A stretch of DNA of 35,318 nucleotides, from the IMG/VR virus record IMGVR_UViG_3300044825_000106, positions 1 through 35,318 of that record; one strand, 5' to 3'. The translations under genes were made by a program, and so were the position numbers. Within the stretch, counting starts at the first letter, position 1; every line of letters starts with the position of its first letter. The DNA is from a virus. Shown here one piece after another: positions 1 through 35,318 of the stretch. The notes beneath the pieces were generated by a model. The model worked only from the letters and a program-made list of their open reading frames with translations. It ran no database searches and was not told the origin of the DNA.

Positions 1-69
1 ACGCACACCATTAAGTGCGTTGGTAGCAACGGGACCAACTACTACATCATGGTCAGCACCACGGCTTAA
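1..69 (+). CDS. C-terminal fragment of an upstream phage gene
   Basis: An open frame enters from the left edge and stops at the TAA at 67-69, leaving 22 codons ending in YYIMVSTTA. The next gene starts directly after the stop, as usual in this operon. Too little remains to assign a family. Its position just upstream of small virion-associated genes suggests it belongs to the head or tail block (inference). Confidence 0.6.
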   Translation, partial: THTIKCVGSNGTNYYIMVSTTA

Positions 70-291
70 ATGGAGATCACTAAAGAGTATTTGCTCTCAG
101 AGATCAAAAACATGGAAAAGCAACGAGACCACGCACATGATGTGGCCGTTGCAGCCCAGGCGGCGATCGATGTGTTGCAAAGTTTAGTGATGAGAATGGA
201 GGCCCCAGAGCCTGATGCAGTAAAGTTATCAGACCTTGGGCTTTCAGATCCAGAACCAATAACGGAGAAGCCAAATGGGAATGCAATATGA
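70..291 (+). CDS. Small coiled-coil phage protein, unknown function
   Basis: 73 residues. The first 45 or so form a charged, Ala-rich helix (EIKNMEKQRDHAHDVAVAAQ) expected to be a coiled coil; the last 25 are acidic and Pro-rich. Small proteins of this shape recur next to head genes in uncultured marine and freshwater phages, but I know of no assigned function. The ATG directly abuts the previous stop, with no clear Shine-Dalgarno, so translational coupling is likely. Its end overlaps the start of the next gene by 17 bp. Confidence 0.65.
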   Translation: MEITKEYLLSEIKNMEKQRDHAHDVAVAAQAAIDVLQSLVMRMEAPEPDAVKLSDLGLSDPEPITEKPNGNAI

Positions 292-589
292 TGTAAAAGC
301 GTCTGCGCCAAGAACTAGCGATGGGCAGATGCAAGATGCGGCGGCCGCCAATAACCTTGAGCGAACCCGTATCAAGACAATTTATGGAATCTCTGGGACC
401 ACAGCGGGTAGCGTCAAGTTTTACAACGGGACCAGCGCCAGTGATCCATTAATTATTACCGTCAACACCCCCGCAGCGGCTAACTCAGGCACTTTCTGGT
501 TACCACTACCAGGAGAGGGATTGTTGGCTGAAAACGGCGTGTATCTCGATATTACGGATGCCGCCTCTGTAATGATCATCTACGGGTAA
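275..589 (+). CDS. Small beta-rich probable virion protein
   Basis: 104 residues. After a short N-terminal segment the protein is rich in Thr, Ser, Gly and Val in a pattern expected of a compact beta domain (GTTAGSVKFYNGTS, then a hydrophobic VMIIYG end). GGAG at 264-267 lies 7 bases before the ATG and supports this start over the in-frame ATG six bases later. It resembles small beta-sandwich proteins encoded near the head genes of related environmental phages; a decoration or head-completion role is inference. I cannot name a family. Confidence 0.7.
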   Translation: MGMQYDVKASAPRTSDGQMQDAAAANNLERTRIKTIYGISGTTAGSVKFYNGTSASDPLIITVNTPAAANSGTFWLPLPGEGLLAENGVYLDITDAASVMIIYG

Positions 590-592
590 AAA

Positions 593-1330
593 ATGAACAA
601 TGAAAAAGGTTACTCGTTAGCAGGACGGAAGCTCTTCATAGCTTTGCCGGCCTATGACTTCAAGGTGTCTTTGAAGCTGGCCATCTCGCTTGCTAAATTT
701 GCCCAAGAAGCTCCCAAACATGGGATTGATATATCGATTGGCAGCATCTGCGGCTGCTCGGTTGTATCCAGGGCCCGTAACCTTTTGGTGCAAGACCTTA
801 TGGAATCCAATTGCACCGACCTGTTGTTCATTGATGCAGACATTAACTTTGAGCCAGACCATGTGTTTCGACTCATGGCATGGGTTTCTGAGCCGTATAT
901 TGGGATTGCAGCTGGCGTCCCACGCACCCGTAAGACCGATAAAGTCTACATTGCCACCTTAGACCAAGATGAAGAAGGTCTAACCATGAGCCCTATGGGC
1001 CTGGTAAGGGCAAAACGGGTGGCTACAGCCTTTATGATGGTCAAAAGAGAGGTTTTTGAGACTCTCATTAACGCTCACCCCGAGTGGAAATACGATGATG
1101 TCAACACAGGACGGCATTTACACGCTGTTTTTGACTTCAAAGTAACTCCAGAAGGCTACATGGGCGAAGATTTTCTGTTCTGCGACCGTGCTCGAGAGCA
1201 TGGATATGAGGTTTGGATTGATCCAACCATCAAATTAGGCCACATGGGCGTCCAAGAGTACGAAGGAGACTTCGGAAAAGACGTTTTGTACCCAATGATC
1301 AACCCAATACAAGGTCAAAGGGTGGCGTAA
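593..1330 (+). CDS. GT-A fold glycosyltransferase (family 2-like)
   Basis: 245 residues. An N-terminal beta-alpha unit (KLFIALPAYD, residues 13-22) is followed by VSRARNLLVQDLM and then LLFIDADINF, whose DAD at 81-83 is the metal- and nucleotide-sugar-binding DxD of GT-A enzymes. A second acidic motif (GYMGEDFLFCDRA) near residue 197 fits the usual catalytic-base region. It should transfer a sugar from a nucleotide sugar in the cytoplasm; the acceptor is unknown and could be phage DNA, a virion protein or host surface glycan. It shares architecture with the enzyme at 10893-11573, so the phage carries two related copies. It overlaps the next gene by TAATG. Confidence 0.85.
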   Translation: MNNEKGYSLAGRKLFIALPAYDFKVSLKLAISLAKFAQEAPKHGIDISIGSICGCSVVSRARNLLVQDLMESNCTDLLFIDADINFEPDHVFRLMAWVSEPYIGIAAGVPRTRKTDKVYIATLDQDEEGLTMSPMGLVRAKRVATAFMMVKREVFETLINAHPEWKYDDVNTGRHLHAVFDFKVTPEGYMGEDFLFCDRAREHGYEVWIDPTIKLGHMGVQEYEGDFGKDVLYPMINPIQGQRVA

Positions 1331-1620
1331 TGGCTAAAAAGGGCATGGGAATCGCTACATCAGTCAAATCCGGCAATTTTCGGCCTACTAAGTCCGGTGC
1401 TGGGATGACAAAAAAGGGTGTAGAGGCATACCGGAGGGCAAATCCGGGGTCCAAATTGCAAACAGCTGTTACTGAAAAGAGTCCGACCGGCAAAAGAGCT
1501 GCTCGGAAGAGTTCATTTTGCGCCAGGATGGAAGGGATGAAGAAATTAGCTAAGCCAGAAACCAGGCGTGATCCAAATAGCCGCTTAAATCAGTCGTTGA
1601 AACGCTGGAGGTGCGGCTAA
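1330..1620 (+). CDS. Basic small phage protein (KSGAGMTKKGVEAYRR family)
   Basis: 96 residues, very rich in Lys, Arg and Ser. It carries the motif KSGAGMTKKGVEAYRR followed by NPGSKLQTAVT and a later SFCARMEGM, which I recognise as a conserved small-protein family of environmental tailed phages (possibly the one catalogued as DUF6321; number not certain). Function is not established. The strong positive charge suggests nucleic-acid contact or packaging inside the capsid (inference). The ATG overlaps the stop of the upstream glycosyltransferase by one base. Confidence 0.8.
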   Translation: MAKKGMGIATSVKSGNFRPTKSGAGMTKKGVEAYRRANPGSKLQTAVTEKSPTGKRAARKSSFCARMEGMKKLAKPETRRDPNSRLNQSLKRWRCG

Positions 1621-1871
1621 TGGAGATGATGTTATGGAACGTGGTGCTAAGCGCTATCGTAGGTCTAATGATGTTCATGCTTAAAGGCAAGATGGACGAA
1701 TTAAACCGGCTTAGCATATTGTTAAACCGTACTAGAGAGGAGGTGGCCCGTGACCACATCACTCGTAAAGAAGTTGACGACAAAGTTGACAGGATTGTGG
1801 AGCGTTTTGATGACGGCTTTAAAAGGCTTGAAGTCAAAATTGACAAATTGGCTGAACAAGTTAAGGGGTAA
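1620..1871 (+). CDS. Single-pass membrane coiled-coil protein
   Basis: 83 residues. Residues 4-21 form one hydrophobic segment (MLWNVVLSAIVGLMMFML); the rest is a long charged helix (RLSILLNRTREEVARDHITR, then KVDRIVERFDDGF) predicted as coiled coil. The ATG in TAATG was chosen; an in-frame GTG lies 9 bases upstream inside the previous gene. The family is common in environmental podovirus-like phages, where it may anchor to the inner membrane. A role in lysis or ejection is possible but unproven. Confidence 0.75.
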   Translation: MEMMLWNVVLSAIVGLMMFMLKGKMDELNRLSILLNRTREEVARDHITRKEVDDKVDRIVERFDDGFKRLEVKIDKLAEQVKG

Positions 1872-1874
1872 ATG

Positions 1875-2273
1875 ATGGCCGACACCAAATCCACCAGAAC
1901 CAAGATGTTGGAAGAAACCAAGGTCGATGAGAACGAAGATTTTATGACCCGCACGATCCGTAAAGGTATGCGTGGGGCAGCAATCGGAGCTAGTCGCCTG
2001 GCAGATAAGCTCGGCTTTACCCAGGAAGATGTCTACAAAGACAAAACCAAGGAAGAGCTCGAGGTAAAGAAAGCTGCTGGTGGAATGCTCAAGGATGTAG
2101 ACGCTGAATCTAACCCTGGCCTGGCTAAACTGCCTAAGCCGGTTCGTAACAAGATGGGTTACAAGCGCAGCGGCGGGTCGGTTAAGTACAAGTCCGGTGG
2201 CAAGGTCGGTTCTGCCTCTAAACGGGCTGACGGCTGCGCCCAGCGTGGCAAGACTCGTGGGAAGATGGTCTGA
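1875..2273 (+). CDS. Phage protein with Lys/Gly-rich ADG-RGKTRGK tail
   Basis: 132 residues from the second ATG; AAGGGG at 1863-1868 is better spaced from 1875 than from the ATG at 1872. The N-terminal half is a charged helical region with an AAIGASRLADKLGF segment. The C-terminus ends in KSGGKVGSASKRADGCAQRG followed by KTRGKMV, a motif that recurs at the ends of many unrelated small proteins in environmental phages and appears again in the next gene. The tail may be a nucleic-acid or packaging tag (inference). Function unknown. It overlaps the next gene by TGATG. Confidence 0.75.
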   Translation: MADTKSTRTKMLEETKVDENEDFMTRTIRKGMRGAAIGASRLADKLGFTQEDVYKDKTKEELEVKKAAGGMLKDVDAESNPGLAKLPKPVRNKMGYKRSGGSVKYKSGGKVGSASKRADGCAQRGKTRGKMV

Positions 2274-2644
2274 TGCCAGCTGTATCAGCCAAACAGAAGA
2301 AGTTGATGGACGCAGCCGCCCACAATCCGGCGTTTGCAAAAAAGGTTGGCATACCCCCTAAGGTTGCCAAAGAGTTCAGTCGTGAAAGTAAAGGAATGAC
2401 ATTCCAGAAAGGTGGAGAAATGAAAGATTCCAAAGCTATGGCCAAGAAAGAGATCGCTTTTATGAAGAAAAAGGGCGCTCCCAAGTCGATGGTCAAACAT
2501 GAGATGGCCGAATACGGCATGAAAAGTGGCGGCGGTGTTAAGAAAATGGCCGGCGGTGGTTTAGCTGCTGGGCATAAGTCAGCCGATGGGATTGTCTCCA
2601 AGGGCAAGACCAAAGGTAAAAAGATCTCGATGCGTGGCGGGTAA
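2273..2644 (+). CDS. Lys/Gly-rich phage protein with repeated basic tail
   Basis: 123 residues, about a quarter Lys or Arg. It opens with SAKQKKLMDAAAHNPAFAKK and KVAKEFSRESKGM, then has an AMAKKEIAFMKKKGAPKSMV helix. The end carries KSADGIVSKGKTKGK, a second version of the ADG-x-GKT-GK motif of the preceding protein. The AHNPAFAKKVGIP-type start is familiar from small structural-region proteins of environmental phages. Likely a virion or DNA-associated protein; no experimental function is known to me. Confidence 0.75.
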   Translation: MPAVSAKQKKLMDAAAHNPAFAKKVGIPPKVAKEFSRESKGMTFQKGGEMKDSKAMAKKEIAFMKKKGAPKSMVKHEMAEYGMKSGGGVKKMAGGGLAAGHKSADGIVSKGKTKGKKISMRGG

Positions 2645-2650
2645 GTAGCC

Positions 2651-2932
2651 ATGATCAAGAGCCGGGGGATGGGGATTATGAACCCATCCAAGATGCCCAA
2701 GGCCAGGACGATCACCCGTAAGGATGATCCGAACAAAGTAACTATGTTTAAAAAGGGCGGGGAGTCTAAGGTCAATGAAGCCGGAAACTACACAAAACCA
2801 GGGATGCGGAAACGCCTCTTTGAAAGTATTAAGGCTGGTGGAAAAGGTGGTTCCCCGGGGCAATGGTCAGCCCGTAAAGCTCAGTTACTGGCAGCAAAGT
2901 ACAAAAAAGCCGGAGGCGGTTACAAGGATTAA
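2651..2932 (+). CDS. Conserved basic phage protein (GNYTKPGMRKRLF family)
   Basis: 93 residues. The C-terminal two thirds contain GNYTKPGMRKRLFESIKAGG and PGQWSARKAQLLAAKYKKAG, a highly conserved signature seen in small proteins of many cyanophages and other environmental tailed phages. The N-terminus is a short basic arm. Function is unknown; charge and abundance suggest a nucleic-acid-associated or capsid-internal role. It sits in a series of four basic small proteins ahead of the first tail adaptor gene. Confidence 0.8.
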   Translation: MIKSRGMGIMNPSKMPKARTITRKDDPNKVTMFKKGGESKVNEAGNYTKPGMRKRLFESIKAGGKGGSPGQWSARKAQLLAAKYKKAGGGYKD

Positions 2933-3030
2933 GTTCCCTGTATACAACCGCCAGACGGATGGGAATGTTTTTGATTGGTTAATAGGTACGTCAACGGACT
3001 TTAGGCAGATCAGACAACGGGAACGCTGGA

Positions 3031-3282
3031 ATGAGTTTAAAAAAGCCGCAGAAAAGTCTAAAAGCCTGGACGGACCAAAAGTGGGGGACTAGGAGTGGCA
3101 AACCATCTACGCAGGGATCGAAGGCTACGGGGGAAAGATACCTCCCAGCCGCCGCCATCAAGGCGCTATCCCCGCAAGAGTATGCCGCTACTACTCGTGC
3201 CAAGAGAGCCGGAAAAGCCGCAGGAAAGCAGTTCGTTAAGCAGCCCAAACAAATTGCAGCCAAAACAGCAAGGTTCAGATAA
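3031..3282 (+). CDS. Conserved basic phage protein (KPSTQG-KATGERYLP family)
   Basis: 83 residues, strongly basic. The signature KWGTRSGKPSTQGSKATGER followed by YLPAAAIKALSPQEYAATTR and KQFVKQPKQIAAKTARF identifies a family widespread in environmental phages (I believe DUF5872, not certain). GGGA at 3019-3022 lies 8 bases before the ATG. The 98 bases before it (2933-3030) hold no credible gene start. Function unknown. The next gene starts directly after its stop codon. Confidence 0.8.
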   Translation: MSLKKPQKSLKAWTDQKWGTRSGKPSTQGSKATGERYLPAAAIKALSPQEYAATTRAKRAGKAAGKQFVKQPKQIAAKTARFR

Positions 3283-4026
3283 ATGACTACCTCTGGAAAT
3301 TTAGACTTTAATCTTGACCTGGCTAACCTGGTCGAGGAGGCATTTGAACGAGCTGGTGGCGAGATCCGGTCCGGTTACGACATGAGGACGGCAAGGCGTA
3401 GCCTGAATCTTCTTACCATTGAGTGGGCTAACCGGGGTATAAACCTTTGGACCATCGAGCAGGGTGAGATAGCCCTTACCCAGGGAACAATCACATACCC
3501 ATTGCCGGTGGACACCATCGATCTCTTGGATAGCGTGGTTCGCACACAGACCGGAATTGAACAGACCGACATCAACATTAACCGTATTAGTGTTTCTACC
3601 TACGCCACAATCCCAAATAAGAATGCTCAGGGAAGACCCATTCAAGTCTGGATTGACCGGCAGTCTGGGGCAAAGTACCCCATCAATGGGAACGAACCTA
3701 ATACGACTAACACCAGTACCGGGATTAATCCGCCAAACATTAATGTCTGGCCAGCCCCGGATCAGTCCAATTACTACACCTTTGTTTATTGGCGTTTGCG
3801 CCGTATACAAGACGCTGGGAACGGTCTAAACACCCAAGACATCCCATTCCGTATGCTGCCGTGCCTGGTGGCTGGATTGGCCTATTACATAGGTATGAAG
3901 ATCCCAGAAGGCCAGAATAAGCTCGATCGGCTTAAGCTGGACTATGAAGAACAATGGCTCCTGGCCTCCTCGGAAGACCGAGAGAAGGCTGCCGTGCGGT
4001 TTGCCCCAAGGCAGTATTTCTACTAG
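3283..4026 (+). CDS. Head-tail adaptor / tail tubular protein-like
   Basis: 247 residues, close to the usual length for adaptor proteins in this position. The N-terminus (LDLANLVEEAFERAGGEIRS, then ARRSLNLLTIEWANRG) is the helical entry typical of head-tail connector and tail tubular A-like proteins of podoviruses. The middle is beta-rich (QGTITYPLPVDTIDLLDSVV) and the end again helical (DYEEQWLLASSEDREKAAVR). It should form a ring between portal and tail in the virion. A second adaptor-like protein lies at 4817-5497. Assignment rests on pattern and context. Confidence 0.7.
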   Translation: MTTSGNLDFNLDLANLVEEAFERAGGEIRSGYDMRTARRSLNLLTIEWANRGINLWTIEQGEIALTQGTITYPLPVDTIDLLDSVVRTQTGIEQTDININRISVSTYATIPNKNAQGRPIQVWIDRQSGAKYPINGNEPNTTNTSTGINPPNINVWPAPDQSNYYTFVYWRLRRIQDAGNGLNTQDIPFRMLPCLVAGLAYYIGMKIPEGQNKLDRLKLDYEEQWLLASSEDREKAAVRFAPRQYFY

Positions 4027-4034
4027 GAGGCATC

Positions 4035-4472
4035 ATGTCCGGGCCGAAATTTGCATCTGGTAAGTGGGCGATAGCGGAATGCGACCGCTGCGGCTTCCGG
4101 TACAAACTTAAAGAGCTTCGTCAGCTGGTAATTAAAACCAAAAACATCAACCTTTTGGTCTGCCGTACCTGCTGGGAGCCGGATCAGCCCCAGCTGCAAC
4201 TAGGTATGTACCCGGTCTATGATCCCCAGGCCCTACGGAATCCACGGCGTGATAACTCTTACATCCAGGCTGGCTTAAACGGCATTCAGATCGATCCGTT
4301 AAATCTGCCCACAGATGACCAAGACGCCTTTGGAGAGCCCTCGGGCGGTAGTCGAATCATCCAATGGGGATGGAACCCCGTAGGCCTCAATAACCCCCTC
4401 AGACTGACTGGTTTGCAGGATAATTTGCAAGCACAGGGTAGTGTTGGGACAGTAACTGTTCAAACCTCTTAG
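4035..4472 (+). CDS. Zinc-ribbon virion-region protein with GSVGTVTV tail
   Basis: 145 residues. AGGAGG at 4025-4030 lies 4 bases before the ATG at 4035 and fixes the start. Two CxxC pairs, C16/C19 (CDRCGF) and C43/C46 (CRTCW), form a probable zinc ribbon. The remainder is Pro- and Asn-rich and ends in GSVGTVTVQTS, the short module that is repeated in the proteins at 6239-7504 and 16543-17364. That shared end suggests attachment to the same structure in the particle (inference). The family occurs between the two adaptor genes in related environmental phages; function unknown. Confidence 0.75.
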   Translation: MSGPKFASGKWAIAECDRCGFRYKLKELRQLVIKTKNINLLVCRTCWEPDQPQLQLGMYPVYDPQALRNPRRDNSYIQAGLNGIQIDPLNLPTDDQDAFGEPSGGSRIIQWGWNPVGLNNPLRLTGLQDNLQAQGSVGTVTVQTS

Positions 4473-4481
4473 GAGTAAATT

Positions 4482-4667
4482 ATGGAAAAAGCCGCAATGA
4501 AAAAAGTGGCCAGAGCTGAAGTCAAATCCCATGAGCGCAAGATGCACGGGAAAGGCTATCGAGCTGGCGGGAAGACCAACCTGGACATGAAGAAGATGGG
4601 ACGGAATCTGGCTAAGATTGCCAACCAAAAGTCGCCCATGATGCGTGTCCGTAAGACGGGGATCTAA
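4482..4667 (+). CDS. Small basic phage protein (HERKMHG family)
   Basis: 61 residues, about one third Lys/Arg. It has the pattern MKKVARAEVKSHERKMHG followed by KMGRNLAKIANQK, familiar from short proteins in tail regions of environmental tailed phages. AGGAG at 4471-4475 with a 6-base gap supports the ATG. Function unknown; it may bind DNA or act as a minor internal virion component. Confidence 0.75.
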   Translation: MEKAAMKKVARAEVKSHERKMHGKGYRAGGKTNLDMKKMGRNLAKIANQKSPMMRVRKTGI

Positions 4668-4669
4668 TC

Positions 4670-4816
4670 ATGCACAAATACCGTGATCCAAAGCCGGCCC
4701 CGCTGCCGCCAAATAACAATGGCTACCCAAACGCCATCCCGAACACACAGACCCAACGGACCCGTGGAACTAAAAACACGACCCGTGGGAACAGTCACAG
4801 CAAGAAGATGGGCTAA
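4670..4816 (+). CDS. Very small basic protein (RGTKNTTRG motif)
   Basis: 48 residues from the ATG at 4670 to the TAA at 4814-4816, immediately before the ATG of the next gene. The N-terminus is Pro- and Asn-rich (PKPAPLPPNNNGYPNAIP); the C-terminus is QRTRGTKNTTRGNSHSKKMG. The RGT-x-T-RG pattern is common to tiny proteins beside adaptor genes in related phages. The frame exactly fills the gap between two genes, which supports it being real. Function unknown. Confidence 0.7.
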   Translation: MHKYRDPKPAPLPPNNNGYPNAIPNTQTQRTRGTKNTTRGNSHSKKMG

Positions 4817-5497
4817 ATGAACTACACGACCCTTTTTGAGACCATCAAGTCATACGTTGAAAATGACTTCCCAGATACCCAATGGACAGATACGGCGGGT
4901 ACTGGGACGGTTACCTTTACTCAAAAAGAACAGGTCGATACGTTCATACGCCAGGCTGAGCAGCGGATCTATAACACGGTTCAGCTCCCGGCTTTGCGCA
5001 AAAATGTGACAGGTAACTGCACCTCAGGGAATAAGTACTTGTCCATGCCATCTGATTGGCTGGCCATGTATTCGCTTTCCATCATCCGGTCTACTGGCGT
5101 CCAAGAGTATCTGTTGAACAAAGATGTGGAATTTATTCGGTCCTGTTTCCCCAATCCAACGGACACAGGAGAGCCGACTCATTACGCTATCTTTGATAAC
5201 AACACCATGATTCTGGGACCGACCCCGAACTCAAGTTACTCGATGGAGATGCACTATTACTACTATCCCTCCTCGATTGTGGATGTAAACACAACTTGGC
5301 TGGGAGACCACTTTGATTCAGCCTTACTGTACGGCTCTCTGCTCGAGGCCTATACCTTTATGAAGGGCGAAAAGGATGTTTTGGATAACTACACGGCTAG
5401 GTACGCAGAGGCCATGACCCTACTGAAACAGCTTGGCGATGGCAAGGATCGCCAGGATACTTATCGTTCTGGCCAGGTGAGGTATCCAGTAACATGA
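4817..5497 (+). CDS. Phage adaptor protein, tail tubular protein A-like
   Basis: 226 residues. The opening YTTLFETIKSYVENDFPDTQ and the segment QVDTFIRQAEQRIYNTVQLP are the recognised start of the phage adaptor family (I believe DUF6682). A beta domain follows (KYLSMPSDWLAMYSL, MILGPTPNSSYSMEMHYYYY), then a helical end. Such proteins form the ring that joins the portal to the tail nozzle, like T7 gp11 or P22 gp4 in role. The ATG directly follows the previous stop. Its end overlaps the next gene by ATGA. Confidence 0.8.
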   Translation: MNYTTLFETIKSYVENDFPDTQWTDTAGTGTVTFTQKEQVDTFIRQAEQRIYNTVQLPALRKNVTGNCTSGNKYLSMPSDWLAMYSLSIIRSTGVQEYLLNKDVEFIRSCFPNPTDTGEPTHYAIFDNNTMILGPTPNSSYSMEMHYYYYPSSIVDVNTTWLGDHFDSALLYGSLLEAYTFMKGEKDVLDNYTARYAEAMTLLKQLGDGKDRQDTYRSGQVRYPVT

Positions 5498-5787
5498 TAG
5501 AAACCAAAGATTCTGGTGTTTTATTAGGGGGCGGAGTAATTGTCCGAACCACCAATAACCGTGGTTTCACCCCGGAAGAGGTAGCTGAACGGGCGGTAGA
5601 AAGAATTATCTATGTGGGCCAACAGACACACCCTGCTATTCGAGACCAGGCCCAGGCATTTAAAGAGCACATCCTTCATGTAGTCATTCACCACATGAAG
5701 GAAGCAATCAAAAACGATCGGGCAACCATCGCAATTCGTATGAAGGATGCAGGACATCCTGAACTCATTAAACTTTTGGAGAACTAA
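5494..5787 (+). CDS. Conserved helical phage protein, unknown function
   Basis: 97 residues. After a Gly-rich start (SGVLLGGGVIVRTTNNRG) comes an all-helical domain: TPEEVAERAVERIIYVGQQT, HPAIRDQAQAFKEHILHVVI, then HHMKEAIKNDRATIAIRMKD. I recognise the pattern from small proteins near neck genes in environmental myo- and podoviruses, with no known activity. It may assist tail or head completion. ATGA overlap with the adaptor gene suggests coupled translation. Confidence 0.75.
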   Translation: MIETKDSGVLLGGGVIVRTTNNRGFTPEEVAERAVERIIYVGQQTHPAIRDQAQAFKEHILHVVIHHMKEAIKNDRATIAIRMKDAGHPELIKLLEN

Positions 5788-5788
5788 A

Positions 5789-6226
5789 ATGGCATTTACC
5801 GGAAACTTTATGTGCACCAGCTTCAAAGTGGAGCTGATGAAGGGAATCCATAACTTCAGCGCAGCTGGTGGCAATACTTTCAAGCTGGCCCTTTACACCA
5901 ATAATGCCGCTTTCACGGCAGCCACTACGGCTTACACCTCGTCTGACGAAGTAACCTCTTCTGGTTCTTACACTTCAGGCGGCGGTACGCTGACCAATGT
6001 AGATCCGACCTCGAGCGGTACAACTGCATTTACCGATTTCAACGACATTTCGTTTACCACCGCCACGATTACGGCTTATGGGGCGATGATCTATAACGAC
6101 AGTGCTACGGGTGATCCTTCAGTGGTTATCCTGGACTTTGGCGGGGCTAAGACCTCCACCAACGGCACATTCCAGATCATCTTCCCGGCAGCAACGAGCT
6201 CGGACGCAATTATCCGAATCGCTTAA
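5789..6226 (+). CDS. Probable minor virion (tail/decoration) beta protein
   Basis: 145 residues, rich in Ala, Thr, Ser and Gly. It begins MAFTGNFMCTSFKVELMKGI and continues FKLALYTNNAAFTAATTAYT, an opening I recognise from a widespread family of small virion-associated proteins encoded just before tail-fibre genes. The body is predicted beta. The ATG at 5789 was chosen over an upstream in-frame ATG inside the previous gene. The role is inferred from position and composition. Confidence 0.75.
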   Translation: MAFTGNFMCTSFKVELMKGIHNFSAAGGNTFKLALYTNNAAFTAATTAYTSSDEVTSSGSYTSGGGTLTNVDPTSSGTTAFTDFNDISFTTATITAYGAMIYNDSATGDPSVVILDFGGAKTSTNGTFQIIFPAATSSDAIIRIA

Positions 6227-6238
6227 TAGGGCGATGGA

Positions 6239-7504
6239 GTGGCTGATGTACGGATAGCACTTGGCGGCTTTGGCTCCGAAGGCTGGGGCCAGGCCGCTTG
6301 GGGTTTCGGTAATGTCTCTTTGGAGGCTACCGGACAGGTAGGTTCTGTCGCCGTTCAAGCCAGCACAGATGTACCCGTAACAGGTGTTACGGCCACCGGT
6401 CAGGTAGGTTCGGTCCAGATCTCTGGGGATGCGGTAGTCCTTCTAACGGGGGTACAAGCCGCCGGCCAGGTTGGTCAAGTCGATGTAGCAGCTGACGCAA
6501 ATGTATCCGTTACAGGGGTTGAAGCCACCGGGCAGGTAGGATCGGTTACGGTCGAGGCTGGGGCTGATGTAGACGTTACAGGCCTTCAGGCTGACGGATT
6601 TGTCGGGTCGGTTCAGGTATCTGGGGACGCCAATGTCCTTTTAACCGGGGTCGAGGCAATCGGCCAGGTAGGCCAGGTAGACGCCCAGGGCGGGGCCGAT
6701 GTTGATGTTACCGGCCTTGAGGCTACCGGCGAGGTTGGATCGGTAGTCATCCAGGCAGACGCCAATGTAGACGTAACAGGTGTTACGGCTTTTGGCCAGG
6801 TAGGCCAGGTCGATCAGACCGGGGATGCCATTGTCGATGTAACAGGTGTTACGGCCACCGGAGAGGTTGGCAGCCCAACCATTGAAGGCGATGCCAATGT
6901 GGACACGACCGGCCTGGAGGGTACAGGCCAGGTTGGGTCAGTAACGGTTGAGGCTGGATCAGACGTTTTAGTAACAGGTGTTACTGCCACAGGCGAGGTA
7001 GGCGATGTTGTTGTAGTACAGAACATCGATGTCTTGGTAACCGGGGTAGAAGGGACTGGTCAAGCTGGTCAGGTAGATGTTCAGGGTGATGCAAACGTAG
7101 ACACCACTGGAATAGAGGCTACTGGGCAGGTAGGTACGGTTACCGTAGCTGCCAACGCCGATGTATTTGTAACAGGTGTTACGGCTACAGGGGAAGTTGG
7201 CCAGGTAGACCATCAAGGCGATGCGACCGTCAATCTTACCGGGGTTGAGGCTACCGGAGAGGTTGGCAGCGCAACAATTCGAGGTGATTCAAATGTTACA
7301 ACCGCAGGGCTCCAGGCCACCGGACTGGTCGGGTCTGTAGTTGCTGCGGCCAATGCGAATGTTTTAGTAACCGGGGTCCAGGCTACCGGATATGTTGGGA
7401 ATGTTTTAATATGGAGCGTGATCGATGACGGTCAGACCCCCAATTGGGCATCCATAGACGATTCCCAAACACCGAATTGGACTCCTATTTTAGAGGCAGC
7501 TTAA
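6239..7504 (+). CDS. Virion protein of sixteen 22-residue GQVGSVTV/DVxVTGV repeats
   Basis: 421 residues, GTG start. After 28 residues (GGFGSEGWGQAAWGFGNVSL at the end) come sixteen exact-length 22-residue units of the form [E/T/Q]ATGQVGSVxVxxxADVxVTG[V/L], with no insertions, then a partial unit and a tail with DDGQTPNW and DDSQTPNW. Each unit should supply two beta strands, so a long beta-solenoid or fibrous stack is likely (inference). It lies between a minor virion gene and the tail fibre and is probably surface exposed. The same GSVTV module caps two other proteins in this window. Five junctions encode VTGVT with the 14-bp palindrome described separately. The GTG start is the least certain part; AGGG at 6228-6231 could serve it. 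Confidence 0.8.
   Translation: MADVRIALGGFGSEGWGQAAWGFGNVSLEATGQVGSVAVQASTDVPVTGVTATGQVGSVQISGDAVVLLTGVQAAGQVGQVDVAADANVSVTGVEATGQVGSVTVEAGADVDVTGLQADGFVGSVQVSGDANVLLTGVEAIGQVGQVDAQGGADVDVTGLEATGEVGSVVIQADANVDVTGVTAFGQVGQVDQTGDAIVDVTGVTATGEVGSPTIEGDANVDTTGLEGTGQVGSVTVEAGSDVLVTGVTATGEVGDVVVVQNIDVLVTGVEGTGQAGQVDVQGDANVDTTGIEATGQVGTVTVAANADVFVTGVTATGEVGQVDHQGDATVNLTGVEATGEVGSATIRGDSNVTTAGLQATGLVGSVVAAANANVLVTGVQATGYVGNVLIWSVIDDGQTPNWASIDDSQTPNWTPILEAA
6377..6390. repeat. GTAACAGGTGTTAC palindrome, copy 1
   Basis: Exact copy in the repeat-protein gene at the junction of units 1 and 2, encoding VTGVT. Arms GTAACA and TGTTAC are perfect inverted repeats around GG. Confidence 0.8.
6773..6786. repeat. 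GTAACAGGTGTTAC palindrome, copy 2
   Basis: Exact copy at the junction of repeat units 7 and 8 of the same gene, encoding VTGVT with the same codons as copy 1 even though the following unit differs (TAFG rather than TATG). Confidence 0.8.
6839..6852. repeat. GTAACAGGTGTTAC palindrome, copy 3
   Basis: Exact copy at the junction of repeat units 8 and 9, exactly 66 bp after copy 2. Confidence 0.8.
6971..6984. repeat. GTAACAGGTGTTAC palindrome, copy 4
   Basis: Exact copy at the junction of repeat units 10 and 11, encoding VTGVT; the codon after it (ACT) differs from the ACG of copies 1-3, yet the 14 bases are unchanged. Confidence 0.8.
7169..7182. repeat. GTAACAGGTGTTAC palindrome, copy 5
   Basis: Exact copy at the junction of repeat units 13 and 14, the last of five within the tandem array. 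Confidence 0.8.
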
Positions 7505-7514
7505 AAGGTGAAAT

Positions 7515-10500
7515 ATGACCATTAATTACACAACCCTGTTGGGCTTGGCCCAGCCGGTAACCGGAACCGAACAAGGCACTTGGGGTGATACTGTCAATGA
7601 TGCAATTACCGCCCTGGTCGAAGAGGCCATCGCTGGTGGTGAATCGATTGACGTTACTTCCGGGAACGTCACCCTAACGGATACAGACGGCGTAGCCAAT
7701 CAGGCTCGAAACGCCATCTTAATTATTACAGGTACTCCCGGGACGACCCGAAATGTTCTTGCCCCAAACCTTAGCAAGACCTATGTTGTCATCAACAATT
7801 CGGACTCATCGGTTGTAATCAAAGGGGTAACCGGGCCAACGACCGGGGTAACCATTACAGCAAGCGATAAGGCTCTTGTGGCCTGGAACGGATCTGATTT
7901 TGTCCGTGTCGGCGCATCTGCTGGCGGCTCAAACACCCAGGTCCAATATAACAATAACGGCAATCTGGCTGGATCGTCTAATTTAACCTTTGACGGAACG
8001 ACCCTTACCGCCGCTGCGTTTGCTGACTCTTCTTTAACGTCCGGTCGAGTTGTCTACGCTGGAGCCAGCGGTAATTTAACTGATTCTACAAACTTAACCT
8101 TTGACGGAACCAACCTTGTTGCGGCAAGCATTAAGGATTCTGGCCTTACCTCAGGTCGAGTTGTTTATGCCACAACAAGCGGTGAGTTAACCGATTCATC
8201 AAACCTTACCTTTAATGGAACAACGCTCACTGCGGCAGGATTCTCCGGTCCTTTGAATGGCAGCGTTGGAGCTTCAACTCCAAGTACTGGCGTATTTACA
8301 GACGTAACCTTGAATGCTCAGGGCGATGTCCGGTTTGCTGATTCAGACTCGTCTAACTGGGTGGCTTTCCAGGGTCCGGCAACGATTGCATCGAATGTCA
8401 CTTGGACGCTTCCTTCCGCTGATGGCACAAGCGGACAGTTTCTGTCTACCGATGGCCTTGGAACCCTGTCATGGGCCACGGCCAGTAGCGGCGCATCTGC
8501 GGCAACTCCGACTGCGTTGGGTACGGTGTATGGGTCGATGACCACTGCCGGTGCGTCACCGTATCTGACTGCGCTTGGTTATAACGCTGGCGCAGTCAAC
8601 ACCGGCGTTAATAACACCTTTGTTGGCTTTGAGGCTGGTAACGACAACACCACGGGAACAAACAACACCGCCGTTGGCTATCAGGCGTTGGATGTTAATA
8701 CGACAGGCGCAAGCAATACAGCCTTTGGTGCTTATGCTTTAACATCCAACACCACCGCATCAAACAATACTGCACTTGGATATGGAACACTTGCTCTAAA
8801 TACCACTGGCGCAGAAAATACTGCGGTTGGGTATGAGGCGTTGGATGTCAATACGACTGGTATTAGAAACACAGCTGTTGGATTAGATGCTCTTGGTTCA
8901 AATACTACCGGTGGAAGAAATGATGCTTTTGGTTGGAAAGCGTTACTTGCAAATACCACTGGAAGCAATAACGTAGCATTTGGCTCCGGTACATTAAATG
9001 CCAACACAACGGCGTCCAACAATACCGCAATTGGTTATAACGCATTAAATGTCAACACCACCGGAACAAACAACGTAGCAGTTGGTTATGCTGCTATGGA
9101 TGCCAATACAACCGGCAGAGAAAATACTGCGGTTGGCTCAGAATCATTTGGTGCAAATACCACCGGAATTAGAAACGCAGCATTTGGATATAACGCTCTT
9201 GGAGCAAATACAACCGGTATTGAAAACACGGCTGTCGGTGCTTATGCGTTAGATGCACATACTGTAGGAACAGGCAATGTTGCTGTTGGTTTTAATGCGC
9301 TTACAGCGGCTGATTCTAATAACAATACAGCAGTTGGATTTAAGGCTATGGAAGCCACTACCACCGGCAATTCAAATGTCGGACTTGGTATGAGGGCGTT
9401 AGAATTAAACACCACCGGCGACTTTAACGTAGCGGTTGGTTTTGAGGCTCTTGCCGACAATACCACGGGTACGCAAAACGTGGCTATGGGTTATAGAGCC
9501 GGAGACCAAATAACCACTGGCGCATATAACGTAGGAATAGGTGTCAATGCCCTTGGGGGCGGAGTTGTGGTTCCTTGGGGATGCGTTGCAATCGGTGCTA
9601 ATGCGCTCGGAGCATACACAGGAAACAGTCAGTTTGAGGGTGCATCTATTGCAATTGGTTGGAGCGCATTGGTTCGTGCTACAACAGGTGACTCAAACAT
9701 CGCTATTGGTCGTGATACCGCTGTTCAATTAACCACAGGTGGTAACAACATTGTTATTGGTGTTCGTGCCTATGAAACCGCAGTAACTGGGTCAAATAAC
9801 ATCGCCATTGGTGGTGGCGCAATGGGTAGCGGACAAGTTACCGGAGGCGGCAATATTGCAATTGGACATACTGGTGATGGAAATAGGGTTCTGCAAGCAG
9901 TAACAAGCGGTGCTGCCAATGTTGCAATCGGCTCGGGGTCAGGTAAAGCAATAACCACTGGCGTAAACAACATAGGTCTTGGTCAAAGTACGATATATGA
10001 CGTTACAACCGGAGACAATAATGTATGTATCGGCGCAAATGCTGGACAATCAACTTCTCCATCCGGTTCAATTACTACTGGTTCAAATAATTTTGTTCTT
10101 GGCAACAACAGTATTGCAAACTTGTATTGTGCTGATACAACAATTTCTTCTTCGGACGCAAGAGATAAAACTGATGTAAGTGATTTTACCTTTGGATTAA
10201 ATTGGATCACCCAACTTCGTCCTGTTACTTATCGGTGGGATAAACGGGCTTGGTATGTTGCCGATGATGCAACAACAGAAGAAGTTATTAATGCTAAACC
10301 AGATGGAAGCAAAAAACGTGAGCAGTTACATATTGGATTTTTGGCCCAAGAAGAATTGGCGGTTGAAAATCAATTTGGGTACGGAACCAACAAAAACAAT
10401 ATGTTGATTGTAAACCTCAATGAAGACGAAAGCGCATACGGTCTTAAATATGAGCGTCTTGTGCCGGTGCTTGTCAATGCCATCAAAGAACTTAAAACCG

Positions 10501-10547
10501 AACTTGATTCTGTCAAGGTGGAACTTGCAACATTGAAGGGAGCCTGA
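7515..10547 (+). CDS. Tail fibre with YadA-head-like repeats and S74 chaperone
   Basis: 1010 residues. The N-terminus (INYTTLLGLAQPVTGTEQGT, then WGDTVNDAI) is a standard particle-attachment start of environmental phage fibres. Residues about 150-255 hold three repeats of LTSGRVVYAxxSGxLTDSxN and NLTFDGT. Residues about 352-855 hold dozens of ~14-residue repeats of the form NTAVGYxALxxNTTG, matching the left-handed beta-roll of YadA/Hep_Hag adhesin heads. From S880-D881 (SSSDARDKTDV) through GFLAQE to the end is an S74 intramolecular chaperone domain, which folds the trimer and cuts itself off. The C-terminal helix (LVNAIKELKTELDSVKVELA) is the trimerising coiled coil. AAGGTG precedes the ATG. 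It should bind the host receptor. Confidence 0.9.
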   Translation: MTINYTTLLGLAQPVTGTEQGTWGDTVNDAITALVEEAIAGGESIDVTSGNVTLTDTDGVANQARNAILIITGTPGTTRNVLAPNLSKTYVVINNSDSSVVIKGVTGPTTGVTITASDKALVAWNGSDFVRVGASAGGSNTQVQYNNNGNLAGSSNLTFDGTTLTAAAFADSSLTSGRVVYAGASGNLTDSTNLTFDGTNLVAASIKDSGLTSGRVVYATTSGELTDSSNLTFNGTTLTAAGFSGPLNGSVGASTPSTGVFTDVTLNAQGDVRFADSDSSNWVAFQGPATIASNVTWTLPSADGTSGQFLSTDGLGTLSWATASSGASAATPTALGTVYGSMTTAGASPYLTALGYNAGAVNTGVNNTFVGFEAGNDNTTGTNNTAVGYQALDVNTTGASNTAFGAYALTSNTTASNNTALGYGTLALNTTGAENTAVGYEALDVNTTGIRNTAVGLDALGSNTTGGRNDAFGWKALLANTTGSNNVAFGSGTLNANTTASNNTAIGYNALNVNTTGTNNVAVGYAAMDANTTGRENTAVGSESFGANTTGIRNAAFGYNALGANTTGIENTAVGAYALDAHTVGTGNVAVGFNALTAADSNNNTAVGFKAMEATTTGNSNVGLGMRALELNTTGDFNVAVGFEALADNTTGTQNVAMGYRAGDQITTGAYNVGIGVNALGGGVVVPWGCVAIGANALGAYTGNSQFEGASIAIGWSALVRATTGDSNIAIGRDTAVQLTTGGNNIVIGVRAYETAVTGSNNIAIGGGAMGSGQVTGGGNIAIGHTGDGNRVLQAVTSGAANVAIGSGSGKAITTGVNNIGLGQSTIYDVTTGDNNVCIGANAGQSTSPSGSITTGSNNFVLGNNSIANLYCADTTISSSDARDKTDVSDFTFGLNWITQLRPVTYRWDKRAWYVADDATTEEVINAKPDGSKKREQLHIGFLAQEELAVENQFGYGTNKNNMLIVNLNEDESAYGLKYERLVPVLVNAIKELKTELDSVKVELATLKGA
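8568..10080 (+). repeat. Adhesin-head-like repeat block of the tail fibre
   Basis: About 1.5 kb encoding many near-regular repeats of NTAVGYxALxxNTTG type, with unit lengths around 39-42 bp in pairs. The coding is visibly richer in A and T than the flanking virion genes (AATACCACTGG, GGTTATAACGC). Repeated coding of this type is prone to recombination, which would shorten or lengthen the fibre or exchange its receptor-binding face. Confidence 0.8.
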
Positions 10548-10549
10548 TT

Positions 10550-10870
10550 ATGACAACGCAATTTACTTGGAAAATTACTGATATGTACACGATCAATACA
10601 CCTGAGCCAGATTTTGTTTGTATGGTGAGATGGTCGTATGTCGGAGTGGATGCGCCTTATGTTGCAAGCATTTCAAATGTCAGCAAGTTTCAAAAACAAA
10701 TTGGCACTTTTACTCCGTATGAAGATTTAACCAAAGAACAAGTAATTGGTTGGATTCAAGAAGAACTTGGGCCTGTAACAATTGGCAATATGCAATCATC
10801 CATCAATGGTGCAATTGAGACACAAAAGAATCCACCACAGGCTCCCCAGCCGCAACCTTTGCCTTGGTAA
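10550..10870 (+). CDS. Fibre-associated small protein (DUF7936-like)
   Basis: 106 residues. It has the familiar order of a Trp-containing start (QFTWKITDMYT), a short beta domain (VRWSYVGVDAPYVASISNVS), TPYEDLTKEQVIGWIQEELG and a Pro-rich end finishing in LPW. This is the small protein commonly found immediately after S74-type fibre genes in environmental phages (DUF7936 by my recollection). A role as fibre assembly factor or fibre-bound subunit is suggested by position only. GGGAG precedes its ATG. Confidence 0.75.
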   Translation: MTTQFTWKITDMYTINTPEPDFVCMVRWSYVGVDAPYVASISNVSKFQKQIGTFTPYEDLTKEQVIGWIQEELGPVTIGNMQSSINGAIETQKNPPQAPQPQPLPW

Positions 10871-10892
10871 AAAATTAAAATGGAGAAAACTC

Positions 10893-11573
10893 TTGAGCGA
10901 GATTAACCAAAACGAGGTACGCAAAGTTTTGATTGCCACTCCATCCCATGACGGGCGTTTGGATGTCTGGTACACAAGCAGTTTGGTAAATACCATTCGA
11001 GTTGCACAATCTGAGGGTATTTTTGTTCACCCTATATTTATGTCTTACGATGCCTTGGTTCAACGGGCTAGAAACGATTTATTTCGTATTGCGGTTGAAG
11101 ACAAATATGACGACATGATATTTATTGATTCCGACCTTGAATGGAATCCAATGTGGATTATGGAATTGTTGCACCGAGAGGAAGATGTTGTTGGTGGAAC
11201 TTATCGCAAGAAAAACGATAATGTTGAGATGTATGTGATCAAGACTAGAAACATTCAATCGAGTGACAATGGATTGATTAAAGTAGATGGTCTTGGCACT
11301 GGCTTTGTAAAACTGTCCCGCAAAGCATTTATGGCGCTTTGGGATTCAAGTGAGCCGTACCAAAATGAAGACCGAGAAGGTCGGATGGTTTGTGACATCA
11401 AGATTGTCAATGGGGAATTGTGCAGCGAGGATGTTGTGTTGTTTCAAAAACTTACGGCACTTGGATTTGATGTGTGGCTTGATCCAAAAATGACTTGTGT
11501 ACACATTGGAACTAAAAAGTTTTATGGAAACTTTGAAGATTTTATTAAACGCCTTGCACAGCAGGCTGCTTAA
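10893..11573 (+). CDS. GT-A fold glycosyltransferase (second copy)
   Basis: 226 residues from a TTG start. GGAG at 10882-10885 stands 7 bases before the TTG, whereas the nearby ATG at 10880 opens only an 8-codon frame. The domain begins KVLIATPSHDGRLDV, followed by YDALVQRARNDLFRIAVE and MIFIDSDLEW, where DSD at 79-81 is the DxD metal site. A later acidic motif (GELCSEDVVLFQKL) matches the catalytic-base region. It parallels the enzyme at 593-1330 and sits directly after the fibre genes, so decoration of fibre or host surface glycan is plausible. The acceptor is unknown. Confidence 0.85.
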   Translation: MSEINQNEVRKVLIATPSHDGRLDVWYTSSLVNTIRVAQSEGIFVHPIFMSYDALVQRARNDLFRIAVEDKYDDMIFIDSDLEWNPMWIMELLHREEDVVGGTYRKKNDNVEMYVIKTRNIQSSDNGLIKVDGLGTGFVKLSRKAFMALWDSSEPYQNEDREGRMVCDIKIVNGELCSEDVVLFQKLTALGFDVWLDPKMTCVHIGTKKFYGNFEDFIKRLAQQAA

Positions 11574-11738
11574 ATGAACAACCAGACTCCCATTACTTTG
11601 AATCTTGAACTGCACGAAATTAACGGCATCCTCCATGCCTTGGGCGAACTGCCGACTAAGAGCAATGCGATGTTTCTAGTTCAGAAGATTCAGGCGCAGG
11701 CACAGGCTCAATTACCGAAGGAAAAAGGTGAACAATGA
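11574..11738 (+). CDS. Small phage protein (LELHEINGILHALGELP family)
   Basis: 54 residues, filling the space between two glycosyltransferase genes. The ATG follows the previous stop directly and the TGA overlaps the next ATG. The core LNLELHEINGILHALGELPT and the Gln/Ala-rich helix after it match a short family often found near holin and fibre genes of environmental phages. Function unknown. Confidence 0.75.
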   Translation: MNNQTPITLNLELHEINGILHALGELPTKSNAMFLVQKIQAQAQAQLPKEKGEQ

Positions 11739-12679
11739 TTCAAGCCAAAGGCGGTACAGAAATTCTTTACGACCGTCTGGCTGCGTGTGTGGACTTGACC
11801 GGGATTAACCTAATCAAGTCTACGGCGTCCCATAAACTGCTTGATCCAAATAAGAAAAACATCCTTTGGGAGCATTTGAGCTATGACCAGCCAAATGTCC
11901 AGGCCCTTAAAGATCAAAGCCTAATCGACCGATTAGACGCCATAGTCTTTGTAAGCCATTGGCAGCACGACCAATTCCGGCGGCACTTTCCCATCCCGGG
12001 TAACAAGTGTTACGTTATTCAGAACGCCACCGAGGCGTCAGCCCACCATGTAAAGCCAAGCAGCAATATCCGTTTGATTTACACCTCTACACCCTGGAGG
12101 GGGCTCAAGGTCTTGGCAGATGTCTGGGAGCGCCTGGGACGGGATGATGTCGAGCTGGTGGTCTATTCCGGGACCAAGATCTATGGCCAGGAGTTTCACG
12201 ATCGAGAGCATCCAAAGTTTGCTCCGATCTACGAAAAGCTCAAGCGGCTGCCTGGGGTGACCCATATTGACTATGCACCCAACGAAGAGGTGCGCCAGGC
12301 GCTTAGGTCATCTCATATCATGGCTTATCCTAATACCTGGGAAGAAACATCTTGCCTGGCCGCTATGGAGGCTTTGACTGCCGGATGTAAGGTGGTAACG
12401 ACCATATACGGGGCCCTGCCGGAAACCTGTGGTGTCTGGGCTGATTACATACCTGCCTCAGCCAATATGGCGGATAGATACGCAGACGCCTTAAATCAGG
12501 CTATTGACAGCTTTTGGGAAGACGAGACCCAGTACAAACTCTTAGACCAGGTTGATCATTACAACAGGTACTGGACATGGGAATATCGACTCAAGCAATG
12601 GAACGACTTTTTCAAGGAGATTAGGAATGGCCGAGAAGTGGATACAAGAGGCAATCAAAAAGCCTGGATCGCTGCGTAA
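11735..12679 (+). CDS. GT-B fold glycosyltransferase (GT4-like)
   Basis: 314 residues, slightly short for a GT-B enzyme. The N-terminal half has AIVFVSHWQHDQFRRHFP and the central YVIQNATEAS, where the two Rossmann domains meet. The C-terminal domain has LIYTSTPWRGLKVLADVWER, and YPNTWEETSCLAAMEALTAG, whose E-x7-E region binds the nucleotide sugar in GT4 enzymes. It begins at GGTE-like KGGTEILYD, the usual donor-loop start, so the N-terminus is minimal. It probably transfers a sugar in the cytoplasm; the acceptor is unknown. Its coding contains GTAACAAGTGTTAC at 12000-12013. The 3' end overlaps the next gene. Confidence 0.85.
   Translation: MIQAKGGTEILYDRLAACVDLTGINLIKSTASHKLLDPNKKNILWEHLSYDQPNVQALKDQSLIDRLDAIVFVSHWQHDQFRRHFPIPGNKCYVIQNATEASAHHVKPSSNIRLIYTSTPWRGLKVLADVWERLGRDDVELVVYSGTKIYGQEFHDREHPKFAPIYEKLKRLPGVTHIDYAPNEEVRQALRSSHIMAYPNTWEETSCLAAMEALTAGCKVVTTIYGALPETCGVWADYIPASANMADRYADALNQAIDSFWEDETQYKLLDQVDHYNRYWTWEYRLKQWNDFFKEIRNGREVDTRGNQKAWIAA
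12000..12013. repeat. Palindrome variant GTAACAAGTGTTAC
   Basis: Both arms are perfect, with AG at the centre. It lies in the GT-B glycosyltransferase gene but in another reading frame (GGT AAC AAG TGT TAC, encoding GNKCY), which argues that the conserved thing is DNA, not a VTGVT peptide. Confidence 0.7.
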
Positions 12680-12800
12680 ATCCCTAAAGGTGAAAAAGGG
12701 AGAAAAGATACCGGCCGGCAAGCTCGAGGCAGCTGCCAAGAAACCAGGGAAAATTGGCCAAAGGGCCAGACTTGCCAAAACACTACGGGGAATGAAATGA
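12627..12800 (+). CDS. Small basic phage protein (AEKWIQEAIKKPGSLRK family)
   Basis: 57 residues. The opening AEKWIQEAIKKPGSLRKSLK and ending RARLAKTLRGMK form a conserved short family spread across many tailed phages with different tails. AAGGAG at 12614-12619 supports the ATG at 12627 inside the end of the glycosyltransferase gene. The protein is about 30 percent Lys/Arg. Function unknown; nucleic-acid binding is plausible. Confidence 0.8.
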   Translation: MAEKWIQEAIKKPGSLRKSLKVKKGEKIPAGKLEAAAKKPGKIGQRARLAKTLRGMK

Positions 12801-13018
12801 TTACGACTCAAGAAGCACAAAAGGTCGATGGGACGATCATCCCACGCCACACGGTAGAGATTTTCTGTCCCAATTGTGGGCGGGATGTCGATGAATATGA
12901 GCTCTCTGCATTGGAGTGCAATGACTGTGGGCAAGACCTAAGCACACCAAAACAGAACATCTCAATACACGCAACATCCGTCCCCGCAGCTGGTGGCAAA
13001 ACAATGGGAAACAGATAA
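12797..13018 (+). CDS. Small zinc-ribbon protein
   Basis: 73 residues. CPNCG (C24, C27) and CNDCG (C41, C44) form a classic treble-clef or zinc-ribbon knuckle pair; the rest is polar. The ATG overlaps the stop of the preceding gene by ATGA. Zinc ribbons of this size often bind nucleic acid or protein partners. I cannot name a specific role. Confidence 0.75.
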   Translation: MITTQEAQKVDGTIIPRHTVEIFCPNCGRDVDEYELSALECNDCGQDLSTPKQNISIHATSVPAAGGKTMGNR

Positions 13019-13027
13019 GGATGTTTT

Positions 13028-13486
13028 ATGACGCAATTGCCCGATCCAACAGACCCATCCGGGGCTGCCAGGGCTGCATTAGGCGGTATCAAAGAGGCCC
13101 TCAAGGTCGGTCGAGAAATCAAGGACACGGCCAAGGAGGTCAATACCTTTTTGGACGAAGAGGCCAAAGCCAGGGTAGCTTGGCGCAGGAAGCAACAGGA
13201 GGTCCAGCGCCGGGGTGACATGATGTATATCGATGCTATTAATGAGTATCGAGTGCTTTACAACCTGAAAAAGAACAAGGAACACGCATTTAGAGAAATT
13301 GAGAAAGAGTTTGGTAAACGGGCGGTGGACGAAGTTCAAGCCCTAGAGACCAGGCTAAGGAAAGAACGCAAGGATTTACAGAAAGAATTTGATTCAGATA
13401 GGGAAGCAACACGGAAAGAATGGTTGGTATTAGGGCTTCTGGCGTTGCTGGTTTACGGGATTCTTAAATTTGCAAAGGTGTGGTGA
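13028..13486 (+). CDS. Coiled-coil protein with C-terminal membrane anchor
   Basis: 152 residues. After a flexible start comes a long charged helix (about residues 15-130; AFREIEKEFGKRAVDEVQAL and RLRKERKDLQKEFDSDREAT are examples) ending in one membrane segment (WLVLGLLALLVYGILKF). AAGGA at 13017-13021 with a 6-base gap supports the ATG. It lies first in the lysis cassette and overlaps the holin-like gene by TGATG. A role in lysis control or as an inner-membrane spanin-like partner is possible, but the anchor is C-terminal, unlike Rz proteins, so that is weak. Confidence 0.7.
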   Translation: MTQLPDPTDPSGAARAALGGIKEALKVGREIKDTAKEVNTFLDEEAKARVAWRRKQQEVQRRGDMMYIDAINEYRVLYNLKKNKEHAFREIEKEFGKRAVDEVQALETRLRKERKDLQKEFDSDREATRKEWLVLGLLALLVYGILKFAKVW

Positions 13487-13761
13487 TGAGCAGGATGACC
13501 GCTGAAGAAGTAGAAGTCCGAGTGTGGGGCTTTATTGTCATCTGCATTATGATCATGCTCACGACAATTACGCTGGGCATTCTCTGGGCAGTGACGTTTG
13601 AAGAACAGTCAATGGAGCTAGCACCAATTGATGCTATTTTCTTGGAAATTCTTAAAGCTGTTGCGTATATGTCTATCGGTACTCTCGGTGGTATTGCGGG
13701 CCGTAAAGTGGCAAAGCAAGTTGCTGAGAAAGTAGCCGATGACGATAAGGGGGAAACATGA
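13486..13761 (+). CDS. Holin-like membrane protein, two TM segments
   Basis: 91 residues. Two hydrophobic helices (about residues 14-36, GFIVICIMIMLTTITLGILW, and 52-72) are separated by a short acidic loop; the C-terminus is charged (KVADDDKGET). The size, topology and position between a coiled-coil membrane protein and a second holin-type gene fit a phage holin, which would open the inner membrane to release the endolysin. I chose the ATG overlapping the previous stop over two upstream GTGs. ATGA overlap with the next gene indicates coupled expression. Confidence 0.7.
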   Translation: MSRMTAEEVEVRVWGFIVICIMIMLTTITLGILWAVTFEEQSMELAPIDAIFLEILKAVAYMSIGTLGGIAGRKVAKQVAEKVADDDKGET

Positions 13762-14171
13762 TACCTATCGGAACGCTATTAGAAGTCGGGGGCAAGATCC
13801 TCGACAAAGTTATTCCTGATCCAGAAGCCAAGGCCAAGGCTCAGGCGGCCCTTATGGAGCTCCAGCAAAAAGGTGAGTTAGCCCAGCTCCAGGCGGATAT
13901 GAACGAGCAGGACAACCTGACCAAGCGCATGGAAGCCGACATGAAGTCGGACTCTTGGTTATCCAAGAACATCCGTCCCATGACGCTGGTATTCATCCTG
14001 TTGACCTACACAGCCTTTGGCCTCATGTCTGCCTGGGATCTTGAGGTCAATAACAACTATGTCGAGCTGCTGGGCCAATGGGGGATGCTTATTATGAGTT
14101 TCTACTTTGGCGGCCGCACCCTTGAAAAGATCATGGATATGAAGGGAAAGCAAAATGCAGCTAAGCCCTAA
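13758..14171 (+). CDS. 3TM-type holin (gene-transfer-agent holin family)
   Basis: 137 residues. An N-terminal amphipathic helix (GGKILDKVIPDPEAKAKAQA), a charged middle and the signature SWLSKNIRPMTLVFILLTYT followed by LLGQWGMLIMSFYFGGRTLE match the holin family typified by gene transfer agents (GTA_holin_3TM). Two strong membrane helices are seen at about 74-92 and 103-118. It should permeabilise the inner membrane at lysis. GGGGG precedes the ATG. Presence of a second holin-like gene just upstream suggests a holin/antiholin pair or two-step control (inference). Confidence 0.85.
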   Translation: MIPIGTLLEVGGKILDKVIPDPEAKAKAQAALMELQQKGELAQLQADMNEQDNLTKRMEADMKSDSWLSKNIRPMTLVFILLTYTAFGLMSAWDLEVNNNYVELLGQWGMLIMSFYFGGRTLEKIMDMKGKQNAAKP

Positions 14172-14619
14172 CTTTTCTTTGGCCGAGATGGTGAAGTCTG
14201 AGACTGCACTGCGGCACGACATGGATAACACGCCCGGGGAGGCGGAAATTGAAAATCTTAAGAGATTGGCTGAAAAGGTTCTTCAACCTGTTAGAGACCA
14301 TTACGGCAAAGGAGTCAAAGTCAACTCGGGCTATCGTCACCCGGAAGTCAACGCCAAGGTCGGTGGGTCAAAAACTTCAGACCATTGCAAAGGTCAAGCC
14401 GCAGACATCGAAATCCCGGGTGTTGCAAACGCAGAGCTTGCCCAGTGGATCTCAGAAAACCTCGACTTCACGCAAGTCATCCTTGAGTTCTACACCCAAG
14501 GCATCCCGGACAGTGGCTGGGTCCATGTCTCGTATGACCCGCAAAACCTCAAAAAGCAAGTCTTGACCGCTACTAAACAGAACGGTAAGACGGTCTATCT
14601 AAATGGGTTGGTAGCCTAA
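14155..14619 (+). CDS. Endolysin, M15 D-Ala-D-Ala carboxypeptidase-like
   Basis: 154 residues, full length for the M15_3 family. The zinc site is visible as SDHCKGQAADIE (H77, D84) and WVHVS (H124), with the typical entry NSGYRHPEVNAKVGG. It should cut peptide cross-links in peptidoglycan at lysis after the holin opens the membrane. No signal peptide is present, consistent with holin-dependent release. The 5' end overlaps the holin gene by 17 bp. Confidence 0.9.
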   Translation: MQLSPNFSLAEMVKSETALRHDMDNTPGEAEIENLKRLAEKVLQPVRDHYGKGVKVNSGYRHPEVNAKVGGSKTSDHCKGQAADIEIPGVANAELAQWISENLDFTQVILEFYTQGIPDSGWVHVSYDPQNLKKQVLTATKQNGKTVYLNGLVA

Positions 14620-14620
14620 T

Positions 14621-16540
14621 ATGCCTTTCATCAAACTCCAATTTCGTCCTGGTCTGAATCGAGATCAGACCAACTACACCAACGAAGGTGGATGGTTTGC
14701 TTGCGATAAAATTCGCTTTCGATCAGGTTATCCGCAGAAACTTGGAGGATGGTTGGCATCTACTTCTGAAACATTTATTGGTATTTGCCGACAAATGTTT
14801 GGTTGGATTACAAGTTTTGGAGATAACCTTCTTGCCCTTGGAACCAACAAAAAAGTCTATATCAACGTAGGTTCTCAGTATTACGATATAACTCCAATAA
14901 GATTAACTACAGCGGCTGGAGCTGTCACTTTTGCAGCCTCAAATGGCTCATCGGTAATTACGGTTACTAATAACTCTTTTGGTTCTGATGTTGGAGACTA
15001 TGTAACTTTTAGCGGTGTCAATGTTAACGGTCTTGGTGTTGGCGGAAACATTACAAAGGCTGTACTCGAGCAAAACTACGAAATTGCTACAGTCATTAAT
15101 GCAAACAGCTACACGATAATTGCCAAAAGTCCAACAACCGGTTTACCTGTTACTGCTAACGCATCGGATTCTGGTAATGGTGGTGCAGCGGTTGTGGCTG
15201 CTTATGAAATACCGGTTGGATTTGAAATAACAACATACGGTTACGGGTGGGGCGCTGGAAACTGGGGAGAAGATCCTTGGGGTCTTGGAAACAACACGCC
15301 TGTAATTCAGCTTCAAAGAGATTGGTGGTTTGACCAGTTTGATAACGATCTGGTTATGAATATCCGTAACGGGGCCATTTACTACTGGCAACGTCAATCC
15401 AATCTTGTAACAGCGCTTAATACAAATGCTGTTTTGCTTTCTTCACTAACAGGAGCTCAAGATGTACCTGTTGAGGCTATGCAAATACTGGTATCGCAGA
15501 ACGATAAGCATCTTATTGCCTTTGGGTGTGTGCCTTATGGTTCTACTAATGTTGATGATTTTGACCCCCTTCTTATTCGCTGGGCTAGTCAGGACGCTCC
15601 TGAATACTGGAGGCCGGGTACACAAACAGTACCTTCGACTGGAACGATAAGTACGGCCGGTTTTATACGGGTATCCCGTGGATCTCAAATTGTTCGTGCG
15701 CTGCCAACCAGGCAGACAATCCTGGTCTGGACGGAATCTAACCTTTACTCATTCCAATTTACTGGAACGACTGAGATATTCAACTTACAAGAGCTGGCCG
15801 ATAACATTTCTATTATCGGTCCTCGAGCTGTCATATCGGCTAATAACGTCACCTACTGGATGGGGCATGACAAGTTCTATGCCTACGCTGGTGCGGTGGA
15901 GACGCTACCGTGTACTCTTAGAAACCTTGTGTTCCAGGACATCAACTACAACCAGGTTGACCAGATCATTTGTGGAACCAATGAGGGCTTCCATGAGGTA
16001 TGGTGGTTTTACCCAAGCAGCAATAGTCAAACTGTGGATCGATATGTGGTCTATAACTACAACGAACAGTTATGGTATTACGGGACGCTGGCTCGAACCG
16101 CTTGGCTTGATAATCCGTTGCGTGAGTATCCTCAGGCGGTTGGATACGAGAACATTCTTTACGACCATGAGCGGGGTATAGATGCCAATGGAACCCCGAT
16201 GGAGTCTTACATTCAGTCCTCGGACTTTGATTTACAGGACGGCGATCAGTTCATGCTCTCCCGCAGGATTATTCCAGACATCAATTTCAACGGGTCTACA
16301 GCCAATACCCCTGAGATTGATCTAATCATCCGGCCAAGGAATTTCCCAGGATCGACTTATCAAAGCGATACTTTTGATACCCAGCCCGTGGTGCAAAGTT
16401 CTGTAGACATCTATACCAATCAGGTGTTTATCAGAGCTCGAGCAAGGCAGATGGCACTGAAGATTCAATCTACTGACCTAGGAGTTAACTGGCAGCTTGG
16501 ATCGCCCAGGCTTGATGTTCGTCCTGACGGCAGGAGATAA
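14621..16540 (+). CDS. Tail hub / tail nozzle protein (gp12- or gp10-like)
   Basis: 639 residues. The opening PFIKLQFRPGLNRDQTNYTN and GGWFACDKIRFRSGYPQKLG is the hallmark start of the large tail proteins of environmental podovirus-like phages, equivalent in role to T7 gp12 or P22 gp10. Repeated WYYG/WWFYP strands (for example LWYYGTLARTAWLDNPLREY) suggest a beta-propeller-like body. It should form the distal tail tube or DNA-stabilising plug. The first kilobase is richer in A/T codons than the second half, which may mark recombination. The ATG follows the endolysin stop by one base. Confidence 0.8.
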   Translation: MPFIKLQFRPGLNRDQTNYTNEGGWFACDKIRFRSGYPQKLGGWLASTSETFIGICRQMFGWITSFGDNLLALGTNKKVYINVGSQYYDITPIRLTTAAGAVTFAASNGSSVITVTNNSFGSDVGDYVTFSGVNVNGLGVGGNITKAVLEQNYEIATVINANSYTIIAKSPTTGLPVTANASDSGNGGAAVVAAYEIPVGFEITTYGYGWGAGNWGEDPWGLGNNTPVIQLQRDWWFDQFDNDLVMNIRNGAIYYWQRQSNLVTALNTNAVLLSSLTGAQDVPVEAMQILVSQNDKHLIAFGCVPYGSTNVDDFDPLLIRWASQDAPEYWRPGTQTVPSTGTISTAGFIRVSRGSQIVRALPTRQTILVWTESNLYSFQFTGTTEIFNLQELADNISIIGPRAVISANNVTYWMGHDKFYAYAGAVETLPCTLRNLVFQDINYNQVDQIICGTNEGFHEVWWFYPSSNSQTVDRYVVYNYNEQLWYYGTLARTAWLDNPLREYPQAVGYENILYDHERGIDANGTPMESYIQSSDFDLQDGDQFMLSRRIIPDINFNGSTANTPEIDLIIRPRNFPGSTYQSDTFDTQPVVQSSVDIYTNQVFIRARARQMALKIQSTDLGVNWQLGSPRLDVRPDGRR

Positions 16541-16542
16541 GC

Positions 16543-17364
16543 ATGGCGATGATCAAGTTCCGGGCTCCGGCGTTACCGCTGCCTGGACAAAACTACGACC
16601 AGATTCAGTTCTACCAGCTTATCCGGGCGCTTCAGCTTTACTTCAACCAGCTTGACTCCCTGACCCCCATCGAGGTCGATTCAATTACCGCTGCCAATTT
16701 TTTTGGTGGAGAGTTCTTTGGGGAGGGCCGTGGGCTTTACTTCCCCTATATGTGTCTTGAAGACGATGCAGATCAAATTCTGACGGCTGCACTTACCCCA
16801 CAACAGGTTAGGTTCAATGCCAACGTCTCTTACAACGACATATTCTTTACCGGCAACAATGGTCTGCACGCTATTTATGCCGGCGTCTACAACATCCAAT
16901 ATAGTCTCCAGCTGGTCAATACAGCAAACACTCAACATTACGCTTGGGTATGGATTAGAAAAAACGGGGTGGATCTCAAAGGCAGTGCAACCAAGTTTAG
17001 TGTTATATCCAGGAAAAATCCTTCTAGCTTTGGCTATTCTTGCGCAGTATCTAACGTCATAGTCGAGCTTGAGGCTGGGGATTATGTAGAGGTCTGGTGG
17101 GCAGCAGATGCCATCTACGTCCCAGCCACATCAGACGGTATTTACATGGAGTACTACTCTGCCGATTCGGATGGATTTACACATCCCACTTTGCCCTCAG
17201 CATTGGTCACCATGACATTTGTAAGCGAAATGCCGCCCTCGACCGTCTTGGGGGTCTCTGCGCTCGGCAAGGTTGGCTCTGTCACCGTCCAGGCTGCGGC
17301 CAGTAACACTGTTACAGGGGTTTCTGCCACAGGATCTGTAGGAAGCGTTACAGTAAGCGTATAA
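16543..17364 (+). CDS. C1q-like virion decoration protein with GSVTV tail
   Basis: 273 residues. Residues about 90-225 have the strand order of C1q/TNF-like domains: IYAGVYNIQYSLQLVNTANT, AWVWIRKNGVDLKGSAT, and VIVELEAGDYVEVWWAADA. The C-terminus has two copies of the module VGSVTV (ALGKVGSVTVQAA and SATGSVGSVTVSV), shared with the proteins at 4035 and 6239. AGGAG at 16532 supports the ATG. It probably forms a trimer on the tail or capsid surface and may contact host sugars (inference from the fold class). Confidence 0.75.
   Translation: MAMIKFRAPALPLPGQNYDQIQFYQLIRALQLYFNQLDSLTPIEVDSITAANFFGGEFFGEGRGLYFPYMCLEDDADQILTAALTPQQVRFNANVSYNDIFFTGNNGLHAIYAGVYNIQYSLQLVNTANTQHYAWVWIRKNGVDLKGSATKFSVISRKNPSSFGYSCAVSNVIVELEAGDYVEVWWAADAIYVPATSDGIYMEYYSADSDGFTHPTLPSALVTMTFVSEMPPSTVLGVSALGKVGSVTVQAAASNTVTGVSATGSVGSVTVSV
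17303..17315. repeat. Shortened palindrome GTAACACTGTTAC
   Basis: Same two arms with a one-base centre (13 bp), inside the C-terminal VTG module of the C1q-like gene. It may be a variant site or a coincidence of the related coding; spacing differs from all other copies. Confidence 0.35.
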
Positions 17365-17386
17365 AACCAAGTAAAACGGAGGTGGT

Positions 17387-17677
17387 ATGGATGATCAGCA
17401 GTTCCTTGCCCTGGTCACGGAGGTGGCTAAGGTGGCAAAGCCTATGCACAAAAACACGGTCGTAGTAGATGAAATGGACACTCCCTGGCCGGAATTTGAG
17501 ATTGACAGCCTGGATTGCATAATGATCTTCATCTATATGTGCGACATCTACGGCGTCCCGGAAGAGGTGGGCAAGACCCTCATGGCCAAGACGCCTAGGG
17601 ACCTTCAGGCTTTCCTGGCCCAGAATAAGACCAGGGAGCCGACCAGCATCCAGGAGGCGGTGGAGTCGATCCAATGA
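17387..17677 (+). CDS. Acyl carrier protein
   Basis: 96 residues, near the usual 75-100 for ACP. Helix I is DQQFLALVTEVAKVA; the loop ends in EFEIDSLDCIMIFIYMCDIY, where S41 of D-S-L is the expected phosphopantetheine attachment serine. Helices II and III follow (GVPEEVGKTLMAKTPRDLQA). Holo-ACP would carry a growing acyl chain as a thioester. The gene ends in ATGA overlap with a beta-ketoacyl-ACP synthase, so the two very probably work together. No phosphopantetheinyl transferase is seen here, so the host enzyme would be needed. GGAGG at 17378-17382 precedes the ATG. Assignment rests on motif and partner. Confidence 0.8.
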   Translation: MDDQQFLALVTEVAKVAKPMHKNTVVVDEMDTPWPEFEIDSLDCIMIFIYMCDIYGVPEEVGKTLMAKTPRDLQAFLAQNKTREPTSIQEAVESIQ

Positions 17678-18786
17678 TCCATCTCACCCATGCCAGGACA
17701 GCCTATTCCGAGGTAACAGAGTTATTCGAGGATGCCTTCTACCCCCAGAGGGTGCATTGGTTTCCAGAGGCCTTTAACCGGCTTCAGACCAAGATGTTCT
17801 ATGTACCCCACCGGGTGGCCGATAAAGTCTTAGATCCTGAGCTCTGTACGTTTCTTAGGGAAAACCCAGTAGGTAAGACAGCTTTCATCCTGGCCGGCGG
17901 GAATCAGCACTTTGCCGGTATCCAGAGAACAGCCAAGACCAGCCGCCTGGCGTATGAGTACCGATTCCTACCCCTAACCCTTACCCAGGTCTATGCCGGC
18001 AGGATTGGCCAGCAAATGGGGGCCCATGACCTAATCCAGACCGATGCCACGGCCTGTGTCTCGAGTCTCAAGGTTCTAATGGACACCGAGGTATTGATGA
18101 AGCATTACGGGTTTGACCGGGTAATTGTCTTGGCGGTCGAGGATGCCGTAAGCGACTCGGTATTGGAGTTTTTTGGGGAGTCCGGGGCCAGTCTTACCCT
18201 GAAACAAGAGCAGGAGGGCATTGTCCCGTCAGCCTTTGATGAGAAGAACCGGGGTTTCTATGTCGGCCAGGGGGCAGCTTTGGCTGTCTTTGAGAGCGAC
18301 CAGGCGGTAAAAGTAACAGGTGTTACACCCATAGCCCGGTTGTGCGGTGCTTATACGGCCAGTGAGAACTGCTCAAACGCCATAGGCCAACGGGAGGATG
18401 GGGAAGGGTATGTAAAAGCAATCTGGGGGGCTTTGGCTCAGACCCAGTACCACCCGGACAGGATCAAAATTGTCAAAACCCACGGTACGGGAACGCCATC
18501 GAATAATCAGGCTGAAAAAGCCGCCCTTGAACGATCTTTACCAGGGGGCTTTATTGCAACCAGTTTTAAGCCTAAAATCGGACATACGATGGGGGCAAGC
18601 GGGCTTCTGGAAAGCGTCATGCTTTTCGAGTCAATCTCCAGAGGCGTAGTCCCGGCCATTCCCAATCGCACCCAAAATGACTCGGTATTTTTGTCGCAAG
18701 ACACGGCAGCCCCCGAAGGGCTGGTTTTGAGTTTAGCGGCTGGTATGGGTAACGTCTATTCCGCCGCCATATTTGAGGTGACCTAA
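17674..18786 (+). CDS. Beta-ketoacyl-ACP synthase (KAS I/II-like)
   Basis: 370 residues, a little shorter than FabF/FabB (about 400-410). The thiolase-fold active site is intact: C128 in TDATACVSSLKVL, H270 in VKTHGTGTPSNNQAEKAAL, and K299/H304 in KPKIGHTMGASGLLESV. EKNRGFYVGQGAALAVFES matches the conserved strand before the second half, and AAGMGNVYSAAIF replaces the usual GFGGTN end. It would condense an acyl group with malonyl-ACP, adding two carbons. The cognate ACP overlaps it upstream. Purpose in infection is unknown: reshaping host membrane lipid, or making an acyl group for a virion or surface component (inference). The coding contains the 14-bp palindrome at 18313. Confidence 0.9.
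   Translation: MIHLTHARTAYSEVTELFEDAFYPQRVHWFPEAFNRLQTKMFYVPHRVADKVLDPELCTFLRENPVGKTAFILAGGNQHFAGIQRTAKTSRLAYEYRFLPLTLTQVYAGRIGQQMGAHDLIQTDATACVSSLKVLMDTEVLMKHYGFDRVIVLAVEDAVSDSVLEFFGESGASLTLKQEQEGIVPSAFDEKNRGFYVGQGAALAVFESDQAVKVTGVTPIARLCGAYTASENCSNAIGQREDGEGYVKAIWGALAQTQYHPDRIKIVKTHGTGTPSNNQAEKAALERSLPGGFIATSFKPKIGHTMGASGLLESVMLFESISRGVVPAIPNRTQNDSVFLSQDTAAPEGLVLSLAAGMGNVYSAAIFEVT
18313..18326. repeat. GTAACAGGTGTTAC palindrome, copy 6
   Basis: Exact copy inside the ketoacyl synthase gene, encoding VTGVT at residues 214-218, a segment between conserved strands that has no family constraint I know of. Confidence 0.8.
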
Positions 18787-19256
18787 TGGCCGGATTTGTC
18801 GATAGCAAACAGCGAATGCTCTCTAGTACAGAGTTACTTGGCATCGCTGCCGCCAATCAAGAGGAAGATGTTCCCCCTCGAGCTGTCCTTGCGGGAATCA
18901 AAACAGAGTTAAAACAACCAGGTACGTTGCCAATGCGATTTGGTAACACAATCTTTATTGTCCACAAGGGCAAAGAGAGAACCGGTTTCTTTCGGGCTTT
19001 GAACGCAGACGTTCCCAGGAATTACTTGGATAACAGCTATCGATTTACCAAAGAGATCTATGACATGGGGTTTGACTTTCTAGTAACCCAATATCGAGAT
19101 CCAAGTATCAATACCATTTTTAAGTCTATCGCCCGGAAACCCCCTCGTGAAGGAATGGGCTTCCAAACTCAAAAACTTCCTAATGGGATGTATCAATCAA
19201 TCTTCAAGGCTGGTCCCACCCGCAGCGGTGATGACCTAATGAAGGAGAAGAAATAA
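18786..19256 (+). CDS. Internal virion protein, gp13-like (possible acyltransferase fold)
   Basis: 156 residues. It begins AGFVDSKQRMLSSTELLGIA, a start I recognise from a protein that opens the internal-virion gene block in environmental podovirus-like phages. The middle RFGNTIFIVHKGKERTGFFR and DFLVTQYRDPSINTIFKSIA resembles GNAT-type small proteins such as T7 gp13 in layout, though no acetyl-CoA motif is clear. It overlaps the KAS gene by TAATG. Most likely an assembly or internal virion factor; a link to the acyl genes upstream is speculative. Confidence 0.6.
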   Translation: MAGFVDSKQRMLSSTELLGIAAANQEEDVPPRAVLAGIKTELKQPGTLPMRFGNTIFIVHKGKERTGFFRALNADVPRNYLDNSYRFTKEIYDMGFDFLVTQYRDPSINTIFKSIARKPPREGMGFQTQKLPNGMYQSIFKAGPTRSGDDLMKEKK

Positions 19257-20659
19257 TGGGTGGCGTAGTAGACGCAATTGGTGACGCAATAGGTGATGTT
19301 GTTGACTTTGCCGGTGATGCGGTTGAATGGGTAGGAGATACCGTATCCAATGTGGTTCAGGCAGCCATCGATGATCCATTAAAGACAGTCGTTCAAGTAG
19401 CAGCTGTTTCCACAGGCAATGCCTGGGCGCTGCCGTACATCGAGGGAATCGATACTCTTGAAGAAGGTGGATCTCTTGAAGACGCCTTGGTCAATGGAGT
19501 GAAAACCTACGTTGTTCAACAAGGCGTTGGGGCTGTTATGGATTCATTCGGAACCGCCCCCGGTGTGGATGTAAACGGAACTACCCAATTCTTTGATGAT
19601 GGTTCATCGATTCAATTCTTTGACGATGGATCAACCCTGGCCACAGATACCGCTGGCGCTGTCACCTCATCTCCAGCTACTGACTTCATAACTCCAGCTG
19701 CTGGGGATGCTACAGGATTTACTCCATCTGGCGGTGTAGAAACTCTTTCTATCCCAGATCCAAATGCTGCTGTACCGCCACCGGGCGGAGAGGTAGGACC
19801 ATTAGTGTCCGAGGCGGGCACAGAAGTGTTCCCCGTTGCTCCTCCTGGACCAGTAGACATATCAGAAATCGCTGGCGTACCAGTAGCAGCGATTTCATCA
19901 CCACCGGTAGAAACTTTGCCGGTTCAGGACTTATTTAGTCAGACGGTCAATTTACCTGGCCAAGAAGGAAACATTTACAGATTTGATGACGGATCAACGC
20001 TTCAAATGTTTGACGATGGTTCAACGATGGCAACCGATATTGACGGGAACCCAACATTCTCTCCGGGTACTGATGTGGTCACCCCTGGGTATGTAGATCC
20101 CAACGCTCCAGGATTTGGGGAGCAGGGTACGGCTGAGGTCATTGATAGAAGTGTTCGCAGCGAAGATCTGCCACCAGGAACAGACCGCCCAATTACCGAT
20201 GTCATAACTGATATTGTTAAAGAGGGTGGATCAACAATCTACGACTACGTTACCGAGAATCCGATTACAACCATCGTAGGCGGCGCAACTATTGCTGGGG
20301 CATTAGATACAGAGAAAACGCCTGAGAAATCGCCAGAGCCTGAGAAAAAGACTTACACCTATCAGCCGGCAGCTCAGATTGGTTCTACCAAGGGTCTTCA
20401 GGAGCTTTGGAGCGCAGCACAAAGTATCTATGGTGACAAACTTACCGAGATGATTGGTATTACTCCAAACCAGATGCCTCAAGGATCGGCAACTACCTCT
20501 CCACTACTTGGTGGCCCAGCACCTGGTGGAATTGGATCTTTGCGCACGACATTTGCAACTGGAACACAAGCACCAACCTTTGATGTAAATACGCTAACGC
20601 CGGAGCAGATTGTCAGACTTCAAGGCTTGCTCGAGCGCAGACGGGGTGAAATGATATGA
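19256..20659 (+). CDS. Internal virion protein with duplicated FDDGS block
   Basis: 467 residues. The N-terminus (VDAIGDAIGDVVDFAGDAVE, then WVGDTVSNVVQAAIDDPLKT) is an amphipathic Ala/Val/Asp helix typical of structural proteins that insert in membranes. Two similar blocks with FFDDGSSIQFFDDGSTLATD and FDDGSTLQMFDDGSTMATD lie about residues 113-150 and 240-280, joined by Pro/Gly/Val linkers. The end (GSTKGLQELWSAAQSIYGDK) is conserved in related phages. It is probably packed in the capsid and ejected with DNA. Start chosen at TAATG with a GGAGAAG site. Confidence 0.7.
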   Translation: MGGVVDAIGDAIGDVVDFAGDAVEWVGDTVSNVVQAAIDDPLKTVVQVAAVSTGNAWALPYIEGIDTLEEGGSLEDALVNGVKTYVVQQGVGAVMDSFGTAPGVDVNGTTQFFDDGSSIQFFDDGSTLATDTAGAVTSSPATDFITPAAGDATGFTPSGGVETLSIPDPNAAVPPPGGEVGPLVSEAGTEVFPVAPPGPVDISEIAGVPVAAISSPPVETLPVQDLFSQTVNLPGQEGNIYRFDDGSTLQMFDDGSTMATDIDGNPTFSPGTDVVTPGYVDPNAPGFGEQGTAEVIDRSVRSEDLPPGTDRPITDVITDIVKEGGSTIYDYVTENPITTIVGGATIAGALDTEKTPEKSPEPEKKTYTYQPAAQIGSTKGLQELWSAAQSIYGDKLTEMIGITPNQMPQGSATTSPLLGGPAPGGIGSLRTTFATGTQAPTFDVNTLTPEQIVRLQGLLERRRGEMI

Positions 20660-22011
20660 ATATGAATAGACAAGGGATTGCCAATCTGGCCAGACAAGGC
20701 CGTGGTGGCGATTCGATGCTTGTTCACATGAGGCCTGATGAAGTAGCCGCTATGCAGCGCATGGCCCAGCGATCAGGTACATCGATGACGGTGAACCCAA
20801 AGACTGGGCTGCCTGAGGCGTTCAAGCTCAAAGACCTATTCAATATCAATACTTACACCAGACCTGTTCGGGATGTTGCTGAAAATATAGGCCTAGGAGG
20901 AGTCTCTGATGCTATATCTAGTGGATTCAAAACCCTTGGGCAAAACGCTCAATACATCCTTCCTTTCATACCAGGAGGAATGTTTGCGGGACTTGGAAGT
21001 CTTGGCCAGTTTGCAGCTTCGCCTATGGGTAGAGGCTTACTGGCAGGCGGCATTGGTTCTCTTGCAGGGGGCCGGTTCAATCTTAGACGGGGCCTTATGT
21101 CGGGATTGACCACCTACGGTCTAAGCAGTGCGTATCAGGGGTTACAGGCTGCTGGTCAAACGCCTACCTCTGGGGTATTTGGTGGAGATGTTGAAGCCCA
21201 GCCAGGCGGATTCTATGGCGGTGCTCCCGATACCAGAACCGCTGCCGATGTAATTAATCAGTCTTTGAATGAAGAAGTAGCCGGGCGGCCAGCGTTGATG
21301 GATCTGCCGGATAAGGTTGTACCGGTTCAAGCCCCAGCAGCTCCAGCCAGAACAGGATTCATGGGTGAGCTCGAGGCTGCCGGTCGAGGAATTAAGAATA
21401 TCGCTATGGGAGATAAAACCACTAGCGATGCAGCAATGAAGGCCTTTGGTTCTAAGTTTGGCCGTGGCGCTATGGCATCCACCTATATGGGGGTAAGCGG
21501 CCTGGCAGCCATCAATGAGGAAGAGAAGTACCTCGAGGAGGCCCGTAAGAACCAACAGATCTCCGAGGCCGAGTTTGCTGAACGCAGGGCCAGGATTGAA
21601 GCTGCCAAGAAACGGGCGATGGAAGCCGTAAAAGCTAACCCGTATAAATTTGCTATTGGCGGGGAAATCAGTGATGAGTACCGCCTTGAGACCCCTGAGC
21701 TTGGCGGGAAGTCTCCAGACCAACGCAATGTATTTGGCCTGGCTGCCGGCGGTATGCCACCTCGATATATCGATGGTCCTGGCGATGGGATGAGCGATTC
21801 GGTCAAGGCTCGTATTGGTGGATTGCAGGAAGCCAGACTGGCTGATGGAGAGTTCGTAATCCCGGCCGATGTGGTATCCCACCTGGGTAACGGATCATCC
21901 AAGGCAGGGGCAAAACAGCTCTACGCCATGATGGATCGGGTTCGCAAAGCAAGGACTGGAACGACCAAGCAGGGCAAAGAGATTAAACCGAACAAAATGA
22001 TGCCGGCGTAA
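20656..22011 (+). CDS. Internal virion protein with LADGEFVIPADVV signature
   Basis: 451 residues. It opens NMNRQGIANLARQGRGGDSM, has a Gly/Ala-rich hydrophobic region (ILPFIPGGMFAGLGSLGQFA, GLLAGGIGSLAGGRFNLRRG) that may cross or insert in membrane, a charged helix, and then GPGDGMSDSVKARIGGLQEA, RLADGEFVIPADVVSHLGNG and KAGAKQLYAMMDRVRKARTG. That C-terminal signature is very widespread in internal or ejection proteins of environmental tailed phages. It likely helps form the DNA conduit through the host envelope (inference). It overlaps both neighbours within a few bases. Confidence 0.75.
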   Translation: MNMNRQGIANLARQGRGGDSMLVHMRPDEVAAMQRMAQRSGTSMTVNPKTGLPEAFKLKDLFNINTYTRPVRDVAENIGLGGVSDAISSGFKTLGQNAQYILPFIPGGMFAGLGSLGQFAASPMGRGLLAGGIGSLAGGRFNLRRGLMSGLTTYGLSSAYQGLQAAGQTPTSGVFGGDVEAQPGGFYGGAPDTRTAADVINQSLNEEVAGRPALMDLPDKVVPVQAPAAPARTGFMGELEAAGRGIKNIAMGDKTTSDAAMKAFGSKFGRGAMASTYMGVSGLAAINEEEKYLEEARKNQQISEAEFAERRARIEAAKKRAMEAVKANPYKFAIGGEISDEYRLETPELGGKSPDQRNVFGLAAGGMPPRYIDGPGDGMSDSVKARIGGLQEARLADGEFVIPADVVSHLGNGSSKAGAKQLYAMMDRVRKARTGTTKQGKEIKPNKMMPA

Positions 22012-22020
22012 AGGATAGAT

Positions 22021-23283
22021 ATGCCAACGAACACCACTACCGTATCGGGTCAACAGACCATACCAGAGATACTAGAACCGTACTTTATAGGCGGGGAAGG
22101 TATATCTGGGTTATTACCGACTGCACAGGGTGTATTCGCCCGTGACTACGCCACGGTGTTTCAACCGCTTCAGCAAGCTGGTCTCTTAGGGGCTGGGCGG
22201 GTTGCTGGACTATCTCCAACACAAGAATCCCTTGGCGCACAAATCAAAGGGATGGGAACCCCTGCTCAGTTCGGAGCTGCTACAGGGTATGCTGGCCAGG
22301 CGGCAGCTGGATTACAAGGATTGCAAGGTACTCAAGCCCTTACTGTAGGGGCTCCAGAGCTTACGACTTTTCAGATGGCCCCGACCGCCACGGTAGCGGC
22401 CCCATCTTTGACCACTTTCCAAATGCAAGCCCCCCAGACCTTTGGGGTAGATCAAGCCCAGCAATATATGTCTCCTTATGCGCAGTCGGTTACCGATGTA
22501 GCCAAGCGCAAGGCCATTGAGGATGCCCAGCGCACACAACTGGCTGGCAATTTGGCAGCAGGACGGAAAGGGATGCTGGGAGCTTCAGCAAATCTTCTAG
22601 CCACCACCGAGCGTGAACGTGCCTTAGGTACTCAACTAGGTGACATCCAAGCCCGTGGTCTTGAGGCTGCGTATCAGTCTGCTCAGCAGCAATTTGAGCG
22701 GGATCGTGCAGCAGCTCAACAGGCTAACCTGCAAAACCTCCAGGCTCAGCTTGGTGTTCAGCAGCTTGGTTCACAGCAGGGGCTTCAGGCTCAACAACTT
22801 AACCAAGCCGCCTTGCAAGAGGCTGCTCGTCAGAATTTGACCGCCGCTTTGGGTGTCCAGCAATTTGGTGCTCAACAGTCTTTACAAGCCCAACAGGCTA
22901 ACCAACAGGCCGCACTTCAGGCAGCACAGCAGCGTTTGGCTGCATCTCAAGGCCTTGGTGGTCTGGCTGCAACGACTGGCCAGCTTGGTGTTGCCCAACA
23001 AGCCTCTGAGCTCGATAGACTTAAAACCCTGGGTGCTTACGGAGACCTTGAAAGAGCTTACGCCCAACAGCAGCTCGATGCCCGTTATCAAGAAGCTCTG
23101 CGCCAGATTGGATTCCCAGAAACTCAGCTTGCTGGTATGGCCAACCTCTTGCGTGGCGTCCCGCTCAGCGAGACCATGTATACGACCACACAGACAACCC
23201 CGCCGCCATCGTTTGCAAGTCAGCTTGCTGGTTTAGGGTTATCCGGTCTAAGCCTCTACAACTTACTGGGTAGACAGCAATGA
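22021..23283 (+). CDS. Gln/Ala-rich coiled-coil internal virion protein
   Basis: 420 residues, with Gln and Ala dominating residues 200-340 (QANLQNLQAQLGVQQLGSQQ is typical), predicted as a long helical or coiled-coil rod with a degenerate LGVQQxGxQQxLQAQQ repeat. The end has LAGMANLLRGVPLSETMYTT and SQLAGLGLSGLSLYNLLG, a tail conserved in related phages. AAAGGA precedes the ATG. It probably belongs to the ejected internal core with its neighbours. The ATGA overlap with the next gene suggests coupled translation. Confidence 0.75.
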   Translation: MPTNTTTVSGQQTIPEILEPYFIGGEGISGLLPTAQGVFARDYATVFQPLQQAGLLGAGRVAGLSPTQESLGAQIKGMGTPAQFGAATGYAGQAAAGLQGLQGTQALTVGAPELTTFQMAPTATVAAPSLTTFQMQAPQTFGVDQAQQYMSPYAQSVTDVAKRKAIEDAQRTQLAGNLAAGRKGMLGASANLLATTERERALGTQLGDIQARGLEAAYQSAQQQFERDRAAAQQANLQNLQAQLGVQQLGSQQGLQAQQLNQAALQEAARQNLTAALGVQQFGAQQSLQAQQANQQAALQAAQQRLAASQGLGGLAATTGQLGVAQQASELDRLKTLGAYGDLERAYAQQQLDARYQEALRQIGFPETQLAGMANLLRGVPLSETMYTTTQTTPPPSFASQLAGLGLSGLSLYNLLGRQQ

Positions 23284-24785
23284 GTATTCTTGACGCACTT
23301 AAGGTTCAAAAGGCTGAACGGCAGTCTGTTAGAGACTTGGCCATGCTCCCACAGCAGCTCATCGTTCAGATGGCGCAGCGGGGTGATATACCAGCCGAAG
23401 TCTTTCCGGTGGTCATCAACGAGAAAGCTCGGATGGCCGAAGAAAAGGAACGGATGCTTGCTTTGGCCTCTCAAGGTCAACCCAATACTACAGTTCTTGA
23501 AAAGGGCATGGCCGTCAATGCTCGGGCAGAAAATCCTCAAGGAATTGCCCAGATGGCCCCACCTCAAGCCCCTCAAGCTCCTCAAGCTCAAGGACTCCCT
23601 GGGGTGGTAAATACGCCGGAAGTACAAGCAACCGGTGTATCAGGGCTACCAACCGGGCAGATGTTCTCTCCTCAAAACTTTGCAGGTGGCGGGATTGTGG
23701 CGTTTGCTGGAGAAGGTCGATCGGATGTAAACCTATTTGACATTGTGGACCAGCAGCAGCGTCAAGATCCCAGCTTTGCAGGTATGTTCCAGCCTAAAGA
23801 GGAACCAGCTCCTGCCGACATGACTGGATTCCGCCGCCGTTATGCAAGCCTGGCTGATGCCCTAAAGGATGTTCAGTCAGCTACAGGACCGATGCGGCAG
23901 GTAAGTGCAGAAGAGATCGCCCTCCAGGAATACCTTACCAAGTCCAAGCCCAGAACCGAGGCAGAGTCAGCTCAAAGTGGCTGGCTGCGGGCCCTTGAAG
24001 CTGGTCTTGGGATCATGGGTGGAACGTCTCCCTATGCCCTTACCAACATTGGCAAAGGTGCTGAATCGGCTGTCAAAGGCTTTTCTGAAGATGTCAAAGA
24101 ACGCCGTAAAGGTGAGCTTGCCACCCTTAGCGCAGCCGCCCAACAGGCCCGTCAGAAACGCCTTGAGGGTATTGAAGATGTCAAAGAGGCCCGTCAGCTG
24201 CTGGAAAAAGATCTTGAGGCTGAATATCGGGAGCGTGTACTTAGCCGGCCTACAGACCTGGATAAGACCACCAAGATTTACTTTGACGCTGCCGTAGCTC
24301 GAGGGGCAGATCCTAAAGATCCGAAAACGATGGAAGCTGCCCGTAAGAGAGCTTACGAGGATGTTGGCCTGGCTGCCGCCCGTGTTGGCACTCAACAATT
24401 TGGCATTGAGTCCCAGAACCGCCGAGAGGCCAGCAATTATGTTGAGTCCCGTCTTGGCAAACAGGCCAACCCAGAGGCACTCAAGATGCGCCGCCTAGAG
24501 CAAGAAGACAAGAAAAACGGTACAGAAACAGCTGCTGCATACCGGGATGAATTGTTTAGGGAGGCTTTTGGACGTATTTCCCGTGGGGAAACTTTATCTG
24601 GTGCGCTTAAGGCCGGAGAACCAGCTCCTAAACCTGAAGCTAAAGCCGAACCCAAGGCAGCTCCTAAGGGAGGGGCTGGATTGCCAGAAACTGCTAAAGC
24701 GCAACTCAAGGAAGGATTTGTCACTAAGTTCAGTAATGGGCAAGAATGGACGCTTAGAAACGGTCAACCTGAACGGGTGAAGTAA
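23280..24785 (+). CDS. Internal virion protein with MFSPQNFAGGGIVAFAGEG motif
   Basis: 501 residues. The N-terminal part (VRDLAMLPQQLIVQMAQRGD) leads to a Pro/Gln linker and the conserved motif LPTGQMFSPQNFAGGGIVAF, known from internal proteins of many environmental phages. The central region (residues about 235-330) has LRALEAGLGIMGGTSPYALT followed by charged coiled coil; the C-terminus is Lys/Ala/Pro-rich and ends VTKFSNGQEWTLRNGQPERV, a short beta motif common at such ends. It overlaps the giant protein gene by TAATG. Likely part of the ejected core. Confidence 0.75.
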   Translation: MSILDALKVQKAERQSVRDLAMLPQQLIVQMAQRGDIPAEVFPVVINEKARMAEEKERMLALASQGQPNTTVLEKGMAVNARAENPQGIAQMAPPQAPQAPQAQGLPGVVNTPEVQATGVSGLPTGQMFSPQNFAGGGIVAFAGEGRSDVNLFDIVDQQQRQDPSFAGMFQPKEEPAPADMTGFRRRYASLADALKDVQSATGPMRQVSAEEIALQEYLTKSKPRTEAESAQSGWLRALEAGLGIMGGTSPYALTNIGKGAESAVKGFSEDVKERRKGELATLSAAAQQARQKRLEGIEDVKEARQLLEKDLEAEYRERVLSRPTDLDKTTKIYFDAAVARGADPKDPKTMEAARKRAYEDVGLAAARVGTQQFGIESQNRREASNYVESRLGKQANPEALKMRRLEQEDKKNGTETAAAYRDELFREAFGRISRGETLSGALKAGEPAPKPEAKAEPKAAPKGGAGLPETAKAQLKEGFVTKFSNGQEWTLRNGQPERVK

Positions 24786-27700
24786 TGGCAGACAAAGGCT
24801 GGGATGTAGTCTCCACCAGTAAGGTTGGAGCCGATCCGTGGGCAGTAACAGGTGTTACACCTCTAGGAGAACCAGAAGCTCCCTTGGTAAGCCCAGAGGA
24901 GATGCTTACTCCCACCCCTGGAGCCCCAGTCACCCCGACCGATATGGCCAAAGCTGTCGGGGAGCGTCTAGTCGGTGGTGCAAAGTACATTGCTGGGACC
25001 GAGCCTGAGAAGCGTGGCAGCCTAATAGGCGATGTTGTAACCGGTGTCGAGCGGGCCAATGTTGGCGCAGCCGGTGTATTCCGAGCCTTATCCGAGGCAG
25101 CAGCCCCAGTCTTAGACCCAATTACAGGAAAGATCCTCCCAGAGAATCCTCTGCGCCGGATAGCGTCTGAGTTCGAGCGCCTTGGGAAAGAATCAGAAGC
25201 CAGGATCAAAGCCAAGGCCCCTACTGAAGAACAAGACGTTATCTCCGCAGGTGTCTCAAGCGGAATCCAAAGTCTTACCCAGAGCCTTATGGCTATCCCA
25301 ATGGCATTCTTGCCTGGTGGGCAGCCAGCAGCTCTTGTCATGCTGTCCACTAACACAGGCGGTAACGCCTACCAGGAGGCTAGAAACAAGGGCCTAAGCC
25401 CAGCACAGGCCATCCCATACGCTGTCTCCCAGGCAAGTATTGAGTACGCCACCGAGGTAATGCCTCTTACCAAGCTAGTCTCGGACATCAATCAGAAGAC
25501 CGGCTTTGGCAAGCTCTTGATGAACCAAATCGTCCGAGAGGTTCCGGGAGAGCAAGTCGCTACCGTGCTCCAGGACATGAACGACTGGGCCGTACTGAAC
25601 CCAGAAAAGACCGCCCAACAATACTTGGAAGAGCGTCCCAGCGCAGCAGCCCAGACCCTGGTGGCCACGATCGTTGGCGTTGGCGGGAACGTAATTGTTG
25701 GTAAAGCCCTCCAGACTGTTGCTGGAGCAGGGGAGAAGCCTGAAGCCCCCAAAGTGGAACCTACCCTTGAAGCCCCAGAGGGTTTTGATGTGGTCTCGGT
25801 TACCCCGATCGAGCCCGTAACACCTGTTACTCCAACAGCCCCGCCTGCTCCAGAAGCTGCACCGCCGGCTGCCCCACCGCCCACAGAGGTAGCTCCAGAG
25901 GAAATTACCGGCCTTACCGCAGCCGAGTTTGAGGCCCCACCTGAAGAGGCTGTCACACCTGTTGCAGAAGCCGTAACACCTGTTACTCAAGAGACAGCTA
26001 CAGAAGCACCAGCCCCGGTCGAGCCACCCCCGGTCCAGAACCTGACCGGCGGCCTACCTATCCAGGAGATTCCGATTAAGGATCTCAAGGTCTCCGATGA
26101 GGTTCCCCAGTTCAAGATTGGGGCTACCAAAGAGGGTGTGGTTGAGCCCCTGGGTGGGAAGTTTGAGCGCACCGGGGTAGCACCGATCCAAGTCTGGCGG
26201 AGAACGGATGGAAGCCTTGAGGTGATCTCAGGCCGCCACCGACTCGACCTGGCTAAGCGGAGCAAGGAAAAGACCATCCCTGCCCAGATACACGATGAGG
26301 CGCAAGGGTTTACTCGAGACAAAGCAGCAATCCTGGATGCGGAGTTGAACATCCGTGACGGCCAAGGAAAGGTGAAAGACTATGTTGGATACTTCAAAGG
26401 TTCAGGAATCTCCAGAGACGAGGCAGACGCACGAGGCCTATTGGCGAGAGCGATTGGCAAGCGGTCTTACGCCATCGCAGCTGACGGATCTGAGGAGCTC
26501 ATTACCGCCCATCGTGCCGATGCAGTCGGAGACGAAGCAGCCTACCTCATCGCCCTCAATGCCCCCAAGGATGCCAGCCTCCAAGCCGTAGGCATTAAGG
26601 CGGTCCAAGACGGCAAGAGCGCAGCCTCGGCGGTCAATCTTATGCAAGCGGTCAAGACCTTGGCCGGGGAGCGAGAGACCACCACCGATATGTTCGGGTT
26701 CGATGAGTCGGCCATGAAAGAGGCCGAAGAGATGGCCAAGATCGCCGCCCGTAAGCAGCGGGAGATCCAGCAGCGTCTCAGTGCTATTTCTGGAGCTTCA
26801 AAGAATCCTGAGCTGGCTCGTAAAGAGGGGATCAACATTGATAACCCAGAAGCTGTCCGGCAGCGGGTTGATGAGCTGCGCCAGGCTAAGGCTACATGGG
26901 ATAACTGGTCATCAAGCTCTGACCTTATTGGCCAGATCCGGGCTGAGATGGGCCCGTCTGAATTTGCCCTACAGCAGCAGACCGAAGAGGATCTACGGGC
27001 TCAAGAGGCAGCCGCAGCCGAGCGGGAAGCAGCCGAAGTCAAAGCGATCGCTGACCGTGAAGTCGGTCTATTTGGATTGCAGCCACAGGTTCAAGAGCGG
27101 GAAGCACCGCCGTCCGGGGATCTGTTTGGAGCTCGAGGCTTAGCAGAGCAGCCAGCCAAGAAAGCACCAGCAGCGCCACCCACAGAGACTGGCTTGTTTG
27201 CGCCTAAGGAAGAGGCTCCGAAAGATGTGTCTTTGAGTGAGGCTGAGTTTGATGCTCTAACAGCCAGGCCCTATGACGAGCTTAGCAGGGACGAAAAAGA
27301 GCGGATGTTCGTTTACAACGATGTGTTCCGCTCTTCAGGTGTCGAAGTAATTCGGCAGCCGGAGAATGGAAACGAAATCAATCTGAAGCCGTATAAGAAC
27401 GGATACGTTGCATCGATTAGCTACATTGGGAAGAAAGAGGGTCGATCAGCTCCGGTTTCGGCGTTTATTAATGAGTCCAATCCTGTTTACCCGGATCGCA
27501 AGTCTGCAATCAAAGCCAAGGCCGAACAGATCCGAGACATGGCAGTCAAGTCCAAGGACCGCAAGGCCCTGCTCTGGCTGGGCGATGTCATTCGGAAAGA
27601 GGGCATCACGCTAGATAAGGCGTTGCCGGTTAAACCAAGTAAGGAAAAGCAAGCCGAGATCAACCGGGAACGCCAGGCAGCCAAGAAGGAGGCGGTTGCA

Positions 27701-30700
27701 GCTGAAGAAAAACCGGTCAAAGGTGACGTCCTATTGCTCGAGGCAGACGAGCAAGCTGTTTCGGAAGCCCTCGAGCCGTCTGATCCAGAAGATGAGCGTA
27801 TTGCAGCTCTGTTTAACCCAGACCAAAAGCCGGCTAAGCCACAGGCAGAAGAGACTCTTACCCAGGCCCAAGCTAAGAAGCTAGTCAATAGCTGGAAGCA
27901 AGAGGCCAAGAATCAAGGCAAGTCTGGCAAGAACGGCGACAAGACTGTCATCAGCCTATTTGATGCGTCTGGCGAATGGGCTAAGCCTTGGGCAGATGCT
28001 GGGTTCAATGTAGTCACCTATGACCTCCAAACCGGCGATGACATCCGAGAATTTGATGCTGCAAGCCTGTTGGAAGCTCATGGGAATGACAATGTATGGG
28101 CAATTCTTGCAGCTCCACCATGCACCGACTTTGCTTCCTCTGGAGCTCAGTACTGGGCCAAGAAAGATGCTGAAGGCAAGACCGAGGCAAGTAACGAGTT
28201 AGTTCGCCAGGTGTTGCGTACTGTTGAGCTATTCCGCCCACCGGTCTGGGCTATGGAAAATCCTGTCGGCCGGATGGCAAAACTCAACGAGCTGCCACCT
28301 GCCCAGCTTACTTTCCAACCTAATCTCTACGGAGACCCGTACACCAAGAAGACCTTGCTCTGGGGTAACTTCAACAACCAGCTGCCGGAATCCCCTGTAG
28401 CACCGACAGAGGGTTCCAAGATTACCGAGAAGATTAGCGGAACCAACAAGTACGCTAGGTCATTGACGCCAGAAGGCTTTGCTTATTCGTTCTTCATGGC
28501 CAATAACCCGGAGAACATGACCCAGGAAGAGCGTCTTTCCAGAGAGTTTCATGGAATTGCTCCGAGCGAATTTAAGGGTGCTGGCACAGAAGAACAGATC
28601 CGAGACACCATTTCGGACAATTACTACGATGGCGATCTTGAGTCGGTGCGTGATGCTCTGAAGGTAATGAGAACGCTTGGCAAGCGGCCACCATCGATTG
28701 AGCTTGAAAACATCGATCTGGCCAACATCGATCAGAATCTGCCTGGCGCTAAGAAGAAGCTCCCACCGGGACGCTCTCCTGAACTGGCAGCAGCCGCACA
28801 GCAGCTCCAGCGTGGCGAGATCACCAAGAAAGAATTTGATGAGCTGGTCAACCGCTTTAGACCAATACCTGTCTACACTGAGCCGTTAAAGCCGGCCACA
28901 CCAGAGCAAATGTTTGACGCCCTGGATACAGCCAAACGGGAGAAGATCAACCCGGACATCAAGGCTGGCACATCGGTCGGACTACGCTTGGACATCCCTG
29001 CATTTAACCGCAAGGGCGTCTTTGTCGTCTCAATCCATGAGAAGCGCACACCCAGTGCAGCCGGCAAGACAATCGGCTATGGGTCTGTTGCCAAGATCAA
29101 GGATGTAACTTTTGGACTAGGTAAAGAGACTGAAGCGCTCAAAATAGCAGCTGGTGCATCTAAGGATGTACTCCAGACAATGGAAGGTAAGTGGGTTCCG
29201 ACCAATCCTGAGGAAGCCTATCGGGAAGCTCAGGCCGCCATCAAAAACCCTGAGTGGATACAGATCGGCATTGACCCGACCCGCCATTCATATTTCTACG
29301 ACCGCCGCACAACCCAGCCTGTCATCAAGGCAGACGAGATCATCCAGATCGGGAACATGATTCTGGGTAAAGGGGTGGAGTTTGGTAAGAAAGAAGACTT
29401 CCTCTTTAACATTGCTTCGGACCCAGTAACAACTGTTGCCGAGGTACGAGATGGAATTGAAAATTCCCGTAAGCAGCAGCTTGAAACGCTTGCCCGTCTT
29501 GCCCGTAAGAAGTCTGAGCTAATCAAAAAGGTTCGCAATTACGGATCGGACATTGAGACCCAGCGGCTTTTGAATGAGCTTGAAGCTGAGATCAAGATGT
29601 TCCGTCTGGGTTCTGCGATCCGTGAACCATCTACTTCAGCCGAAGCATTTCTGAAACACGCCAGGGACGCTATGGATGGTACTGGGCCGTTCAGAGAGCC
29701 GGTCTTATCTCCTGATGTGTTTGCCACAATTCAGGCGGCCTATATCAAAACACCGTGGATCTTAGAGGGGCTGCGCTTATCAATTAAAGCTCCGAAGTAC
29801 CCGTCATATTTAAATATAAATCCAGCTGCCGGTGTGTTCTTGCCATACGAGCGGATTGTCCGTCTCTATTCTGGTACGACAGGGGTGGAAGATCCAGTGA
29901 CACCTCGGCACGAGCTTATGCACTCGCTTGAGCAGATGATGTCCAAGGGGGCCAAGGATGCGGTAATCAAGGCCTGGGCCAATAGTTTGGAAAAGGCGAT
30001 CAAAAAATATACCGACAAGCGCAGCCAAGAGTATTTCAACAAGATCATGGAGTTTCTTGAGAACCCATCGGAAACCACTCGCCAAGAAGCTCTTTCGGTG
30101 CTCCCGTCTTACGACCTGTATCAGTACATCAACCCGTCTGAATACTGGGCGGTGAATGCTGAGAAACTCTTTAACTCTAAGCTCGGTACAGCATGGGATC
30201 GATTCAAGAAAGCCATACAAAAACTGTTTGAGGGTCTCAAGAACGTATTTGGTTTCAATAACACCTATGCGGTTCACAAGATGTTTGATGACCTGATGAA
30301 GACCAAACCCCCTCGAATGGGCAGGGAGAGTTTGGTTAACTATATGCTCTCAGGTCGAGCAAACATCAAGTTTCTTGAAAACGTCCAGAAGGTCGATGAC
30401 CTGTTGGCCAAGCAGAACGTGCCTGATACGCCGATGCTGGCCACCAGTGTGGTGAAGACCAAGATTCTGAACGCTGCCCGGGACATGAAGGATCTGTTCA
30501 AAGACATGATCCAGAACCCCAGAGAGATCCCGATGATGGCGTTTAACGGGATTGACTACGGGATTACCTACCTGCGGAACAAGAACATCTGGTTTGGTAC
30601 GGGCCTAAACGCTGCTGACTTTGCCAAGTACAACGGAGAGCTCAAGACCGGGGAGAACCTGGCCACCGCCTCTTTGGCCTTGGATAACGCCATCCGTGGT

Positions 30701-33343
30701 GGAAACATTGGCATCCAAGTGATCATGCAGGGTGGGATTAAGTTTGATGACAAGGCCAAGATGTTTGTGGCCACCGAGACCAAAAAGGGTATGCGCCAGG
30801 TCTATGAGGCTGAAGCCCGGCTGCGTGACGAGCTGGGAGCCCAACGTGCGACCAACCTGATCCAACGCTACCTCGAGGCTAAGCGGTCCCGAAGCATCCA
30901 GAACGAATACTACGATCGCCAGGCCAACCTTGAGGCTTTGAAAGAAGAGTTAGCCGACATGAAGGCTGACCCAAGCACCGATGCCAAAGAGCTCAAAGAG
31001 ATGGAGCGGGAAGTCAAACAGGCCGAGGATGACCTCAAGTCAATTGAGCTGGTAATGAGCAAGGTTCGATTGAACGATGAGCAGATCGATGAAGTCATCG
31101 CTATGGACAAGGATTATCCTGACCTCAAGGAGATCATTGATAACTTCCAGGCGGTCAATAAGAACCTGCTTAAATTCTGGCGGCAGGTCGGGATGCTCTC
31201 TGAGAACCGGTACAACGTGCTATCCAATATCAAGGACTATGTGCCCTGGTATCGGATCATGGATGACGCCGAGGATGTGCATTCCCCCCTCCAGTCCACC
31301 ACCCGCACGTTTACCAACATCGGCAAGGAAAAGATCTTCAAGGCTGGTAAACCTTCTGTGGTTACCGACTTTATTGCCGAGCAGGACCAACAGGTCTACG
31401 AGATCCAGCCGGCCAATGTAAACCGAGTGACCATCAACGGTAAAAAGGTCAAGCCTAGCGACATGGGGATTACCTCAGACGGCAAGGTTGAGATCAAGAA
31501 ACAGATCAACGAGGGTGATGTGGTGGTGTTCTACACCGATCGGGAGATTGAGAACATCATCGACAACATGACCCGGAACGTCATGCGCATGACCATGAAC
31601 GGGCTGCGTCAATATGCTGCCACCCGTATCGTCCAGGAGTACGCCACCAGGAACGAGAAGGGCAAGATTATGACCTTCCCGAAAGCTGAGCCGGACAATG
31701 GCCGGTTTAACTTCATCGTGGATGGCAAGCGTGTGGTGGTTGAGATCAAAGATCCCTTGGTTGCTGAAGCTATCTCTGGGATGGAGACCCTTGGCCTTAC
31801 CATGTGGAAGCCCTTGGCAGCGGCAGCAAACCTGACCCGCCGGGCGATTACTCTGTCTGGAACCTTCCAGCTCAAGCAGGTGTTCAAGGATGCTCCGACC
31901 GCAGCCTTGGTAACAGGTGTTAAGCGCCCCGACCTACTCATGGGCGGCGTGTTCAAAGGGTTTGTGACGAGCCTTACCAACTCAGACCCGGCCGTCCAGA
32001 TCCTCCGTGCTGCCGGCATTGGTGGCTTCCACTCCCCAGCTCGAACCCCAGAGGCTGAAGTCAAGCGTCAGATTGGGGTGATCAACAAGAATAGCTATGA
32101 CTATGTAATCGGGGCCCTGGACCACTTTGGAGACTCCTCCGACATGGCCCAGCGTGTGGCCACCTATAAGCGTGTCTTGGCCGAGACCGGTAATGAGGCC
32201 CAAGCCCTCTACCAGGCTGCCAACGTGATTAACTTCATGCGGCATGGTTCGGGCCAGGTAGCTCAGATCGTTACCAAGACCGTGCCCTTTATGAACGCCT
32301 ATGCCCAATCGATTGATGTTCTCTTCCAGTCCCTGGCTGGCGGTGGTCTCAAGGGTGTAAGCCGCAAACGTGCCTTGGCCCGTATTGCCGTTACTGGCTC
32401 ATTATTAGTCGGCATGACCTTGGTTTACTGTATGTTGGTTGGAGATGATGAGGAGTATCAGCTCCTTGATGACCAGTCCAAGCTGCGCAGCTATGTAATC
32501 CCCGGTACGAAGATTGTGCTCCCGATGAACACCTCGGCAGCCTATTTCTTCAAAGCCATCCCAGAGATGATCTACAACTATGTGATGAAGAACGGGACCG
32601 ATAACCCGATGGACGAGAAGCGTCTGCGCCGTGGCTTGAAAGAGGCTGCCGTGGATATGCTCCTGGGTCCGAACCCCGTGCCTTCCGCAGTCAAGCCGTT
32701 TGTTGAGATTGCTCTCAATAAGAATTTCTTTACCGGGGAGACTGTCATTCCCCGTGGCATGGAGAAGCTCGAGACCGCAGAACAATACAACGCCAACACC
32801 TCCGAGGCGGGTAAGTTCCTCTCCTCGATGACCGGCGGGAAAGAGAAGCGGCTGCTCAGCCCTGTCGAGGCAGATCACCTGATCCGCAGTATCTTTGGTA
32901 CGGCCGGCGCTATGGCTCAATGGGCATCCAACGTAATCGGGGAGGCAGCCGAGACTCGTCCTGCTGTGGTGGCCAGAGACTACCCATTCATCGGCCCGTT
33001 CCTGCGCCCAGAAGTACCCCGTGGCCCAGAGGATCTGTTCTACGACTTCAAGGAATACACCGACAAGAAAGCCCAGACCTATAACCGTCTCATCGAGCGG
33101 GAGCGGTTTGATGAGGCAGATGAATACTTGAAGAAGAACGAGGGCCTGGTGGCATTCTCTGAGTACGCCAACGAGACCGAGGCCACCCTGAAAGAGATCA
33201 ACGCCCTCATCCGTATGTACGGGGAGACAACGGATAAAACCATGTCACCCAAAGAGAAGCGGGCCGAGATTGAGAACCTTCAGCGGGTCAAGAACGAGAT
33301 TCTCGGGAACATCGAGGAAATCAGGAAAGCCGCTGGGATGTAA
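24785..33343 (+). CDS. Giant polyvalent internal virion protein (ParB-, MTase- and HExxH-containing)
   Basis: 2852 residues in one frame. Regions in order: helical, partly hydrophobic N-terminus (about 150-320); Pro/Val/Thr linker (320-420); ParB-like nuclease domain (about 422-560; IQEIPIKDLKVSDEVP, ISGRHRLDLAKR); a long helical stretch; a C5-cytosine-methyltransferase-like domain (about 1055-1240) with SLFDASGEWAKPWADAGF, catalytic-type APPC (C1113) and MENP (1157-1160); a domain with IDPTRHSYFYDRRTTQPVI; an HExxH metallopeptidase-like site H1709-E-L-M-H1713; helical regions; and a C-terminal polyvalent-protein domain (about 2270-2670, LPD38-like) with one membrane segment near 2530. Such proteins are carried in the capsid and injected with DNA, where the enzymatic parts may defend or process it. 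Whether each domain is active is not shown. Confidence 0.85.
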   Translation: MADKGWDVVSTSKVGADPWAVTGVTPLGEPEAPLVSPEEMLTPTPGAPVTPTDMAKAVGERLVGGAKYIAGTEPEKRGSLIGDVVTGVERANVGAAGVFRALSEAAAPVLDPITGKILPENPLRRIASEFERLGKESEARIKAKAPTEEQDVISAGVSSGIQSLTQSLMAIPMAFLPGGQPAALVMLSTNTGGNAYQEARNKGLSPAQAIPYAVSQASIEYATEVMPLTKLVSDINQKTGFGKLLMNQIVREVPGEQVATVLQDMNDWAVLNPEKTAQQYLEERPSAAAQTLVATIVGVGGNVIVGKALQTVAGAGEKPEAPKVEPTLEAPEGFDVVSVTPIEPVTPVTPTAPPAPEAAPPAAPPPTEVAPEEITGLTAAEFEAPPEEAVTPVAEAVTPVTQETATEAPAPVEPPPVQNLTGGLPIQEIPIKDLKVSDEVPQFKIGATKEGVVEPLGGKFERTGVAPIQVWRRTDGSLEVISGRHRLDLAKRSKEKTIPAQIHDEAQGFTRDKAAILDAELNIRDGQGKVKDYVGYFKGSGISRDEADARGLLARAIGKRSYAIAADGSEELITAHRADAVGDEAAYLIALNAPKDASLQAVGIKAVQDGKSAASAVNLMQAVKTLAGERETTTDMFGFDESAMKEAEEMAKIAARKQREIQQRLSAISGASKNPELARKEGINIDNPEAVRQRVDELRQAKATWDNWSSSSDLIGQIRAEMGPSEFALQQQTEEDLRAQEAAAAEREAAEVKAIADREVGLFGLQPQVQEREAPPSGDLFGARGLAEQPAKKAPAAPPTETGLFAPKEEAPKDVSLSEAEFDALTARPYDELSRDEKERMFVYNDVFRSSGVEVIRQPENGNEINLKPYKNGYVASISYIGKKEGRSAPVSAFINESNPVYPDRKSAIKAKAEQIRDMAVKSKDRKALLWLGDVIRKEGITLDKALPVKPSKEKQAEINRERQAAKKEAVAAEEKPVKGDVLLLEADEQAVSEALEPSDPEDERIAALFNPDQKPAKPQAEETLTQAQAKKLVNSWKQEAKNQGKSGKNGDKTVISLFDASGEWAKPWADAGFNVVTYDLQTGDDIREFDAASLLEAHGNDNVWAILAAPPCTDFASSGAQYWAKKDAEGKTEASNELVRQVLRTVELFRPPVWAMENPVGRMAKLNELPPAQLTFQPNLYGDPYTKKTLLWGNFNNQLPESPVAPTEGSKITEKISGTNKYARSLTPEGFAYSFFMANNPENMTQEERLSREFHGIAPSEFKGAGTEEQIRDTISDNYYDGDLESVRDALKVMRTLGKRPPSIELENIDLANIDQNLPGAKKKLPPGRSPELAAAAQQLQRGEITKKEFDELVNRFRPIPVYTEPLKPATPEQMFDALDTAKREKINPDIKAGTSVGLRLDIPAFNRKGVFVVSIHEKRTPSAAGKTIGYGSVAKIKDVTFGLGKETEALKIAAGASKDVLQTMEGKWVPTNPEEAYREAQAAIKNPEWIQIGIDPTRHSYFYDRRTTQPVIKADEIIQIGNMILGKGVEFGKKEDFLFNIASDPVTTVAEVRDGIENSRKQQLETLARLARKKSELIKKVRNYGSDIETQRLLNELEAEIKMFRLGSAIREPSTSAEAFLKHARDAMDGTGPFREPVLSPDVFATIQAAYIKTPWILEGLRLSIKAPKYPSYLNINPAAGVFLPYERIVRLYSGTTGVEDPVTPRHELMHSLEQMMSKGAKDAVIKAWANSLEKAIKKYTDKRSQEYFNKIMEFLENPSETTRQEALSVLPSYDLYQYINPSEYWAVNAEKLFNSKLGTAWDRFKKAIQKLFEGLKNVFGFNNTYAVHKMFDDLMKTKPPRMGRESLVNYMLSGRANIKFLENVQKVDDLLAKQNVPDTPMLATSVVKTKILNAARDMKDLFKDMIQNPREIPMMAFNGIDYGITYLRNKNIWFGTGLNAADFAKYNGELKTGENLATASLALDNAIRGGNIGIQVIMQGGIKFDDKAKMFVATETKKGMRQVYEAEARLRDELGAQRATNLIQRYLEAKRSRSIQNEYYDRQANLEALKEELADMKADPSTDAKELKEMEREVKQAEDDLKSIELVMSKVRLNDEQIDEVIAMDKDYPDLKEIIDNFQAVNKNLLKFWRQVGMLSENRYNVLSNIKDYVPWYRIMDDAEDVHSPLQSTTRTFTNIGKEKIFKAGKPSVVTDFIAEQDQQVYEIQPANVNRVTINGKKVKPSDMGITSDGKVEIKKQINEGDVVVFYTDREIENIIDNMTRNVMRMTMNGLRQYAATRIVQEYATRNEKGKIMTFPKAEPDNGRFNFIVDGKRVVVEIKDPLVAEAISGMETLGLTMWKPLAAAANLTRRAITLSGTFQLKQVFKDAPTAALVTGVKRPDLLMGGVFKGFVTSLTNSDPAVQILRAAGIGGFHSPARTPEAEVKRQIGVINKNSYDYVIGALDHFGDSSDMAQRVATYKRVLAETGNEAQALYQAANVINFMRHGSGQVAQIVTKTVPFMNAYAQSIDVLFQSLAGGGLKGVSRKRALARIAVTGSLLVGMTLVYCMLVGDDEEYQLLDDQSKLRSYVIPGTKIVLPMNTSAAYFFKAIPEMIYNYVMKNGTDNPMDEKRLRRGLKEAAVDMLLGPNPVPSAVKPFVEIALNKNFFTGETVIPRGMEKLETAEQYNANTSEAGKFLSSMTGGKEKRLLSPVEADHLIRSIFGTAGAMAQWASNVIGEAAETRPAVVARDYPFIGPFLRPEVPRGPEDLFYDFKEYTDKKAQTYNRLIERERFDEADEYLKKNEGLVAFSEYANETEATLKEINALIRMYGETTDKTMSPKEKRAEIENLQRVKNEILGNIEEIRKAAGM
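24845..24858. repeat. GTAACAGGTGTTAC palindrome, copy 7
   Basis: Exact copy 60 bp into the giant polyvalent gene, encoding AVTGVTP. Confidence 0.8.
25817..25830. repeat. GTAACACCTGTTAC palindrome, copy 8 (opposite orientation)
   Basis: Exact copy in the CC orientation in the proline-rich linker of the giant gene, encoding PVTPVT. Confidence 0.8.
25973..25986. repeat. GTAACACCTGTTAC palindrome, copy 9
   Basis: Exact CC-orientation copy in the same linker, encoding AVTPVTQ. A decayed version, GTCACACCTGTTGC, lies 21 bp upstream at 25952-25965. Confidence 0.8.
31910..31923. repeat. Near copy GTAACAGGTGTTAA
   Basis: One mismatch at the last base, in the C-terminal region of the giant gene, encoding LVTGVK. 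The lysine codon that follows forces the change, so the site may be tolerated rather than optimal. Confidence 0.5.
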
Positions 33344-33366
33344 AAAAAGGGGGGATCTCTCCCCCC
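33342..33366 (-). terminator. Rho-independent terminator of the minus-strand gene
   Basis: A perfect 7-bp stem (GGGGGGA 33349-33355 with TCCCCCC 33360-33366) around a TCTC loop. Seven A residues at 33342-33348 read as a T-tract on the minus strand, giving a textbook terminator for RusA transcription. On the plus strand the hairpin lacks a T-tract but could still slow polymerase after the giant gene. It overlaps the stop codon of the giant gene by two bases. Confidence 0.8.
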
Positions 33367-33370
33367 TAAA

Positions 33371-33412
33371 TCTCCCTTGAAGGATTAAAGGGAGAGAGGA
33401 GACAACCTCCTC
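33371..33412. terminator. Two further hairpins in the convergent gap
   Basis: TCTCCCTT at 33371-33378 pairs with AAGGGAGA at 33388-33395 over a 9-base loop, and GAGGAG at 33396-33401 pairs with CTCCTC at 33407-33412 over ACAAC. Neither is followed by a clear T-tract. Together with the terminator at 33342-33366 they make three successive stem-loops between converging transcripts, probably stopping read-through from the late operon or protecting mRNA ends. Confidence 0.5.
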
Positions 33413-33758
33413 ATTCTATGGGCAGAATGACTACCGTGCACCCATCTGTGGGTCTTATCCCCTGGCGGATAATGTGAAGCTCATCGATCTGCTCATCGTC
33501 CTCAAAGCAGCCGGCGTGTTGAAGGGCGTCTAGTAGAGGCTTGATCCGGTTATCAATATCAAACCGCCGCCGGTTGGCTGGGAATAAGGCGATGTGAATG
33601 GCCAGGCGTCCCTCGAGCTTGACCCCATACTCAGCAACAGCCTCAGCTACTGCCACCCTGAATTGCTTGCCTTCCTTGCCAATGAAGCGCTGCTTGCCAT
33701 TGATCCCCCAATAGTGGTTTACAGACGGGGGCATCGGGAGATCTAGCTGGATGTGCAT
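33411..33758 (-). CDS. rusA: RusA-like Holliday junction endonuclease
   Basis: 115 residues from the ATG at 33758-33756. The start HIQLDLPMPPSVNHYWGING is the characteristic RusA opening (PPSxNxYW), and RRRFDIDNRIKPLLDALQHA contains the conserved DxDN metal-binding acids and the KPLLDAL helix. DDEQIDELHIIRQG completes the fold. It should resolve four-way junctions in replicating or recombining phage DNA before packaging. An upstream in-frame ATG at 33827 would add 23 residues (including CNRCYD read through the palindrome) and overlap the opposing promoter, so the internal start is preferred. It is the only clear minus-strand gene. Confidence 0.85.
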   Translation of the reverse strand: MHIQLDLPMPPSVNHYWGINGKQRFIGKEGKQFRVAVAEAVAEYGVKLEGRLAIHIALFPANRRRFDIDNRIKPLLDALQHAGCFEDDEQIDELHIIRQGIRPTDGCTVVILPIE

Positions 33759-33767
33759 ATCCCGATC

Positions 33768-33781
33768 GTAACACCTGTTAC
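33768..33781. promoter_or_regulatory. GTAACACCTGTTAC palindrome between divergent rusA and exonuclease
   Basis: Exact copy in the short divergent space, 9 bases upstream of the rusA start on the minus strand and about 40 bp from the -35 of the plus-strand promoter. A weak -10-like TATTGT on the minus strand (33795-33790) would place the rusA transcript start at the edge of the site. This is the only copy in an operator-like position. Confidence 0.65.
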
Positions 33782-33820
33782 ACTGGCACACAATACATGA
33801 AATTAAATGAGTACGACCTA

Positions 33821-33849
33821 TTGACATCCCAAAAACACGGGAGCAAAAT
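33821..33849 (+). promoter_or_regulatory. Sigma-70-type promoter for the DNA-metabolism operon
   Basis: TTGACA at 33821-33826, a perfect -35, is followed after 17 bases by CAAAAT at 33844-33849 (4 of 6 to TATAAT). Transcription would begin near 33856, with AGGAG at 33866-33870 and the exonuclease ATG at 33876. It lies about 40 bp from the palindrome at 33768-33781, so a protein bound there could influence it. It is the clearest promoter in the window. Confidence 0.65.
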
Positions 33850-33875
33850 GGGTCCCTCTACTGCTAGGAGACCGA

Positions 33876-34760
33876 ATGAAATTAACCAATAAACATGGGA
33901 TTCCCCAGACGTTTGTGAACGTCTTGCAGCGGCCCACCTACTCTAAAGGCAAGGCCCACCTGTCCGTTACCCAGCTAATCAATAGCCCCAAGATTGTGGC
34001 CTTGACCGCCAAGTTCCAAGACGAGCTTGAGCAGGATGTCTCGGAGATGATCTGGAGCCTCTTTGGGTCTGCCATCCACGGGATATTGGAGCATGGCAGG
34101 GATGAGAGCCACATAGTCGAGGAGCGCCTACACGCCACGGTAGACGGCTGGCGGATCTCCGGGGCCATTGACCTACAGATTAAGACCGAGGGTGGCCTAG
34201 CCATCCGGGACTACAAGACCTGCTCGGCTTGGTCGGTGATGAACGAGAAGATCGAGTGGGAGCAGCAGCTCAACATCTACGCCTGGCTGGTTGAGAAGGT
34301 AAAAGTAACACCTGTTACGGATGTTGGGATTGTGGCCATCATCCGGGACTGGAGCCGGCGGGATGCCTCCAAGAACCCAGACTACCCTCAGGCCCCGGTC
34401 AAGGAGATCCCTATCCGGCTTTGGACCCTCGAGGAGCGGGAGGCCTACATCAAGCACCGGATCGACCAGCACTCGGCCTGTGAATTTGCCCTGGAGACCG
34501 ATTCCACCCTGCCTGAATGCACCCCCGAGGAAATGTGGGAAAAACCGACTGTATGGGCCGTCCGTAAGGTCGGAGGGGTAAGGGCTAAGTCTGTCCATGA
34601 GACCGAATCTGAGGCTGCTATAGCCCTGGAGAAGGCTGGTGGCGGGTATGAGATTGAGGTGCGGCCGGGCAGCCGTACCAGGTGTGAGACTTTTTGCCCA
34701 GTAAACCATCGTTGCCAGCAATGGCGGGAATATCAGGAGAGTAAGAGTGACAGCAAATGA
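33876..34760 (+). CDS. PD-(D/E)XK exonuclease (RecB/Cas4-like)
   Basis: 294 residues. The nuclease core shows H68 (GSAIHGILEHG), D99 (RISGAIDLQ), D112-Y-K114 (AIRDYKT) and Q131 (WEQQLNIYAWL), the motif order of RecB-family nucleases. Three C-terminal cysteines, C270, C274 and C280 (CETFCPVNHRC), with C116 near the active site could hold an iron-sulfur cluster as in Cas4/AddB-type enzymes (inference). With the ERF-type annealing protein two genes downstream it likely forms a recombination pair, resecting ends for single-strand annealing. The palindrome copy at 34305 lies within it. AGGAG sits 5 bases before the ATG. Confidence 0.85.
   Translation: MKLTNKHGIPQTFVNVLQRPTYSKGKAHLSVTQLINSPKIVALTAKFQDELEQDVSEMIWSLFGSAIHGILEHGRDESHIVEERLHATVDGWRISGAIDLQIKTEGGLAIRDYKTCSAWSVMNEKIEWEQQLNIYAWLVEKVKVTPVTDVGIVAIIRDWSRRDASKNPDYPQAPVKEIPIRLWTLEEREAYIKHRIDQHSACEFALETDSTLPECTPEEMWEKPTVWAVRKVGGVRAKSVHETESEAAIALEKAGGGYEIEVRPGSRTRCETFCPVNHRCQQWREYQESKSDSK
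34305..34318. repeat. GTAACACCTGTTAC palindrome, copy 11
   Basis: Exact CC-orientation copy inside the exonuclease gene, encoding KVTPVTD just after the conserved QQLNIYAWL motif, about 450 bp inside the operon. Confidence 0.8.
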
Positions 34761-34962
34761 GGAGCAGGTAGGAGGCCGGCATTACATAGAAAAGGCCATC
34801 CAGCCCTGGGATTACATCGTGGCCAATGACCTTGGCTACCTGGAGGGTTGCATCGTCAAGTATGTAACCCGGTACAAGGATAAGGGCGGGATTGAGGATC
34901 TAGTTAAAGCCGCCCATTACTTAGAAAAACTAATCGAGGTGACCAATGAGCGAAACAAGTGA
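34747..34962 (+). CDS. DUF3310 protein (phage nucleotide kinase-like)
   Basis: 71 residues, GTG start preceded by GGAG at 34736-34739. GGRHYIEKAIQPWDYIVAND followed by CIVKYVTRYKDKGGIEDLVK and AAHYLEKLIE is the complete DUF3310 signature, found in many phage replication operons and related to T7 gp1.7-type proteins. A role in nucleotide metabolism is reported for relatives; here it is inferred. It overlaps the exonuclease gene by 14 bp and the next gene by 17 bp. Confidence 0.9.
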   Translation: MTANEEQVGGRHYIEKAIQPWDYIVANDLGYLEGCIVKYVTRYKDKGGIEDLVKAAHYLEKLIEVTNERNK

Positions 34963-35318
34963 AATGAATGTCTACAAGAAGCTGCAACTGGCCAGGGTGC
35001 TGTTGCAGAACACCAAGCTGTCCAAGTCCGGGAAGAACAAGTTTGCCGGGTATGAGTACTTTGAGCTCCCAGACTTCCTCCCAGCCATCCAGAACATTTG
35101 CGAGGATGTGGGCCTGTGCGGGGTGTTTAAGTGCGACCAGAACATGGCCTACTTGATCATCAATAACACCGAGAAAGACGACTCTGTGGTCTTCTCAGCC
35201 CCCATGTCTACGGCCGCCCTCAAGGGCTGCCATGAGGTCCAGAACCTGGGTGCGGTCATCTCCTACCTGCGCCGGTATCTGTGGGTCAATGCCTTCGAGA
35301 TTGTCGAGCACGATGCCC
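34946..35318 (+). CDS. erf: ERF-type single-strand annealing protein (5' part)
   Basis: At least 124 residues, running off the right edge. KSGKNKFAGYEYFELPDFLP near the start and GAVISYLRRYLWVNAFEIVE at residues 101-120 are the core signatures of ERF-superfamily recombinases, which bind single-stranded DNA and promote annealing. ATG at 34946 lies inside the end of the DUF3310 gene, with GAGGTG just upstream. The partner nuclease is the gene at 33876. The C-terminal portion is outside the window. Confidence 0.85.
   Translation, partial: MSETSEMNVYKKLQLARVLLQNTKLSKSGKNKFAGYEYFELPDFLPAIQNICEDVGLCGVFKCDQNMAYLIINNTEKDDSVVFSAPMSTAALKGCHEVQNLGAVISYLRRYLWVNAFEIVEHDA

Follow-up and report, generated by a model that had tools for sequence, protein, structure and literature searches.

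A dispersed palindrome in an uncultured phage and the phage-encoded ParB/KorB-type protein that very probably lands on it

The window, that is the whole stretch of 35,318 nucleotides analyzed here (virus record IMGVR_UViG_3300044825_000106), carries the palindrome GTAACA-NN-TGTTAC in several genes and in one intergenic space. An earlier note had described it as a dispersed 14-bp inverted repeat, and we recovered the 12 exact copies it reported, seven with a GG, four with a CC and one with an AG centre. The copy at 31910 has one mismatch, and a second copy of this kind lies at 29426. The features are as follows.

6377..6390, + strand: site GTAACAGGTGTTAC, in frame (VTGVT), tandem-repeat gene
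6773..6786, + strand: site GTAACAGGTGTTAC, tandem-repeat gene
6839..6852, + strand: site GTAACAGGTGTTAC, tandem-repeat gene
6971..6984, + strand: site GTAACAGGTGTTAC, tandem-repeat gene
7169..7182, + strand: site GTAACAGGTGTTAC, tandem-repeat gene
12000..12013, + strand: site GTAACAAGTGTTAC (AG centre), group 1 glycosyltransferase gene, different frame
17303..17315, + strand: 13-bp version of the site, GTAACACTGTTAC, with 1-bp centre
18313..18326, + strand: site GTAACAGGTGTTAC, ketoacyl-synthase-like gene
24845..24858, + strand: site GTAACAGGTGTTAC, close to the start of the giant-protein gene
25817..25830, + strand: site GTAACACCTGTTAC, giant-protein gene (VTPVT)
25973..25986, + strand: site GTAACACCTGTTAC, giant-protein gene (VTPVT)
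31910..31923, + strand: near-site GTAACAGGTGTTAA, one mismatch, VTGVK peptide
33768..33781, + strand: site GTAACACCTGTTAC, candidate operator upstream of the exonuclease gene
33821..33849, + strand: putative sigma70 promoter TTGACA-N17-CAAAAT, 39 bp past the 33768 site
33876..34760, + strand: PD-(D/E)XK exonuclease gene, following the putative promoter
34305..34318, + strand: site GTAACACCTGTTAC, exonuclease gene
34946..35318, + strand: ERF gene, cut at the window end

The copies are not due to chance, as the earlier note had held. In dinucleotide shuffles of the window (n=100) the mean number of exact matches is 0.00, and with up to two mismatches 18 sites compare with a mean of 0.73. Shuffling the codons within genes (n=1000), a check proposed in the same note, yields a mean of 0.136 and at most 2 coding palindromes against 11 observed; leaving out the tandem-repeat gene gives 6 observed, where the shuffles average 0.05 and never exceed 1. 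The suggested change of orientation from GG to CC copies along the genome is not supported, as five of the seven GG copies sit in the single tandem-repeat gene and in G103, a related genome, both orientations are interleaved. Two sites spaced 66 bp apart, taken as a pattern, have no match in virus contigs, and a search for relatives of the protein encoded at 20656-22011 found none.

The window is extended by the 27-kb contig G067, which overlaps it at both ends and gives a joint phage genome of about 61.7 kb; the cut ERF gene lies within a 614-bp overlap (95.1%). This contig adds three more copies of the palindrome and has an A-type site in the TerS gene (G067 18382). A contig scan further located on it a parB gene (7751-8578) for a protein with a ParB_N and a helix-turn-helix domain. 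Because of the overlap at both ends, this gene belongs to the virus population of the window. The idea that one protein, encoded outside the window, uses the sites over the whole genome is supported by this gene and by the covariation of its recognition helix with the site, described below. Among the scanned proteins none was recognized as an integrase.

In Pfam the G067 protein scores below the cut-off for ParB_N and just above it for HTH_23. The AF2 model (pLDDT 81.5) aligns with KorB (8qa9_B) with Z 13.2 over 141 residues, and with Foldseek/VIA its residues 1-150 match KorB, Noc and ParB. The ParB_N fold is followed directly by the helix-turn-helix, as in ParB/KorB-type binding proteins, and the long helical C-terminus probably forms a coiled-coil. 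At the place of the GERR-type CTP-binding motif stands G-F-H-R, invariant in 15 aligned members: the Glu and the first Arg are absent and GxxR is retained. Because GFHR replaces the GERR of the CTP-binding ParBs, it is uncertain whether the phage protein behaves as a clamp and would slide in an NTP-dependent way.

We surveyed relatives of the ParB-like protein in 109 of the 570-plus loci, which form 74 clusters (90% identity cut-off) with a single representative locus apiece. The counts leave out second loci where a contig had more than one, L336/L337 (ParB identical to that of G080) and the partial L358/L359; G032 and G034 (L476, L477) were entered by hand. Two of the 74 clusters (that of G067 and that of G080/G103) had been reached via the site, and all remaining ones via the protein alone. 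Of the 53 clusters whose recognition helix is of MTVGR type, 41 have symmetric TAACA-N1/2-TGTTA sites, versus 1 of the 21 with other helices; 12 MTVGR-type clusters have no symmetric site in the DNA examined, and five of these have asymmetric ones. In 56 cluster representatives (872 kb) there are 29 cores with a 1-bp centre and 51 with a 2-bp centre; all other centres from 0 to 9 bp together account for 8. The outer base is symmetric in 73 of the 80 sites with a 1-bp or 2-bp centre. The 80 loci (914 kb) of structural-gene relatives contain two cores with a 1-bp and four with a 2-bp centre, and an iterated dyad was not seen there among the best 40 candidates (top count 2 for 6-bp arms).

Related phages without the sites had been named as evidence against a binding site. 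Such records exist, as 48 related records, many of them fragments, lack the 14-mer; however, 45 of them have no match to the ParB family, one has a marginal match and two have a different recognition helix. A similar core can evidently serve a different protein, since G019 and G031 have 11 and 12 core copies in whole-record scans, with arrays of CTAACAWTGTTAG, and no ParB of the phage family was found in them. Sites but no ParB were likewise found in the relatives G045 and G046, both fragments. Screening 50 virus records with the 14-mer gave four copies in G080, three each in G067, G072 and G082, and one or two in the others. The examined stretches of G070, G072, G082, G096 and G097 had no match to the window proteins or to ParB; the copies in G072 and G096 sit in huge repetitive coding frames of VTGVT type or similar. 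In the phage collection, the best structural-protein match, DSL-LC04, has no annotated ParB, and the search for ParB relatives returned four records, metagenome-type by name.

Across the phages, the outer letter of the site can be predicted from a single residue of the ParB-like protein, residue 133. This residue, the first of the predicted recognition helix, would read the outer base pair. The outer base is G in 20 of 21 clusters with Lys or Arg at this position and is not G in 18 of 20 with other residues (Fisher 1.7e-8, without correction for kinship); the two exceptions have His. Counted as clusters in step with this code, this makes 36/36 in a first count and 38/41 after loci had been added. 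The outer bases of the half-sites are distributed as follows.

Residue 133 = K: G76/A7/T1
Residue 133 = R: G10/C1/A1
Residue 133 = H: G9/A1
Residue 133 = S: T33/A11/C5/G3
Residue 133 = A: C11/A7/G1/T1
Residue 133 = Gly: T5/C6/A6/G7, no preference

Asymmetric sites make up 11/12 for the Gly type versus 9/89 for all other residues, where two related loci, L511 and L517 (ParB 86% identical), contribute 9 of the 12 Gly-type sites. The sister phages G117 and G119, with ParBs 89% identical, have Ser and Ala at position 133, and at two homologous sites both arms differ accordingly (T..A and C..G). The ParB tree has two independent residue switches on well-supported branches and five on the best tree. 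Among 200 tree pairings both switches follow the base in 182, one does in 18 and none goes against it; with two supported switches these pairings cannot reach significance on their own. Misfits to the code are the A-type TerS site of the window virus itself (G067 18382), one T site next to three C sites in G119 and the K cluster represented by L527, which has an A site while its two other members have a G site.

The sites also have preferred positions. Per kb we count 1.34 at TerS/TerL, 0.79 upstream of the exonuclease gene, 0.34 upstream of parB and 0.03 elsewhere; a site is present in 23 of 27 TerS/TerL, 13 of 28 exonuclease-upstream and 18 of 51 parB-upstream regions. Because this place is occupied by a site in 13 of the 28 regions from related phages, the 33768 copy is likely a regulatory operator. 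The space around it had been called divergent, but it is not clearly so: it is flanked by two + strand genes (giant protein and exonuclease), and a 138-aa minus-strand open reading frame overlaps the site. Of the 13 exonuclease sites of the related phages, nine are followed by TTGACA after 40-45 bp and one after 80 bp. Putative promoters are close to the sites (in L340 the gap from the parB site to TTGACA is 10 bp), these promoter matches being reported without a chance rate. In the window virus itself a clear promoter site exists at the exonuclease only; no site lies directly upstream of its parB, and the nearest one is inside the gene.

Several other explanations have to be weighed. As 10 of the 12 copies are read in frame as VT[GP]VT and five belong to the tandem-repeat gene, selection for VTGVT/VTPVT peptides together with repeat expansion could be thought to have produced them. 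Codon-preserving shuffles, however, do not yield such copies, and we reject a codon or peptide coincidence on this ground. Moreover, one copy is read in a different frame and one is intergenic. In the 32 open reading frames read (two of them out of frame and without such a peptide) all 10 of 10 VT[GP]VT pentapeptides use exactly the codons of the palindrome, with a chance of about 0.005 each by the codon usage of the window, and the units VTGVE, VTGVQ and VTGVS are written with other codons. The VTGVK peptide at 31910 is kept in relatives with other codons, the residues at 18313 differ in a 71% identical relative of the ketoacyl-synthase-like gene, and at 34305 TPVT is kept in 3 of the 14 relatives shown, none with the palindrome codons. 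Peptide selection is thus extremely improbable as the origin of the copies. We also regard it as highly improbable that a host genome motif, either a highly iterated palindrome or the box of a host regulator, was copied into the phage. Many of the window sites are intragenic, like iterated host palindromes, but the sites vary together with a phage protein, and they occupy phage control points. In genomes, the exact 14-mer is nearly always single per stretch among the matches listed.

The conserved TerS/TerL sites adjoin a gene for a small LexA-like helix-turn-helix protein, present in 84 loci (contig duplicates counted); its G067 copy weakly matches a transcriptional-repressor family, and the site resembles a Gram-positive SOS box, AAC-N4-GTT. 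That this neighbour is the binder is nevertheless unlikely. Its recognition region (mostly GRGNVxRKM) is near-constant across phages with G, T, C and A sites and across core-free phages, so that the helix stays as the sites change or vanish; it is nearly identical between L370 (G119, C sites) and its sister L380 (G117, T sites), and G032 and G034 have the protein together with a non-MTVGR ParB and no core. We therefore rejected it as the binder, its helix not covarying with the site. This neighbour is at most a candidate KorA-type co-repressor. Finally, a ParB fold and dispersed palindromes would suit the centromeres of a ParABS-type partition system, and the phage-plasmid N15 is an example of dispersed centromeres. 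Here, however, the sites are concentrated near promoters and operon junctions. Furthermore, a motif scan for a ParA-type Walker A motif (KGGxGKT-like) found none in the open frames of six sequences, the window, G067, G103, G119, G107 and G125; the matches obtained were the helicase and chance ones in other frames. The comparison with partition sites drawn in the earlier note is thus not supported, and we judge the partition explanation very unlikely.

We consider it quite probable that the palindromes are specific sites of the phage's own ParB/KorB-type protein, a KorB-like regulator without a ParA partner; this protein, which many relatives encode as well, very probably lands on the palindrome. 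What the sequences themselves show is that the sites exceed chance, that they occur together with the protein, that helix and site covary and that the sites have preferred positions. We suggest that a dimer reads TAACA-N(1-2)-TGTTA. In the wider group a few sites would serve the exonuclease promoter, the promoter region of parB and the TerS/TerL junction where the late genes begin. Since the sites are at these three control points, the protein most likely governs early, self and late transcription in the manner of KorB and without ParA, presumably by repression rather than activation. In the lineage of the window the same site would have been multiplied within coding sequences, and these intragenic copies are plausibly extra loading sites or decoys which titrate the protein during genome replication.

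If this is true, a so far unexplained palindrome becomes a directly testable protein-DNA pair: among GTAACACCTGTTAC, GTAACACTGTTAC, TTAACAnTGTTAA and CTAACAnTGTTAG the G067 protein would bind only the G form tightly. It would be a natural experiment on specificity change in the ParB family, in which residue 133 predicts the outer base and Gly abolishes the preference, and it suggests KorB-style control of multiple promoters in phages without partition. More tentatively, and with more doubt than belief, we propose a sizeable uncultured phage group with a ParA-less clamp regulator of ParB/KorB type, loaded by its sites at early, self and late control points, some lineages seeded genome-wide through coding sequence, half-sites inverted relative to parS and a specificity switched several times in nature by one helix residue, both operator arms following in step; the group would then document the joint evolution of a regulator and its sites.

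In parS, guanine 1 sits next to the dyad, whereas the phage site, a palindrome of 13-14 bp, has its guanine at the outer end; the phage half-sites appear to be turned round relative to parS. Residue 133 aligns with R173 of Caulobacter ParB by way of Thermus Spo0J. In the sections of PMC7383237 used here, R173 bonds guanine 1 of parS, and for chromosomal ParB/Noc with parS/NBS the residue aligned with R173 sets the base choice; there Arg reads guanine 1, and here Lys or Arg goes with guanine.

Among the best matches in the open-licence literature no comparable system was found. A survey of phage ParB folds likewise has the GxxR P motif retained, here as GFHR; the sections of it drawn upon give no cognate DNA sites or specificity code for the ParB group in question (PMC12704722). 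Mycobacteriophage stoperators are similar in that many sites for one phage protein are spread across the genome, but a close likeness to them is not supported: as described in the part consulted, stoperators are asymmetric and belong to an immunity repressor (PMC9283540), whereas here a ParB-fold protein goes with palindromes, + strand genes contain GG as well as CC forms, and the scanned proteins include no recognized integrase.

Among the closest known systems is also KorB of plasmid RK2. The differences are that the phage core is unrelated to the core of the OB oligo, that the C-terminus is predicted helical and GFHR stands instead of GERR, that no KorA partner is identified and that the replicon, instead of a plasmid, is a phage genome whose scanned parts revealed neither integrase nor ParA. 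In RK2, according to the sections consulted, OB operators precede promoters by 4-10 bp or by 45 to >1000 bp; the phage gaps to TTGACA are 10 bp (L340 parB) and 39-45 bp (the window and nine exonuclease sites). The likeness is in the ParB_N plus helix-turn-helix fold (Z 13.2), in the palindromic operator and in the use of several promoters of one replicon (PMC11790492): in the phage group, too, cognate palindromes stand at several promoters, including that of the regulator's own gene.

Every copy of the palindrome GTAACA-NN-TGTTAC listed in the earlier note was found in the window (51% GC), and at 10 bp or longer these 14-mers are its sole strongly repeated near-palindromes. With one exception, the 12 exact copies fall inside + strand reading frames. 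Ten of these eleven are in frame 0, coding for VTGVT or VTPVT; in the ORFs read, these pentapeptides use the exact codons of the palindrome in 10 of 10 cases. The earlier note held that so many copies could not be chance, and codon-preserving, within-gene synonymous shuffles (n = 1000) bear this out: 11 sites are observed, whereas the shuffles average 0.136 and never exceed 2. Therefore, the constraint on the palindrome is at the DNA level. The twelfth copy is followed by a promoter-like sequence:

33768: site between the giant-protein gene and the exonuclease gene, the only exact copy outside + strand frames
33821-33849: putative promoter TTGACA-N17-CAAAAT, 39 bp after this site

The tandem-repeat gene (6239-7504) consists of 22-aa units of the type VTGVTATGxVGSV, and the palindrome is found only in units reading VTGVT. 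At 17387-18786, within the structural region, the gene of a small, acidic and by eye acyl-carrier-like protein (DSLD motif) precedes a ketoacyl-synthase-like gene; both have homologues in the virus record G080. The giant protein (24785-33343, 2852 aa) matches a DNA-methyltransferase PHROG, weakly a ParB-like protein, and contains an LPD38 domain.

Among 50 screened virus records, each containing the 14-mer once or more, G080 has four copies and G067, G072 and G082 have three each. G080 is related to the window virus, with 74% for the structural protein, 71% for the ketoacyl synthase and 70% for the exonuclease. The record G067 complements the window: window positions 34705-35318 overlap its bases 1-614 at 95.1%, and window positions 1-127 are its final 127 bases (100%). 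Joined, the two measure about 61.7 kb, near the 61.6 kb of the relative G103. One of the three further exact copies on G067 lies within the gene of a ParB-like protein, a candidate for the binding protein that the earlier note had expected outside the window:

G067 7751-8578: ParB-like protein gene (G080 encodes a 53% relative)

The protein has weak Pfam matches to ParB_N and HTH_23 and PHROG matches to ParB-like partition proteins. Its AlphaFold2 model (mean pLDDT 81.5, pTM 0.50) combines a ParB_N fold with an HTH (122-144), two strands and long C-terminal helices. Residues 1-150 match RK2 KorB (8qa9_B) over 141 residues at Z 13.2 and rmsd 3.7; Noc and ParB chains reach similar scores, in several cases across the first domain only. 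The ParB signature GERR is changed to GFHR, with GxxR retained.

Protein and site occur together. ParB relatives were gathered in three scans; in each of the last two, more than 570 stretches were narrowed to the best 80. Among 109 loci in 74 clusters (90% identity), two of which (that of G067 and that of G080/G103) were reached via the site itself and the remainder via the protein, 41 of 53 clusters with an MTVGR-type motif at the end of the recognition helix have a symmetric site versus 1 of 21 with other helices. In 56 ParB clusters (872 kb) the core TAACA-N-TGTTA is present in 29 copies, 24 of which are symmetric at the outer base flanking the core, and TAACA-NN-TGTTA in 51, of which 49 are symmetric, while all other centres of 0-9 bp total 8. 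The corresponding numbers in structural relatives (914 kb) are 2 and 4.

These relatives, 80 stretches kept as the best among 413 viral ones that match the structural protein at 14621-16540, bear on an outcome that the earlier note would count as refuting, namely related phages that encode the same proteins but lack the sites. Such phages do exist: the 14-mer is missing from all 48 structural relatives scanned as whole records. The palindrome therefore does not belong to the structural module as such. The 50-record scan also included G045 and G046, which were picked because the site is present and proved to be relatives too; no ParB was found in these fragments of 20 and 15 kb. Three of the 50 records match the ParB profile, G011 marginally and G032 and G034 strongly; the latter two have non-MTVGR helices and lack the core.

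Residue 133 (G067 numbering), the K in S-K-M-T-V-G-R with which the predicted recognition helix begins, predicts the outer base of the site. By cluster majority K or R goes with G in 20 of 21 clusters and other residues with non-G in 18 of 20, where both exceptions pair His with G; in an earlier set of 36 clusters the numbers were 19/19 and 17/17. Half-sites counted in one locus per cluster give G76/A7/T1 for K, G10/C1/A1 for R, G9/A1 for H, T33/A11/C5/G3 for S, C11/A7/G1/T1 for A and T5/C6/A6/G7 for Gly. Sites are asymmetric in 11 of 12 cases with Gly, nine of these 12 coming from two related loci with 86% identical ParB, versus 9 of 89 with all other residues. The sister phages G117 and G119 (ParB 89% identical) have Ser and Ala, respectively, and at two homologous sites both arms differ, TTAACA..TGTTAA versus CTAACA..TGTTAG; G119 additionally has one C site and one T site. 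In the window virus, one A-type site (G067 18382) accompanies the G-type sites. Kinship limits the residue-base statistics. When the HTH is left out of the tree, five changes are counted for residue class and five for base class. Two independent pairs fall on supported branches and five on the best tree; no pairing contradicts the residue-base link, but with so few a sign test cannot reach significance.

A competing candidate for the binder is a small LexA-like HTH protein encoded between TerS and TerL. It is co-encoded, but its helix is near-constant while the sites vary or disappear. The protein (L326:18573-18803 and homologues, 84 loci including duplicates) is conserved, about 75-100 aa long, and by eye resembles a LexA-type DNA-binding domain with the protease domain absent. 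The same locus encodes a small protein (13451-13720, - strand) whose weak match to sigma-70 region 4 falls just under the cut-off. We give low weight to a partition system; a motif scan of six phage sequences showed no ParA-type Walker motif. A host motif is likewise given low weight, as the sites covary with a phage protein and fall at control points of the phage. No integrase was found among the scanned proteins (part of the ORFs) of the window and G067.

The core alone is no proof of ParB, since TAACA-W-TGTTA, mostly as CTAACAWTGTTAG, is present 11 times in the structural relative G019 (loci L473 and L474) and 12 times in the structural relative G031 (locus L475), and neither this ParB family nor the LexA-like family was found in them. 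Several copies sit directly 5′ of genes. This looks like a second dispersed-palindrome system with a binder apart from both families.

Across the 53 MTVGR-type clusters, sites are concentrated at the TerS/TerL junction (1.34 per kb; 23/27 regions), upstream of the exonuclease (0.79 per kb; 13/28) and upstream of parB (0.34 per kb; 18/51), versus 0.03 per kb elsewhere (20 in 767 kb). In 9 of 13 cases a TTGACA box starts 40-45 bp downstream of the exonuclease site, and in one further case 80 bp downstream; a -10-like hexamer lies 16-17 bp beyond the box. The window virus and G103 have extra copies inside genes. At the exonuclease copy the TPVT peptide is kept in 3 of 14 relatives shown, none with the codons of the palindrome, and at the ketoacyl-synthase copy the single relative shown has different residues, which suggests that the intragenic copies were gained as DNA sites. 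Their role may be to bring more protein onto the DNA, to titrate it or to obstruct RNA polymerase.

We found no report of a phage site-protein system of this kind in the open-licence literature. In parS, guanine 1 is placed otherwise than the outer guanine of the phage site. Because guanine is outermost in the phage palindrome, this comparison suggests that the phage half-sites are turned round relative to parS. Residue 133 aligns, via Thermus Spo0J, to R173 of Caulobacter ParB, which hydrogen-bonds guanine 1 of parS; in Noc a change to Gln at this position accompanies adenine 1 (PMC7383237). We favour KorB-like transcriptional control as the reading of the sites, because their positions near putative promoters resemble the spacing of the RK2 OB operators, whose distance to the promoter downstream is 4-10 bp or 45 to >1000 bp (PMC11790492).

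Follow-up and report, generated by a model that had tools for sequence, protein, structure and literature searches.

A complete pair of acyl carrier protein (ACP) and β-ketoacyl-ACP synthase (KAS) is encoded within the structural block of a phage genome, where overlapping reading frames join it to the gene of a GNAT-fold protein, o156, and through o156 to the gene of a probable ejection protein with a conserved N-terminus. In short-tailed phages of the P22 type, ACP, KAS and o156 would together constitute an ancient cassette that serves virion assembly. The reading of this arrangement that we favour, though only tentatively, is that an acyl-ACP dedicated to this purpose is produced by ACP and KAS, and that o156 moves its acyl group to the N-terminus of the ejection protein. 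When a phage carries a single fatty-acid gene, the usual explanation is that host metabolism has been borrowed. Here, scores of environmental contigs link a complete, apparently ancient and purely viral ACP and ketosynthase to a GNAT-fold protein and to injection proteins.

Organization of the locus

In the window (the entire stretch of 35,318 nucleotides that was analyzed), the upstream flank of the cassette is a P22 gp10-like virion structural protein (14621–16540; PHROG 3287, E = 8.9e-67), one relative of which carries the annotation 'phage stabilization protein'. A variable fibre or needle-type gene (16543–17364), found in some relatives only, lies between the gp10-like gene and that of the ACP (17387–17677). 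The ACP has 96 amino acids and a DSLD motif in which S41 is the predicted 4′-phosphopantetheine site. According to the list of open reading frames, its stop and the start of the KAS gene (17674–18786) share 4 nt. The KAS, a protein of 370 amino acids, has the triad plus Lys of the KAS I/II type. Its stop shares 1 nt with o156 (18786–19256), a candidate acyltransferase that occupies the position of P22 gene 14, and o156 in turn shares one base with o467 (19256–20659). The product of o467 is a probable ejection protein and a candidate acyl acceptor, and begins with the conserved sequence M-[S/G]-A-V-V. Positions 20656–24785 encode o451, o420 and o501, three more proteins that are probably internal or ejected; o420 weakly matches a PHROG 'DNA ejection protein' family (1.9e-4). 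All these genes, from the gp10-like gene to o501, are on the plus strand. The ejection operon is closed by a gene for a giant, probably injected protein of 2852 amino acids (24785–33343), which carries, close to the C-terminus, an LPD38 'large polyvalent protein' domain (4.4e-22).

An intact carrier protein and ketosynthase

Searches of Pfam and the PDB with the single ACP sequence returned no match. With the family profile, all 54 matches in the PDB were ACPs, and in a pairwise comparison E. coli AcpP aligned with the profile at the DSLD motif. The AlphaFold2 model (pLDDT 93) has the four-helix ACP fold, with the DSL-type serine at the start of helix II (residues 41–55), and its best 50 matches in the PDB are all ACPs. 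The motif D40-S41-x-D43 has its three defined residues invariant in an alignment of relatives (81/81), and the dN/dS of the gene is ∼0.10.

The KAS matches both halves of the superfamily in Pfam above the cut-off (Ketoacyl-synt_C, 6.4e-18; ketoacyl-synt, 2e-07) and FabF structures in the PDB (6.5e-24). Alignment of E. coli FabF by hhalign brings Cys128, His270, Lys299 and His304 into register with the FabF active site, so that both Pfam halves and the Cys-His-His triad with its Lys place the protein in the KAS superfamily, as a KAS I/II type. The corresponding family, PHROG 35856, is listed as of 'unknown function'. These four residues are invariant in 82 of 82 KAS sequences and are also kept in a more divergent set (53–57% identity). 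Within the block, moreover, conservation is highest for the KAS, with a median identity of 62% compared with ∼38% for the gp10-like protein, ACP and o156, and its dN/dS is ∼0.07. Given the invariant catalytic residues, the highest conservation in the block and the low dN/dS, the enzyme is in all likelihood active and under strong selection, as judged from its sequence. The ACP and KAS genes are real and not chance reading frames. The first-pass annotation had described the pair as catalytically complete, and this holds across the relatives: a loss of the active site or of the DSL serine, which was looked for, is seen in none of them.

The KAS has in common with FabF/KAS II and FabB/KAS I the thiolase-fold C-terminal half, the Cys-His-His triad plus Lys, the HGTGT and GHT motifs and an adjacent ACP partner. 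It differs from them in its shorter N-terminal region, in its low identity to E. coli FabF (26% over 256 aligned columns) and in an invariant AAGMGN[VI]YSA, noted by eye, where FabF and FabB usually have the GFGG gate loop. It is not an orthologue of FabF or FabB: it falls in a separate clade (support 100/100), and its match to the NCBIfam FabF model (2e-30), at 105.7 bits, is far under the equivalog cut-off of 493.75. The KS-α/chain-length factor (CLF) pairs of type II polyketide synthesis, CFA3 (coronafacic acid) and AmcF (cispentacin) likewise associate a KAS with a discrete ACP, and the last two are short like the phage enzyme, at ∼370 amino acids. The phage KAS nevertheless has no KS-β partner, has kept its catalytic Cys and does not group with KS-α, CLF or CFA3 in a tree that was built without AmcF. 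A chain-length factor (KS-β) or a dead KAS is thus ruled out by the Cys kept in 82/82 sequences and by the absence of any grouping with CLFs, a placement that had been named beforehand as a possible refutation.

Distribution and viral origin

A scan of IMG/VR found 176 contigs that encode relatives of the KAS, the best 80 of which are 57–71% identical to it. The same arrangement of the block is found in MW202545, a deposited phage genome from Manatee Spring (USA), and gene order was examined in these 80 contigs and MW202545. In all 81 loci, wherever the contig is long enough, the order is gp10-like, (variable fibre), ACP, KAS, o156. The ACP is found in 80 of the 81; the remaining contig starts a short way before the KAS gene. 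For o156 the count is 79, and both contigs without it stop directly after the KAS gene. The placement of such a pair inside a structural block, remarked on as unusual in the window, is therefore a fixed feature of these phages. Use during assembly, which had been proposed from the late position of the genes, is likely since the pair lies inside the structural block. Its fixed place beside the genes of injected proteins suggests that it provides an acyl group for the virion and is not a stray metabolic gene.

In a maximum-likelihood tree with FabF, FabB, KasA-type, aryl-polyene, KS-α, CLF, coronafacic-acid and environmental KAS as references, the viral sequences all fall into a single clade (100/100), whose stem measures 3.4 changes per site. 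All cellular KAS fall opposite this clade, which lies outside FabF, FabB, KS-α and CLF; in this tree, where the placement of the long stem is itself unsure, the viral KAS join neither the CLFs nor any modern host FabF. Cellular KAS are at most 31% identical to the phage enzyme. A recent host origin is rejected on the basis of one scan of ∼85,000 genomes, which yielded a single phage-type match. This match, L084, is a contig of a Balneolaceae metagenome-assembled genome, and is itself a phage or prophage since it carries the viral ACP-KAS-o156 together with lysis genes. It gives a possible lead to a Balneolaceae host, although a binning artefact is conceivable. Taken at the level of sequence, the KAS is a long-established viral enzyme.

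Genes for AcpS, FabD (malonyl transferase), FabG and FabA/Z are absent from 10 phage records, nine of them of 53–65 kb, in searches whose controls were positive. The pair is therefore not a general lipid pathway, nor, with FabD, FabG, FabZ and AcpS all missing from these records, is it a host-type fab operon carried as auxiliary genes. It must draw on the host for AcpS and malonyl-ACP; what it delivers is a β-ketoacyl chain unless host enzymes carry out the reduction.

The main rival to acylation of an ejection protein is remodelling of host lipids, in which ACP and KAS would change the fatty-acid pool or the membrane lipids of the host and the late operon would only set the timing. Auxiliary metabolic genes described from phages include acpP, fabF or an ACP alone (PMC8224337, PMC10653327, PMC11705849), and both acpP-fabF-fabG prophages and viral fabF reads have been interpreted in this way (PMC8224337, PMC10653327). 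A KAS predicted to be catalytically intact would suit such a role, as would the lack of other fab genes in the phages, so that host fatty-acid synthesis must be tapped. Against it, the pair is locked to o156 and to the ejection genes in every KAS-bearing relative and is viral by its tree, unlike typical recently acquired host genes, and feeding host synthesis needs no dedicated ACP. This explanation is rather unlikely. Rhodobacteraceae prophages and Alteromonas phage R22Y do carry an ACP and/or a KAS, as here, but their genes are reported to be host-like acpP-fabF-fabG clusters or a lone ACP, whereas the KAS of the window belongs to a separate viral clade and its cassette, unlike those genes, has a fixed place in the structural block. 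No published description of the viral KAS clade or of the cassette was found in the part of the literature that was covered.

o156, a GNAT-fold protein in the place of P22 gene 14

Sequence searches with o156 in Pfam, PHROGs and the PDB gave no usable match, and its family of 52 members matched nothing in Pfam. Its fold is clear from the AlphaFold2 model (pLDDT 89), which has the strand and helix order of the GNAT topology. The best 50 Foldseek matches of the model in the PDB are all GNATs, and the closest fold is that of RimI, the N-α-acetyltransferase of ribosomal protein S18 (Z 11.4 over 125 residues, 3.2 Å). The dN/dS of o156 is ∼0.12.

In the turn between strand 4 and helix 3, o156 has N73-A-D75-x-x-x-N79, with N73, D75 and N79 invariant. 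The pyrophosphate loop R/Q-x-x-G-x-G/A (β4-α3) is missing, and o156 is accordingly not a canonical CoA-dependent GNAT acetyltransferase. As the glycine-rich CoA loop is replaced by NADxxxN, an atypical acyl donor is possible, and the predicted loop would suit a donor other than CoA. Toxin-activating acyltransferases have a catalytic His/Asp dyad (PMC8510554); o156 has no invariant His and is not an acyltransferase of this HlyC type.

One viral protein among the structural matches of o156 belongs to DUF2824, the family of P22 gp14. In P22 the gene order is 10-26-14-7-20-16, so o156 stands in the place of gene 14, before the ejection proteins. P22 gene 14 and T7 gene 13 are, like o156, small genes between those for head completion or the tail and those for ejection; unlike the phage of the window, P22 and T7 have neither ACP nor KAS in this region. 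The likeness is limited to position and fold: sequence homology of o156 to P22 gp14 or T7 gp13 is undetectable (hhalign probability of 0.05% against gp14/DUF2824), and o156 is not assigned to the gp14 family.

Linkage and exchange of the cassette

Among the 80 closest o156 loci, the KAS adjoins o156 in 79. A search with the gp10-like protein gives a wider view. With 62 loci offering enough room, 53 lack every gene of the trio and six contain it in full, while one (a truncated contig) has ACP and KAS, and two have o156 only. In L177, L262 and L274, o156 is present while KAS and ACP are absent, and no KAS occurs anywhere on the contig. Contigs of 38–67 kb with the same gp10 and no KAS are also found. 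Any of these records may be incomplete. Because most gp10 relatives lack all three genes, the trio behaves as a swappable cassette: it is one of several interchangeable versions of this genome region, and not every phage of this kind requires it.

Several KAS-less relatives encode, near their ejection genes, other small proteins with a GNAT-like look when inspected by eye (L226: 8723–9154; L228: 8374–8817; L247: 5853–6266; L282: 6573–6992). They matched no Pfam family, and are possibly alternative acyl- or acetyltransferases acting at the same step.

These patterns bear on whether o156 is an enzyme. It could be a non-enzymatic assembly factor like P22 gp14, with ACP and KAS as a separate inserted unit of two genes. 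The contigs with o156 only would fit this, and so would the GNAT-looking small proteins seen by eye in related phages without KAS and the DUF2824 model among the structural matches. The strong linkage of o156 to KAS makes such a division of the trio unlikely: their genes overlap by one base, a KAS is present in 79 of the 80 closest o156 loci, and o156 is present at each KAS locus that has room for it.

The N-terminus of the protein encoded after o156

The protein encoded directly after o156 ranges in length from ∼300 to 2000 amino acids and is variable in sequence, but its N-terminus is constant. The consensus is M-[S/G]-A-V-V-x-A-[V/I]; after it comes an amphipathic stretch, which is rich in Val and Asp in o467. 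Among 32 non-redundant loci, defined by KAS sequences less than 90% identical to one another, 29 have Ser or Gly at position 2, as against ∼8% of the other genes there, and the pattern M[SGAT][AGVSKI][VAL] is found in 31 of the 32, against a background of 1.5%. The rule is kept in 16 of 18 loci whose o156 is less than 50% identical. In six more divergent gp10-relative loci with a readable start, position 2 is again Ser or Gly and positions 3–5 differ. A strict search for M[SG][AG][VA] in the gp10-relative loci returned nothing, even where a KAS is present, because these genes have a GTG start codon or differ from the pattern at positions 3–4. The contigs with o156 only (L177, L262, L274) keep Ser or Gly at position 2, and the rule therefore tracks o156 and not KAS.

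The initiator Met is normally removed before Ser or Gly, leaving a free α-amino group. From its position and make-up, and not from a family match, the protein after o156 is probably an ejection protein. Two counterpoints deserve mention. Since o156 loci without KAS and ACP keep the Ser/Gly rule, o156 might take its acyl donors from the host or have a purely structural role. The conservation of the N-terminus, for its part, could reflect an amphipathic helix to which it belongs.

A possible route to acylation of a virion protein

The presence of an acyltransferase-fold neighbour and of a fixed, free N-terminus on a probably injected protein suggests protein N-acylation. In such a scheme, host AcpS would load phosphopantetheine onto the phage ACP, and the phage KAS would elongate or choose the ACP-bound acyl chain with host malonyl-ACP; as far as the intact active site indicates, reduction by host FabG, FabZ and FabI would be optional in this chain-building step. 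The acyl group would then be passed by o156 to the product of the next gene, at the Ser or Gly that its N-terminus exposes, and the acylated ejection protein might insert more readily into the envelope while the DNA is being delivered. That a phage should have its own carrier protein is understandable if the acyl chain, too, has a destination of its own. It is more doubtful that the genes amount to a virus-encoded lipidation machine, in which the chain made by a private ACP and ketosynthase is attached by a GNAT-fold enzyme to the Ser or Gly of an injected virion protein.

The HlyC/ApxC and CdiC acyltransferases have a GNAT-like fold. They use acyl-ACP to lipidate a membrane-acting product of a neighbouring gene, and o156 would do likewise. 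These enzymes nonetheless work with host ACP and no dedicated KAS, and o156 has no invariant catalytic His. A delivered protein is also the target in the case of CdiA, which is lipidated by an acyl-ACP-dependent acyltransferase whose gene, CdiC, adjoins the target gene (PMC8510554). Eukaryotic N-myristoylation would be functionally alike, the phage version being ACP-driven and part of DNA delivery.

LuxI-type synthases also combine a GNAT-like fold with the use of acyl-ACP. By this parallel, a GNAT fold adjoining ACP and KAS could finish a small acyl product, such as a signal or a lipid cofactor, or provide a lipid that is packaged into the virion but not attached to a protein. The cassette occupies the place of P22 gene 14, between gp10-like and ejection genes, and o156 is also found without KAS, both of which speak against a product of this kind and render it improbable.

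A review of podovirus ejection proteins stresses the membrane insertion of the first ejected protein and does not mention acylation (PMC8954989). If an acyl group is indeed placed on a virion protein, a type of post-translational modification new for viruses would have come to light, one that would help in studying how short-tailed phages get through the cell envelope, and small proteins near podovirus ejection genes, such as P22 gp14 and T7 gp13, would gain a testable function. Were acylation of the virion protein shown, the cassette would be categorically new.

Other features of the window

Three glycosyltransferase-like genes lie in the late region (593–1330, 10782–11573 and 11735–12679). 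Only the last passes the Pfam cut-off, with a clear match to a glycosyltransferase family, and the other two are below it. A partnership of the pair with these genes on a glycolipid had been among the initial proposals. It finds no support in the relatives: the two genes within 8 kb upstream, 10782–11573 and 11735–12679, have no homologue in any KAS-bearing relative locus. o156 and the conserved N-terminus of the next protein, neither of which the first-pass annotation had picked out, are better partners.

The proteins encoded at 3283–4026 and 4817–5497 are each similar to the SU10 adaptor family (1.3e-5, just below the cut-off, and 1.9e-24, respectively), and the head–tail adaptor is possibly duplicated. 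A repeat of ∼25 amino acids, VTGVxATGxVGSVxVxxxAxV, makes up most of a protein of 421 amino acids (6239–7504), and one or two copies of the same type are present at the C-termini of the proteins encoded at 16543–17364 and 3954–4472. By eye, it looks like a common surface or attachment repeat.
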